Below are positions 1 through 64,000 of a stretch of 64,000 bases of DNA, piece after piece (within the stretch, counting starts at the first letter, position 1; every line of letters starts with the position of its first letter). The translations under genes and the position numbers were made by a program. The notes beneath the pieces are model-generated. The model had not been told where the DNA came from and ran no database searches. It was given only the letters and a program-made list of their open reading frames with translations. The stretch lies in NCBI GenBank assembly GCA_021442155.1, contig CM038214.1, forward strand, positions 56,700,514 through 56,764,513. Reading direction: 5' to 3'. The stretch is from Cymbidium sinense (Eukaryota > Streptophyta > Magnoliopsida > Asparagales > Orchidaceae).

Positions 1-362
1 GGTAGGACTATATTAGGTTTTGCCTTAGCTTATGATTTTGTAGTTGCTAATACTTTATTTAAGAAAAGAGATGAACATATTATTACTTATAAAGATAGTT
101 CTAGTAAAACATAGATTCATTATTTTCTGATAAGAAAAATAGATCGTTTAGATTGTAAAGATTGTAAGGTCATTTCATGTGAAAGTTTAAGTACCTAACA
201 TCGATTGTTAGTTTTATATTTTAAGATGAAAGATTATAAGAGGAAAAATTAAATTATTATCTTAGGATTAGATGGGGACACTTAAAGAACACAAATAAAA
301 ATATTTTTAAGAGCAAGCTAGAAGAGCTTATAATTTGGGATGTTCATAAGGAAGCTAATGTT

Positions 363-980
363 ATGTGGAAAAAAATAGCAAGTGAAATTAAGCAAGTTGC
401 TAAAAATGTGCTTAGAGAATCAAAAGGAAAAGCTTCTTTTAATAAAATTAGTTGGTGGTGGAGTCAGAGTGTGCAAGAAAAGATAATAAATAAGAAGCAT
501 TGTTACAAAACATGGTTTCAATATAAAAACTCAGAGAATTGGGAAAGATATAAAGTGGCATGTAGAGATTCTAAGAAATCTATATATGATGCAAAAAATT
601 TAGCTTTTAGTGATTTATACAATAGATTAGATACCAAAGAAGGTGAAAGATGTATATATAGATTAGCCAACCAAAGAGATAGGAGAAGTAAAGAATTAGT
701 TCAAGTGAGGTGTATTAAGGATGAAAATAATAAAATACTTTTCTTAGAAAAGGATATTTAAAATAGGTGGATGAGGTATTTTGATAAACTTTTCAATGAA
801 GGATCTGAAAGTATGATTGATTTTAGGAACCTTAATACCCTAAATAAAAATAGAGAATTTCATTTTTATTGTCGTATTAGTAAATATAAAGTTAGAGAAG
901 AATTAAAGAAAATGAAATGTGAAAAAATAGTAGGACCTGATGATATTCCAATAGAAGTGTGGAAATATTTAGGAGATTAA
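363..980 (+). pseudogene. RTE LINE linker and N-terminal reverse transcriptase region
   Basis: Two ORFs (363-761 and 771-980) lie in the order expected between the endonuclease and the RT fingers of RTE elements. The first is basic, with paired tryptophans (WWWSQ), repeated Lys/Tyr motifs (KKHCYKTWFQYK) and the IYRLANQRDRRSKELVQV stretch. An in-frame stop after LEKDI separates it from the second, where NRWMRYFDKLFNEGS and then EELKKMKCEKIVGPDDIP begin the RT domain. KYLGD is followed by a stop. I infer one ancestral frame broken by nonsense mutations. Confidence 0.72.
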
Positions 981-1676
981 GGAATTTCTTGGCTTACAAA
1001 TCTTTTTAATGTTATTTTAAAGACTAAAAAGATGTTAGATGAGTGGATGAAGAGTTTGTTGGTCCTCATATTTAAGAATAAAGGTGATGCTCAAGAGTGT
1101 GCAAATTAGAGAGGAATTAAGTTAATGTGCCATACATTAAAATTATGGGAGAGAATTGAGCATAGGTTATGATGTGATACAAAAGTTTCTCACAATTAGT
1201 TTGGTTTCATGCAGATCTAGATGGATGCTACACATTTGTTAAGAGGTTCGATGGAGAAGTATAAAGAAAGTAAGGAGGATCTACATATGATATTTATTGA
1301 TTTAGAGAAAGGTTATGCTAAAGTTTCAAGAGATGTTCTTTGGAGAGTTCTAGATTAGAAAGGAGTTAATAATGGTTATATTCAAGTCATTAAGGATATG
1401 TATACTATAGCTATTACTTCCCAAGGAGGATTGACAAAATATTTTCTATTTCAGTTGGATTACATCAAGAATCAACTTTAATCCATTATCCTTTTACTTT
1501 AGTTATGGATGTTCTTACTAGGCATTTATAGAAAAAATGTACCTTGTTGTATGCTTTTTGTTGACGAGATTCTTCTTGTTGATAATACTAGAGAGGGAGA
1601 CCAAGAGAAACATGAATTATGGAGGTCAACTTTAGAGTCTAAAGGTTTTCGTTTAAGTAGATCTAAAACTTAATAT
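981..1676 (+). pseudogene. RTE LINE reverse transcriptase core, heavily broken
   Basis: No long ORF survives, but RT motifs can be read in shifting frames. RGIKLMCHTLKLWERIEHRL lies near 1110-1170. The family's first catalytic-Asp block appears near 1290-1350 as IFIDLEKGYAKVSRDVLW, where an Ala replaces the Asp usual after the Tyr. The family's catalytic FADD-type block appears near 1555-1600 as [15 protein letters not shown], so the second Asp is lost. [12 protein letters not shown] follows. The altered catalytic positions agree with a long-inactive copy. Confidence 0.65.
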
Positions 1677-2287
1677 GTGGAGTGTAATTTTAGTTGTAGA
1701 AGTTCTAGTGGTAGTGTTGTGACATTAGGTGAACAAGTCATTAATAAGAGTGAGCGATTCAAATATTTAGGCTATATTGTTCAAAATGATGGTGAAATAG
1801 ATGGAGATGTTATTAGTAGAATTCAAGTTGGATGGGTGAGGTGGAGGATTGCATTTGGCCTATTGTGTGATAGAAAAGTTCCACTTAAACTTAAGGGAAA
1901 ATTTTATAAGATGTTGGTAAGACCTATAATGACTTATGTTGCAGAATGTTGGCCAATAAAAGAGAAGCATAAGACTAAGTTAAATGTTATAGAGTGAGGA
2001 TGTTCAGGTGGTTGAGTGGCTTTACTCTTAGAGATAAGATACGAAATGAGTAAGTTCAGGAAAAAGTTGGAGTAGCTCTAATGGCATATACAATTAGAGA
2101 GTGTCGCCTTATCTGGTTTGGCCACATAAAGCATCGGTCGCCCGATGACCCGGTTAGGAGAGTAGATGCATTAGATTTGCCTTATGTTAAGAAAGGTATA
2201 GGTAGATGTATAAAGACTTGGTTAAGATGTATAAAAATTGACCTTAATATATTTGAATTAAATGAGAATTTGACACATAGGACCTGA
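1677..2287 (+). pseudogene. RTE LINE RT thumb and C-terminal region
   Basis: The ORF at 1677-1997 carries FKYLGYIVQNDGEIDGDV and the family's thumb region (KLKGKFYKMLVRPIMTYVAECW). A stop after LNVIE and a frameshift are followed by the ORF at 2081-2287, with the conserved C-terminal block RLIWFGHIKHRSPDDPVRRV. The reading then runs out before the GTT tail at about 2318. The order and spacing match the last part of an RTE protein, so both ORFs are treated as one broken coding region. Confidence 0.72.
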
Positions 2288-2317
2288 TTGAGAAGGATTC
2301 ATCACTTAGTTGGATAA

Positions 2318-2341
2318 GGGCTTGTTGTTGTTGTTATTATT
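2318..2341 (+). repeat. GTT/ATT microsatellite tail of the RTE LINE
   Basis: A short run of TTG units grading into TTA units closes the RTE element. Short tandem repeat tails of this kind are typical of RTE 3' ends and mark the probable insertion point in the adjoining telomere-like DNA. Confidence 0.6.
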
Positions 2342-4016
2342 GTAGATTTTAGGTTTATTTTATTTTTATTTTACATTTGTGTTTTATTTTATTTAGGTTT
2401 TCTATTTTTAGGTTTATTTTATTTTTTAATTTAGTTTAGGTTTTTATTTATTTTATTTTAGTTTAGTTTTTATTTTTTTAATTTTTATTATTTTTTAGTT
2501 TAGGTTTTGGTTTAAGTTTACATTTTAGTTTAGGTTTTTATTTTATTTTTAATTTTGTTATTTTATTTATTTTTATATTTTTTTATTAATTTTATTTTTA
2601 GGTTTTATTTAGTTTAAGTTTAGGTTCTTAGGTTTTTATTATTTTAGGGTTGCAGGTTTAGGGTTTAGGGTTTCAGGTTTAGGGCTTAGGTTTAGGGTTT
2701 AGGGTTTAGGGTTTTGGGTTTTAGGGATTAGGATTTAGGGTTTAGGGTTGTAGGTTTAAGGTCAGGATTTTTTTAATTTTTTTATTTTATTTTTATATTT
2801 TTTAAAATTAAGTAAACTAGTAGGTATAGGTTTATTTAGTTTATTTAGTTTATTTTTTATTTATTTTAGTTTTTTTTATTTTTTTTATTTTTATTTTTAT
2901 TTAGTTTAGTTTATTTATTTTAGTTTAGGTTTTTTATTTTAGTTTCTTTTATATGTGTAGGTTTAGATTTATGTTTATTTTTTAGTTCAGTTTTATTTTT
3001 ATTTTATTTTTTAGGATTAGATTTTTTTTTATGTTTCGATTTAGGTTTTTGTTTTATTTTTTTAGGTTTAGGTTTTAGTTTTTTATTTTAGGTTTATTTT
3101 TAGGTTTATTTTTTTAGTTTAGGTTTATGTTTATCTTTAGTTTATTTTATTTTATGTAGTTTATGTTTAGGTTTAAGGTTAGCTTTGGGTTTAGGGTTAG
3201 TTAAAGGTTTAGGTTTAGGGTTTTTAAGCTTTAGGCTTTAGGATTTAGGGTTAGTTTAGGATTTAGGGATTAGTGTTTTAGGGTTTAGGGTTTAGGGTTT
3301 AAGGTTAGGGTTAGGGTTTAGGATTTTGGATTTTGGGTTTAGGGTTTAGGGTTTTTTAGGGTTTTGGGTTGTAGGTTTATCATTGTAGGTTTAGGGTTTA
3401 AGGTTTAGGATTAGTTTTATGTTTCAGGGTTTATGGTTTAGGCTTTAGGATTTATGGTTTAGGGTTTATGGTTTATGGTTTAAGGGTTTTTTTTTAAATT
3501 AAGTAAACAGGTAGGTTTAGGTTTGTTTATTTTAGTTTTTTTTTTTTTTATTTTTATTTAGTTTAGTTTATTTATTTTAGTTCTATTTATTTTAGTTTAG
3601 GTTTTTTTATTTAACTTTATTTTTTAGGTTTGGTTTAGGTTTATGTTTATTTTTTAGTTTATTTTTATTTTTATTTTTAAGGTTTTATTATTTATTTTTA
3701 GGTTTATGTTTGGGTTTTTATTTTATTTTTTTAAGTTTTAGTTTAGGTTTTTTTTTAAGGTTTTTTTTAGTTTAGGTTTAAGTTTAATTTTAGTTTATTT
3801 TATTTTATTTAGTTTAGGGTTTAGGTTTAGTTTATTTTAAGTTTAGGTTTAGGTTTTATTTATTTTAGTTTAGTTTATTTTAGTTTAAGTTTATTTTATT
3901 TTGTTTATTTTAAGTTTAGGTTTTTTTTTGTTTAGGGTTTAGGTTTAATTTATTATTTATTTTTAGGTTTATTTTTAGATTTACATTTTTATTTAGTTTA
4001 TTTTTTAGGGTTTTGT
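2342..4016 (+). repeat. Degenerate telomere-like array (TTTAGGG family), left block
   Basis: The stretch consists of TTTAGGG units and variants (TTTAGG, TTTTAGGG, TTTATGG), alternating with T-rich blocks built from TTTATTTTAG. It has the G-rich strand on top. An AAATTAAGTAAAC anchor followed by AGGTTTA occurs near 2808 and 3495; the same anchor recurs in the large array at 34.8-64 kb. No coding content is visible. It abuts the RTE tail on the left and a truncated gypsy gag on the right. Confidence 0.9.
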
Positions 4017-6560
4017 GCCACCATCCTTCAAGATCTTTGATGGAAGTGGGAATCCATAACACATTGCACACTTTAGGGTTGTTGCAACACCGGTGGCAAC
4101 AATGCACTCCTCTTCTGCCTTTTCATTAGCAGTATGTTAAGCATTGCATTTGATTGGTATATAATAGTTTGGTGAAGACTTTTTCTTTGAGTTAGCACCT
4201 CTTAGAAGGTTTCTTTTCGATAGAGGGTGATTGTAGGGGACCTCATTGTAGAGAAACACAAACTCAACAAGTCCCTTATTGATTACATTCTCAGGTGGCA
4301 CAACCTGAGCATGAAATGTGAACCACAACTATTTGAGCAACATGCCATTGAGATTCTTCTCAAGAATATAGATGGCCTGGTCGCCTTCATGCTTAAGGGC
4401 TTTACCATCAAAACATTCAAGAAATTAATTAACAAGGTAGTTGGCCTACAAGAGAAAGCCAAACAATTGCCCTTTCCCCACGAATCATCAAGGCCCAAGT
4501 TGTAGATGGTGTTTAAGAAGAATAGTGGTTGTGTGGACAAAGGAAGTAGCCGAGTTTGAGACTACGAGCTCAACAGCCTCTTTTGCCACCTCCTCTTCCA
4601 CCACCTCGATCATCATACCGGCCACCGATAGCCACCACAATCACCATTTCCACCACCTCAGTAGCCTACCAAACAGCGGTACTCATATCCAAAGCAAGTA
4701 GCTACTTTCCACCTACTCTTACTGATAGATTGAATAAGCCATATTCATTCAAGTGGGAGATAATTAGGAAAATCTTTGCAATTCTCTTAAAGAAACCTGA
4801 CTTTCAGTTAGTAGAGCATAAGAGGCAGTAGAAAATGGGCAAGAACGATGATCCTAGCTATTTCCCCTACCAACACATGTTAGGCCATGTCTTAGAGGAT
4901 TGTATCACTTTCAAGGACTAGCTTGAGTGCAACTAAAAGTTGAGAGCCATAGTTATCCCTTAGGAATACTTATTAGAACAACCATCCAGTTCTGTTAGAG
5001 TAATCCTTGGGGATTCTTGCGATCCTCTTAAGACCAAAGAAGGTTAAGGTATCTCCCTATCCTGAAGCTCTAAGAAGATCATTTCTAAGATCAAGAAACT
5101 TTTCTTGTAGGTGCTTGAAGTAGCTCAAATCACCAATACCATGGAAGGATTGTTAGTTGCAAAGGACAACTCAGGGAGGGTTACAGCCCAGGAAGATCAA
5201 CTCACCATACTTGCCCGGGATAGTCCAATAGCATTGAAAGCTGAGTCAGTCTCCTCCTCCATTGCTACCACCTCTTTTGCTCCTCTCTATGGCGAGCATT
5301 GTATCTGCAGATAAGGGCACTAAATTTATTACTCCACTTACTTTACTTAATTTTTATCATGTACCTCCACCTAAAAAGAAATTAATGAAGAAAGTTGATT
5401 CTACTTATATATTGTCTACTTCTGATGCTCTTAATTTTATTCCTATTGAAAGCTCTCTGAGTCTAAATAAAAATAATAGCTTTAGTAGTTTCTATCCTTT
5501 CCTTTCTGATTTAAAGTCAGAATACCCTTCTCTGAATCATTCAGGTTCACCTCTTGAGATTAACTTGGAGTCAACTAACTCTGAGGATCCCATAAGAGAA
5601 GATGTAGGTATACCCGATAAGAAGGTAGAACTTTACACAAGCTCATCATTCCAAGAAGACATTGAAGTCAACCTACACAGTGGTAAAGTTCTACCTCCTA
5701 GGGTAGCACCTCAGGATATGGGTAAGCAAGTCATTTGTTCCAATGAGTAGATAGCCCCTCCATAAGATGCTCCACCAATGGATATGCTTGTGGAGGACCA
5801 AGCTAGAGTTGATTGAAATGTCCTAGCTCATATTAGAAAGTTTCTAGCTAAGTTAAGCATATACGATGCCCTTGTCTTATCCAAAGAGATGAGGGAATCT
5901 CTAATCAAGGCCTTACTTGATCTAGAGATATGCTTAGCTCAGCTGGCCACTACTAAAGAGGTGGCATGCCTCTCGAAGGACATCTTAAAAGTTACATTCA
6001 ATGATGAAGACTTACTCTTAGGGATGACCAAGCACAATCGCCTCTTTACATTAGAGTGGATGTTGGCAGATATAGGCTATCCAGAGTTTTGGTTGACCCA
6101 AGTGTATCAGCCAACATTATGAGTCTAAGAACTCTTGCCTACTTGAGGATCGACATCTCCAAACTCCAAAAAGAAAGGATGATGTTAAGAGGTTCAATGA
6201 ACAAGGCGAGAGGGCCTTGTGGTGTTTAATTTTGAATGTAAGGGGAGGGGAGGGGGGGCTACTATTTGAGGTGATCAGGTACAACATTGGGATATTATGT
6301 ACTATATCAAAAGATAGAGGAATTATCCTACAATAAACCTAATCACATAATAAAGACTCGCAAGGCATGATGGGTCTTCGAATGTACCAGAGATTTTTCC
6401 CCTACTTTGCATAGATACATAAAGCAAGGTTTATATTAAACCAAGTTCTTAAGTTTCCTATAGAGGCCAGTCTCCATAGTTAATTACATCTTAGGAAATG
6501 AAATTTTCTAAGAATACTGTCGATCACAGTAGAAAATTATCATATCCAAAGATTTCAAGA
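4017..6560 (+). pseudogene. Ty3/gypsy gag-protease remnant
   Basis: The reading begins abruptly inside a plant retrotransposon gag (SFKIFDGSGNP, then AFDWY) and continues through the conserved block LIDYILRWHNLSMKCE (near 4270-4320) and KGFTIKTFKKL. A Pro-rich linker follows, then a remnant of the Tat/Athila-type gag C-terminal motif (HMLGHVLEDCITFKD near 4875-4920, in place of the family's usual Cys/His block). Further on, VTFNDEDLLLGMTKHNR (about 5990-6040) and ANIMSLRTLAYLRIDISKL match the region around the retropepsin of such elements; the catalytic Asp-Ser/Thr-Gly is not recognisable. Many stops break the frame. Its junction with telomere repeat at 4017 is sharp and the N-terminus is missing. 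Confidence 0.72.
6241..6260 (+). repeat. G-rich purine tract
   Basis: Runs of four, four and seven G separated by single A stand out from AT-rich surroundings, just after the protease remnant. The tract could be a decayed polypurine tract or a chance G-run. I see no LTR start directly after it. Confidence 0.35.
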
Positions 6561-8812
6561 TTAGACTGTCAAAAGATTTGTTGTATTTGGAAAATCAATT
6601 GGGAAAGTTCAACGTGAAGGCTTATTTTTGGAATCCAAATGAAATAAGTAGGAAATGCTCATGATACTAGGAAGCTAGTGGTTGGGCTTTATAATTTTGA
6701 AGTTGAGGAGATTTATATGTTTTGAGTTTAAATTTTATTAGATTACTAGGGCTTATAATCCACCAACACAAGGTTATGGGAATGCCAAAGAGGTGAGGAT
6801 TTATGTCCATTGCTAGAAGGAAATAGCTATATTGAATCCTAAATCTAGGGAGCTTTAGTATGAGATAAAGCATGAAATAAATCTAAGCGACAGGTGGACA
6901 TAAGGGTTTAACTCCATAAAAGAGATTAAATTGTGACTTTTGGACTTATAATTGCTTGGAGTGGCCACCAGCTAACTTCTCCTATGATTTTAAAATAATG
7001 TAGTCTGGTCTTATGAATTGCAAGATAGCTAGGGTAGTTATTTAATTAGAAAGATACTAAAGTCCTAAACACAGCCTCTAAGAGACTAGGGCATGAGTGG
7101 TATGAGCATATGACTTAATCTATAGATGCAAAATCTTTTTTAAAATTTTATTTCATTTTAAACACATCATTTTAATAAAGGCTTGAGGATTTTTTATGCT
7201 TAAATGCATGATTAAATAGGTTATGGGTCAAATCAGCTAGAAGAAGGTGTTCTCCATCACAAGGGATTCCCTCACAAGTCAAGCATTCCTTTATCTTGCA
7301 AGGATGGAGATCCTTCATGTTCAAGATAGAAAGAATATGCATGCATGATGTGAAATATACAACCATACAGCTAAGGGGTTGCTAAATATTTTAATTATCT
7401 TATTTATGTCTTAGGTTTATGATGAGGTTATGAGTTATTTAAACTTTAGTTATGAGTGATTAGTTGGTAGAAAATTTATTTTTATTGTAAGAGCCTAATT
7501 GTATCCAAGCCACATATTAAAGCATCAATCATTTAAGAAACTAAGAAAAGCATGCCGTCCTAATACATAATGTAAACATAACATCAAACAATTATAAAAA
7601 CTATCATAAAATAATAAAAGTCCTGGTCGACAACATTCAAGACATGGGTAGCTAGCTCTACCCTTATACAACTTGGAATATGGAAGAATAATTATAATTG
7701 TATTAAATGCTATGGGGGTCTTCTTTATTCATATTTCCATTTTGATTTTGTTCTTTCTTTGATTTGGATGGTGCTTACTTCAAAGGCATCATAGGGCACC
7801 CCAAGACAAAGCCTTCTAGCCCACTGCTCATCCTAATGCCCCATTGCACTAATCCTAATCCTATTGCAAAAATTACATTTATGTGGAAAAAGTAAATCTA
7901 ACTACACCTATAAAATAGAGGTTAGAATATACATATAATCCCAAGAAGTTGAATTTATAATTTGGACTTATCACCCTAAGTAAGGGTAACAAAGCCCACC
8001 TGTCCTTACTTGTATTATGCTTAAAGATTTAAGCAACCTGCAAAAAGAGCATTCATATTTATTTTTATGCATCCCTTGAGCATAATCCCCTACAGAAAAC
8101 ATGATTAGGCTAATATTGTCCTATCATCCAGTCTACAAAGCATACACCATAACATCCAATCTAAAATAATACATCATAAAACAAAACATACATCATATCA
8201 TACACTATTCTAACTTAGAGTTAGAAGTGGTGACTTAATTCTAATGTGTGTATTAAGGCTTGTGTGGTATGTCTTGTGAGGCATTAGTGTTTTATTTTCT
8301 AATTGTAGAAGGATTCAATTTAACATGAAAGATTGATTTCACTTGAAGTAGTTTAATTTTAATTTGTGTTTTCTATTATTTCATTTAGCAACTAAGTGTT
8401 ATAAAGAGAGGAAGAGAGGATTTCCCTCTTTTATCCATAACTTAAGTCACTTTCTAAAGTATATTAATTTGATTTAGTTCTCTTTAGTGAATGACTTATT
8501 AATTAATTTAATTAATCCTAAGTTTAGGTTCAATTTAAATAATCCTATTAAAATGAAAGGCATCTTAAGATTAACTTAATTTAATTACTACCACATGAAA
8601 TATATTAAATCTTTCATTTCCATCACATGTAACATGCATATGATTTAATCCTAAGTGTATCCATACATGCAATATATTTTAGCACACTTAAATGATGAAT
8701 GTGTGAGTATGTTTAGAATTAATATTATATTTGATTGAATTATTTAAACAAATTAATTAAAAACTTTATCCAAATTATTACACAAAAAGGACATAAGAAT
8801 GAAATTAAATAG
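6561..8812. other. AT-rich stretch without recognisable genes; possible left LTR start near 7488
   Basis: I find no gene, RNA or clear repeat unit here. Short ORFs are not family-like. A TGTAAGAGCC at about 7488 resembles TGTAAGGAACCC at about 18573, which lies just after the gypsy pol remnant. These could be the TG starts of the two LTR-like copies, but the following few hundred bases do not align convincingly by eye. The upper part (7.0-8.8 kb) has the same base composition as the LTR-like repeat that follows. Confidence 0.35.
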
Positions 8813-9480
8813 GCATGTTCAATTGTTAAACGTGGGAAGTGAGGTAATCAAATGACCTCCATAGGGCTAGCTAAAGTCTCATAATCTCGGGATGTCTAAA
8901 TTACATACCCATTTGCATTCAAATATATGTAAATTCATATACATGAACATAGGAAGTAAGCTCCAAATCATATGGCTAATTAATTCAACCACTTAGTCGA
9001 TTATGAATGCATGCAATTTTAATGTAAAATGAGATTTTGATTCACTAATCACATATACATGTACAAAGATATAGGCAAGTATGTGTCATTTTTAAACCAG
9101 GGAAGTTAGGCAATCAAATGACCTCCTTGGGGCTAACTAAATTATCATATTCCCAAGATGTCCAGACTATATACTTGCTTTCTTGGACACACATGAATGT
9201 ATACATAAATGAGGGAAATAAAATCATGAAGATTGTATATTTCGTTTGATTGAATCATTTATATATATTAATTAAAACTCTATCCAAATTCTAATGTTGA
9301 AATACATAAGAATGAAATCGAATGGGTATGTGCCATTATTAAACCAGGGATGTGAGGTAATCAAATGACTTCCTTGGGGCTAGCTAAAGGCTTATGTTCC
9401 CGAGATGTTTAGACTATATACCCATTACCATTCAATCTTATATAAATCAACACATGAATAGAGGAAAGAGAACTCAACAT
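8813..9480 (+). repeat. Three tandem units of about 250 bp inside the left LTR-like copy
   Basis: Three blocks beginning near 8813, 9076 and 9325 share the order AAACCAGGGA(A/T)GT, then AATCAAATGACCTCC, TGGGGCTA, a CCCGAGATGT-like motif, and a run ending near CATATACAT. Spacing is about 263 and 249 bases. The right copy of the repeat has one clear unit (about 19140) and a partial second one (about 19375), so unit number differs between the two copies. Confidence 0.6.
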
Positions 9481-10330
9481 TCATACACTTAGGTTATAAG
9501 CACATGCATTCCTTATGTATTTAAAACTAGCATCATAACACATATTATTATTCATTTATAAGCTTTTGAAAAATACATTTGGATTTAATAGTGATAATAG
9601 CCAAGCATATATTAAATTAAATCAACACATGCAAGCTTACATAAAGGAAATTAATTTTATTTTACTTGATTTTGAAAAGATGGATGCATGAATTCAAATA
9701 ACATACCAAATTTAACATGACTGGAAAGAGGACAATCAAATATAAGCATGTGATTCATACAATCAAACTAGTTCTTAAAGACAATCAAATCAAATGAGAT
9801 TATTTAAAGCAAACCAAAGCTTCTTTATTAATTAAGTTTTGGATTTTATTTGATTTAAAGAGGAGAAGAGAAATCATCACTTGTTGTTTTAAACCCATTC
9901 CCACATTAGTGATTTGATTTAATTTAAGGAAATGTAATTAAGTTGATTTTGTGGGTTAATTAAGTTGAACCCTTAATTAGATGAAATAATTATCCTTACA
10001 TATGTCACCTTAAAGTAATTAACTAAATAATTATGAGCCAACATGATATGCATGGAAATTAAACTTGCAATGATCCTAGGAAATAAAAGGGGCCTAATGC
10101 AATTGGCTCATGATTAATAGTTAATTAGATGAAGTGACTTAATTAATTACTCTTTTGGTTTTCCTACACATGTGGACTAACCAAAATTTCATTAAACTCC
10201 ATTATGTTATTAAACACCTAAAGATCTACCCCGTGATTTAATTAATTTAGGTCTGATGTGATTATGATTTTAATTTGATTAAGTGATTTAATTAATTAGT
10301 AAAATTTTAATTAATTTCATTGTAAAAAAG

Positions 10331-11989
10331 GGTGAAATGAACTTAAGGAAAGGGGTCCCAAACCTATTCCTTTGTTCACTTTCTATTGAACAATGATTAT
10401 TAAACTTAATTAACCAATTTATTATTGTTCATGAGATTAATTAATCATTAATTAACTTAAAAGAGTAGTTAAGGTTTAGTTAGTCAATTTTTCTAATTAA
10501 GTGAGCAATAAATGTCAAGAAAAATATGGGAGGCAAAGGTCATCCCATTAAATTAACCCACAAAATTTGAGATTAATTGCTCAAGTAATTAAGGACTAAT
10601 TAAGCTAATACATTTTTAATTAAATCTTAATTAAACCTTAATTACTGTTCAAAATTAGTTAAGATCATTTTTAATTTATTCTCCTCTAAATACCTTTAAA
10701 ATGAATATTTATTTGCATTTTTTTATTTTTCTATGACTTGTTTATGTTTTTAGAATTTTTAGCCATTAAAATGATTAATTAAGCCAAATTAAAGCCTAAT
10801 CCTGTTGGTGCCACATGGCGTGCTGACGCGGTGCGCTTTCCACTTGGCGCTATGAGATAGGCTACTTAAAACTTATCCGACTCATTGCCTACATGGTGAT
10901 GGCAGACGTACTTTCTTGTCCTCCATCCGATCTAAGATCAAATGGCTATAATTAATATCATAGCTTAATAGGATTAAATCAGATTGTTCTAGTGGATCTA
11001 ATCATGACCGTCCATTCTGATCATGTGAAATGGACGGTTTGTGATCAAACATCACCCGAGTGAGGGAGAATGGAGTTTATCTACCATTGCTCACTTGATC
11101 CACACTTACCAGAGCTCAGATCAACTCCAAAAGGATCCCACACCTTCACAACATCGATCAGAGGGGACCCAATGGTCAATATCACACAAGAAGCAAGTTT
11201 TCTTTAAAAAGCTCCAACCCATTTTTATCTAAGGATCAGTTTTGGAAGCATACCTCATCAAAGCTCAACACTGATGGCTTGAATGATTGTGGAAGCTTCA
11301 TATAGTTTAGATGAACCCCCTGTTGACAAGCAATTAGATCAATTTCTTGATGTTTGCTAGGAAGGCCACGAACTAATGATTTGGAGCTCAGCTTTGATCG
11401 ATGTCCCACCTCCAGTGCTCGTGAAGCTTGGGAGATAATTTGTTCTTCTTAATGAGGCCTAGGGAAGGTGCCTATAAAGTTAATTTGAGTTTGATGGAGA
11501 AATGGGGAAGTTAGGATGGAAATGGGAGTGTCCTATTTCAGAATGGATGCGAATGGCATTTTTCAATCGAGGAACGAGCTTGGGAGCTTAGAGAATGGCT
11601 TTAGAAGTTCATCTTGGGTAGCTAGGGCTCTAAGGAATAATTTTTCTGTGTGTTTTAGTAGAAATGCGAGGGTGTATACCCCCCTTCATCTTGATCAGAT
11701 GGTGGGATCAGGTTTGGCTTCTAGTGGCCGTCCGACCATCTCAGAGAGTCATGGGTGTAGAGAGGAGGTGAGTTGACTCAGCTTGGTTGGTTGAAGGTGT
11801 GGAGGTGCCAAGGAGGAATCGTGGATGTCCTATGGGTTTTAAATTCTCCAATGGGGATGGTGAGGTTATTTTACCTCCCATGGGTCATGGCCGACCCAAT
11901 AAGTGTCCTAGGTGCTTAGATGGACCATTGGGAGAGTACCAAGTGGCCAAGGAATGGAAATGACAACTTACATGGGTGATTTGTCTCAT
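10331..11989. other. Interior of the left LTR-like copy: AT-rich, then a GC-richer segment
   Basis: After an AT-rich stretch with many TTAATTAA motifs, base composition changes at about 10800 to a GC-richer segment (GCCACATGGCGTGCTGACGC). From 10800 to 11990 there is no recognisable gene. The ORFs at 11041 and 11516 show no family features. In the right copy the corresponding interval holds a peptide deformylase pseudogene, so the two copies are not collinear here. The GC-rich start could be LTR promoter DNA, but no clear TATA box decides it. Confidence 0.4.
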
Positions 11990-13270
11990 GTCATGCCCTT
12001 GACCAAAGAGTAGAATGATCATTTGGCATTGGATTTGATTTGGGAAAATTTGAAATGATCCAAAAGTGGGTTAGACCAAATTTCAAGTTAATTGGAGCTT
12101 ATTTGGTTAGGTTTCATTCAATTTGACTCATTTAGGTCAAATTGGGTTAGGTTGGGACAAGTTGACCAATTGTCCAAATTGAGTCAAACCAAGGATTGGG
12201 TCAAGTTCATATGATCATTTGGGATGTTTTAGTTCAGTTGGTTTGGTTTAGTTTGGCTTAGATTTGATTTTGGCTCATTTGAATTCATTTGGGTCAAATG
12301 GGTTAAGTTGTCCAATTTGACAAATTGGCCTAATTGGCTTGGGTTGGGTGTTGGTTTGGGTTTAGTTGACCAATTGAAGATGACTGTAGGATTCAGTTTC
12401 AATTAATTTTGATTTCCCTTTTATTTAGTCAAACTTGAATCTTTAGGTCAATTGGGTTCAATTGGGTCCAATCATGGCTTTGGTCAAGTTCAACAATCAA
12501 TTTGGAATGAACTTGAGCCATTGGTTGCAATCAATTTGGATTAAATTTTAGTTTGACCTAATTTGGTCTTTTAGGTCAATTTGGGTCAACTTGGGTCAAG
12601 ATGGCCAATTGGGTTTGGTTTGACTCAATTGAAGTTCAAGTCATATTCAAATATTGATTTTGATTTGGTATGAATCATTGGTTTCAAGGGATTTAGCTTA
12701 GGTTGAAATTTGGCTAGTATGGTTTCATATGGGTTAAGGGGTTGACTTGGTCAAATGACCAAGTTGACGGTTTTGACCCAATTTGTGATAATTGATCAAT
12801 GTAGTGTGATTAACAATCATGATTGGAGGTTTTGATGGGCTTGGTTCAATCCAATTTGGGTAAGATTAAAACTTAACTCAAATAAGTCAAATTGGCCACT
12901 TTGGGTCAAGTGGACCAATTGAATTTAGTTGGCTTGATTTTGGGTTGAGTTTGACTTAGTTGAGTTTATATATGGATTTTGGAGTGATATATAAATTCAA
13001 TTGAAATTGGCTTGGGTTCAAATGGTTTTTGGTTCATTTGAACATTTCAGGTCAAAAGGGTTAAGTTGGGTTTGACTTGGGTTGATTTTGGTTTGGCTTG
13101 ATGATTGTAGATTTCATTTATATTTATGAAGGTGATTGAAGGTATGATTGATTCATGAGAAAATCAATTGAATTTGGGTTTTGTTATGAAGGAATTTGGC
13201 TAAGTCCACAGAGTTGGGTCATGTGGCTTAAGTATGTATTTTGATTTGGTTTGACTTAGTTTTGATTATT
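11990..13270 (+). repeat. GGTCAA-rich low-complexity tract
   Basis: About 1.3 kb is dominated by overlapping variants of TTGGGTCAA, GTTGACCAATT and TTTGGTTTGA, without a fixed period. The matching interval of the right copy (about 22700-23270) is much shorter and lacks most of it. This looks like local expansion in the left copy or contraction in the right one. No ORF of note is present. Confidence 0.6.
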
Positions 13271-13895
13271 TAAATGTATATTTCATTTAAATTTGTGAAG
13301 ATGATTGAAAATATGATTGATTTATGAGAAAATCAATTGAGTTTAAGTTGATTTGGATTAATATTTGGCTAAGTCCATGGGATAGGTCATATGGCTTAGG
13401 AAGGGTTTTGATTTAATTTGTTTTAGTTTAATTTAGTTTTGATCATTTGAATGTAGATTTGATTTATATTTAGGAAGATGATTGAAGATATAAATTTGAA
13501 AATCAATTGATTTTGGATTGATTTGGATTAAGATTTGGCTAAGTCTATGGGATAGGTCATATGGCTTAAGAAGGGTTTCAAGTTTCGATTTGATCATGGG
13601 CTTCAATCATTTGGTTTTGGAATTTGGATTTAGATTTGGATTTGAATTTGATGATTGAATTGAACTTGATCTTTGGTTTGAGAAGGTGAACATGGATTGG
13701 ATTCAAGTTGTAGGGTAGATGGATTATCTTAATCCATAAGGCATAACCTAATCTGATGGTTAACCCTTCTAAGTACTTAGGCATAGGTTAAGTGTTTACC
13801 TAATTATTAGAAGTGTCTTATGACTAGGGAAGTCTTACTGTCTAGAAGACACCTAAGTCTAAAATGGGAAGATTCAATATGCACTCCAAAAGTGA

Positions 13896-14490
13896 GGTCA
13901 ACAAGCTTTAGGCTCCATACTATTGCCCTTGGAGATAGATGATTGGAAGACCGAAGCCAAGTTTCACATTATAGACACGAATACATGAGAACAACATAGT
14001 TCCATCCTCTCTACTTCAATGTATGATGTTTGTGAGAGGTTGGATCATCTACTGTGTCAAAGGTAATCTTAAGGCATTTACAGTTCATGAGGTTGCCATA
14101 TATGAGGATGCGGCTTACTACCTCCCTCAAAATCAACAAGTCTATTCTCGTGAACCTGGCCAAAGGTTAAAAATACAAAAAAGAAAAAGAAAAAGAAAAG
14201 AAAGAGAAAAAGAAAAAGAAAAGAAAAGAGAAAATAAAAAAGAAAACAAAAGGGAATGAAAATAAACTTGGAGGAGGAAGTGGAGCATGACATTATATTC
14301 CACCCATAGTTCGTTATCCATTCGAACATATGGGTATGACGACCTGACCTCCAAAGGAAGAGGCCAGTTTCATGGCAGTTCTAGTGGTGGAAAACCTCCT
14401 TATTGGCCATCCAATAAAAGATATGTCCTAGCTAGCAGGATTACACCTACTATCCATATAGACTTAGAATCTAGTTCATAGGATGAGTCT
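13896..14490 (+). other. Gypsy internal leader region with an A/G-rich tract
   Basis: Homology to the right repeat copy stops at about 13895, so this should be internal DNA of the element between the left LTR and pol. A short reading (14023-14259) runs through MMFVRGWIIYCVKGNLKAF into a lysine/glutamate-rich tail encoded by an AAAGAA-type simple repeat (about 14167-14262). I do not recognise the protein. The expected gag for this element is not seen here. Confidence 0.4.
14167..14262 (+). repeat. Purine (A/G) simple repeat
   Basis: An almost uninterrupted run of AAAAAGAAAAAG-type units, G appearing every four to six bases. It produces long Lys/Glu-rich or Phe/Leu-rich ORFs on the two strands that should not be taken as genes. 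Confidence 0.85.
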
Positions 14491-15349
14491 TATATGGATA
14501 GCACACCAGCCAGCTCTTCTCAGTAGTAAAATCCCTTGGAGGTGACACTTGAGCCAGATAGCGATGAAGATCGGGCTTCAAAGCAAAGCATAATTGTATC
14601 CAAGTCTATATGTGAAATAATTAGACATTAGTTGGGAACCTTATCTCTAACTCCACTTTTCTCTCAAAAAGCTAAGGGTTAGGTAGTTAAGGAAGCCCCT
14701 AAGTCATCCACATATGTGAAGACTCAGAGGTTCTTTCTGGGAGCATCATCCTCAAGTTAAGAAGTTGATGTAGAACTTGAGGATGATCCATATAAGAATT
14801 TAATAGAATTGCCTTTTGATTGTTACTTGCCTTATGTTCATAATTTAGCAAAGAAAGGGTTAATCCCACATACTTGGTCAATGCACAGGTTAGAATACTT
14901 TAAAAGAATATGAAAGAACAAATGCAAAATCTCTCAATCAAGACCGGGACTAGGATTCAGTATAGTGGGTCCAGTCAATGATGATAATTACTTCTTAGTC
15001 ATCACCAATCATTTGGAATTTGATAGGTTCTTTTCAAATCACATTAACTCATATGAGGAACTATGCTTAGAAACTTTAGATGATTTAGATGATTTTAATT
15101 CATAGATATTCCACTAGAGTTCGAAGAAGAGATCAAGTCAACCATCGACTTGCTCAAAGAAATCAACTTAGAAACTAAAGAAGATCCACGCCTGAAATAC
15201 ATCAGTTCTTTATTGAATGATACTAAAAGTAATGACTTAGTTAGGCTATTGACTAAGTTTAAGGACTGGTTTTCAGAGAGTTATGAAGAGATTCCTAGAT
15301 TGGTTCCTAATGTAGCAGTCCATAAACTAGCAATAGATAGAGCCTACTG

Positions 15350-15990
15350 ATAACCCTATCAAGCAAGGTCCCAGACATAGAACAACAAGTCATTTCTGAA
15401 GTCAAGAAATTGACCAATGCTAGCTTCATCCAGGAAGAAAAATACCCTACCTGGTTAGTCAGTGATGTCCCAGTTAAGAAAAAGAATGACCAAATTCACA
15501 TATGAGTAGATTTAGGATTTAAATAAGGAATGTCCAAAAGACAAAGTTCCACTACTAATCCCAGAGTTGATGGTGGACATTGCCTCATCTCATGCAGTCT
15601 CCTCTTTCAAGGATGGCTCATGTGGATATAACCAAATAAAGATGACACCAAAAAAATGAAAGAAACACTATGTTTAGAATCCGGATCGAAATCTATTACT
15701 ATAAGGTCATCCTTTCAGCATTAAAAATGCCAATGCTACATACCAGTGGGCCATGACTCAAATCTTTGATGAACTCATTCATCATCAAATCAAGTGCTAT
15801 GTCAATGATCTTGTGGTCAAAAGTAGAAAAAATTAATGCCATCTCTTGAGAATTGTTTTCAAATAGTTAAGATAATTTAACATCAAAATGAACCCCATGA
15901 AGTGTGCATTCAGAGTAGCTTCAGGGAAATTCCTTGGGTTAATTGTCTGACACCAGGAAACTAAAATCAATCGAGAGAAGATTAAGGCAA
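15350..15990 (+). pseudogene. Gypsy reverse transcriptase remnant
   Basis: Readable pieces in changing frames include VKKLTNASFIQEEKYPTWL (the family's start of RT), a Gly/His-rich remnant of the substrate-binding block, and at 15798-15809 the catalytic box read as YVND followed by LVVKSR, where the family has YVDD or YIDD. Then comes NPMKCAFRVASGKFLG (near 15890-15940) and the typical GLIV..HQETKIN. The Asn in place of the first catalytic Asp, plus several stops, indicates a dead enzyme. Confidence 0.75.
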
Positions 15991-16480
15991 TATTAGAAAT
16001 TCCACCCCCAAAAATTTTAACTCAAGTCAGATCATTCCAAGGACAATTGGCATATCTAAGATGCTTTATATTTAAGTTATCGGGAAGTTGTCAGCCATTC
16101 TCAATACTTAGTAAAATGGATGCCAAGTTCAAGTAGGATGAAAAGAGTGATCATGCTTTCGAAGACATCAAGCATTACCTCATGATGCAGCTAGTGCTAA
16201 TAGCCCTTATCCCAGACAAGCTGCTTATACTTTACACTGTTGCTTTAGATGACTCCTTTGATGCTTTGTTGACCCAAGCTAATGACGAATGGAATGATAA
16301 TGCACTCTACTATTTTATCCATTATCTAATCCATATTGAGGCTAATTATGCACCCATTGAGAAGCATTTCCTAGCTTTAATCTTTGCATCCCAAAAGCTA
16401 TAACACTACATGCTTCCTCATAAGGTGAACTTAATCTCTAGGAACAATCCACTATAATAACTCATGACACGGTCGATGCT
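15991..16480 (+). pseudogene. Gypsy first RNase H domain remnant
   Basis: This follows the RT connection segment (EIPPPKILTQVRSFQGQLAY). The ORF at 16182-16403 covers ALDDSFDALLTQANDEWND, then YYFIHYLIHIEANYAPIEKH and FLALIFASQKL. This corresponds to the plant gypsy RNase H block in which the Asp of the family's start motif (usually preceded by small residues) and the Glu of NYAPIEK can be lined up. HYMLPHKVNLISR follows after a stop. Confidence 0.75.
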
Positions 16481-16639
16481 ATCTACGGTTGGCACGACAG
16501 TCCATGATCCTCTCGCAGTTTGACATTACCTTCGTACCCTTTTGTGTGGTGAAAGGATAAGCGCTAGTGGATTTCTTAGCGGGACACCCACTTCCTAGTG
16601 ACTCTATGCTTAGTGATCTCCCCAATGAACAAATCATGA

Positions 16640-17075
16640 ACTTAAGGGATACTAGCATTCATTGCTGGGAGATGTACTTTAATGGTGTGGATTTTTATCA
16701 AAGAGTAGATGAACCATAATCTACTATTCCAAGAAAAGCAAAGGTAGAAATTGTTCTCTTAGCCCCGAACTAAGATGTGATGAGATTCTCATATCATATG
16801 TACAATCCTTGCACCAATAATGAAGCTGAATATTAGGCTCTGATTGTCGGTCTATAGTTAGCCGTTACTCTAAGCATCCATAACATCAACATCTTTGGGG
16901 ATTCTCAACTAGTTATTAACCAAATCATTGGGTCCTATAAGGTTATAAAACCTAAAGCTCCATCACTACTACATGTGCCCCATAGAGTTGTTGGCCCAAA
17001 TCCCATAGATTCCCATTTATAAGATTCCTCAGGGAGAGAATGTCATAGCATATGCTTTAACTAAGCTTGCCAAGG
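16640..17075 (+). pseudogene. Second (archaeal-type) RNase H remnant of a Tat-like element
   Basis: A second RNase H fold is visible after the first: MYFNGVDFYQRVDEP carries the first-strand Asp block, NNEAEY (16816-16833) the second acidic position, and GDSQLVINQ (about 16898-16924) the third. The order and motifs fit the extra RNase H of Tat-lineage plant retrotransposons. At least three in-frame stops interrupt it. I infer that the domain had the same role as in relatives. Confidence 0.72.
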
Positions 17076-17329
17076 AGTTGGCACATCTAGAGGATCAGTC
17101 CATACCAATAAAGGTCCAAAATAGACAAGTCTTATCCCTTATTGATATTGAACTCATCCAAAAGTACTCTCTTGAAGGGGAGGTTTCCATTGCTAAGAAG
17201 GATAAGGAGTTGGATTGGAGGCAACCATTCATGGATTACCTAAATAAAGGTAAACTACCTCAAGAGAAGTCCCAAGCCTATCAGATGAAGCATGAAGCAC
17301 TTTCATATGCTCTTGTGGATGGTTTCTTA

Positions 17330-18430
17330 TATTAGTGGTATTTTGATCATATATGGTTACGTTATTTAGATAAGCATGAATCTCGTAAGATCGTGACCGA
17401 GATACACTCAAGATTATGTGGAGCCAACCAATCGGGTTAGAAGATGAAAGCCAATATCAAGAGACTAAGATACTACTAGCCATCGATGATCAAAGATTGC
17501 ATGGAAACGGCTGGGCGATGCCACCAATATCAAATACACGATCTGGTCCTACACCAATCACCCAAAATTCTACATCCTACATTGGCCTCATGGCCATTCG
17601 AGTGTTGGGGGTACCAACATAGTGGGTCTAATTGATCCTTCTTCTTTCGAGGGTTATCGATTCATCTTAGGTTCTACTGACTACTTTTCCAAATGGAAGA
17701 AGATGATTCTGCTCAGAGAGATCACAATACAACATGTGCTCCATTTTTTAAGGAACCATATTGTATATAGGTTCATAGTGCCTCTATGAATTATATCTGA
17801 TAAAGGTTCTACATTTAAGAGAACTAAGATCAACAACTTTTCTCGAAGACACCCCATAGATTGGAGATATGCTACCATCAACTACTCAAGGGAAAATAGC
17901 TTAGTAGAAGCCTTCAAGAAAACTCTCATCTAAATACTAAAGAAGACACTCAACAATAAGAAGTAATAGTGGCATGAGCAGTTAGTTGAAAGCCTTGTGG
18001 TCCTGCCGCACCACATATTGAACTCCAACTCAGTCTCCTCCTTTCTACTTAGTGTATGGGTCTGAAGTTGTTCTACCATTATAAGTCCAACTCCCATCAC
18101 TAAGGATAGTTGTGGGTAGTAAGATCACAACAAAGCAAAATGCTAAGTTATGGTTAGAAGAGCTCAAAGCTTTGGAGGAGAGATTCCTGTGGGCATGCCA
18201 AAACTTTGAGTAATACAAATCTAAAATGATTCAAGCTCAAAACAAGTTGGTCTATCCTAGAGCTTTTCAAGTAGGAGATCTTATTTTAGTTCTAAGGAGA
18301 TCGGTTGTTGCCCATCATAAGATGGGAGGCAAGTTTGAACCCCCTTGGGAAGGCCTTTTAGCCATAGAGAAGGCCTACCAAGAGGATCTTATCAACTTAT
18401 TAATCATAAGGGAGAGCGCCTAATGCTTCT
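17330..18430 (+). pseudogene. Gypsy integrase remnant with C-terminal tail
   Basis: The N-terminal zinc-binding part is readable (TEIHSRLCGANQSG, then MIKDCMETAGRCHQYQIH). The core follows (ASWPFECWG, then ILGSTDYFSKW and a stretch around IISDKGSTFK, where the family has Asp-Asn-Gly). The C-terminal tail is best preserved: the ORF at 18226-18423 has VYPRAFQVGDLILVLRRSV and MGGKFEPPWEGLLAIEKAY, and the next frame supplies LLINGLYLKKYY, the usual end of such polyproteins. Several stops and frameshifts are present. Confidence 0.8.
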
Positions 18431-18470
18431 AATCAATGGGCTCTACTTAAAGAAATATTATAAATCATGT

Positions 18471-19129
18471 TTGAAAATAATTATCATCAATGAAAATTCC
18501 ATTTTGAATTCAATGTCCTCCATCTTGAAAGTATTCTTGTTTGTGAGTCCTCCATGATGTGTTTAGGGTAGGTGTAAGGAACCCAAGTGACATCTTATCT
18601 TCATCGATACAACATAAACACAAACTACACACACATATAAAATAAACACATATCTTTTATCTCAGGCTACTCTAAGTTGAGATAACACCCCGAGCATCAC
18701 TCACACTATAACTGCTCTAGGTCAGGCTGATGTGCTACCCTGCTAGTGTGTCTCCCTAGTGGTCTTCTTGCTTTGGAGGGTGTAAGTCTTCTATGCCTTC
18801 CTTCCTTACTTGGCCACTACCCACCGATGAGCACCTTATTTGTTTGGTGGGCCTAAATGTGTAGCCAAAAAACTACCTCATGTTGGCTTCGTTTAAGAGT
18901 ATGTGAGGGTGTTATGCTTCCTTATTAGATTAGCCTTCGTGGACTAACTAGGTTGAGTATATATAAGGTTTAGGATAAGTCCCGTAGCAACTCCTTCTCT
19001 CCTAACTTCTTCAAGTCTAGGTCCTGTCCTTCCTCGGGGAAAGTCTTTTGAAGACATTTTTTCAAATATTCAAGGGAAAGTCTTTTGAGGTTTAGGATTA
19101 GGTCATACAAGTGTATAAAAGTTTTAAGT
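18471..19129 (+). other. Region after gypsy pol; probable start of the right LTR, with TATA-like box
   Basis: No gene is visible. A purine-leaning run (AGGGTAGG) precedes TGTAAGGAACCC near 18573, a plausible polypurine tract and LTR start. Near 18955 the sequence GAGTATATATAAGG is a good TATA-like box. This segment does not match the left copy well, so it may instead be part of another LTR. Confidence 0.4.
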
Positions 19130-21229
19130 GGATACTTCACCAATGTTAAACCAGGAGTGAGGTAAAGACCTCCTTGGGGATACTTAAGGCCTTGCATCCC
19201 TGGAATATCCAAACTAGATATACCCACTATTCTTGAATACACATGAATGTACAAGTGACTACAAGAATGGAAAGTCATGCAAAAGTTATATTTCTTTCAA
19301 TTGAATTATTTATACATGTGAGCTAAAGTTCTATCAAAATTCTAACATAGAAATACATTGGAATGAACTCAAATAAATGTTGTGTCCTTTTTAAATGGAC
19401 TATACACTTTTTAACATTCAAACTTTATGTAAATCCATATAGACTAAAGAAAGAGAACTCCATATCGCATGTTCTAAGCCATAGACACATGCAAGCTTAT
19501 AAATATTTATAACTATTATCACTCCAAATATTATTGTTGACTTATAAATGTTTGAAATTAACTTTGATTTAATAGTGATAATAGCAACACTTATATTAAA
19601 TAAAATCAACACATGCAAGCTTGACATAAAGGGAACCATTTGATTTAGTTAATTTTGCAAAAGATGAATGCATGAATCAAATGACATACAACATTTAATA
19701 TGATTGGAGAGGAATAACTAAACATAAACAATTGATTTTTTTCAATTAAATTAATTCCTAAGGAAAATCATATCAAATAAAAACATTTCAAGCAAACCAA
19801 AGTTTCTTATGTCACTTTTAACTTTTATGTTCCGATTTGATTTAATGAAATGAAGGAAAGTTTGTTGATCCTAACCCATTCCCATGTTTTTGAATTAATT
19901 TGGTTTAATAAAATGTAATTAAGTGGATTTTATGGATTAATTAGGTTGTAATATGCATTAGATCCACCAATTAACCCTTACCTATGTTACCTTAAAGTAA
20001 TTAATTAAATAATTTTGAGCCAACATGATATGCATGAAAAATAACATGCAATGATCCTAAGAAATGAAATGGCCTAATGTAATTAGCTCATAATTATTGA
20101 TTAATAAGATTAAGGAACTTAATTAATTAGTTTTATGATTTTCCAACACATATGGGTAAATCATAATTTCATTAACTCTCTTTAGGCAATTAAATACCTA
20201 AAGATCTACCCATGAATTAATTAATGAAGATCAAATATGATTGTTATTTTAATTTGATTAATGAAATCATTAATTAATTAATCAATTTCTCTTACTTAAT
20301 TAGCCAAATTGATTAATTATCCTTCAAATGAAATGGATTTAAGGAATGGGTTGGGAAAGAGGTCCCAATCCTATTCCATAAATCCCCTCTTTTAATAAAA
20401 TAAATTAGAGGAAACAATTAGGAAAGAAGACCTAATCATTTTCCTCATATATTTTATATGAATAACTAAACAAATAAAGCTTAGTCAATTGTAATTAATA
20501 GTTAAATTAATTATAATTAAGGATATGTCTCATAACTAAATTTTCTTTTTGACTTTTAAGATCAACATATAATAATTAGGGATTGAATTGATTTTTATAA
20601 TTGACATTCATAAATTGTGTTCAAACAACTTTTTATATTCTATTATAATATTTATAATGTTATTTGTTTAATTAATTTTTTTACAAAGTTTTACATAAAT
20701 TTAATGATAATTTAATTTGTATATTTTTTTGGATTTTGTTTGATCACATATTCTTTCTTTTTTTTATTCTAAAGATTGATTAACTCCTTTTTAGATCTGA
20801 TTGAATTTAATAATAAATAAAATATTGGATTAATCGTGATCATTTGATTAAATATTAAATGGCCCATGAGTTAATCATGGCTTGATAGGTGGAATCAAAT
20901 CACTATGCCATTCGACCTAATCAAAACTATTTACTTCAAACACATAAAATGAATAGTCTTACTTCTGTCTATAAACTCTCACTGAAAGGCTTAAAAAGTA
21001 AAGTGCTTGGGCTCTAAAGGTTGGATCCTAATGACAGTCATATTCAACACATCAAACATGAGATATATAATGCTTTATAAGCATTTAAGAATTATACCTC
21101 ACCGGAGCTAATGTCCTATGGATTTCAACCAAGAGGTGGCTTCATTTGGAAGAAATAAAGCCTTATTGAGGTTTTTGTTGGGTCAGATCAATACTTCAGC
21201 TAGCATTCTTTTTCTTTGCTCCCATGGTT

Positions 21230-22190
21230 CGCTTCCTCCTCACTTGCTCATAGACACGTTGCTTTGGGCATCCTCTAGGAAAATCAGTTCTTGACTTTGA
21301 ATGTTCGAGAATAATCTATCACATATATAGTCCCATTCAGATGATCAAACTCATGTTGTAATATGCATGCCATCCATCTAGAACTAGCAATTTTGATAGG
21401 TTGACCAAAATGATCGTGACCTATCACCTCCACCTACAGATGCCACTCTACCATAGATCTAAATTTAGAAATGCTCAAACATCTTTCATAGAACAAAGCT
21501 ATTTTGCTTCTCCTTTTCTGAAGCTTTGGATTAAATATTACCAGTAGATTAAAAGGTCGATGGTCTTGTGCATCAGTTTCACTCTTAGGAGCATAGCTAA
21601 TGCATTCCTTTGTGTCTTCAAGAATAATAATCTCTACCCAGATTATAAATATGATGTGTTAGGGCATTGAGAACAATAGGTTCAAAAGCCTTTAGAAGCT
21701 GAGCATACCACTATGGATCATTAAAGAACCCTCCAAGCACTACCAGCAGTGCATTTGAAAATTCTATACAGATCATTGAGCATGGCTTTCTGGGTAATTA
21801 AATCTCTAGCATACTATTCTGCATCAATACTTGCACCTATTCCATTTCCCCTCAGCTCATTTCCCTATAAAGGAATACCAATTTATGGAGAAGCAAGGAT
21901 GACAGTAGGGGCCTTTCGCATGATCCCAATCATGTCATCTATGATCTTCTGGATCTTCTTCGATACGATATCCTCCATGGAGACCTCAATGATGGGTTTG
22001 TGGAGGACTGGATCACCAACCTAGATAATTTTAGGTAGGGATTATTTCTTCACACTAAATCCATAGAACTATTCACCAGAGACCTTCAAAGGGATTCTTC
22101 TACAATGAGTAATGCAATGGGAGAATCAATGAAGAATGGGACCGATGCTTGGGGCTAGAAAGTTGTGGTCTTCATGAAAGAGGATGGTGG
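21230..22190 (-). pseudogene. Peptide deformylase (PDF1A-type) pseudogene
   Basis: Reading the minus strand gives the plant organellar peptide deformylase in order. These enzymes remove the formyl group from new chloroplast or mitochondrial proteins. VGDPVLHKPIIEVSMEDI and KIQKIIDDMIGIMRKAPTV lie at about 22020-21900. The GVGLAAPQ box is damaged (TVILASP, then a stop). IIILEDTKECISYAPKSE resumes near 21645. The second motif reads ERCLS where the family has EGCLS. The third motif, HEFDHL (HExxH metal site), is intact at about 21342-21357, followed by NGTIYVID, YSRTF and GCPK. About 220 bases between the first and second parts do not fit the enzyme. Stops and frameshifts make it a pseudogene. 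I see no poly(A), so a retrocopy is possible but unproven. Confidence 0.82.
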
Positions 22191-22683
22191 CATAGAGGGA
22201 GAGTTCGTTGGTGGCTAGGTTATTTTAGTGGCATGGTTCGGTCGATCAATAGAAAATTTATGGGATGTCTCATGTGCTTTTTGTAGGTAGCTAGATATAA
22301 GGGGGCTAGTTGGGATCAAGAAAGTCTCGATCACCTACTGCATGCTACTGTGTGTCTCACTTTTTGGAAAGTGAGAGAAGAGAGGTCACCTACTAGAGGA
22401 AGAGGGAGGCGTGGATGCTGCTTGGGTCGGCTAGGATTTGCTTCGTTGAGAGGAAGAGATGGAGATGAGGGAGAGTTCCCTTTCGGCTTTGCTTCTATCG
22501 GAGGAGAAGTGTTTGGAGAGATTTTTTATTTTTTATTTTTTTTAGGGCTATGGGACGGGAGAGCCACTCTCGAGTGAAGTAGGAATGAGAGGGCTTTGAC
22601 TTCTCTTACCTGAAGGGAGATGAGAAAAAAGACTAGGCCTCATTAGTTTTTTATTTTTTTTAGTGTGTCATGTATGCTAGTCT

Positions 22684-22702
22684 AGAGAGAGAGAGAGAGA
22701 AG
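22684..22702 (+). repeat. (AG)n microsatellite
   Basis: About nine perfect AG units in AT-rich DNA. Confidence 0.9.
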
Positions 22703-23074
22703 CTAATTTTGTCCTACATGCCTCAACTTCTCCCACATTCCCTCTTTTTATTTCATTTTTTTTGCATTTTTAATATTTTTTCATGATCAGATAAATTAGC
22801 AAGGAGTATGTCATTTAATAGTTTTGTCTATTTTACTTTTTTAAATAAATGATTTTAAAGGATTTACATTATTTTAATAACTTTAGTAAATAATTGAATG
22901 AAAATTTATAAGTCATGTAAGATAATTTTAATTATGATTAATAATTGTTGGTAATATGGATTCATAATTTGATAAATTAATTAATTTTATTTAGTGGTTA
23001 ATATATTTTATATAACATTTAATTTTAGTTTTTATTTTGATTTAATTCTGAATAAATTTTTTTATGTTTAGAAT

Positions 23075-23076
<2 letters not shown>

Positions 23077-23115
<39 letters not shown>
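23077..23115 (+). repeat. (TC)n microsatellite
   Basis: About nineteen perfect TC units, the longest perfect dinucleotide run I noticed in the window. Confidence 0.95.
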
Positions 23116-23118
<3 letters not shown>

Positions 23119-23831
23119 AGTTCATTTTAGATTTCAAAATGTTGTGTATTAAAATTTATTATTTGTTATTATCATTTTCTTTTATATATAAATGACTTAA
23201 CATTCAAATCATGATTTTTTTTTTAATTTGGCTTAAACTTGACTAAAATTGCATGATTTTGATTGTGATTTTAAAAGTAGAACTTGGAATGATGACTGAA
23301 AGATTGATTGATTTTAGGTAGAACTTGGCTAAGTCCAAGAAATTGGCTTAAGGGTTTGGATTTGGATTTTGGTTTAGATCATGATTTAAAGTTGAGTTTG
23401 AGTTTCAATTTGATAAATTGATTGAAGGGTTGAATTTATCTTTGAGAAAATCAATTGAATTTGGATTGATTTGGATTTGGCTAAGGCTATTCCAAAAAAT
23501 AAATCATAGGGCACAGTAAGGATTTCAATTTTGGATTCAATCATGGGATTCAATCATTTGATTTGGATTTGAATTTGGATTTTTTATATTTGAATTGAAT
23601 TTGAGGTTTGGTTTGAGAAGGTGAACACAGGTCAAATTTAGGCTATAGAGTAGGTGAGTCTCCTTAATCCATAAGGCATAGCTTAATCCTATGATTAACC
23701 ATTATAAGTCTTTAGGTTTAGGTTAAGTGTTTAGCTAATCACTAGAAGTGTCTTAAGATTAAGGAAGTCTTAGTGTCTAGAAGATCCCTAGGTCTAAGAA
23801 GAGAAGGTTGAGAACTCACTCCAAAAGTGAT

Positions 23832-24363
23832 AAACATTAATATGCTGAATCCACATGTTTTGAAATCTAAAGGAGAAAAATTCTTTAATCTATTAGAATT
23901 TTTTTAATAGAAACCAAAAAAGGAGCATGATCAGATAAAGCTTTGCTCAAATGATCTATAAAAGTAGTAGGCCATTGAGTAATCCAATGAGTAGTAAAAA
24001 GAATCTGGTCCAACCTATGCAAAAGTCTACAATATTTCCAAGTATATTTAGAACCCTTAAAACCAATATTATTCAAATTACAGTCAAGGATCATAATGAA
24101 AAATTATTTCTTGGGATAAATATTAGGAGAGCAACCACCACTTCATTCAGAAGAGAACAAAATAGTGTTGAAATCACCACCAACAAACCAAGATTTATTT
24201 ATTGAGGTGGAAAAATTAGTCAAGTTGTCCCAAAGAAGATTTCTACTACATCTATTACAAGATGCATAAACAAAAGAGCCCAAAACATAATAACCACCAT
24301 AAGAGGTTTGAGCATTGACAACTTGATGAAAATCATCAAGAATAGAACTGTCTATAAAGTTCT
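23832..24363 (-). mobile_element. L1 LINE fragment C, left part (endonuclease C-terminal half)
   Basis: The minus-strand ORF at 24094-23885 reads MILDCNLNNIGFKGSKYTW, then LLHRLDQILFTTHWITQWP and SDHAPFLVSIKK. This is the C-terminal half of a plant L1 endonuclease, where the SDHAP box carries catalytic Asp and His. It is closely similar to LINE copy B at about 51600-52080. The element is cut at 24363 by the copia insertion and resumes at 33465. On its 3' side it ends abruptly at 23832 against the LTR-like repeat; the RT half is missing. Confidence 0.82.
24359..24363 (+). repeat. Target site duplication, left (GTTCT)
   Basis: Five bases identical to those directly after the right LTR (33465-33469). 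Joined across the element, the host LINE sequence is continuous, which is confirmed by copy B, where CCAAAAACACCAA follows in the same context. Confidence 0.92.
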
Positions 24364-26460
24364 TGTTGGCTTAATTAGCCTCATGTTCAATTTGATTAAT
24401 TTTGATGATAACAAACAAATGCTTGGATGTTCTAATGAATATTTTTATATGTTTATATATCAATTGCTAATTACATATCCAATACATCTCACAAATTGTT
24501 AGAAGAAATTGCAAGAATAAAAGAATGAAAGGGATAATGTGAAGCTCATGATTTTAGGTTATATGACTATTCATATGAGTTCTTTGGCATGAATCAATTT
24601 GCTCACAACCTAACACTATTTTATGTGGTTATTTATATAAATCTTTATTTAATTAACATTCAATTATATGTTTTTTCTTACATAGCAATAAAATTGTCAA
24701 AGTTATAAATGATCATAACTATTAAGTATAATTATTTTATTTACTTAATATAATTAGGTATTTTAATTTAATTTTCTGGTTATATGATAACTAACATATT
24801 TATGATTATATATAAATTATATCATAATTTTTAAATGTCACATGTCAAAATTAACAAAATATATAAAATTTTTTATTTTAGCCAAAGTCATTGTTTAATC
24901 AAAGAATTCATATCTGATTTTATCTCCATCGGATTCCTGGATTTTTTCCTTTAAAATAAGTGGTTACATGACCCACTTTTCATTAAATTGAATTTATTAT
25001 GATTTTTAAACATTACCTGATTTTAATAATGGATGCATGCTACATGCTTTGAATATATTAAGAGCTACATTTGATTACTTTGACTTTCCCATGTGAATAG
25101 CCGAATTTTTATGCTAAATTTAATATTTGTTTAATATAAATTATATTTTTATTGAATATTAAATTATCACATGATAGCATGAGGTTTGTATAATATATTT
25201 CTTTGAAATAATTTTTTTAAATGACCTTCTTGCCTATAAATAGCTCATTCTCTTCATGAAAGCATCCTCATTCAAAATTCAAAATCTCTCCAGCAAATCT
25301 AAGAGAAAATCTCTTAAATGTTCCTTCCAAGTGTTCTCCAAATATTGCAAGATCAAATCCTTGGTTTGGAAGCTTCAACATCTTCAACTAAGCAAGCCTT
25401 TTAAATTACTTGAGTTTGTTTTCTTGATCTTAATACTTCTTAGTTGTTCATGCTATTTTCACCATCTATTTCTTCTTTCTAATTTATACTTTTGGTGGAT
25501 TAGTCTTTAAACATTGGTTTTCACATCAAAGTTTCAATCATTTTTTTGGTGAAAACTCTTGTGATAATTTGTAGGATCTATTTCAACTTGCTGAAATTTT
25601 AGCTTCCTACAAATTTCTTTTGGTTTCTTGAAATATTTCTTCTTTGGTCTTATTTTGAAAGATCATTTATTCTTAGATCTATTTTAGAAGTATATTTTAA
25701 GCATTTTAAAATAAATTATTTTGCTGAAATTATTTTCATATTTGCTAGATCTCTCTTTTAATTGTAAAGCTTACTAGCCAACTTAGATCTATCATATACT
25801 TATTTTTTTTATTTTGTGATCATTAGCATTAATTGAAAGAATCTTTTTTGGTTAAAATAAATTACTCCTTGCTGAAATTTATTTTATTATGAAAAGAATA
25901 TTGTGAATTTATTTTGAAATCATTTTGTATTATTCTACAAATTATAATAACATAAACATCCTAGTAAGATCACTTTAAGATATTTATTTTATTAAGTGAG
26001 CATTTTGCTTGCCAAATTTTTTAAGTTGTAAAGTGATCATTTATAAGTTGTGAGATCACTTTTTGAATTTGATTGCTTGGTATATTTGTGAGAGATTTAC
26101 TTTATCAAAATTTATTATTTTGTATTTTTTTTTGTTGTAAAATTTATTTTGGGGTTGTACTGCCCTAGGAGAGTACATATTGTTGTAGGGTTGTACTCCT
26201 CATAGAGAGTACTTTTGTAAACCATTTTTCATTTAGTGGATTCCTAGCCGTGGCTAGTGGACGAGGCGGTTTTGGGGTTTGGACAAAAAATCATGTGCCT
26301 CATGTCTCTATTTACTTTATTGTATTTTTTATTTTCATTTAGAATTATATCTTATCATTATAAAATCAAAATCTAATTTTCTATTTAAAAATTAAAATTT
26401 AAGTTTTGAAAATTTTAATATTACCCAATTCACCCCCTCTTGGGTGCAATAGTGTCTCAA
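24364..26460 (+). repeat. 5' LTR of the copia element
   Basis: Begins TGTTGGCTTAATTAGCC and ends ...AGTGTCTCAA, close to the 3' LTR end ...AGTGTCTCACA. The two LTRs are clearly near-identical along their length; visible differences are mainly short indels and some substitutions. A TATA box (TATAAATA) lies at 25235-25242. Transcription would probably start about 30 bases further on. Confidence 0.92.
25235..25242 (+). promoter_or_regulatory. LTR TATA box
   Basis: CTATAAATAG in a GC-poor LTR is a canonical plant TATA box and is kept in both LTRs (here and at 32228-32235). It marks the probable U3/R boundary shortly downstream. Confidence 0.65.
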
Positions 26461-26478
26461 TTGGTGAGCCTAGGCTCT
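26461..26478 (+). promoter_or_regulatory. Primer binding site remnant
   Basis: Directly after the 5' LTR stands TTGGTGAGCCTAGGCTC. Copia elements usually prime from initiator methionine tRNA with TGGTATCAGAGC. The sequence here fits that with the four bases ATCA missing, so the site appears to be deleted internally. This is inference from the expected position. Confidence 0.55.
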
Positions 26479-26515
26479 TTTATTGGCTTAACATCCAAGA
26501 GTAAATCTTTTCACT

Positions 26516-27440
26516 ATGGCACAAGGTTTCAAAGGGTTCAGAGGGACAATCCACTCATAGACCTCCACTTTTAGATAGTGTACCATTTGATTATTGGAAA
26601 AATAGAATTAGTACATTCTTAAGAGGTCAAGATGCACGATGTGGTATATGTTGACACATCAATATCATACACCCACGAGAAGTAAATGACATTAAAGTAA
26701 AAAACCTTTTGAGGAATGGTCTATAGTGAAAGAGAACTTGATGAATTAAATGCTAGGGCTTGTAATACTTTACATTGTGCTTTATTACCCGATGATTACA
26801 TGAAAATTTCTATGTTAAGTAGAAAAAAGAAATATGGGATAAACTTATTATAACTTATGAAGGAACTAGTGAAGTTAGAGATGCTCACATAAATAGACTT
26901 GTTCATGATTATGAGTTATTTCATATGTCTCCTTCAATCTATTTCTGATATGTATACTAGATTTATGAAAATAATTATTACATTCTCTTGGAAAACATAT
27001 AGGAATCAAGACTTAGTTTATAAGATTCTTAGATGTCTTCCAAAAGAATGGGAAGCTAAAGTAACTTTATTAGTGAAGCTAAAGATTTATCTACTTATCC
27101 ACTTGATCAGCTTTTGGGTTCTTTGATAGCACATGAACAGTTATTGCTCAAAGGGATAAGATGGATAACTCAAAGCAAAAAAGGAGAAGGAGAAAGGAAA
27201 AGCCATTGCACTACAAGTTGATGATAGTGATGAGCATAACACCTCAAGCTCGGATGGTGATTGTGATGAGGTGGTCATGCTTTCCAAAAGGCTTGGGAAC
27301 TTACTAAGGAAGAAGAATCAAAGGTATAAAAAATCTAAAATTATAAATTTCAAACTAAGAAATTTCCTACAGTGAAGGGATCATTTGCTATCATCAGAAA
27401 AAAGCCCGGACACATAAGAGGTGATTGTCCGAACTTGTTG
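26516..27440 (+). pseudogene. Copia gag (UBN2-type) remnant
   Basis: The first ATG after the primer site starts MAQGFKGFRG. Further on come EELDELNARACNTLHCALLP and DLVYKILRCLPKEWE (about 27014-27060), with the SISDMYTRFMKII block between them. This is the usual copia gag layout, which would assemble virus-like particles in the cytoplasm. A zinc-knuckle-like KPGHIRGDCPNL (near 27400) is in another frame from the Cys that should precede it, which shows a frameshift. Stops break the rest. Confidence 0.78.
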
Positions 27441-28195
27441 AATCAAAGAAAAAGAAATTGATGTAAACAAAGAAAAAATATGAAGGAGAAAAAGTACCAT
27501 AAGAAGAAGAAGATTTTTATAATCCAGATTCAAATGAATCAAGTACTAGCTCATCGATGAAGAGGTCAACATATGTCTTATGGCAAATGGAGAATCGACT
27601 TAGATTCTCAAGAGGTATGTAATGATATATCTTATGATGAATTAGATGATGCTTTTAATGATTTAGTTATTGAATATAAAATATTAAAAAGAAAATACAA
27701 AACCTTAGAAAAGAACATAAAAAATTTAGATATGCATTTTGTGATTTAAAAATGAATGTGATAATTTAAAAGTAAAAATACTTCTTTATTAAATTGTTCC
27801 TTAGTTGTAGGTAAACTTGAAAGAGAGAATATCTTATTAAAAGCAAGATTAGAATTATGTTTAAAATCACAAGTTCATTATAATACTTCATCAAGAAAAA
27901 CATTTAATAAAAATTATTTGCATCATACACATCCCACTCATATACCTTATAATTATCATTCTAAATCATATGCAAACACTAATGTTTGGTGCAACTATTG
28001 TAATAAAAAAAAAGGGCATATTTCATTTGATTGCTATGCATGTAAAATACAAAATACTAAGCAATCATCTTATGTATGGGTACCAAAAGGTACAAGCACT
28101 ACACAAACCATGCATGCTAAATATCTTACTTCAAATTTAGAATGTGGACCCAAACATGTTTGGGTTCCAAAAGTTAACATGTGAGTTTATTTTGT
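27441..28195 (+). pseudogene. Copia gag C-terminal part: coiled-coil-like region and zinc knuckle
   Basis: SYDELDDAFNDLVIEYKILK and the following Lys/Leu-rich stretch (about 27630-27730) look like a coiled coil, typical of long Sirevirus-type gag proteins. The ORF at 27918-28184 has a zinc knuckle WCNYCNKKKGHISFDC. It holds five residues between the second Cys and the His where four are usual, encoded in a run of nine A, so a slippage or base-calling indel is likely. Two WVPK motifs follow (VWVPKGTST and HVWVPK). Confidence 0.72.
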
Positions 28196-28770
28196 AGGAA
28201 TGCCTTCAAAGAAAAATCAAAGAAGGCATGTGGTACTTGGACAAGTGGATTAGCATATGATAGCAATACGTAACCGAACGAAGCACACTTTAGAATCAAG
28301 TGATGGAGGATTTGTTACATATGGAATGCGAAGGGAAAAATCATTGGCATTGGTTCTATTTGTAACAATTCTATCACTTTAGATAAAGAATGATTAAAAC
28401 ATAATTTAATTTCTATTAGTCAATTATGTGATAAAGGTTTGAATGTAGTATTCCATGCATCATATTGCAAAAATAATGAAAATGTTTTGCTAGTAGGGAA
28501 AAGATACAAAAATATTTATGTCATTGATTTAGATAGCTTTCATGATGTAAATTTAAACTTACTTTGTTTTAAAAGCACTCATGATGATATATGGTTATGG
28601 CATAGGAGACTATGTCATATTAACATACACTTAATAAAATTGCTAAACTTGATTTAGTAGTTGGTTTGCCTAAATTAAATTTTCATTCAAACTATGTTTT
28701 ATGATGCATGTATTCATGGTAAACATTCTAGAAGCTCATTTAAAAGTAAAATATTGTTTCTACTTCTAGA
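28196..28770 (+). pseudogene. Copia protease and pre-integrase region
   Basis: Around 28230-28320 the protease is hard to read: the family's catalytic DSGCSRHMTG-like box is damaged to a reading near ..VD.HMIA, and GGFVTYG survives at about 28305. The ORF at 28439-28657 gives GLNVVFHASYCKNNENVLL, then DDIWLWHRRLCHINIHLI, the GAG-pre-integrase domain with its zinc-binding His residues (WHRRLCH). The frame ends at a stop before DLVVGLPKLNF. Confidence 0.75.
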
Positions 28771-29619
28771 CCTCTAGAATTATTGCACATGGATTTATTT
28801 GGTCCTATTAGCACCACTAGCTTAGGTGGAAAAAATTATGGTTTTGTGATTGTTGATGATTTCTCTAGATATACTTGGGTTTTATTTGTAACTTACAAGG
28901 ATGATGTTTTGGTGAGTTTAGAAAGTTTTCTAAATATATTCAAAGAGAACAAGGCCTTTTGATTAATAGGGTTCAAAGCGATCATGGTGGCAATTTGAAA
29001 ATAAATTATTTGAGGATTTTGTGATGAACATGGGATTAGACATAATTTTTTTGCACCTAGAACTCCCCAACAAAATGGATTAGTAGAGAGAAAAAATAGA
29101 ATATTAATTGAATTAAGTAGATCTATGCTTGATGAGTATAAATTGCCAAAATATTTTTGGGCAGAAGCAGTAAATACTGCATGTTATGTGATGAATAGGA
29201 TCTATTTTAGACCAATTTTAAAGAAGACACCCTATGAATTGTTTTTTGGAAAGAAGCCTAAGATTGAACACTTTCATGTATTTGGATGTAAATGCTTTAT
29301 TTTGAATAATGGAAAAGATCATTTAGGTAAGTTTGATTGCAAATCAGATGATGGTATTTTCTTAGGATACTCTCTTTCTAGTAGAGCTTATAGAGTTTAC
29401 AATAAAAGAAAAATGATTGTAGAAGAATCAATACATGTTATTTTTGATGAAAATTTGATTGATCCTATTAGAAATGAAGTGATTGATGAAGAGATTGATA
29501 ACTTTAAGAAAATATCTTTAGAAGATAATATGGATGATTCATTGCTAAAGAATAAAAATATAATAAAATCATCCAAAGGAACTAATTATAGGAGATCCTT
29601 CAAAAGGAGTTATGACTAG
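28771..29619 (+). pseudogene. Copia integrase, with a 164-aa intact C-terminal part
   Basis: The catalytic core reads LLHMDLFGPI (first Asp, about 28780-28800), FVIVDDFSRYTWV, then QSDHGG (second Asp, near 28978) and PRTPQQNGLVERKNR (Glu, near 29085), the DD35E pattern of retroviral-type integrases. Frameshifts separate these blocks. The longest intact ORF of the element (29125-29619) continues with PKYFWAEAVNTACYVMNRI, YELFFGKKP, FGCKCFILN and GIFLGYSLSSRAYRVYN, the GKP-type C-terminal region found in copia integrases. It would insert cDNA into the genome. Confidence 0.85.
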
Positions 29620-29709
29620 AAGACATAGTAGAAGTTGTAGATCATTCAACATTTTGTCAGGTTGAACCTAAAATTTAGAAGAAGCATTAAATGATAATTT
29701 TGGATTATT

Positions 29710-30400
29710 GCTATGGAAGAGGAGTTGAATCAATTTGTAAGAAATGATGTTTGGGAATTAGTCCCAAGACCCCAAGATCAAAATGTCATTGGAACAAAAT
29801 GGATCTTTAGGAATAAGCTAGATGATTCAGTTGTATTGTTAGAAATAAAGCTAGGTTAGTTGCACAAGGGTACAAGTTGAAGGTATAGATTTTGAGGAAT
29901 CTTTGCACCCGTAGCAAGAGAAGCTATCGGTTACTCCTTGCTTATGCTTGTTTTAGAAATTTTAAACTATTTCAAATGGATGTCAAAAGTGCATTTTTGA
30001 ATGGATTTATTGACCAAAATGTATTTGTAGAGCAACCACCTTGATTTGAGAGCCTTGATTGTCCAAATCATGTATAAATTAAAGAAAGCCTTATATGGTT
30101 TAAAACAGGCTCTCGCTTGGTATGATAGGTTAAGTAACTTTTGATAGATCATGGATTTAGAAAGGGTAGAGTAGATACCACCTTATTCCTTAAGAGCATA
30201 GATGATGATTTGATTGTGTACAAGTGTATGTAGATGATATATTATTTGGAAGTACAAATGAATCTTTATGCCATGAGTTCTCATCTTTGATGTCTAAAGA
30301 GTTTGAAATGAGTATGATGGGAGAACTTAATTTTTCTTAGGTCTTCAAGTGAAGCAACAAGAAAATGGCACATTCATCTATCAAACCAAGTAGATTGCTT
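29710..30400 (+). pseudogene. Copia reverse transcriptase remnant
   Basis: Blocks appear in several frames: AMEEELNQFVRNDVWELV (start of the RT domain, about 29710), GTKWIFRNKLDD, KALYGLKQALAWYD (about 30085-30126) and the intact catalytic box YVDDI at 30227-30241, followed by LFGSTNESLCHEF and GELNFFLGLQVKQ after further frameshifts. The active-site residues survive although the frame does not. Confidence 0.82.
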
Positions 30401-30639
30401 AAGAGGTTTGACATGAAAAGATTTAAATCTAGTAAAACTCCTATGAGCCCATCTATAAAATTGGATTTAGATGAATTAGGAAAATCTGTTGATCAAAAAA
30501 CTTTATAGGAGTATGATAGGTTCACTTTTATACCTTACTACTAGTAGGCCTGATATTATGTTTGTTTATTTATGTGCTCATTTCAACAAAGAATCTCATT
30601 TAATAGATAGCGTATCTTTCGGTATTTGATAGAACAACT

Positions 30640-31090
30640 AGGTTAGGTTTATGGTATCCTAAAATTCTTTATCATGTGATTTGGTTGCTTATTCGATCGA
30701 CTTTTGGGATGCAAAGTAGATAGAAAATCGGCACATATGTCATTTTTTAGGATCATCACTTGTGTCTTGGTCATCTAGGAAACAAAATTCTGTAGCTTTA
30801 TCCACTGCTGAGGCTGAGTACATAGCTGCCGGTAGTTCTATTGCTCAAGTCCTTTGGTTAAAGAAACAATTAGAAGATTTTGGTATTAAGCAAGATCACA
30901 TTCTGTGACAATACTAGTGCTATTAGTTTGACTAAAAATCTATCCGAGCACTCAAACCAAGCATATAGAAATTAGACATCATTTTATTAGGGATCATGTT
31001 TTGAAAGGTGATGTTAATATTAATTTTATTAGCATGATTTACAAATTGCAGATATTTTTACAAAACCCTTACCGTAAGAACGTTTTGTAC
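30640..31090 (+). pseudogene. Copia RNase H remnant
   Basis: SSLVSWSSRKQNSVALSTAE and AEYIAAGSSIAQVLWLK (about 30765-30860) carry the second acidic position of the copia RNase H. CDNTSAISLTKN (about 30905) carries the third. The end of the polyprotein reads HDLQIADIFTKPLP near 31040-31077. Frameshifts occur between the blocks. Confidence 0.82.
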
Positions 31091-31164
31091 TTTAAGATGC
31101 ATGCTTGGAATGTTAGATCCTAATATTTAAAATTGTATGTAGTTTGTTCTCACTTTTGATGTTG

Positions 31165-31234
31165 TCAAAAGGGGGAGAAGAGTAAAATGTTGGTTAATAT
31201 TAAAGTCTATTTAATGCATACATTTAGGGGGAGC
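31165..31234 (+). promoter_or_regulatory. Extra polypurine-tract-like motifs
   Basis: TCAAAAGGGGGAGAAG (31165-31180) and TTTAGGGGGAGC (31223-31234) lie between the stop of pol and the true polypurine tract. Several such motifs before the 3' LTR are a known mark of Sireviruses. Confidence 0.6.
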
Positions 31235-31349
31235 AACATTATTCATCTCATATGCATAAATTTTTTTTTAGAATTTCTTTCAAAAACTATGATGAAAGGT
31301 CAATTTGCACCTTCATCAAAATCAATACCAACATTAGTTTGTCATCATC

Positions 31350-31361
31350 AAAAGGGGAGAT
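31350..31361 (+). promoter_or_regulatory. Polypurine tract of the copia element
   Basis: AAAAGGGGAGAT directly precedes the TG that opens the 3' LTR. It is the plus-strand DNA primer site in reverse transcription. It is preceded by CATCATC, as is common in this group. Confidence 0.85.
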
Positions 31362-33464
31362 TGTTTTTAATTAGCCTCATGTTCAATTTGATTAATTTTG
31401 ATGATAACAAACAAATGCTTGATGTTCTAATGAATATTTTATGTGTTTTGATATATCAATTGCTAATTACATATCCAATACATCTCACAAATTGTTAGAA
31501 GAAATTGCAAGAATAAAAGAATGAAAGGGATTATGTGAAGCTCATGATTTTAGGTTATATGACTATTCATATGAGTTCTTTGGCATGAATCAATTTACTC
31601 ACAACCTAACATACTATTTTAATGAGGCTAATTAATATAAATCTTTATTTAATTAACATTCAATTATATGTTTTTTACATAGCAATAAAATTGTCAAAGT
31701 GATAAATGATCATAACTATTAAGTATAATTATTTTATTTACTTAATATAATTAGGTATTTTAATTTAATTTGCTGGTTATATGATAACTAACATATTTAT
31801 GATTATATATAAATTATATCATAATTTTTAAATGTCACATGTCAAAATTAACAAAAATATATAAAATTTTGTATTTTAGCCAAAGTCATTGTTTAATCAA
31901 AGAATTCATATCCATTTCTCCTCGGATTCCTTGGATTTTTCCTTTAAAACAAGTGGTTACATAACCCACTTTGCATTAAATTTTAATTTATTATGATTTT
32001 TAAACATTACCGATTTTAATAATGGATGCATGCTACATGCTTTGAATATATTAAGAGCTACATTTGATTACTTTTGACTTTCCCATGTGAATAGCCAAAT
32101 TTTGCTGCTAAATTTAATATTTGTTTAATATAAATTATATTTTTATTGAATATTAAATTATCACATGATAGGATGAGGTTTGTATAATATATTTCTTTGA
32201 AATAATTTTTTAAATGACCTTCTTGCCTATAAATAGCCCTCATTCTCTTCATGAAAGCATCCCTCATTCAAAATTCAAAATCTCTCCAGCAAATCTAAGA
32301 AAATCTCTTAAATGTTCCTTCCAAGTGTTCTCCAAATATTGCAAGATCAAATCCTTGGTTTGGAAGCTTCAACATCTTCAACAAAGCAAGCCTTTTAAAT
32401 TACTTGAGTTTGTTTTCTTGATCTTAATACTTCTTAGTTGTTCATGCTATTTTCACCATCTATTTCTTCTTTCTAATTTATACTTTTGGTGGATTAGTCT
32501 TTGAACATTGGTTTTCACATCAAAGTTTCTCAATCATTTTTTTGGTGAAAAACTCTTGTGATAATTTGTAGGATCTATTTCAACTTTGAAATTTTTAGCT
32601 TCCTACAAATTTCTTTTGGTTTCTTGAAATATTTCTTCTTTGGTCTTATTTTGAAAGATCATTTATTCTTAGATCTATTTTAGAAGTATATTTTAAGCAT
32701 TTTAAAATAAATTATTGTGCTGAAATTATTTTCATATTTGCTAGATCTCTCTTTTAATTGAAAGCTTACTAGCCAACTTAGATCTATCATATACTTATTT
32801 TTTTTATTTTGTGATCATTAGCATTAATTGAAAGAATCTTTTTGGTTAAAATTACTCCTTGCTGAAATTTATTTTATTATGAAAAAAAATATTGTGAATT
32901 TATTTTGAAATCATTTTGTATTATTCTACAAATTATAATAACATAAGCATCCTAGTAAGATCACTTTAAGATATTTATTTTTATTAAGTTAGCATTTTGC
33001 CTTGCCAAATTTTTTAAGTTGTAAAGTGATCATTTATAAGTTGTGAGATCACTTTTGAATTTGATTGCTTGGTATATTTGTGAGAGATTTACTTTATCAA
33101 AATTTATTATTTTGTATTTTTTTATTGTAAAATTTATTTTGGGGTTGTACTACTTTGTAGGGAGTACATATTGTTGTAGGTTGTACTGCCCGTTATAGAG
33201 AGTACTTTTGTAAACCATTTTCATTTAGTGGATTCCTAGCCGTGGCTAGGCGTGGGCGTAGGCTTTGGGGTTTGGCGAACCAAGTAAAATCGTGTGCCTC
33301 TTGTCTCTATTTACTTTATTGTATTTTTTATTTTGCATTTAGAATTATATCTTATCATTATAAAATCAAAATCTAATTTTCTTAAAATTAAAATTTAAAG
33401 TAAGTTTTGAAAATTTTAATATTACCCAATTCACCCCCCCTCTTGGGTGCTATAGTGTCTCACA
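31362..33464 (+). repeat. 3' LTR of the copia element
   Basis: Starts TGTTTTTAATTAGCCTC and ends CTCACA, followed by the GTTCT duplication. It aligns to the 5' LTR over its full length; the TATA box is at 32228-32235. It has a few bases more than the 5' LTR because of small indels. Confidence 0.92.
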
Positions 33465-33469
33465 GTTCT
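33465..33469 (+). repeat. Target site duplication, right (GTTCT)
   Basis: Perfect partner of 24359-24363, followed by TCCAAAAACACCAAG, the expected continuation of the interrupted LINE. Confidence 0.92.
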
Positions 33470-34768
33470 TCCAAAAACACCAAGTCTTATTACTAACATT
33501 AGAGAAATTTTTTTTTGAAATCGATCATTCTAGCTACATGGTTAATTTTATTAGCATGAATAAGTGGCTCAAGAATAATAAGTAAGGAAATATTATGGTT
33601 ACGATAAATATTTCTGATATTGTTATGAATAGAGAGGGTACTAATCCCTCGAACATTCCAAACTAAAAAATTAAACATAAAGAAAAGAAAAGAAGGGGAG
33701 GGGGAGTAAAAATTAATTGAAAGAAGAGAGGGAGGCCGCAACAACTTTAGTGTTTCATAGCAATTTAGTGGGAAATTTTTTAAAATTTTTTGTCTTTTTC
33801 AAATAGAAAGTTTGGAAACCATTTTTGTTTCCCTTTGAATCATCATCCGAAAAGGATTTAGCAACATTAGTCATAGATTTAGGAGAAATATCCTAATGAG
33901 AAGTGAATTCTCCTTCTTTCAAGACACTAGAATTTATTAAAGATAAATGAGCTTCAAGAATACCAAGGGAGGGAGAAAAAATTTGATTTATTAAAAAGGC
34001 AAGTGGGAACACCAAACGCTTCCTCATCATTAGCCAAATTATTAGATAAAAGAAAAACTTTTTAAGAAGATAAATCATCCTAAAATGGAATCAGGTTTTT
34101 CAACTTGATTATCATAAAGTATTAAAGCCATACTCTCTATTGAATTAGAATGATACATAGTATTAAATTCCTCATTTATGTTCTTCATTAAAGCTTCATT
34201 TTTATCTATCAAAGTCAACAATGATGCAAGGATCAAATCAGAGGAAATAGAATCCTCATTCAAAAGTTTAGAAAAGCTATTATTGTTCACATTAGAGGCC
34301 TTCAATTGCTTAGAAGAAGCGAAAGGTAAATCAGCCTAATTAGGATCATTCAAAGAATCTTTTTTTCCAAAGTAGTTTTTTTTATATTTAACAGTAGTCG
34401 ACCTAGGGTTAGGAACAAAAGTTTTCTTAATAGGGATTTTTTTTTTTAGGTGAGGATGAAGAATGAAACTATTAGAATTATCATGCCCATGTATTTTGCA
34501 GTGAGAACAAAAGAAAGGAAAATTTTCAAATTCAATTCATTGCATGTAACCATAATTTTTAGATCCAAACTACATTTCTTTGGGGTATTTCTTGGTATTA
34601 TCCAATTCAATAAAGATTATAACCACTGAAGGATGAGATTTCATAATTATTGCTTGATCAATTTACAATGGCTGACCAAATAAAGCACCCACAATAAAAA
34701 GGAATTGATGGTTAACAAAATGAATTAGCATATTAGGGAGAGAAATCAAAATTGGAATGATTAAGAAT
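33470..34768 (-). mobile_element. L1 LINE fragment C, right part (ORF1 C-terminal part and endonuclease start)
   Basis: On the minus strand, from 34768 downwards: the end of a DUF4283-like ORF1 domain (FLIVGALFG-like, then a hydrophobic-basic stretch). A zinc knuckle CSHCKIHGHDNSNS follows near 34480-34520, with the last Cys changed to Ser. An ORF1 tail (34305-34075, an acidic, Ser/Asn-rich 76-residue reading) comes next. ORF2 then starts near 33690 with FNFLVWNVRGI, the N-terminal endonuclease motif of plant L1. The 5' end is truncated inside ORF1, exactly where TTTAGGG repeats begin. Confidence 0.8.
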
Positions 34769-36150
34769 TAGGGTTTAGGGTTTAGGGTTAGAGTGTGGGG
34801 TTTAGGATTAGGGTTTAGAGTTTAGTGTTTATGGTTTAAGCTTTAAGGTTTACGATTTTTAGGGTTTTAGGTTTAGGGTTATTAGTTTAAGGTTTAAAGC
34901 TAAATTAGGGTTTAGGATTTAGGGTTTTAGGGATTAGGCTTTAGGGTTTATGGTTTGTGTTTAGGTTTGGCCTAGCATTTAGGGTTTGTTTAGTAGGGTT
35001 TGATTTAGTGGGTTTTGTTTTTAAGTTTAGGGTTATAGGTTTTGCCAGGATTTAGGGTCAGAGTTTAGGGTTTAGGGTTTAGGGTTTTAGGTTTAGGGTT
35101 TAGGGTTGTAAGTTTAGGGTTTAGTTGAGGGTTTAGGGTTTAGGATTTAGGATTTAGGGTTTAGGATTTGAGGGTTTAGGGTTCAGGCTTTAGGGTTTAA
35201 GGTTTTTTTATTTTTTTTATTTTTAAATTAAGTAAATTTTTAGGTTTAGGTTTAGTTAGTTTACTTTGTTTCTTTTCTATTTATTTTATTTATTTTATTT
35301 TATTTATTTTTAATTAAGTTTATTTTTTTTATTATTTAGTTTAGTTTATTTATTTTAAGTTTATTTATTTTTGTTTAGGTTTTTTATTTTAGTTTATTTT
35401 TTTGGTTTAGGTTTAGGTTTATTTTTATTTTAGTTTTATTTTCATTTTATTTTTTATTTTTAGATTTAGGTTTAGGTTTTTATTTTATTTTTTAGAGTAT
35501 ATTTTATTTTTATTTTAGGTTTAGTTTTTATTTTATTTTGGTTTTTTATTTTAAGGTTTATTTTTTTTAGTTTAGTTTGGGTTTTTATTTTATTTTATAT
35601 TTTATTTTATTAGGTTTAGGCTTTTTTATTTATTTTATTTTTAAGTTTTATTTAGTTAGGTTTAGGTTTTTAGGTTTTTAGGGTTTATGGTTTAGGATTT
35701 TTTTTTTTGGGGAAACCTCATGATGCGGGGATATTTTATTGCCACAAAAAAAAGGGTTACAAGGTCCTTAAAGGGGATAAACTCCAAAACTACTGCTCAA
35801 AGAGCTACAACCAGCCTAAGGAGTAAAGGGTTTATGGTTTAGGGTTTAGGGTTTAGGGTTTAGGGTTTAGGGTTGTAGGTTTGAAGATTTAGGGTTTATG
35901 GTTTAGGGTTTAGGGTTTTAGGCTTTAAGGTATAAGGTTTATGGTTTAGGTTTTTTTTTTTAATTTTTAGGGTTTAGGGTTTTGAGTTTAGGTTTTTTAT
36001 GGTTTAGGGCTGAGGGTTTAAGGTTTAGGGTTTGTGTTTTAGTTTAAGGTTTTGGGTTTTGGGTTTTGGGTTTATAATTTAGAGTTTAGGTTTTAGGTTA
36101 AGGGTTTATATTTTACTTAGGGTTTAGGGTTTAGGGTTTAGGGCTTATGG
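34769..36150 (+). repeat. Array spacer 1: TTTAGGG and T-rich blocks with a LINE tail
   Basis: Starts directly at the truncated 5' end of LINE fragment C. TTTAGGG-like DNA (34770-35205) is followed by a T-rich TTTATTTTA block (35206-35640) and more TTTAGGG variants up to the first GRP fragment. A 130-bp LINE tail sits at 35697-35826. No genes. Confidence 0.85.
35697..35826 (-). mobile_element. 130-bp 3' tail of an L1 LINE inserted in telomere-like repeat
   Basis: The minus strand ends ...TTGTGGCAATAAAATATCCCC, then about twenty more bases and a poly(A), here seen as a run of T from 35698. It matches the 3' end of LINE copy A (41334-41456) closely, including the AATAAA poly(A) signal. The flanks carry a perfect 17-base repeat, AGGGTTTATGGTTTAGG, at 35680-35696 and 35827-35843, a probable target site duplication, although chance similarity in such DNA must be allowed for. 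It is an extremely 5'-truncated insertion. Confidence 0.85.
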
Positions 36151-36640
36151 TTTTTTTTAATAGAGAACAAATTCAGATTCAACATTTATTCATTTTGATT
36201 TAATCAACCAAGTAGCACACGAAGTTTTCTAATACATAAGTGATGATATAGATAAGAAATGAGCACAAATAGGGCAAATAAAATACTCTAGATAACTAGA
36301 ACCATCTCTACTATAAAGTTATAGTTCCATAAGTAGTAGATTGGTTCAGTCATTTTTCAATTTCTTTAGTTCTCATCAACCACCATCAGCCTCTCGAGTA
36401 GTGGCATCCACCATCATATCCCCATTATCTCCCTTCGCCAGCACCACAGCTGTAACCTCCGTCGCTCCTCCCACCTCTTTAACCACCACTACTCGGACCA
36501 CCACCTCCATATCCACCAGCACCACCAGATACCCCACCACCATTGCAATAACCTTCACTTCTTCCTTCACCTCCAACATTAGATCTAGACTAAGCCTAAT
36601 TGACGGTGATGTTCCTGCCATCAAGGTTCTGCCCATTCTT
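36151..36640 (-). pseudogene. GRP retrocopy fragment 1 (glycine-rich RNA-binding protein 3' end)
   Basis: The minus strand reads the last strand of an RNA recognition motif, NGQNLDGRNITVN, then a glycine-rich tail (GGAGGYGGGGPSSGG and similar) and a 3' UTR ending CTCTATTAAAAAAAA at 36158-36151, a poly(A) remnant. Plant GRP7/GRP2-type proteins have this layout: one RRM followed by a Gly/Tyr/Arg-rich domain ending near SDGNW. Two stops replace residues just after ITVN. The 5' end is cut within the RRM, where TTTAGGG begins. As only a spliced, polyadenylated end is present, I infer a retroposed copy; eight such fragments occur in the array. Confidence 0.85.
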
Positions 36641-38222
36641 AGGGTTTAGGTTTCAATTTAGGTTTATTAGCTTTTAGAGTTTAGGTTTATTTACTTATTT
36701 ATTTAGTTACTTTTGATTTAGGTTTAGGGTTTAGGGTTTAGGGTTTGGGTTTAGGGATTAGGGTCTAGGGTTTAGGGTTTAGGGTTTGGTGGTTGGGTTT
36801 AGGTTGAGTTTAACATAGAGTTAGGGAAGTGGGTTTAGTGAGGATTTAGGGATTTAGGTGGGGTTAGCTTATAGTTTAGAGGGTTTAGGCCTGTGATTTG
36901 TTAGTAGTTTAGGTCAGTGGTTTAGGTTTAGGGAGGGTGGGTGTGGTGTGATAGTTTAAGTGGGATATCAGTTTAGGGTTTGTGGTAGGGTTTAAGGCCT
37001 GGGTAGTCCAAGGTCAGGTCATATCAGTGGAGAGTTTATGATCTGGCAGGTCAGTGGCCCAGTCAGTGTAGAGTGGAGGGTTTAGGACTCCACGAGTCCA
37101 GGGTTTGGGATTGGGAGGGAGGGAGGGAGGTTTATTATTTGGGTCAGGGTTTAGGTTTAGGGGTTAGGGCCGAGGTTAGGTTGAGGTAGAGGGAGTTTAA
37201 GGTTTAAGGATTTTAGGGTTTAGGGTTTAAGGTTTAGGGTTTAGGGTTTTTTCTTGATTTTTTCTTAAATTAAGTAAGCAAGTAGCTTTAGGTTTATTTA
37301 GTTCATTTAGTTTATTTTTTTTATTTAGTTTAGTTTGTTATATTTTTTTATTTTTATTTAGGTTTATTTTTATTTTTATTTAGTTTAGTTTATTTATATT
37401 AGGTTTATTTATTTTAATTTAGTTTTATTTTTATTTTATTTTTTAAGTTTAGGTTTTATTTTTTTATTTTAGCTTTATGTTTTGGTTTTTATTTTATTTT
37501 TAAGGTTTAGGTTTTAGGTTTATTTTTAGGTTAAAGTTTAGTTTATTTTTAGTTTAATTTATTTTATTTTATTTTGGTTTAGGTTTAGGTTTAGGGTTAG
37601 TCTTAGGTTTTATTTAATTTAGTTTAGGTTTAGGTTTATTTCATTTGTATTTTACATTCAAGTTTTTTTTTACTTTAGGGTTTAGGTTTTATTTTTTATT
37701 TATTTTTAAGTTTTATTTTAAGGTTTATTTTTTATGTTTTGTTTGTTATTTAGTTTTCAATTTATTTTATTTTAGGTTAATTTTATTTTTATTTTATGTT
37801 TAATTTTATTTTATTTAGATTTTTTATTCTTAGGTTTATTTTATTTTTTTAGTTTAATTTAGGTTTTTATTTATTTTATTTTAGTTTATTTTATTTTTTT
37901 AGGTTTAGGTTTAGGTTTTAGTTTTATTTTCTTTTTTTATTTCGTTTAGGTTTAGGGTTTAGGGTTTATTTTATTTTAAGGTTTTATTTAGTTTAGGTTT
38001 AGGTTTTTAGGTTTTTAGGGTATAGGGTTAGTTTAGGGTTTATAGTTTAGGGTTTAGGGTTGTAAGTTTTAGGATTTAGGGTTTAGAGTTTTGGGTTTTG
38101 GGTTTAGAGTTTTAAAGTTTAGGATTTAGGGTTTCAGACTTTAAGGGTTTAGGGGTTTAGCTTTTAGGTTAATGGTTTATGTTTTAGTTTATGGTTTAGG
38201 GTTCAGGATTTAGTGTTTATGA
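36641..38222 (+). repeat. Array spacer 2
   Basis: TTTAGGG variants lead into a GC-richer, scrambled block (about 36790-37200, rich in GTGGGTTTAG, GGTCAG and GGGAGGG). The CTTAAATTAAGTAAG landmark stands at about 37263. A long T-rich block (37300-37970) follows, then TTTAGGG-like DNA up to the next GRP fragment. No genes. Confidence 0.85.
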
Positions 38223-38658
38223 TTTTTTTTAACATAGAACAAATTTAGATTTAACATTTCTTCTTTTTATTTCATTAACCAAGTAGTACACCAGGTTTTC
38301 TAAGTCAAAAGCGATGACATAGATCAAAAATAAGCACACATAGAGCAAATCAAAAACCCTCATAACTAGAACCATCTATATTATAAAGATAGTCCCATAA
38401 GCAATAGATCGTATCAGCCATTCTTCATATTCTCCAATTCCCATTAGAACCACCCACGCCTCTCCCTCCACCACCACCATAGTTATAACCTCCATCGCTC
38501 ATTCCGCCTCCATAACCGCCACCTTCATATCCACCAGCACCTCCAGATCCCCCACCACCACTGTGATAACCGCCGCCTCTGCTTTCCCCTACATGGCCAG
38601 ATCTAGATTGAGACTAATTGACAATAATGTTCCTGTCGTGAAGGTTCTACCCATTATT
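38223..38658 (-). pseudogene. GRP retrocopy fragment 2
   Basis: Same layout as fragment 1. RRM end read as NLHDRNIIVN, then SQSRSG and the glycine-rich tail SGGGGSGGAGGYEGGGYGGG, GGYNYGGGGG and the end GSNGNWRI with a stop. The block that encodes DGGSRYSR in other copies is missing, an internal deletion. The poly(A) remnant is at 38230-38223. Stops occur in the RRM part only. Confidence 0.85.
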
Positions 38659-40196
38659 AAGGTTTAGGTTTATGTTTTATTTTACTAGGTTTTAGGGTTT
38701 AGTAATATTTTTTTAGTTACTTTAGGTTTAGGTTTAGGGTTTAGGATTAGGGTTTAGAAATTAGGGTTTAGTTTAGGTGGGGTTGAGTTTAGTGGGTTTA
38801 GGGAGTTTAGGGTTTAGGGTAGTGGATGTAGGTTGGCTTTATGGAGGTCAGGGTAGGGTTTATAGAGTTTAGGTTTAGGAGAGAGATTTTTAAGTAGGTG
38901 GGTAGTGGTCCAGGTTTAGGTGTGGAGGGTTTAAGAAAATTTAAGGTCATTGGTAGATAGGGAGAGAGGTTTAGGGGTCATAGCCAGGGAGGATTTAGGA
39001 GTGACTGGCTCAGATTTAGGAGAGGGTCTTAGGATGGTAGTGGATGTTATTTAAGGTTTATGATTTAGTGAGAGTTTTAGATTTAGGGTAGGAGGCCAGG
39101 GTTTAGATTTAGAACAGCATTTAGGGTCCATGGATCAGTGTTCAGTGCCAGGTCAGCCTGGGGGTTTAGGTCAGGTCAGGGGGTCAGGTGCAAGGGTTTA
39201 CTAGGTGTCAGGTTAAGGTTTATGGTTTAGGGTTTAGGAGGTTTAGGGTGGGCCTAGTCAGAGGTGTAGGTTTAGAATTATTATGTTTAGGGTTTATTTA
39301 TTTTAGGTTAATTATTTATGTAGGTTTTATTTAGTTTTATTTTATTTAAAGGTCTTTATTTTTATTTTATGTTTAGTTTTATTTTATTTTAATTTTTTAT
39401 TTTAGGTTTATCTTTTAGGTTTATTTTATTTTAGTTTAGTTTATTTTAGGTTTATGATCAGATTTAGCTTTATTTTATTTTATTTTATTTATTTTATTTA
39501 GGATCATGTTTATCTTTATTATTAGGTTTATTGTTATGTTTTTGTGGTTATCAGCACAGGCTTTGTGGTTTAGTTTAGGGCCCAACATTTGTTTATGGTT
39601 TGGGGGGTAGGGCCTGGGACAGGTAGTGTTTAGGGTCCCAGGGTTTATGGTTTATGGATTGTTTTAGGCTCAGTCTAGGATTTAGTGGAGTTTTTGGGTT
39701 ATTTAGGTAGGTTTTCTGTCAGTTTAAGGTCAGTGGCCCAGTTTAGGTTAGCCAGTCCAGGATATGGCCCAGCCTGAGAGGAGAGATCAGGGCCTGGCTG
39801 GCCCAGGGAAGATTTAGTGATTCACAAGGTCAGGGTTAGTTTGTTGGGAATGTAGTTAGGATTTTAGCCCAGGTCAGTAGCCTGGGTTAAGGGAGGGAGG
39901 TAGTGTTTAGAGTGGTGGTGGGAGAGTGGATGGAGGTTGTGGGGAGAGTGGCCTGGGGAGAGAGGTTTGGGAGGTTTAGGGTGGTAGTGTTTGGGTAGGT
40001 ATGTAGGTTTAGGTTTAAGGTTTAGGATTTAAGGTTTAGGGTTGTAGGGTTTAGGGTTTAGGGTTTTAGGGTTTAGAATTTAGGTTTTTAGAGTTTAGGG
40101 TTTAGTGTTTAGGATTTAGGGTTTTGGGTTAATTTAGGGTTTATGGTTTATGTTAGTGTTTAGGGTTTAGGTTTTATTTTAGGTTTAGGTTAATAC
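38659..40196 (+). repeat. Array spacer 3
   Basis: TTTAGGG variants, two GC-richer blocks (about 38770-39260 and 39540-40000, with GGCCCAG, GGCCTGG and CCAGGG motifs) around a short T-rich block (39290-39540), then TTTAGGG-like DNA. The landmark CTTAAATTAAGTAAG is not recognisable here. No genes. Confidence 0.8.
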
Positions 40197-40667
40197 TTTT
40201 TTTTAACGAAGAACAAATTCATATTCAATATTTCTTCTTTACGATTTTGTTAATCAAGTACCAGACCAAGTTTTCTAAGATGCAAGCGACGGCATAGATA
40301 AAAAATGGCCATGCATATAGCAAATCAAAAACCCTAGATAGCTAGAACCCTCTCTAATGTAAAGTCTTAGTTCCATAAGCAACAGATCAGATCGCCCATT
40401 CTTCGCTTTCTCTAGTTCCCATCAGAACTACCCCCTCTCGAGTAGCGAGATCCTCCATCATATCCCTGATCTCTCCCTTCTCCACAACCACAGTTGTAAC
40501 CTCTATCCCTCATCCCTCCTCCATAAATGCACCTTCATATCCACCAGCACCTCCAGATCCCCCACCACCACTAGAATAACCACTGCCTCTACCTTCGCCT
40601 CAACGACCAGATCTAACTTGAGCCTAGTTGATGGTGATATTCCTACCGTCATGGTTCTGCCAATTTT
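40197..40667 (-). pseudogene. GRP retrocopy fragment 3
   Basis: Reads GQNHDGRNITIN, a stop, AQVRSGR, then GSGYSSGGGGSGGAGGYEG. A one-base shift follows, then GYNCGCGEGRDQGYDGG, SRYSRGGSSDGN and a stop where Trp is expected. Poly(A) remnant at 40204-40197. The 3' UTR matches the other copies. Confidence 0.85.
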
Positions 40668-41333
40668 AGGGTTTAGGTTTAGGTTTAAGTCTATTAGCTT
40701 TTAGGGTTTAGGATTATTTTTATTTATTTATTTAGTTACTTTAGGTTGAGGTTTATGGTTTAGGGTTACTTTAGGTTTAAGTTTATGGTTTAGGGTTTAG
40801 GTTAGTTGGTTTTTAGGATTTTGGGTTTGGGTTTAGTGGGAGTTTGGGTTTAGGTTTGGGTTTAAGGTTTTAGTCTCAGGATTTAGTGTTTAGGGTTTAG
40901 GTTAGGTTTGTGTATGTCAAGTTTAGAGTTTAGGATTTAGGATTTAGGTTTTGGGTTTGGGTTTAGTTTAAGTTTTAAGTTTTAAGTTTGGGTTGGGTTT
41001 AGGTTTAGGTTTGGGTTTAGTATTTAGTTAGGTTTAGAGCATTTAGGTTTAGGTTTAGGTTTAGCATTTAGGTTTATAGTTTTAGGGTTTAGGTTTAGGG
41101 TTTAGGCTTAGTTTGGTTTAAGTTATTTGGGTTTTTTAGCTTTGTGGTTTAGCTTAGGTTTAGGATTATGGGTTTAGAGTTTAGGGTTAGTTTAGGCTTT
41201 AGGGTTTGGGATTTAGGGTTTAGGGTTAGGGGTTAGGATTTAGGGTTTAGGGTTTAGGATTTAAGGTTTAAGGTTTATGGTTTTTTTAGGGTTTATTGTT
41301 TAGGGTTTAGTGTTTAGGGTTGCAAGTTTAGGG
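40668..41333 (+). repeat. Array spacer 4
   Basis: TTTAGGG variants with GGTTTAGGTTTGGG-type drift, ending GCAAGTTTAGGG directly against the poly(T) of LINE copy A. No genes. Confidence 0.85.
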
Positions 41334-41344
41334 TTTTTTTTTTT

Positions 41345-44300
41345 GGGAAACCCCACATAGGGGGAATTTTATTGCCACAAAAGAGGGTTACAAGATCCTT
41401 AACAAGGGATAAACTCTACAACTACTGCTCAAAGAGCTACAATCAGCCTAGAGAGTAAATCCCTTATCTAAGTACAACCAAAAGAAAAATGAAAGAGTAA
41501 AGGAAAGCAAAAGATACAAATTGATTAACCTAGATTAGCCAATGAATAGATGTAGGCCAAAGCTCTTCAGGATGAGAGAATGCATGACACTAGGGAGCAA
41601 ATCTGCAAGAGAATAAGATAAACGCACCTGCAAAATTGTAGAAAGATAGAAATTAGAGCAGTTAAAGTAATACATACAAAATGAAAATTGAAAACAACAT
41701 AAATTGAGAAAGATTATAAAGAAGTGTGTGAGAGAAGGCTCAGGTTCAGTCACACCAAATTGGGGCAGATGTAAATATGAGCATCCAAACTTCAGCAGAA
41801 GGGTTACATCACAAGAGCTACTACCAAACCAAAAAGGAGTGAAATCATCACAGTCATCATAGCCAACAAACCTGTGGGAAGATAGCAACCATTTGTTGAA
41901 AGTCTTTTGAGCCTTAGTACCTGCAAACCTAAACAAAGCCATAAACACAATAGAAAAGGATACAATAAAGAGCAGAATGAGAAAGGGGATCCCATGCAGA
42001 GTAAGTATCATCAATATAGTCACCATGGCATGAGAATCTCTACACATATGAAAATGAAACATCTTTGCCTGATACACCTTATTTTTTACTAGGGCCAAGA
42101 GTTTAATTAGACCATCATGAAAACCCACCACAAGAAAATAGCAGAAAAGGCCAGGCAGAGGAAAGAAGCAAATATACAACCAATTTAAAAGCCTGCTGAA
42201 ATCCAGCAAGACAAATCAAATAGCATGTAATTAACTCCATCCTAAACATATGGGACATATATGAAACTTACAGTCCTGGTATATAGCCCGGAATATAGCT
42301 CTGAAAAAGGTACCCAATCAGAATAAGCATTGATGTTAACAACCCCCTTGTTAATAATCATTGCAAAAGTTAATAACCAGCAAGTGTAAAGTAAGATAGC
42401 ATAACCCAAACCCAAATAAGAAATGCAAAAGTTTAACAGAGCTAAGATGGGAATGCAGCAGCAGATTAGATGGACCAGAAGCCACAGGTAATAAGGTGCT
42501 CCCCACCACAAACAATTCCAAATAAGGACAATAGAGACAGCCACAGTAGCACTTACTAGGCATAAAACCAGATAATCCAGTTCAGCCAACAACCAAGACA
42601 GCAAATAATAGCAAGCTGGCCATAAAACTACCCATTCAAAATAGAAAGTGTATAAGATAATATCCAAGTAGGTAATAGCATGATCATAGTGATCTGCACT
42701 AGTCTAACAGAACCAAGATGAAAAAATAGTAGCATTAAATAACAAACATCACCGATTAGGTTGGAAACAAGAAAATAATCGAAAAACAATAACAAATAGC
42801 CAACAACCTCAAAGGCAGCCTACTGGACATAAGACCAGAAAATCCAACACCCAATAATTAAAACAACAATACAATTATTGCACCCACCATAGGATAAGCC
42901 AGTAAAAAAGAGAGGTACAACATAGATACAAAAGGGGTTCAAAAGATAGCCATCATTGAAATCCTTCAAAACAAAGAACAGTAGGCTTGCAGCTAAACCA
43001 ACATCCTCAGTAAAAGCAGACTGGAAAGAAATCATTAAGTAAGTCTAATCCTGCTAAGAGATAATAATAATAATAATGGTATTGCAGTTTCTACTTACAA
43101 CCCCAAAAGTAGCCTGCTGGACATGAGAGACAACCCCAGCAGCATCTTGCTGGGCATAAAACCCGATAATCCAGTTCAGCCAACAACCAAGACAACAAAT
43201 AACAGCAAGCTGGCCATAAAACCACCCATTCAGAAAAGACAGTGCATAAGTTAATTTCCAAGTAGGTAATAGCATAATCACAGTGATCTGGACAAGTCTA
43301 ACTAAATCAAGATGGAAAAAACAATAACAGCTTAGATAGACCACAAACATGTGGTGATCAGCTGCAGCCCAGTTGTAAACAACAAAAAATCAAAAAAACA
43401 AAAGCCAACAACCTTAGAAGTAGCCTGCTAGACATAAGATCCAAAAATCCAACAGCCAATAATTAAAACAATAATACAATTATTGTACCCACCATAAGAT
43501 AAGACAGTAAAAAATAGTGGTACAACATAGACACAAAAGGGGTTCAAAAGGGAGCCATCATTGAAATCCTTCAAAATAAAGGAGAACAGGCTTGCAGCTA
43601 AACTAACATCCTCAGTAAAAGAAGACTGGAAAGAAATTGTTAAGTATGTCCAATCCTACATAGAGACAATAATAATAACAAGGGTATGACAGTTTCTCTC
43701 CTTACAGCTTGGTAAGGTGAGGTTAGCAAAAGCAATCAGAAAAACATCCCCAAAAATAGCCTGTTGGACATAAGACCAGAAAATCCAATAGCCAATAATT
43801 AAAACAACAAAACATTTATTACACCCACCATAAGATAATCTAGTAAATAATAGTGGAACATCATAAAGTCGAAAGTGGTTCAAAGGAATGCCATCTTTGA
43901 ATCCTTCAAGACACTGAAAAGCAGACCAGTAGCTAAGCCCACATCATCAGTAAAAATAGGCTGGAAGGAAATCAAGAAGTAATTCCAATCCTGGAAAGAA
44001 GAAGTTATAGTAACAAGGGTAATGCATTTTCCCTCCTTACAGGTTGTGGAGCAGAGGTTAGGGAGCATAAGAGGGTCCACATCCATAATAAAGGGAGAAA
44101 AAATAGATAAATTAGGGCCTATCATGAAGCTATACAGCAATATAGCAATTAAACATTGATACAATAAAGTCATGAGCCCCAGAATAGATTTCTAGAAAAA
44201 GGAAAAAAGATAGAAGATAGCCTTAATCATATAATGGAAAATAGATACAGTAGGACCCCTTAACAAAATATTGATGGCAAGAAGTTTGTCCCTGTTGATC

Positions 44301-44600
44301 AGAAAGTAAAGCAGAAAGTAAAGCATAAGGTAATACATCTCCCTCTAGCAGAGAGGAAACACCTTACCATTAATAGTGGTAATAGTAGAAGCAGTAAGAC
44401 CCCAAAAAAGGTTAGGGTAATTAATCCAACAGCAGATGTCACAGAGATCAGCAATTAACTAGGAAGGGGTATCAAAAAAATGCATCAGGAAAATCCAGAG
44501 AAACAACAACACTATATAGAAGTTGATCATGCAGTTAAACAGGTAATATAATAGGCCAAACCAATAGGATGGATTAATTTCTGACGTAAGGGAATCAAGA
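41345..44600 (-). other. LINE copy A 3' UTR
   Basis: About 3 kb between the RNase H end and the poly(A). In sense it is T-rich, so it yields long hydrophobic pseudo-ORFs (for example 42209-41535 and 42667-42242) that lack any family features. The last 120 bases hold GTAGCTCTTTGAGCAGTAG and the AATAAA signal, repeated in the short LINE tail at 35.7 kb. Confidence 0.75.
42545..44165 (-). repeat. Tandem repeats of about 300 bp in the LINE 3' UTR
   Basis: The top strand shows the motif CTGG(A/G)CATAA(G/A)ACC(A/C)GA followed by AATCCA and CCAATAATTAAAAC or a variant near 42555, 42820, 43145, 43427 and 43760. Larger blocks repeat at about 590-610 bases (GATAATCCAGTTCAGCC at about 42568 and 43157; GTTCAAAAG.GAGCCATCATTGAAATCC-type text at about 42930 and 43535, with a third near 43875). 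Spacing alternates, so units are heterogeneous. Confidence 0.75.
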
Positions 44601-46373
44601 ATTTTCCAAATTAACCAAATCACGCAAATGTTTAGGAAGTGTAAGTTGATCAAAGAATTTTATGCCATCTAATCTATCACCTAGATTAGCAAAGTAATCA
44701 GCACATGCATTACCTTGATGCCATACATAAGTGATTTTAAAATAAAGTTGAGAAAGGAGAGCTCTAGTCGCTTGATAAGGTAGTACAATTCTGTATTGCC
44801 CATTTTAGTTGAAGTCAAAAGATCAATCAGCAACATGACATCCACCTCAATCCAAATATTGAGCCAACCTTTTTGAAGGAAAATCTCCATAGCTTAGTAA
44901 ACGCCATTAGCAAAGTAAAAGGAATAGAGCAAGTATTAAGAGGGTAAGCAAAAGAACATAGGACTTTACCATTAAGGTTTCTAAAAATTCCACCATAGCC
45001 AGAAGCATTTTGAGAGACAGAGCCATGAGTCTTAATTTTAATAGTATTAACATGAGGTTTTACCCAATAAATAATCTTGTCATCTTTACAGTTGGGTGGA
45101 TCCGATAAGTTAAAGCCCGATTTATTAGCCACAAATTTAAAGCCTTTGAATTGATTGTAGTTATTAAATTGGAATTAAACAAGTCACAAATTTTATTTTT
45201 AATTCTAGCAATTATCCTCATGTAGTTTATTGGAATCCCATAATGTTTTGCATCATTTCTGTCCATCCATATGAACCAAATAAGAGTGATAACATTTATG
45301 ACTTTAATGTGGACTTTAATAGTGTTTTCAAAATAAACTTCAAGAAGTTGGTATAGAGTTAAGGATCCATTGAATTTGACAATATTAAAGAGATCATCAT
45401 ACCAAATCTAAAGTTTGGATGCAATAGCTCCATTAACAAATACATGATTCACATTCTCAAGGTGAAAGCAGCAGTAGCATTTTGAAGGTAAGTAAAAACC
45501 TTTACCCTACATCACGGAGTCAACAGGGATAAAGTTTTTCAAAATATTCCAAGTTAGAACAGAATAGGAAATAGGAATAGTGTTATTCCAAAGTTAAAAA
45601 TACACATTGGAGAAATCATGAGCTTCTTTAATATGAATCCAAACATTTTTAAGGTTGAAATCACCATTTTGGGAAAGCTTAAAAAAGATCTGATCATGAT
45701 TTCTAGGAATGATTGGGATAATAGTAAGCTTATCTAAAAGAGAGAAAGGAATAAAGTCAGTAAACTTTCTATTGTTCCACTTATTATTCTTCCAGAAAGA
45801 GTTCACTTTAATAGCAGCAGTGGAGTGGGTAGAAAGTAATTCATCAATGGACCCACCTCCAGTCCAGTTATCTTGTCAAAAGAAAGAGGTTCTAGAGTTA
45901 ATCCCCAAGAGATTAAAGATTTTGCTTCCCATTTGATGGAATAAAGTCTTTTCCATACAGGAGAGTCTCCCACTTTATAAGGGCAAATGAGAGGGTTACC
46001 CGGCGATTTTGATCATGAAATTAGCCCAAAGATAATTGTTGCTCCTAAAATTCCACCAAAGTTTATAAGAAAAAGCAGTGATAGCTTCCCTGATTAGCTT
46101 ACAGCCAAGCCCACCTTCTGCAAGAGTGCCTCAACTTTTATACAAAGAGATCCAATGTATTCTTTTAGTAGAATTATTAAAACCCCTGAAGAATTTGTTA
46201 AGGAGGCGCTCAATTCTATTAATGGTAGAATTGGTCAGAACAATAGTTTGAATGAGATATAAAGGCATGGAGTTAAGGGTGCTCTTAATCAAAGTGAGCC
46301 TACCACCAAATGAGAGTAAATGAAATTCACAAATAGAAATTTTATTAGAGATTTTTTGGATTAACTCATCCAA
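44600..46373 (-). pseudogene. LINE copy A linker, zinc finger and RNase H
   Basis: After RT come LSFGGRLTLIKSTLNSMPLY (46373-46131) and FFRGFNNSTKRIHWI, the usual L1 linker. The zf-RVT motif reads KCYCCFHLENVNHVF near 45440-45480. The RNase H follows: NASGYGGIFRNLNGKVLCSF (about 45000), then WHQGNACADYFANLGDRLDG (about 44670-44730), which has the conserved Asp of the last motif. Stops fall at about 45060 and elsewhere. RNase H in the ORF2 protein is common in plant L1. Confidence 0.82.
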
Positions 46374-47560
46374 GAGATGTGATCTTTTCTGACCTTTAAA
46401 GAGCGGAGCACTAAGATATTTAATAGGAAGTTATTGTTGCTAAAATTAGTAATTCTCAAGATTTGGTTGATCCTATTACTAAATATTTTAGAGGAAGGAA
46501 TGAAATAACTTTTACCTTTATTAAGAAAGAGACCACTTTCGTTACCAAATTTATTTAAAAGATTCTTAGTAGTTTTAATATGATGAGTAGTGGCATTGCA
46601 AAAGATTAAGAAGTCATCAGCAAAACTAAGATGAGAGACAGGAAGGCCACCTTGAGTTCTAAAAAACATGCTAGGATTATTATTTAAAAGATCATTGAGG
46701 CTCCTTGAAAGATATTCAACAACAATAATAAAAAGAGAGGGAGATAAGGGATCTCCTTGTCTCAAACCATGCATAGAAGGAAAAAAAACTTAGGGACTCA
46801 CCATTCATGATAACGGAGAACCAAACATTGGTAATACAATTTTTAATGAGGCGGATAAAATAGTCAGAAAAAACAAACGAAAGAAGAATTTGGAAGAGAA
46901 AATTCCAAGAGAGGTTGTCAAAAGCTTTAGAGATGTCTAATTTGAAAAGGATGTTACCACCTCTGGTAGAAGCATCAATGTCATGAATCAGCTCTTAGGC
47001 TAAAAGAATGTTGTCAGATATAGCTCTACCTTTAACAAAACCAGTTTGGTTGGGAGAAATAATTTTAGGCAGCAGTGGACTAATTCTATTAGCAATTAAT
47101 TTAGCAATGAGTTTATGAAAGAAGGTTCAAAGGCTGATAGGTCTGAAATCACCTCAAGATTCAGGATTATTAATTTTGGGAATGAGAACAATGGAAGTGC
47201 TAGAAAAATATCTAGTTAAAGGATTGCCATAAAAAAATCAATGACAACATCGATAAGGTCAGACTTAATAATAGGCCAACATTACTAAAAAAATTGAGTC
47301 GTGTAGCCTTCAGGGAGAGCAACAGAATCAGTGTTCATTCTATTGAGAATACTACCAATCTCAGCTTCCTTAGGATGCCAATTAAGCAAATGGTTGTCAT
47401 CATTAGTAATCATTGAGGGAATCAGGTGAGAGTTGGAGAGAGATTCAAAGGTAGGGTTGTTGTTTAATAAGTTTTTAAAATGATGTATGACTGAATCTTT
47501 AATATCATTATTATGAGTGATCCAGCTGTAGTTACCATTTTTAATTTTTTTAATAGAGTT
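46361..47560 (-). pseudogene. LINE copy A reverse transcriptase
   Basis: Upstream blocks read PEGYTTQFF, DFRPISL (with stops around), LIAKLIANRISPLLPKII, NQTGFVKGRAISDNILLA and LFKLDISKAFDNLSWNFL, where the first catalytic Asp is in DISKAFD. The longest ORF (46774-46361) has LRQGDPLSPSLFIIVVE and SFADDFLIFC (near 46600-46630), the intact catalytic FADD box, followed by the thumb. The protein would reverse transcribe its own RNA at the target nick. Frame breaks lie at about 46780 and 46400. Confidence 0.88.
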
Positions 47561-47578
47561 TAAGGCTTTCTTTTTTTT

Positions 47579-48772
47579 GGGTTAAGGGTTTAGGGTTTAG
47601 AATTTAGGGTTTAGGGTTTAGTGTTTAGGTTTAAGGGTTTAGGATTTAGGGTTTTCGATTTTAGGGTTTAGGGTTTACATTTTAGGGTTTAGTATTTTTT
47701 TTATTATTTTTCTTAAATTAATTAAGCCGGTAGGTTTATGTTTATTCTATTTATTTAGTTTATTTATTATTTATTTTAGTTTCTTTTATTTTTTATTCTA
47801 TTTAGGTTTATTTTTATTTTTATTTAGTTTAGCTTATTTATATTAGGTTTATTTATTTTAGTTTATTTTTATTTTATTTTTTAGGTTTATGTTTTATTTT
47901 TTATTTTTAGATTTAGGGTTCAATTTTTATTTTATTTTTTTATGTTTAGGTTTTAGGTTTTTATTTTAGGTTAATTTTTAGGTTTTATTTTTTAGTTTAG
48001 GTTTAGGTTTATTTTATTTTTAGTTTAATTTATTTTATTTAGTTTACGTTTAGGTTTAGGTATAGTTTATTTTAGTTTTATGTATAGGTTTTATTTATTT
48101 TAGTTTAGGTTTAGGTTTATTTTCATTTTATTTTAGGTTTATTCTTTTCTTTATTTAAGGTTTAGGTTTTATTTTTTATTTATTTTTAGGTTTTAGTTTA
48201 ATTTTTATTTTTTAGGTTAAGGTTTTTATTTAGTTTTTATTTTATTATATTTTAGGTTTATTTTATTTTTATTTTATGTTTAGTTTTTATTTTACTTTGG
48301 ATTTTTATTCTCAGGTTTATTTTATTTTTTAATTCAATTTAGGTTTTTATTTATTTTATTTTATTTTATTTTATTTTTTGGTTTATGTTTAGGTCTTAGC
48401 TAAGGTTTTTATTTTATTTTATTTTTTATTATATTTACGTTTAGGGTTTAGGGTTTATTATATTTTTTGGTTTTATTTAATTTAGGTTTAGGTTTTCTGA
48501 TTTTTAAGTTTTAAGGTTTATGGTTTAGGGTTAGTTTAGGGTTTAGGGTTAGAGTTTACAGTTTGGTGTTTAGGGTTTAGAGTTTAGGGTTGTAGGTTTT
48601 AGGATTTGGGATTTAAGGTTTAGGTTTTAGGGTTTTGGGTTTTGGGTTTAGAGTTTTAGGGTTTAGGGTTTAAGGTTTAAGATTTTTAAGTTTTAGGGTT
48701 TAGGGTTTAGGGTTTAAGTTTTTGGTTTAGGGTTTATGTTTTAGTTTATGGTTTAGGGTTTAGGGTTTATGG
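47579..48772 (+). repeat. Array spacer 5
   Basis: TTTAGGG-like DNA, the landmark CTTAAATTAATTAAG at about 47712, a T-rich block to about 48480, and TTTAGGG variants up to GRP fragment 4. The order is the same as in spacer 2. No genes. Confidence 0.85.
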
Positions 48773-49248
48773 TTTTTTTTAATAGAGAAAAAATTCGAAT
48801 TTAACATTTCATCTTTTTGATTTCATGAACTAAGTAGCCCTCCAGGTTTTCCAAGACATAAGCGATGAGATAGATCAAAAATAAGCACGCATAAAGAAAA
48901 TTAGAAACCCTAGATAACTAGAACCATCTCTACTATAAAGATGCAGTTCTATAAGGAGCAGATTAGATCGACCATTCATCATATTCTCCAGTTCCCATCA
49001 GAACCACCCCCGCCTCTCGAGTAGAGGGATCCACCATCATATCCCTGATCTCTCCCTCCGTCGCCACCACAGTTATGACCTTTATCGCTCATCTCACCTC
49101 CATAACATCCACCTTCATATCCACCAGCACCTCCAAATCCCCCACCACCACTACGATAACCGTCACCTTTGCCTTCGCCTACACGGCCAAAGCTAGCCGG
49201 AGACTAGTTGATGGTATTGATCCTACCGTCAAGGTTATGCCCATTATT
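48773..49248 (-). pseudogene. GRP retrocopy fragment 4
   Basis: Reads NGHNLDGRINTIN, a stop, then GDGYRSGGGGFGGAGGYEGG, CYGGEMSDKG, GRDQGYDGGSLYSRG and the end GGSDGNWRI with a stop, so the glycine-rich tail is open. The poly(A) remnant is at 48780-48773. The left flank (TTTATGTTTTAGTTTATGG, then TTTATGG before the T-run) is shared with fragments 2 and 5. Confidence 0.86.
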
Positions 49249-51130
49249 AAGGTTTAGGTTTAGGTTTTGGTTTATTAGCTTTTATGGTTTAGCTTTATTT
49301 TTTTTGTTACTTTAAATTTAGGTTTAGGGTTTATGGTTTGGGTTTAAAAAAATTAGCAGGGTTTAAGGTTTATTTTATGGTTTTATTTAGGTGATAGGGT
49401 TTTCATTTTGTGTTTAGGCTTTGGTTTAAGGATACCTGGTTAGTTACTTGGTTTGGTTTATGATTTAGGTTTTAGAATTTAGGTTTGGGTTAGTAGGGTT
49501 GGGTTTAGGGTTTGATTTAGGGTGTTTTTTTGGTAGGTTTTTAGGGATGGTAGAGTTTGTGGTTTAGGTCACGCCAGGGTTTAGGGTGATCTTAAGGTTT
49601 TAGATTTTAATATAGAGTAGGGTTTGGGTGTTTGGTGGATTTAGGAGGGTTTAACATTTGTCAAAGGAAGCCCAGCAAGGTTGTGGGATCAGGTAGTGCC
49701 TAGAGAAGGAGTTTAGGGAGGGTGGGTGCCTGTCCCAGGGCCTGTTTATAGTAGGGTAGATTAGTCCCAGAGGTAGTGAGAGAGGGCAGGAGGGAGAGCC
49801 CAGGATTTAGCGCTCATGATTTAAGACTCCAGGATCAGGAAAGATGGGTTTAGAAAGTAGTAGAGTGGATCAAAGTTTGGAGGTGGATTTAGGATTAGGC
49901 CTGGGCTGGAAAGAGGCCCAGGTAGGAGAGCCTGGATGACATAGCCAGGATCTGAAGGTTGTAGGAGGGCACAGGCATGTATAAGGTTTATGGATTAGTG
50001 GTAGGGTTTAGTTAGTGGCCCAGTTAATAGGTCAGAGTCAGGATTTAGGGAGTGAGCATTTAGGGTCAGGATCAGTTTAGGTTTAGGTCAATGGGCCCAT
50101 GGCCCAGGGCCAGGGTCCCGGCCCAAAAGTTTAGTTAGTAGGGGGATAGTTTTAGGGTTTAGGTTTAGGAGGTTGAGTGAGGTCAGGGTGCAGGTAGGGA
50201 GAGTAGGTTTAGGTTTAGGTAGATTTAAGATTTATTAGCATTTGTGGAGGTTTAGCATTTAGGGTTTTTCTTTATTTATTTATTTCTTAAATTAAGTGAG
50301 TAGGTTTAGGTTTATTTTGTTAGTTTAGCTTATTTTTTATTTATTTAAATTTATTTAATTTTCAATTTTTAATTTTATTTTTTTTAGTTTTTTAATTTTA
50401 CGTTTATTAATTTTAGTATAGTTTTATTTTTATTTTATTTTATAGGTTTAGGTTTTATCTTTTAATTTTACGTTTAGGTTTCAATTTTTATTTTATTTTT
50501 TTAGGTTTAAGTTTTAGGTTTTCATTTTAGGTTTATTTTTAAGTTCTATTTGTCAGTTTAGGTTTATATTTAAGTTTAGCCTATTTATAGTTTATTTTAT
50601 TATATTAATTTTAGGTTTATGTTTAGGTTTAGTTTATTTTATGTTTAGGTTTAAGTTTTATTTATTTTAGTTTAGATATATTTTATTTTGTTTATTTTAT
50701 TTTTATTTAGCGTTAGGTTTTATTTTTTTATTTATTTTTAGGTTAATTATTTAGGTTTAAGTTTATATTTATTTTTTATTTTATTTAATTTTAGGTTTAT
50801 TTTATTTTTAATTTAGGTTTAGTTTTTATTTTATTTAGTTTTTTATTTTTAGGTTAATTTTATTTTTAAGTTTATTTTATTTTTTAGTTTAGTTTATTTT
50901 TAAGTTTAGAATTAAGTTTAACATTTTATTTTATTTTATTTTTTTATTTTATTTAGGTTTAGAATTTTTATTTATTTTATTTTCAAATTTAGGGTTTAGG
51001 CTTTAGGGTTTAGGGTTAGTTTAGGGTTCATGGTTTAGGTTTTCAGGCTTGGGGTTTAGGGTTTATGATTTAGGGTTATAGGGTTTGGGGTTTATGGTTT
51101 AGTGTTTGAGGGTTTAGGGCTTAGGGTTTA
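49249..51130 (+). repeat. Array spacer 6
   Basis: TTTAGGG variants, a GC-richer scrambled block (about 49370-50230, including GGCCCAGGGCCAGGG near 50100), the landmark CTTAAATTAAGTGAG at about 50286, a T-rich block to about 50990 and TTTAGGG up to the broken edge of LINE copy B. No GRP fragment is present where one would be expected before 51130. No genes. Confidence 0.82.
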
Positions 51131-51249
51131 TTGTTTAATAAATTTTGAAAATGATGTATGACAGAATCTTTAATATCATTATTATTAGTAATCCAGGTGC
51201 CGTTATCATTTTTGATTTTTTTTAATAGAGTTTTAGGCTTTCTTTTTTT

Positions 51250-51474
51250 TTAAAAACGAGCATGCAAGTACTTTGTGTTTCTCTCACCATCAGCAATATG
51301 CTTTCTAGTAGCCTTTTGGCGCCAGTAGGTTTCCTCCATATTTTGATAAATAATCAAGTTATCTTTAGCTGCATTCAATTCATCAAGCTTATTAGAGTCT
51401 GGCAAAACAACATCTTCAAGAGAGCAAACAAGTTGTTCCATATTTTTCAGATTAGCAAAAATATTTTAAAATGA
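51250..51474 (-). pseudogene. LINE copy B pre-RT linker
   Basis: A 63-codon reading (51441-51250) includes MEETYWRQKATRKHIADGER and NTKYLHARF, the conserved E..YWRQKAR...GDRNTKFFH-type linker between endonuclease and RT in plant L1. The Lys-rich segment that follows is the T-run near 51241, the point where copy A starts. Confidence 0.8.
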
Positions 51475-51489
51475 TACTTGCTCCACAGA

Positions 51490-52337
51490 TTTAGATTTTA
51501 TTTAAGCCTTTTTAGCTTAAGCCAAAGGTGAATCATGCCTTTAACAGAATTATCAGGATGAATAAGGGCCCACCAATTAATGGAAACAACATTGATGAAT
51601 TCACTATGATGGATCCACATATTTTGGAATCTAAAGGGAGTAGGGGAGGATGGTCTAGTGGAGGGATTTTTGACAGAAATCAAAAGCGGAGCATGGTCAG
51701 ATAAAGTTCTTCTTAAATGTTCAACCCAAGTAAGAGGCCATTGATTGGTCAAAAGGGAATTAAAGAAAGTCCTATCAAGCCGCTGCAAAAGTCTAGAATT
51801 ATGCCACGTGTAGTCTAAACCTGAAAAGCCAATATCAATCAGATTACAATCAAGAATCATATTAGAAAAGTCTTCCATGGAATGAATATTAGGAGAGCAA
51901 CCTCCCCTTCTTTCCGAGGAAGCGAGAATAGTATTGAAATCACCAACAACCAACCAAGGTTTGTTGATAGAGGAGGCAAAGGTTCTTAAGTTATCCCAAA
52001 GGATGTTCCTACCAGTTCTATTACAAGATCCATAAATAAATGAACCAAGAGCAAAAAATTCATCTAATGAGATTTGAACATTAAGCAATTGATGAAGGTC
52101 ATCAAGGATAGAGATGTTGAATAAATTATTCCAAAAACACCAAATTTTATTGTTAATATTATAAAAGAAGTTTTGAAAGCCAAACATTCTAGCAACCTGG
52201 GTGATCTTAGAGGAGTGTATGAATGGTTCAATAACAACAAGTAAGGCTATGTTATGAGTACGGCAAAGGCTTCTAATACGGTTGCGAAAAATGAGAGTCC
52301 CAATACTCCTAACATTTCAAATAAGAAAATTAATCAT
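51490..52337 (-). pseudogene. LINE copy B endonuclease (start of ORF2)
   Basis: ORF2 opens at ATG 52337 with MINFLI, where a stop replaces the Trp of the usual WNVRG motif. It continues to the ORF at 52187-51498: GSCNRTGRNILWDNL, KPWLVVGDFNTIL (the catalytic GDFN box), LDRTFFNSLLTNQWPLTW and SDHAPLLISVKN (the last catalytic box). The fold is an apurinic-endonuclease-like nuclease that nicks target DNA. The 229-codon stretch is open and all catalytic boxes after the first are intact. Confidence 0.88.
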
Positions 52338-52439
52338 AATAAATAAGAAGAAAAAAGGAAAGATAACAGAAGGATAAAATAAGAAGAAAGACACATGATG
52401 TAATCATTTATGGGAAGTTAGAGAAGATCTAGTGGTTCT

Positions 52440-53827
52440 AGTGGAGCTATTAGTGAACATTCTAGCTTTAAAGGATTATTTTTTAGTAACAGTTTGAAAA
52501 GGTCTATCTATGTCTAATGTATCTCCATCCGAGAGAGAGTGATTTGTGAAATTTAGAGTAGGGCCAGTATCTGCCAAAACATTTTTAATTGTAATTTCCC
52601 CTTCTTCAGTGTCAGAATTGAGATGTGGAATTGGGTTAGCCTGAGTATCACTCTGAAGGGTAAGAGAGGGAGAGGTTGTGAAACCATTAATAGCGCAATT
52701 TTCATGTTCAGTTTCAAAAATACTTTTCAGATTTTGTTCCACTACCAAAGGATCAACATTTTTCAGATTTTGTTCTTTCATCAAATGGGCACTTTCAGAA
52801 TTAGTTTTTAGATTTTGTTCTGACCTAAAATTCCCATTCAAGTCACCATTAGTGTTCATATGAGTCTCGTCGGGTTCACTAGCCAAAGGGGCAAGGTAGA
52901 ATGAATCAAGGTATTACCTAGAGGAACCAAATTATTACAATTAGAAGCAATAATAAGTAAGTTATCATTGTCCTCCTCATCAACCTTATGAGCCTTATTA
53001 TTAACCTACTCAGAATGCTCTCCAATAGACAAATCAATAGATAGTAATCCCTTTTGAGTGACTTTAGGCACATAAGCCAATTTATTAGTTTTTTCATTTG
53101 CTGGAGTGGGATTAGGATCCGACAGTTTAATCTTTTCAAGATGAGGATGCAACACAAAGCATTCAGAATGATCATGACCAAGAATCTTACAGTGCGTGCA
53201 AAAAATAAGGAAATTTTTAAATTCCACTTTTTGATTATAACCAAATTTCTTAGAGACGATCCATACTTATTTAGGATACTTTTTGATAATATCAATCTCA
53301 ACTAAAATACGAGCAACTGATGGCCATGATCTCGCTGGGTCGATCAATTTGAAGGGACCAAAGAGAGCCCCAACCGCAAAAAGAACTTGATGGGTAATGT
53401 AATGTATTCTCATGTTTGGAGCTAGCCATAAAGGAACATCTTCTTTCAAAAGTCTCATTTGATAATTATACACAAAGTAGGAGCGACGAGCAAAAACTCT
53501 TGAGTAATCTAAGTCATTAGATAGCTGAATAAGGATATGCCAAGGATCAATCAACCCGATAGTGAAAACGCCAGAGAGCTTTAGGCTATGAAAAAAGGAT
53601 CGGATGTTATCAAGAGTCGGGCGACGTAAGGAAAATTTACCAACTAAAGAGAATTCAAAAGGCTTCGCCAATTTTTCCACGTCAAGATCCGAGCACATTA
53701 CAATAGGCATTCCATAAAAAGATGTTGAAATCAAATTGACCGAAGCATTAGAAGAAGTGTTATTACCAGATAATGCATCCTTGAAGGACTTAACAGTAGG
53801 CAGAGTAATAGATGGAGTCGGATCCAT
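52440..53827 (-). pseudogene. LINE copy B ORF1 (DUF4283, zinc knuckle)
   Basis: The ORF starts MDPTPSITLPTVKSFKDAL at 53827 and runs 186 codons through a DUF4283 domain (VGKFSLRRPTLDNIRSFF, DPWHILIQLSNDLDYSRVF, FKLIDPARSWPSVARILVEI). After a frame break comes a CCHC zinc knuckle, CTHCKILGHDHSEC (53210-53160), then an acidic, Ser/Asn-rich tail (52886-52476) ending FQTVTKK and a stop. Plant L1 ORF1 proteins bind element RNA with this domain order. Only one or two frame breaks separate the pieces. Confidence 0.88.
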
Positions 53828-54075
53828 AATACCTTATAAATCAGAAGCCCTAGCCGACGCCTCCAAGTTTGAAGAGCTCGGTAGCGCAGAAAGCGCTGCC
53901 ATTGAAAGAGCAAGGGACACTCACATTAGCGGCCAAACAGAGACCAAAAATCCAAAATTATGATCGAGGAGGATCAAAAATCAGCCAAGCTGCAAGGAAA
54001 ATGCAAGAGAACATGAAAGCGCTAGAGAGGGCCGCAACCGAGAGGTTTTTTGGTAAACTTTTTAAGTGGTTTAGG
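53828..54075 (-). other. LINE copy B 5' UTR
   Basis: Non-telomeric, purine-rich (on the top strand) DNA between the ORF1 start and the array. The top-strand ORFs at 53736 and 53869 are shadows. The 5' end near 54075 (AAACTTTTTAAGTGG) passes into TTTAGGG variants. This is the only L1 copy in the window that keeps its 5' end. Confidence 0.7.
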
Positions 54076-56616
54076 GTATAGGGTTTGGGTTTATGGTTTG
54101 GGGTTAATGGTTTAAGGTTTAAGGTTTAGGGTTTTAGGGTTTAGGGTTTAGTGTTTGATGTTTAGGGGTAGTTTAAGGTTTAGGGTTTAGGGATTAGTTT
54201 TTTAGGGTTTAGGGTTTAGGGTTTAGGGTCTAGCATTTAGAGTTTAGGGATTAGGATTTAGTGTTTAGGGTTAGTTTAGGATTTAGGGTTTATGGTCTAG
54301 GGTGTAGGGTTTAGGGTTTAGGTTCTATAGATTAGGGTTTAAGGTTTATGGTTTTTTAGAGTTTTGGGTTTAGAGTTTAAGGTTTAGGGTTGTAGGTTAG
54401 TGTTGAGGATTTCGGGTTGTAGGTTTAGGGTTTAGAGTTTAGGGTTTATTGTTTAGGGTTTATGGTTTAGGGTTTAGGATTTAGGGTTTGGGTTTTTAGG
54501 TTTTAAGGTTTACAGTTTAGGTTTTAGGGTTTATTTATTTCTTAAATTAAGTAAGTAGTTTTATTTATTTAATTTTTAGTCTATTTTTTAATTTATTTTA
54601 GTTTATTTTATTCTATTTTTATTTTATTTTATTTTATTTTATTATTTTAGTTTATTTTATTTTATTTTTATTTTTTATTATTATTTTATTGGTTTTAGGT
54701 TTTCTATTTATTTTTTAGTTTTCATTTTATTTATTTTAAGTTATTTTTTTTAGTTTTAGTAGTTTAAGTTTAGTTTATTTTTAGTTTATTTTATTTTATT
54801 TAGTTTAGGTTTAGGTTTACGTTTAGTTTATTTAGGTTTATGTTTAAATTTCATTTATTTTAGTTTAGTTTATTTCTTTTAAGTTTATTTTATTTTGTTT
54901 ATTTTATTTTTTACAGTTTAAATTTTTTTTAGTTGGGTTTAGGTTTTATTTTTTTATTTATTTTATTTTAACCATTTAGGTGAGGTTTTAATTTATTTTT
55001 ATTTATTATTTAGGTTTATTTATTTTATTTTAGGTTAGTTTTTTTATTTTATAGATTTTTTATTTTATTTTATAGTTTTATTTTTTTATCATTTTAGGTT
55101 AAGATAGTTTAGTTTTATTTTATTTTATTTTTTTTATTTTAGGTTATTTATTTTATTTTAGGTTCATTTAGTTTGTTTATGTTTTTTGGTTAGGTTTTAG
55201 TCATTAGGTTTAGTTTGTGATCTCAGTTTAAGGTTTAATGTTTGGGTTTAGGTTTAGGGTTAGGTTTTAGGGTTTTATTTTGGGTTGGGTTTAGGCTTTG
55301 GTTTTTGTTTAGGCAATTGGGTTGGTTTCTTTGTTAGTTTTAGGGGGTAGTGGCCTAGTTAGTAGCATTTAGTTAGGATTTAGGGTAGTGGTGTGGATTA
55401 AGATCTTAGAGGTGTAGTTGGTGTTTAGATTATTTAGATTTGGTTTAGTTAGTAGTATTTTATGATTATACCAGAGCCTAGTGTAGGGTCAGAGGTTTAG
55501 GGTTGGTGGTAGGGTCAGGTTGGTAGAACAACATCATTGGTAGGGCTCAGGTTTAGTTTAGGGCCTTAGGGAGGTTACAATTTAGGGTAGGGTTTTTGTT
55601 TATTTTTAAATGCTTGTTATGTCCAGGTTTATTTTAGTTGTTATTTTTATTTAGGTTTGTTTATTTATTTAGTTATTTTATTTATATAGTTATTTATTTT
55701 ATTTGGTTTTTTTTTTTTAGTTCCAGATTTTTTTTTTTAGGTTTAGGTTTTGATTTTGATTTTATTTTTTTAGGTTTAAGTTTTAGGTTTTATTTTTTAG
55801 AGTAGTTTAGGTTATATTATTTTTAGTTTAATTTCTTTATATTTATTTTACATTTAAGTTTAGCTTTAGTTTATTTTAGTTTTAGGTTTAGGTTTTAGTT
55901 ATTTTAGTTTAGTTTATTTTATTTGTTTTATTTCTTTTATTTTATTTAAGTTGTTTTTTATTTAGGGTTTGTGTTTTATTTTATTTTTTTTTTTTTTATT
56001 TTAGTTTTAATTTTTAGGTTTTTTTTAGGTTTTATTTTATTTTTATTTTAGTTTTATTTTATTTTTTATTTCATTTAGTTTTTATTTTATTTAGGTTTTA
56101 TTTTAGGTTTATTTCATTTTTATTAGTTTTTTTTATATTTGTTTTAGTTTATTTTATTAGTTTATTTTATTTAGTTTCTTAGGTTTTAGTAGGTTTTAGT
56201 AAGTTTTTTATCTTTATTTTATTTTTTTATTATATTTATGTTCTGATTTAGGGTTTATTTTATTTTAGGTTTAGTTTTAGAGTTTAAGGTGTTTAGGGTG
56301 AGTTTAGGGTTTAGGGTTTGGGGTTTAGGGTTTAGGGCTTAGGGTTGTAGGTTTTAGGATTTAAGGTTTAGGGTTTTGGGTTTAGAGTTTTAGGGTTTAC
56401 GGTTTAAGATTTAGGTTTTAGGGTTTTTTTGTTTTTTATATGTTTTAGTGTTTAGGGTTTAGGGTTTAGGGTTTAAGGTTTAGGTTTTAAGTTTAGGGTT
56501 TATGTTCTAGGTTTTATGGGTTTTTTTATTTTTTATATGGTTTAGGGTTTAGGGTTTAAGGTTTAGGTTTTAGGTTTAGGGTTTATGTTCTAGTTTATGG
56601 TTTGGGGTTTATGGTC
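54076..56616 (+). repeat. Array spacer 7
   Basis: TTTAGGG variants (54076-54540), landmark CTTAAATTAAGTAAG at about 54545, a T-rich block (54550-55190), a GC-richer block (55200-55600), another T-rich block (55610-56230) and TTTAGGG up to GRP fragment 5. It is longer than a single period, so a GRP fragment may have been lost here. The text just before fragment 5 is locally duplicated (GTTTTTTATATG near 56430 and 56530). No genes. Confidence 0.82.
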
Positions 56617-57062
56617 TTTTTTTTTGTAGAGAACAAATTCAGATTTAACATTTCCTCTTCTTGATTTCATCAACCAAGTAGCACACCAAGGTTTCTAAGA
56701 CATAAGCGATGACGCATATCTAAATTGAGCACGCATAGAGCAAATCAAAAACCCTAGATAACTAGAAACATCTCTACTATAAAGGCACAGTTCCATAAGC
56801 AGTAGATCGGATCGATCGTTATTCAAATTCTCCAGTTTCCATCAGAATCACCCTTTCATCTTGAGTAGTGAGATCCACCATCATATCCCTCATCTCTCCC
56901 TCCGCCACCACAAGCTTATAATGTCTGCTTCTGCTTCCTCATACAACCACCACCTCCATATCCACCGACTCTAGATCCTCACCACGATAATAACCATCGC
57001 CTTCAGCCACGACTGGATCGAGACTTGTTGATAATGTTCATAGCCAAGGTTCTACCCATTTT
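56617..57062 (-). pseudogene. GRP retrocopy fragment 5, heavily decayed
   Basis: The 3' UTR and poly(A) remnant (56625-56617) match the other copies. The coding part is scrambled by indels: NGNL-like text and glycine-rich pieces occur in all three frames. The GGSRYS-like block is present only as DNA similarity. It shares the RRM-side breakpoint (CCCATT, then TTTAAGG) with fragments 1-4. Confidence 0.75.
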
Positions 57063-58821
57063 TAAGGTTTAAGTTTAGGTTTAGGTTTTTTAGCTTTAAG
57101 GTTTTTGCTTTATTTTTTTAGTTGCTTTAGGTTTAGGATTAGTGTTTTGGAATTAGGGTTTAGGGGTTAGGGTTTAGGGTTTTGGGTTTTTGGGTTTAAG
57201 GTTTTAAGGTATAACATTTTGGGGTTTAGGGTTTAGGATTTTTGGGTTTATGGTTGTTTAGGGTTTGTGGGAGTGGAGGAGTTAGGAGGGTTATAGTGGT
57301 AAGTCAGAAGTTTAGGTTTAGGGCCTGGGAAGGAGTGAGGGTTTAGGAGTTTAGATTTAGGAGTGGAGTGATTTAGGGTTTAGGGTAGTGGTTAGGGCAA
57401 GGTATGGTTTAGGGTGTGGAAGGTCAAGGTTTAGGATTTAGGGATTAGGTCCAAAGATTTAGAGTGGGATCAGTTTTGTGGTCAGTTTGTGGGTAGGATG
57501 GGCACAGGATCTGATTAAAGTTTACAAATCAGTATAGTTTTTAGATTTTTTTGGGGCCTAGGGTTGTAGGTTTAGTGTTGAGTTTTCAGGGTTGTAAGTT
57601 TAGGGTTTAGAGTTTAGGGTTTAGGGTTTAGGGTTTTGGGTTTATGGTTTAGGGTTTAGGATTTAGGGTTTAGGGTTTTTAGGTTTTAGGGTTTACGTTT
57701 AGGTTTTAGTGTTTATTTATTTATTTCTTAAATTAAGTAAGTCGTTAGGTTTACATTTATTTAGTTTGTTTTGTTTATTTTTAATTTATTTTAGTTTATT
57801 TTATTTTCTATTTCTATTTAGGTTTATTTTTATTTTTATTTAGTTTTGCTTATTTATTTTAGGTTTATTTATTTAGTTTAGTTTTATTTTTATTTTATTT
57901 GTTAGGTTTAGGTTTTCTATTTTATTTTTAGGTTTTTATTTTAGGTTTATTTCTAAGTTTTATTTTATAGTTTAGGTTTAGGTTTAGGTTTAGTTTATTT
58001 AAAGTTTATTTTATTTTATTAAGTTTAGGTTTTGGTTTAAATTTCATTTATTTTAGTTTAGTTTATTTTTTGCTTAGGTTTATTTTATTTTGTTTATTTT
58101 ATTTTTATTTTAGATTTATGTTTTTTTTATTTTGGGTTTAGGTTTTATTTTTATTTATTTTTATTTTAATTATTTAGGCTATGATTTTAATTTAATTTTT
58201 ATTTAATTTTATTTTAGGTTTATTTTCTTTTTATCTTTGGTTTAGTTTTTATTTTATTAAGTTTTGTTATTTTTTAGGTTTAATTTAATTTTTATTTTAG
58301 TTTACATTTAGGTTTAGGATTATGTTTAGGTATTTCTTTTATTTTATTTTTTATTTTATTTAGGTTTAGGTTTATTTATTTATTTTAATTTTAGGTTTTA
58401 TTTAGTTTATGTTTATGTTTTTTGTTTTTTAGGATTTAGTGTTTAGGCTTTAGGGTTTAGGGTTTGTTTAGGGATTAAGGTTTGGGGTGTAGGGTTTAGG
58501 TTTAGGGTTTAGGGTTTATGGTTTACTGTTATAGGGTTTAAGGTTAAGGGTTTTGGGTTTAAGGTTTAACGTTTATTATTTAAGGTTTAGGGTTTTTAGG
58601 GAAAAGGGTTTAGGGTTTAGTTTAGGGTTTAGGGTTTCTTTAGTTTAGCATTTAAGGTTTAGGGTTTAGGATTTAGGGTTTAGGGTTTAGTTTTTGGTTA
58701 GTTTTAAGTTTAGGGTTTTAGGTTTAGGCTTTAGATATTAGGGTTTAGAATTTTAGGGTTTTTAGGGTATAAGGTTTAGGTTTTTGCTTTTGGTTAGGGG
58801 TTAAGGGTTTAAAGTTTAAGG
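57063..58821 (+). repeat. Array spacer 8
   Basis: TTTAGGG variants, a GC-richer block (57240-57540), TTTAGGG again, landmark CTTAAATTAAGTAAG at about 57728, a T-rich block (57740-58430) and TTTAGGG variants. The order matches spacers 2, 5 and 6. No genes. Confidence 0.85.
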
Positions 58822-59240
58822 TTTTTTTTAATAGAGAACAATTTCAGATTCAACATTTCTTCTCTTTAATTTCATCAACCAAGTAGCATACTAAGTTTTC
58901 TAAGATACAAGCGGTGACATAGATAAAAAATCATCACACATGGAGAAAATTAAAAACCCTAGATAACTAGAAACATCTCTACTGTAAAGACAAAATTCCA
59001 TAAGCAGTAGATCGGACTGTCATTCTTCATTTCTCCAGTTCCCCTCAGAACCACAGTTGCCTCTCGAGTAGCTGGATCTGCCATCATATCTCCAATATAT
59101 CCCTCGATAACCACCATAGCTATAACCTTCGTCGGTCCTCCCACCTCCATAACCAGCAACTCCACATCCATGAGAACCTCCAAATCCTACCTCCAAAACC
59201 ACACCTCCATATCCACCATCATATCCACCAGCACCTCTAG
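58822..59240 (-). pseudogene. GRP retrocopy fragment 6 (short type)
   Basis: The poly(A) remnant (58829-58822), 3' UTR and end of the Gly-rich tail (SSYSRGNCGSEGNWRNEE) are present, preceded by VGFGGSHGCGVAGYGGG and GYSYGGYRG. Unlike fragments 1-5 the copy stops inside the glycine-rich part (CTCTAG, then TAGGGTTTAGG); the RRM end is missing. Fragments 7 and 8 stop in a similar way, so these three form a second type. Confidence 0.83.
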
Positions 59241-60890
59241 TAGGGTTTAGGTTTAGGGTTTGGGTTTAGGGTTTAGGGTTTATGCTTTAGGCTTAGGGTT
59301 TTTAAGATTTAGGGTTTAGGGTTTTGGGATAGTTTATGGTTTAGGGTTAGTTTAGTGTTCAGGGTTTAGGGTTTAGGGATTTAGGGTTTAGGGTTTAATG
59401 TTTAGGGTTTAGGGTTTAGGGTTTAGGGTTTGGGTTTAGGGTTTAGGGTTTAGGGTTAGGGGATGTTTAGTGTTTAGGGTTTAGGGTTTAGGGTTTAGTA
59501 TTCAGGATATAGGATTTGTGATTTTAGGGTTTAGAGTTTAGGGTTTAAGGTTTAAGGTTTTTATTTATTTATTTATCTATATTAATTTTTTTAAATAAAC
59601 TAATCGAGTAGGTTTAGGTTTGTTTAGCTTAATTAATTAATTAATTAATTAATTAATTAATTTTTTGTTTATTTTATTTTTTATTTTTATTTAGGTTAAT
59701 TTGTATTTTTATTTATTTTAGGTTTATTTATTTTAGTTTAGGTTTATTTTCTTTTAGTTTTTTATTTTAGTTTAGGTTTAGGTTTAGGTTTAAGGTTTAG
59801 TTTAGTTTTATTTTATTTTATTTTTATGTTTAGGTTTTATTTTTATTTTGAGGTTTAGGTTTATGTTTTATTTTATTTTTTAGGTTTAGGTTTTTTTTAT
59901 TTTGATTTATTTTAGGTTTTTTTTTAGTTTATGTTTAGTTTTTTTTTTAATTTAATTTATTTTCTTTAGTTTAGGTTTAGGTTTCGGTTAGATTTATGTT
60001 TAGTTTATTTTAGGTTTAAGTTTAGGTTTTATATATTTTAGTTTAGTTTATTTTAGTTTAGGTTTATTTTATTTTAATTTTTTTTAAGTTTAGGGTTTAG
60101 ATTTTTATTTAATTTTCATTTTATTTTATTTTAGGTTTAATTAATGTTTATTTTAGGCTTAGTTTTTATTTTATTTAGTTTTTTTATTTTTAGGTTTATT
60201 TTATTTTTTAGTTTAATCTAGGATTTCATTTATTTTACTTTAGACTTGTTTTTATATTTTATTTTATTTTATTTTTAGGTTTAAGTTAGGTTTTTTATTT
60301 TGGTTTAGGTTTTAATTTATGTTTTTATTTATTTTATTTAGGTTTTAGTTTTTATATTTATTTTATTTTTAGGTTTTATTTAATTTAGGTTTAGGTTTTA
60401 AGTTTTTAGAGTTTAAGGTTTAGGGATAAGGTTTAGGGTTTTAGGGTTTAGGGATTAGGGTTTTTAGTTTAGGGTTTTTGGGTTTAGGGTTTAGGATTTA
60501 GGGTTTAGGGTTTGGGGTTTAGTGTTTAGAATTTAAGGTTTTTAGGGTTTCTGGTTTTGGTTTAGGGTTTAGGTTTTAGGGTTTAGGGTTTAGGGTTTGG
60601 GGGTTAGAGTTTAGGGTTTATGTTATAGGGTTTAGGGTTTAGGGTTTAAGGTTTAGAGTTAAGGTTTATGGTTTAGGGTTTAGTGTTTACGCTTTATGAT
60701 TTAGTTTTTGGGCTTTTGGGTTTAGGGTTTTTAGGGTTTAGGGTTTAGGGTTGAGGTTTAGCTTAAGGTTTGGTTTTAAGGTTTATGGTTGTTTAGGTTT
60801 GGGCTTTAGAGTTTAGGGCTTAGGGTTAGGGATTAGGGTTTAGGGTTTTAGGATTTTTAGTGTTTAAGTTTTAGTTTGGGGTTTAAGTTA
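59241..60890 (+). repeat. Array spacer 9
   Basis: Includes some of the cleanest TTTAGGG runs of the window (about 59395-59450). A T-rich block (59560-60360) follows, with an AATT microsatellite and a weak landmark near 59590, then TTTAGGG variants. No GC-richer block lies between fragments 6 and 7. No genes. Confidence 0.85.
59629..59666 (+). repeat. (AATT)n microsatellite
   Basis: About nine TTAA/AATT units inside a T-rich block of the array; not seen in the other spacers. Confidence 0.9.
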
Positions 60891-61369
60891 TTTTTTTAAT
60901 AGAGAACAAATTCATGTTCAACATTTCTTCTTTTTGATTTCACCAACCAAGTAGCAGACCAAGTTTTCTAAGATACAAGCTACGACATAGATAAAAAATG
61001 AGCACGCATAGAGAAAATCAAAAACCCTAGATAACTAGAACCATCGCTACTGAAAGGACACAGTTCCATAAGCAGCAGATCGGTTCGGCGTATCTTTAAT
61101 TTCTCCTGTTCCCATCAAAACCACCCTCGTCTCTCTAGTAGTTGGATCCACCATCATATCCCTGATCTATCCCTCCGCCACACCACGACTGTAACCTCCA
61201 ATGCTCCTCCCGCCTCCATAACCACCACCACAGTTGTAACCTCTGATGCTCCTTCCTCCTTCAGAACCACTACCTCCATACCCACCAGCACGTCTAGAAC
61301 CATAAGCACATCCAGATCCCCCACCTCTAGATCCTGCCTCCATAACCACCACCTCCATATCCACCAGTA
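60891..61369 (-). pseudogene. GRP retrocopy fragment 7 (short type)
   Basis: Reads SRGGGSGCAYGSRRAGGYGG, then GGRSIRGYNCGGGYGGGRSI and GGYSRG, with a frame shift before GYDGGSNY, a stop and GFDGNRRN. Its Gly-rich domain has extra SGxAYGSRxA and GRSIGGY repeats shared with fragment 8 but not seen in 1-5. Poly(A) remnant at 60897-60891. The 5' edge is CCACCAGTAGGG, against TTTAGGG. Confidence 0.85.
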
Positions 61370-62004
61370 GGGTTAGGGTTTAGGGTTTGGGGTTTTAGGA
61401 TTTAGGGATTAGGATTTCTAGTTTAGGGTTTTAGAGTTTAGGGTTTAGGACTTAGGGTTTAGGGTTTGGGGTTTAGTGTTTAGGATTTATGGTATTTAGA
61501 GTTTAGGGCTTAGGGTTTATGGTTTAGGTTTAGGTTTTAGGTTTTAGTGATTAGGGTTTAGGGTTTAGGGTTAGGGTTTAGGGTTTACGGTATAGGGTTT
61601 AGGGTTTAGGGTTTACAATATAGGGTTTAGGGTTTAGGGTTTATGGTTTAGGGTTTGATGGTTTAGGATTTTTGGGTTTAAGGTTTAGAGTTAAGGTTTA
61701 GGGTTTATGATTTAGTGTTTAGGGTTTATGATTTAGTTTTTGAGCTTTTGGGTTCAGGGTTTTTAGGGTAGAGGGTTAGCTTAAGGTTTAGGGTTAGTTT
61801 AGGGTTTAGGGTTTAGGGTTTTAGGGTTTAGGGTAGGGGTTTAAGATATAAGGATTACGATTTGGATTTAGGATTTAGGGTTTAGAGTTTTAATGTTTAA
61901 GTTACTTAAGTTTGGGCTTTAGGGTTCAGGGTTTAGGGTTAGTGATTAAGGTTTAGGGTTTTAGGATTTTTAGTGTTTAGGTTTTAGTTTGGGATTTAAG
62001 ATAT
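61370..62004 (+). repeat. Array spacer 10 (short)
   Basis: Only about 630 bases of TTTAGGG variants separate fragments 7 and 8; the T-rich and GC-richer blocks are absent. The text before the T-run (TTTAGTGTTTA.GTTTTAGTTTGGG) is the same as before fragment 7, so this is a recent, short-period duplication or a deletion. Confidence 0.85.
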
Positions 62005-62479
62005 GTTTTTAATAGGGAACAAATTCAGATTCAACATTTCTTCTTTTTGATTTCATCAACCAAGTAGCACACCAAGTTTTCTAAGATACAATCTACGACA
62101 TAGATAAAAAATGAGCATGCATAGAGCAAATCAAAAACCCAAGATAACTAGAACCATCTTTATTATAAAGACACAGTTCCATAAGCATCAAATCAGTTTG
62201 ACCCTTCTTTAGTTTCTCTAGTTCCCATCAGAACCACCCTCGTCTCTCGAGTAGCGGGATCCACCATCATATACTTGATCTATCCCTCCACCACCACCAT
62301 GGTTGTAACCTCCGATGCTCCTCCCGCCTCCATAACCACCACCATGGCTGTAACATCCGACGCTCCAACCGCCTCCATAACCACCACCTCCATAACCATC
62401 AGCATGTCTAGAACCATAAGCACTGCCAGATCCCCCACCTCTAGATCCTACCTCCATAACCACCATGTCCATATCCATA
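62005..62479 (-). pseudogene. GRP retrocopy fragment 8 (short type, best open frame)
   Basis: An 86-codon open reading (62478-62218) passes through SRGGGSGSAYGSRHADGYGG, GGYGGGWSVGCYSHGGGYGG, GRSIGGYNHGGGGG and YDGGSRYSRDEGGSDGN, then a stop replaces the Trp. It shares the SGSAYGSR and GGGRSIGGY repeats with fragment 7 and starts at about the same place in the domain. Without the RRM and a start codon in context it is not a functional gene. The poly(A) remnant is reduced to five T (62006-62010). Confidence 0.86.
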
Positions 62480-64000
62480 GTAGGGTTAGGTTTATGGTTT
62501 AGGGTTAGGGTTTATGGTTTATGGTTTAGGGTTTAATGTTTAGGCTCTAGGGTTTATAGTTTTTTAGGGTTTAATGTTTAGTGTTTAGGGATAGCTTATG
62601 ATTTAAAGTTAGTTTAGGGTTTAGGGCTTAGGGTTTAGAGTTTTAGCATTTAGGGTTTAGTGTTTAGGGTTTAGGGTTTAGGGTTTAGGGTTTAAGGTTT
62701 ATGGTTTGTGTTTAAGGCTTAGGGTTTAGGGTTTAGGGTTTAGGGTTTTAGGGTTTGGGGTTGTTTAGGGTTTAGGGTTTAGGGTTTAAGGTTTAAGGTT
62801 TAGGGTTTATTGTTTAGGGTTTAGAGTTTAGGGTTTTTATTATTTAGGGTTTAAGGTTTAGGTTTTTGTTATTTTTTTTTAAATTAAGTAAATGTGTAGG
62901 TTTAAGTTTATTTACTTTATTTTTTATTTATTTTAGTTTATTTTATTTTTTGTTTTTATTGCGATTTATTTTTATTTTTATTTAGTTTAGTTTATTTTTT
63001 TAGGTTTATTTATTTTAATTTATTTTTAAGTTTTAGAAATAGGTTTAGGTTTATTTTTTAGTTTACTCTTATTTTTAATTTATTTTTTATTTTTTTGTTT
63101 CTATTTTATTTTTTTAGGTTTAGGTTTTAGGTTTCTATTTTAGGTCCATTTTTAGATTTTACTTTTGTTTAGGTTTAGGTTTATTTTTAGTTTATTTTAT
63201 TTTATTTAGTTTAGGTTTAGGTTTAGGTTTTGTTTATTTTGGGGTTAGGTTTAGGTTTTATTTATTTTAGTTTAGTTTATTTTAGTTTAGGTTTATTACA
63301 ATTTGTTTACTTTAAATTTTTTTAGTTTTAGGTTTTTTTAGTTTAGGGTGTAGGTTTAATTTTTTATTTATTTTTAGGTTTATTATTTAGGTTTAGGTTT
63401 CTAATCAATTTTTATTTATTTTATTTTAGTTTTAATTAATGTTTATTTTAGGTTTAGTTTTTATTTTATTTAGGTTTTTTTTTTTTTTAGGTTTATTTTA
63501 TATTTTATTTTAGTTTAGGATTTTATTTATTTTATTTTAGATTAGTTTTAAATTTTTTTTAATTTATTTTATTATTAGGTTTAGGTTTAGGTTTTAGTTT
63601 ATGTTTTAATTTATTTTATTTTATTTAGGTTTAGGTTTTTTATTTATTTATTTTTAAAGTTTTATTTAGTGTAGGTTTAGATTTTTAGGTTTTTAGGGTT
63701 TAGGATTTAGGGTTTGGGGTTTTAGGGTTTAGGGTTTAAGGTTTAGGGTTTATGGTTTTAGATTTTAGGGTTCAGGATTTAGGATTTAGGGTTTGTGGTT
63801 TAATGTTTAGGGTTTAGGGTTTTAGTATTTAGAGTTTAAATTAGGGTTTAGGTTTTAGGTTTAGGAGTTTAAGGGTTTAAGGTTTAAGTTTAGGTTTATG
63901 GTTTAAGGTTTAGGGTTTAGGGTTTAGGGTTTTAAGGTTTAGGTTTTTAAGTTTTAAGGCTTAGAGTTAGTGTTTAGGGTTTAGGATTTAGTGTTTGGGC
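62480..64000 (+). repeat. Array spacer 11, running out of the window
   Basis: TTTAGGG variants with clean runs (about 62660-62700), landmark AAATTAAGTAAATG at about 62880, T-rich block (62900-63660) and TTTAGGG variants to the window end. The array continues beyond 64000. No genes. Confidence 0.87.

Follow-up and report, generated by a model that had tools for sequence, protein, structure and literature searches.

The sources usually identified for satellites are other repeats or transposons. Processed pseudogenes made by LINEs carry a poly(A) remnant, a 5' truncation and a decayed reading frame and are ordinarily single loci; in telomere-specific non-LTR retrotransposons of the TRAS/SART type, the unit encodes an endonuclease and a reverse transcriptase. 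In the human D4Z4 macrosatellite, the DUX4 retrogene is kept as an expressed gene and arrays generally comprise more than ten repeats (PMC5849414, PMC3616921). The telomere-like mega-blocks of Cycas are huge interstitial arrays of TTTAGGG variants; the accessible text of that report mentions no gene fragment, and the word 'retrotransposon' is absent from its main text (PMC9827991). In Vanilla, the telomere motif is ATTAGGG (PMC13340410). TERC-ITS loci, of which 41 are described from 22 vertebrate species, have telomerase RNA as their source (PMC8537989), and satellites of Lathyrus sativus arise from tandem arrays within LTR retrotransposons (PMC7004042).

Here we describe a satellite of the orchid Cymbidium sinense that is built around a fragment of a gene for a glycine-rich RNA-binding protein (GRP). 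It resembles the D4Z4/DUX4 retrogene macrosatellite, though its scale is far larger. The likeness consists in a retrogene present in every tandem unit and in the subtelomeric setting of the D4Z4 region; the orchid units, by contrast, hold only a 3'-terminal scrap with no selection acting on the protein, are telomere-like and occupy tens of thousands of places. As in LINE-made processed pseudogenes, all three marks of such copies are present in the GRP block, but it has been incorporated in a satellite unit. Neither is it an element of the TRAS/SART type, as the block consists of GRP sequence only and endonuclease and reverse transcriptase are encoded by a neighbouring LINE. Unlike the Cycas arrays as described in the accessible text, the orchid unit is a composite that includes a piece of host mRNA (PMC9827991). 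TERC-ITSs likewise have RNA-derived sequence adjoining telomere-type repeats, but the GRP satellite stems from a protein-coding mRNA and is mass-amplified (PMC8537989). With the Lathyrus satellites it shares a retroelement-linked origin in a plant, the source there being the element's own repeats and here a host mRNA (PMC7004042). A literature search, mostly outside subscription journals, found no report of such a satellite.

The window analysed is a stretch of 64,000 nucleotides at 56.7 Mb on a 377-Mb contig (CM038214.1), and its telomere-like DNA is thus interstitial. It contains eight minus-strand GRP blocks of 420-492 bp (Table 1). In agreement with the original prediction, all eight share their 3' UTR and carry a Gly-rich C-terminus, and each retains the remnant of an A-run, which is interrupted in B8; they do sit in degenerate TTTAGGG repeats, accompanied by T-rich TTTATTTT stretches. 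Five of the eight (B1-B5) extend to an NGQNLDGRNIT-like RRM end, which is strongly decayed in B5, and the other three (B6-B8) end within the Gly-rich part, followed by TAGGG. Pairwise UTR divergence among the window blocks is 11-25%. Their mutual matches reach E values down to 4e-113 and the genome contains tens of thousands of members of the family, so the blocks are not chance resemblances. After subtraction of LINE inserts, the blocks are spaced by 2072, 1974, 2340, 4916, 2205, 2070 and 1115 bp, i.e. by about one unit of 2.0-2.3 kb plus one double and one half interval. This net spacing of about 2 kb in five of seven intervals is the head-to-tail arrangement of a satellite, and mixed block orientation was found in none of 16 multi-block loci. 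The main array runs to the right end of the window and continues into locus L046. The LINE pieces within it together encode endonuclease and reverse transcriptase. In the sampled arrays, all nine LINE 3' ends share one orientation; they may be non-independent, and the orientation may only reflect the T-rich strand of TTTAGGG. A unit motif, TTTCTTAAATTAAGTAAG, was considered and discarded, as it is a near-palindrome that exceeded shuffles only modestly in other loci.

Table 1. Features of the GRP-containing satellite array and its surroundings in the 64,000-nucleotide window.
Feature	Position	Strand	Remarks
Second telomere-like/T-rich array stretch	2346..4010	+	without GRP block
Main composite array	34768..64000	+	degenerate TTTAGGG, T-rich TTTATTTT stretches, G-rich stretches, GRP blocks, LINE inserts
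Short LINE copy	35702..35826	-	5'-truncated; 3' end of the LINE with the reverse transcriptase piece, same orientation
GRP block B1	36150..36641	-	RRM end, Gly-rich end, 3' UTR and A-run
A-run of B1	36151-36158		T-run on the + strand
GRP block B2	38222..38659	-	
GRP block B3	40196..40665	-	
LINE piece (reverse transcriptase)	41336..47572	-	in array; A-tail is T-run at left; orientation of GRP blocks
GRP block B4	48772..49248	-	query for genome-wide DNA search
LINE piece (endonuclease)	51132..54060	-	DUF4283-like ORF1, under Pfam cut-off
GRP block B5	56616..57064	-	RRM end reached; heavy decay
GRP block B6	58821..59240	-	5'-shortened type; Gly-rich part fused straight to TAGGG
GRP block B7	60891..61367	-	5'-shortened type; Gly-rich segments repeated
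GRP block B8	62006..62480	-	5'-shortened type; nearest to B7 (11% UTR divergence)

The source of the blocks is an intact two-exon GRP gene in the same assembly (contig C13, about 36950260-36951045; locus L048), consisting of exon 1, a GT-AG intron and exon 2. Its product follows the plant GRP plan with an RRM and then a Gly-rich tail; the RRM halves match plant GRPs, and orchid GRPs match the protein at 92-94% over about half its length. Of 150 scored protein matches, this gene came out on top with 83% identity, the runner-up reaching 67% or less. An alignment of the blocks with host GRP genes and their cDNAs had been proposed as a check, and a match to the 3' end of the gene was found: the consensus of 34 blocks is identical to the gene at 438 of 487 positions. 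The block represents the final ~490 nt of the source mRNA and begins 93 nt into exon 2. Pfam found no RRM in the block consensus, and its sole match to a solved structure was weak (E 0.036).

Both ends of the block are sharp. At the 5' side, truncation occurred inside exon 2, at ATG|AATGGG in the RRM end, and the idea that the shared 5' end is a splice junction or exon boundary was dropped since the source gene places this point within the exon. For a 24-mer of exon 2 that lies 37 nt before the block, the gene itself is the one exact place, and there are four places at 3 mismatches (control: 1). As the block starts downstream of the only intron of the gene, the evidence that it stems from an mRNA consists of the A-run together with the sharp end. 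Where the gene reads TTGTTCTTTGTTTGATC, the blocks read TTGTTCTCTATT and then A. L048 positions 2246-2249 (T, G, A, T) are A in 42, 44, 45 and 44, respectively, of 46 end-to-end blocks, a set chosen for reaching both consensus ends and therefore biased towards carrying the A-run; among the sampled blocks, 62 of the 63 reaching the 3' end have an A-run of at least five. A 26-mer leading from the block end into the 3' flank of the gene has one exact place and one at 3 mismatches (control: 0). Flanks unrelated between copies would have spoken against the original prediction. Instead, the 5' joint and a CCCTAA-like flank are common to the copies, the commonest base being present in 28-46 of the 46 end-to-end blocks over ten flank positions. 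This shared joint and the replacement of gene sequence by an A-run support the predicted retroposition of a GRP transcript into telomere-type DNA. On both sides the flanks are TTTAGGG-like repeats, in which a target-site duplication cannot be seen. There are at least two types of 5' flank, and it is thus conceivable that more than one insertion took place.

In the 3.53 Gb of genome searched, a 22-mer of the block 3' UTR has 71,550 places (36,184 + 35,366) at up to 3 mismatches, compared with 7 (5 + 2) for the reversed control, and a 26-mer spanning the 5' junction with telomere-like DNA has 46,419 (23,606 + 22,813; control: 0). Such numbers are those of a very-high-copy satellite, and exact (TTTAGGG)3 has 186,744 + 206,468 places. 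Spread as part of a satellite had been predicted and is borne out by tandem, co-oriented units at tens of thousands of places, a scale that the prediction understated; occurrence on many contigs also excludes a local assembly error. The copies lie on both strands: the complete list for an exact 47-mer has 71 places (40 plus, 31 minus), including 18 plus and 15 minus on contig C1, which is enriched in this list. A long-range polarity on C1 was considered and rejected. Among the matches listed, 87 of 100 for the junction 26-mer and nearly all UTR 22-mer places on this contig are plus, yet the minus place C1:32070741 contains the junction 26-mer and is absent among its listed matches. We make no polarity claim because the lists that lean to plus are incomplete and the complete 47-mer list is mixed. 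Matches on C1 from two other genome searches gave no left/right rule (Fisher p 0.34).

In D4Z4-type units the open reading frame is kept. Stops or frameshifts break seven of the eight GRP blocks in the window, and B6 has a short open Gly-rich remnant without start or proper stop. Blocks differ from their own consensus by about 10-20%, with differences spread evenly over codon positions 1, 2 and 3 (13.3, 12.0 and 13.9%; UTR 11.3%). The block tree is star-like, with good support for 11 of its 44 inner branches and a median end branch of 0.11. C>T changes amount to 26% at CpG, 21% at CHG and 8% at CHH, and the observed/expected CpG ratio is 0.42-0.77 across the eight window blocks versus 1.05 in the source gene. 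The copies thus drift without selection on the protein and have no coding function now. A consensus of 34 blocks had suggested a founder-wide TAG stop in the RRM end; this was rejected, as the 46 end-to-end blocks have TAG in 27, CAG, as in the gene, in 13 and other codons in 6, and the TAG codon rather marks a subfamily. At least one exact 21-mer is common to source gene and block in 51 of 69 sampled blocks. Small RNA matching GRP might arise from the minus strand of the array, the last step of the original prediction.

Taken as a whole, these data are best explained by retroposition of a GRP mRNA into a TTTAGGG-type array followed by amplification in a composite satellite of ~2 kb, and we consider this very probable. 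A polyadenylated host GRP mRNA would have been reverse transcribed into the array and truncated at ATG|AATGGG, probably in a single founding event. An L1-type LINE probably carried out the retroposition. Its endonuclease would nick the G-rich strand at TTT/A, the GGGTTT-3' end released in this way would anneal to the poly(A) tail of the mRNA, and the cDNA would lengthen the G-rich strand, such that GRP sense comes to lie on the CCCTAAA strand, as it does in all 69 blocks sampled by similarity to B4. The insert would then have joined a unit of telomere-like, T-rich and GRP sequence; head-to-tail amplification and copying from chromosome to chromosome would have raised this unit to its tens of thousands of copies, transposons presumably interrupting it later. 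The array may be heterochromatic and methylated, at which the C>T excess at CG and CHG sites and the lowered CpG ratio hint indirectly.

The fixed orientation (69/69) would equally follow if the TTTAGGG 3' end of a real chromosome terminus had primed reverse transcription on GRP poly(A), telomerase had added TTTAGGG to the cDNA and the terminal segment had moved inward and been amplified. The poly(A) side adjoins the 3'-going G strand, the truncated end passes straight into TTAGGG or TAGGG at the window junctions, and telomerase-linked retrocopying beside telomere repeats is described for TERC-ITSs (PMC8537989). Nevertheless, a LINE nick at TTT/A within an array gives an identical layout, and we regard the terminal origin as unlikely. 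Slightly less likely still is the wider proposition that host mRNAs can build chromosome ends. A telomeric G-strand 3' end (GGGTTT) would have primed on GRP poly(A), telomerase would have added a cap to the cDNA, and the terminal segment would later have become a genome-wide satellite, whose tens of thousands of GRP 3' ends could act in trans as a source of small RNAs or as binding sites for GRP protein.

If GRP retrocopies had entered telomere-like DNA many times independently, or if a mobile element had moved the array about, this might account for copies on many contigs and both strands, for the different 5' flank types and for multi-block stretches of C9, C3 and C1 whose alignments extend over some 5 kb at 77-79%, like those of a dispersed unit. 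Against this stand a single point of 5' truncation, found together with its telomere-like flank at 46,419 places, and the common orientation of tandem neighbours; no element ends were noticed at array edges on informal inspection of the window, and we find this scenario quite improbable. Exon 2 could instead have been captured together with the adjoining 3' sequence at the DNA level, for instance by a transposon or break repair, the A-run being incidental. This fits a block that is wholly exon 2 and UTR with no spliced-out sequence visible, but the gene match ends at one UTR point, the A-run that follows has no counterpart in the gene and the 3' flank of the gene is not amplified, making such capture very unlikely. 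Satellites assemble poorly and 12 of the 71 exact 47-mer places are on small contigs; still, the divergence of blocks from their consensus, their location on contigs of chromosome size and the presence of the source gene in the same assembly leave hardly any room for an assembly artefact or contamination.

A host gene can become raw material of huge satellite DNA, and the whole chain is readable in one genome, from the intact gene through an mRNA-type cut-out with poly(A) and a telomere-like site to amplification. Whether a host gene can seed a major satellite becomes directly testable, and the GRP satellite offers a tracer for the spread of telomere-like arrays through a large plant genome. 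It also raises the question of how the one source gene avoids being silenced when its own 3' end is present in so many copies.

In the window, the eight minus-strand GRP blocks of the original prediction (3'-terminal pieces of the mRNA of a glycine-rich RNA-binding protein) were recovered with their common 3' UTR, A-run as poly(A) remnant and Gly-rich end. Five of the eight reach the end of the RRM (NGQNLDGRNIT-like) and three stop in the Gly-rich part, where they abut TAGGG. They are surrounded by degenerate TTTAGGG repeats and T-rich DNA and, net of LINE inserts, five of the seven block-to-block intervals amount to 1974-2340 bp, the others to 4916 and 1115 bp. Apart from the GRP blocks, the inserts and the G-rich stretches, C makes up 0-3% of the plus strand in many 250-bp bins of the T-rich and telomere-like parts, a near-absence that is not easily obtained by random decay of TTTAGGG. 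G-rich stretches with GGTCAGTGGCCCAGG-like words, present elsewhere in the window, were not seen in the units of the three rightmost blocks, B6-B8.

Positions of blocks, array parts and other elements (window coordinates unless a contig or a fetched locus is named)
Feature	Position	Remarks
GRP blocks (eight)	36150 to 62480	minus strand, 420-492 bp each
Satellite stretches free of GRP blocks	50282-54536; 2798-4010	same satellite
G-rich stretches	36780-37190; 38760-39270; 39540-40000; 49500-50220; 55200-55600	GGTCAGTGGCCCAGG-like words, between telomere-like parts
T-rich and telomere-like parts	34768-64000; 2346-4010	plus strand nearly free of C
LINE 3' ends in telomere-like arrays	35702-35826; 41336-47572; L012, L020, L021, L024, L034, L045, L046	
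LINE pieces	41336-47572; 51132-54060	RT and endonuclease above Pfam cut-offs, DUF4283-like part below
Non-LTR retrotransposon 3' end, presumably RTE-like	1-2345	plus orientation, TTG/TTA-rich tail, adjoins telomere-like array
Ty1/copia-like remains	27765-29619	integrase end with retroviral SH3-like domain, in a 30-kb satellite-free stretch
47-mer junction copies on large contigs other than C1 (26)	C2, C3, C4, C6, C7, C8, C9, C16, C18	nine contigs

A protein search of the genome, in which 150 of 64,196 candidates were scored, points to the source of the blocks. The best of the scored matches is located on contig C13 (C13:36950460, 83% identity, from residue 29 through the Gly-rich part). For most others the match begins, like the satellite itself, at residues 55-61 (range 39-61). 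Six short matches, of which C13 has two and C2, C15, C17 and C20 have one apiece, resemble other RRM genes. The 3-kb locus L048 on C13 contains an intact gene with MAAPDVEYRLFIGGLSWSTDDKSLHTAFSPFGDVLESK in exon 1, a GT-AG intron and an exon 2 running to GSDGNWRN and a stop codon. Its protein is nearest, among 120 listed, to those of two orchids, Dendrobium chrysotoxum (94%) and Phalaenopsis equestris (92%), over about half the protein. The blocks match the 3' end of this host gene, 438 of 487 positions being identical in a consensus of 34 blocks. They start at ATG|AATGGG, 93 nt inside exon 2. At the 3' boundary the sequence is TTGTTCTTTGTTTGATCATT in the gene and TTGTTCTCTATT, followed by A's, in the blocks: the gene positions T, G, A and T are A in 42, 44, 45 and 44 of 46 end-to-end blocks, selected because they reach both consensus ends, and 62 of the 63 blocks reaching the 3' end carry an A-run of at least 5. 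An exon 2 24-mer that lies 37 nt upstream from the block has a single exact place, the gene (four places at 3 mismatches; control 1). For a 26-mer from the block end into the 3' flank of the gene there is likewise a single exact place, with one more at 3 mismatches (control 0). A-run and single-place words thus indicate that amplification took in the 3' piece of the mRNA but not the adjoining gene sequence on its two sides.

The assembly (3,525,751,733 bases in 2,174 contigs), in which the window occupies C1:56700514-56764513, contains exact (TTTAGGG)3 at 186,744 + 206,468 places. A DNA search with the fourth block of the window, B4, gave 11,647 candidates; of the 40 that were scored, 39, B4 itself included, align over query positions 6-472 or more of the 476. 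Genome-wide counting of array copies arrived at tens of thousands of places, namely 36,184 + 35,366 (71,550) for a 3' UTR 22-mer at up to 3 mismatches (reversed control 5 + 2) and 23,606 + 22,813 (46,419) for a 5' junction word (control 0), figures that denote word occurrences and not proven whole blocks. If 71,550 copies are combined with a unit of ~2.1 kb, the satellite would make up roughly 150 Mb, ~4% of the assembly. An exact 47-mer across the junction is found at 71 places, 33 on C1, 26 on other large contigs and 12 on small contigs; as C1 holds ~11% of the bases, this subfamily is enriched there.

Blocks were sampled from the window plus 31 further stretches, 69 in all. In every one of them the CCCTAAA strand is the sense strand, and orientation is uniform within each of 16 multi-block loci. 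The 5' end is reached within 3 nt in 49 blocks, the 3' end in 63 and both in 46, which is no genome-wide estimate, the sample having been retrieved for its similarity to B4 and locus ends cutting off part of some blocks. The 5' joint is shared, such that at the ten flank bases before the first G of the block the commonest base is present in between 31 and all of the 46 blocks; 5' flanks are of at least two types. The block tree is star-like, good support being limited to 11 of its 44 inner branches. Multi-block stretches on C9, C3 and C1 align at 77-79% over ~5 kb (another pair at 74% over 2.7 kb), and in the tree the order of pairing is conserved for some of their blocks, which suggests copying of multi-block units from one chromosome to another.

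On the G-rich strand, the poly(A) end of the block reads GG-TTTTTTTT-AATAG, and to judge from this layout the strand ending in GGGTTT-3' would be the one extended by cDNA. It is conceivable, if improbable, that this took place at a chromosome terminus, with a terminal TTTAGGG 3' end priming on the poly(A) of the GRP mRNA, telomerase capping the cDNA and amplification following later. LINE 3' ends in the sampled arrays have the same layout as the GRP blocks, with a T-run on the G-rich strand in nine of nine cases and TTTAGGG or TTTAGGA immediately before it in six. L1 endonucleases prefer TTTT/A-like sites, and TTTAGGG presents TTT/A solely on its G strand, so that any poly(A) RNA trapped by telomere-like arrays would be expected in a single orientation. 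Most likely an L1-type LINE nicked TTT/A within such an array and GRP poly(A) RNA was trapped there, which would account for the GRP insert without special assumptions.

Blocks differ from their consensus by 13.3, 12.0 and 13.9% at the first, second and third codon positions and by 11.3% in the UTR, and seven of the eight window blocks contain stops or frameshifts. C>T changes relative to the consensus occur at 165/632 CpG, 174/831 CHG and 111/1395 CHH sites, G>A changes follow the same context pattern, and the gene has a CpG o/e of 1.05, the eight window blocks one of 0.42-0.77. An excess of C>T at CG and CHG is a mark of cytosine methylation. The blocks appear to bear this mark; they show no selection on the protein and have no coding function.

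Single traits resemble known systems, as far as the respective passages describe them: a retrogene carried in tandem units near chromosome ends in D4Z4 (PMC5849414, PMC3616921), telomere-like mega-arrays in cycads (PMC9827991), RNA-derived pieces adjoining telomere repeats in TERC-ITSs (PMC8537989) and element-derived satellites in Lathyrus (PMC7004042). Among the papers listed by our literature search, none describes the amplification of a piece of host mRNA within a telomere-like satellite. In 51 of the 69 sampled blocks one or more 21-mers are identical to the gene, and in 28 this holds for a 24-mer; through such shared words small RNAs derived from the arrays could reach the GRP gene.
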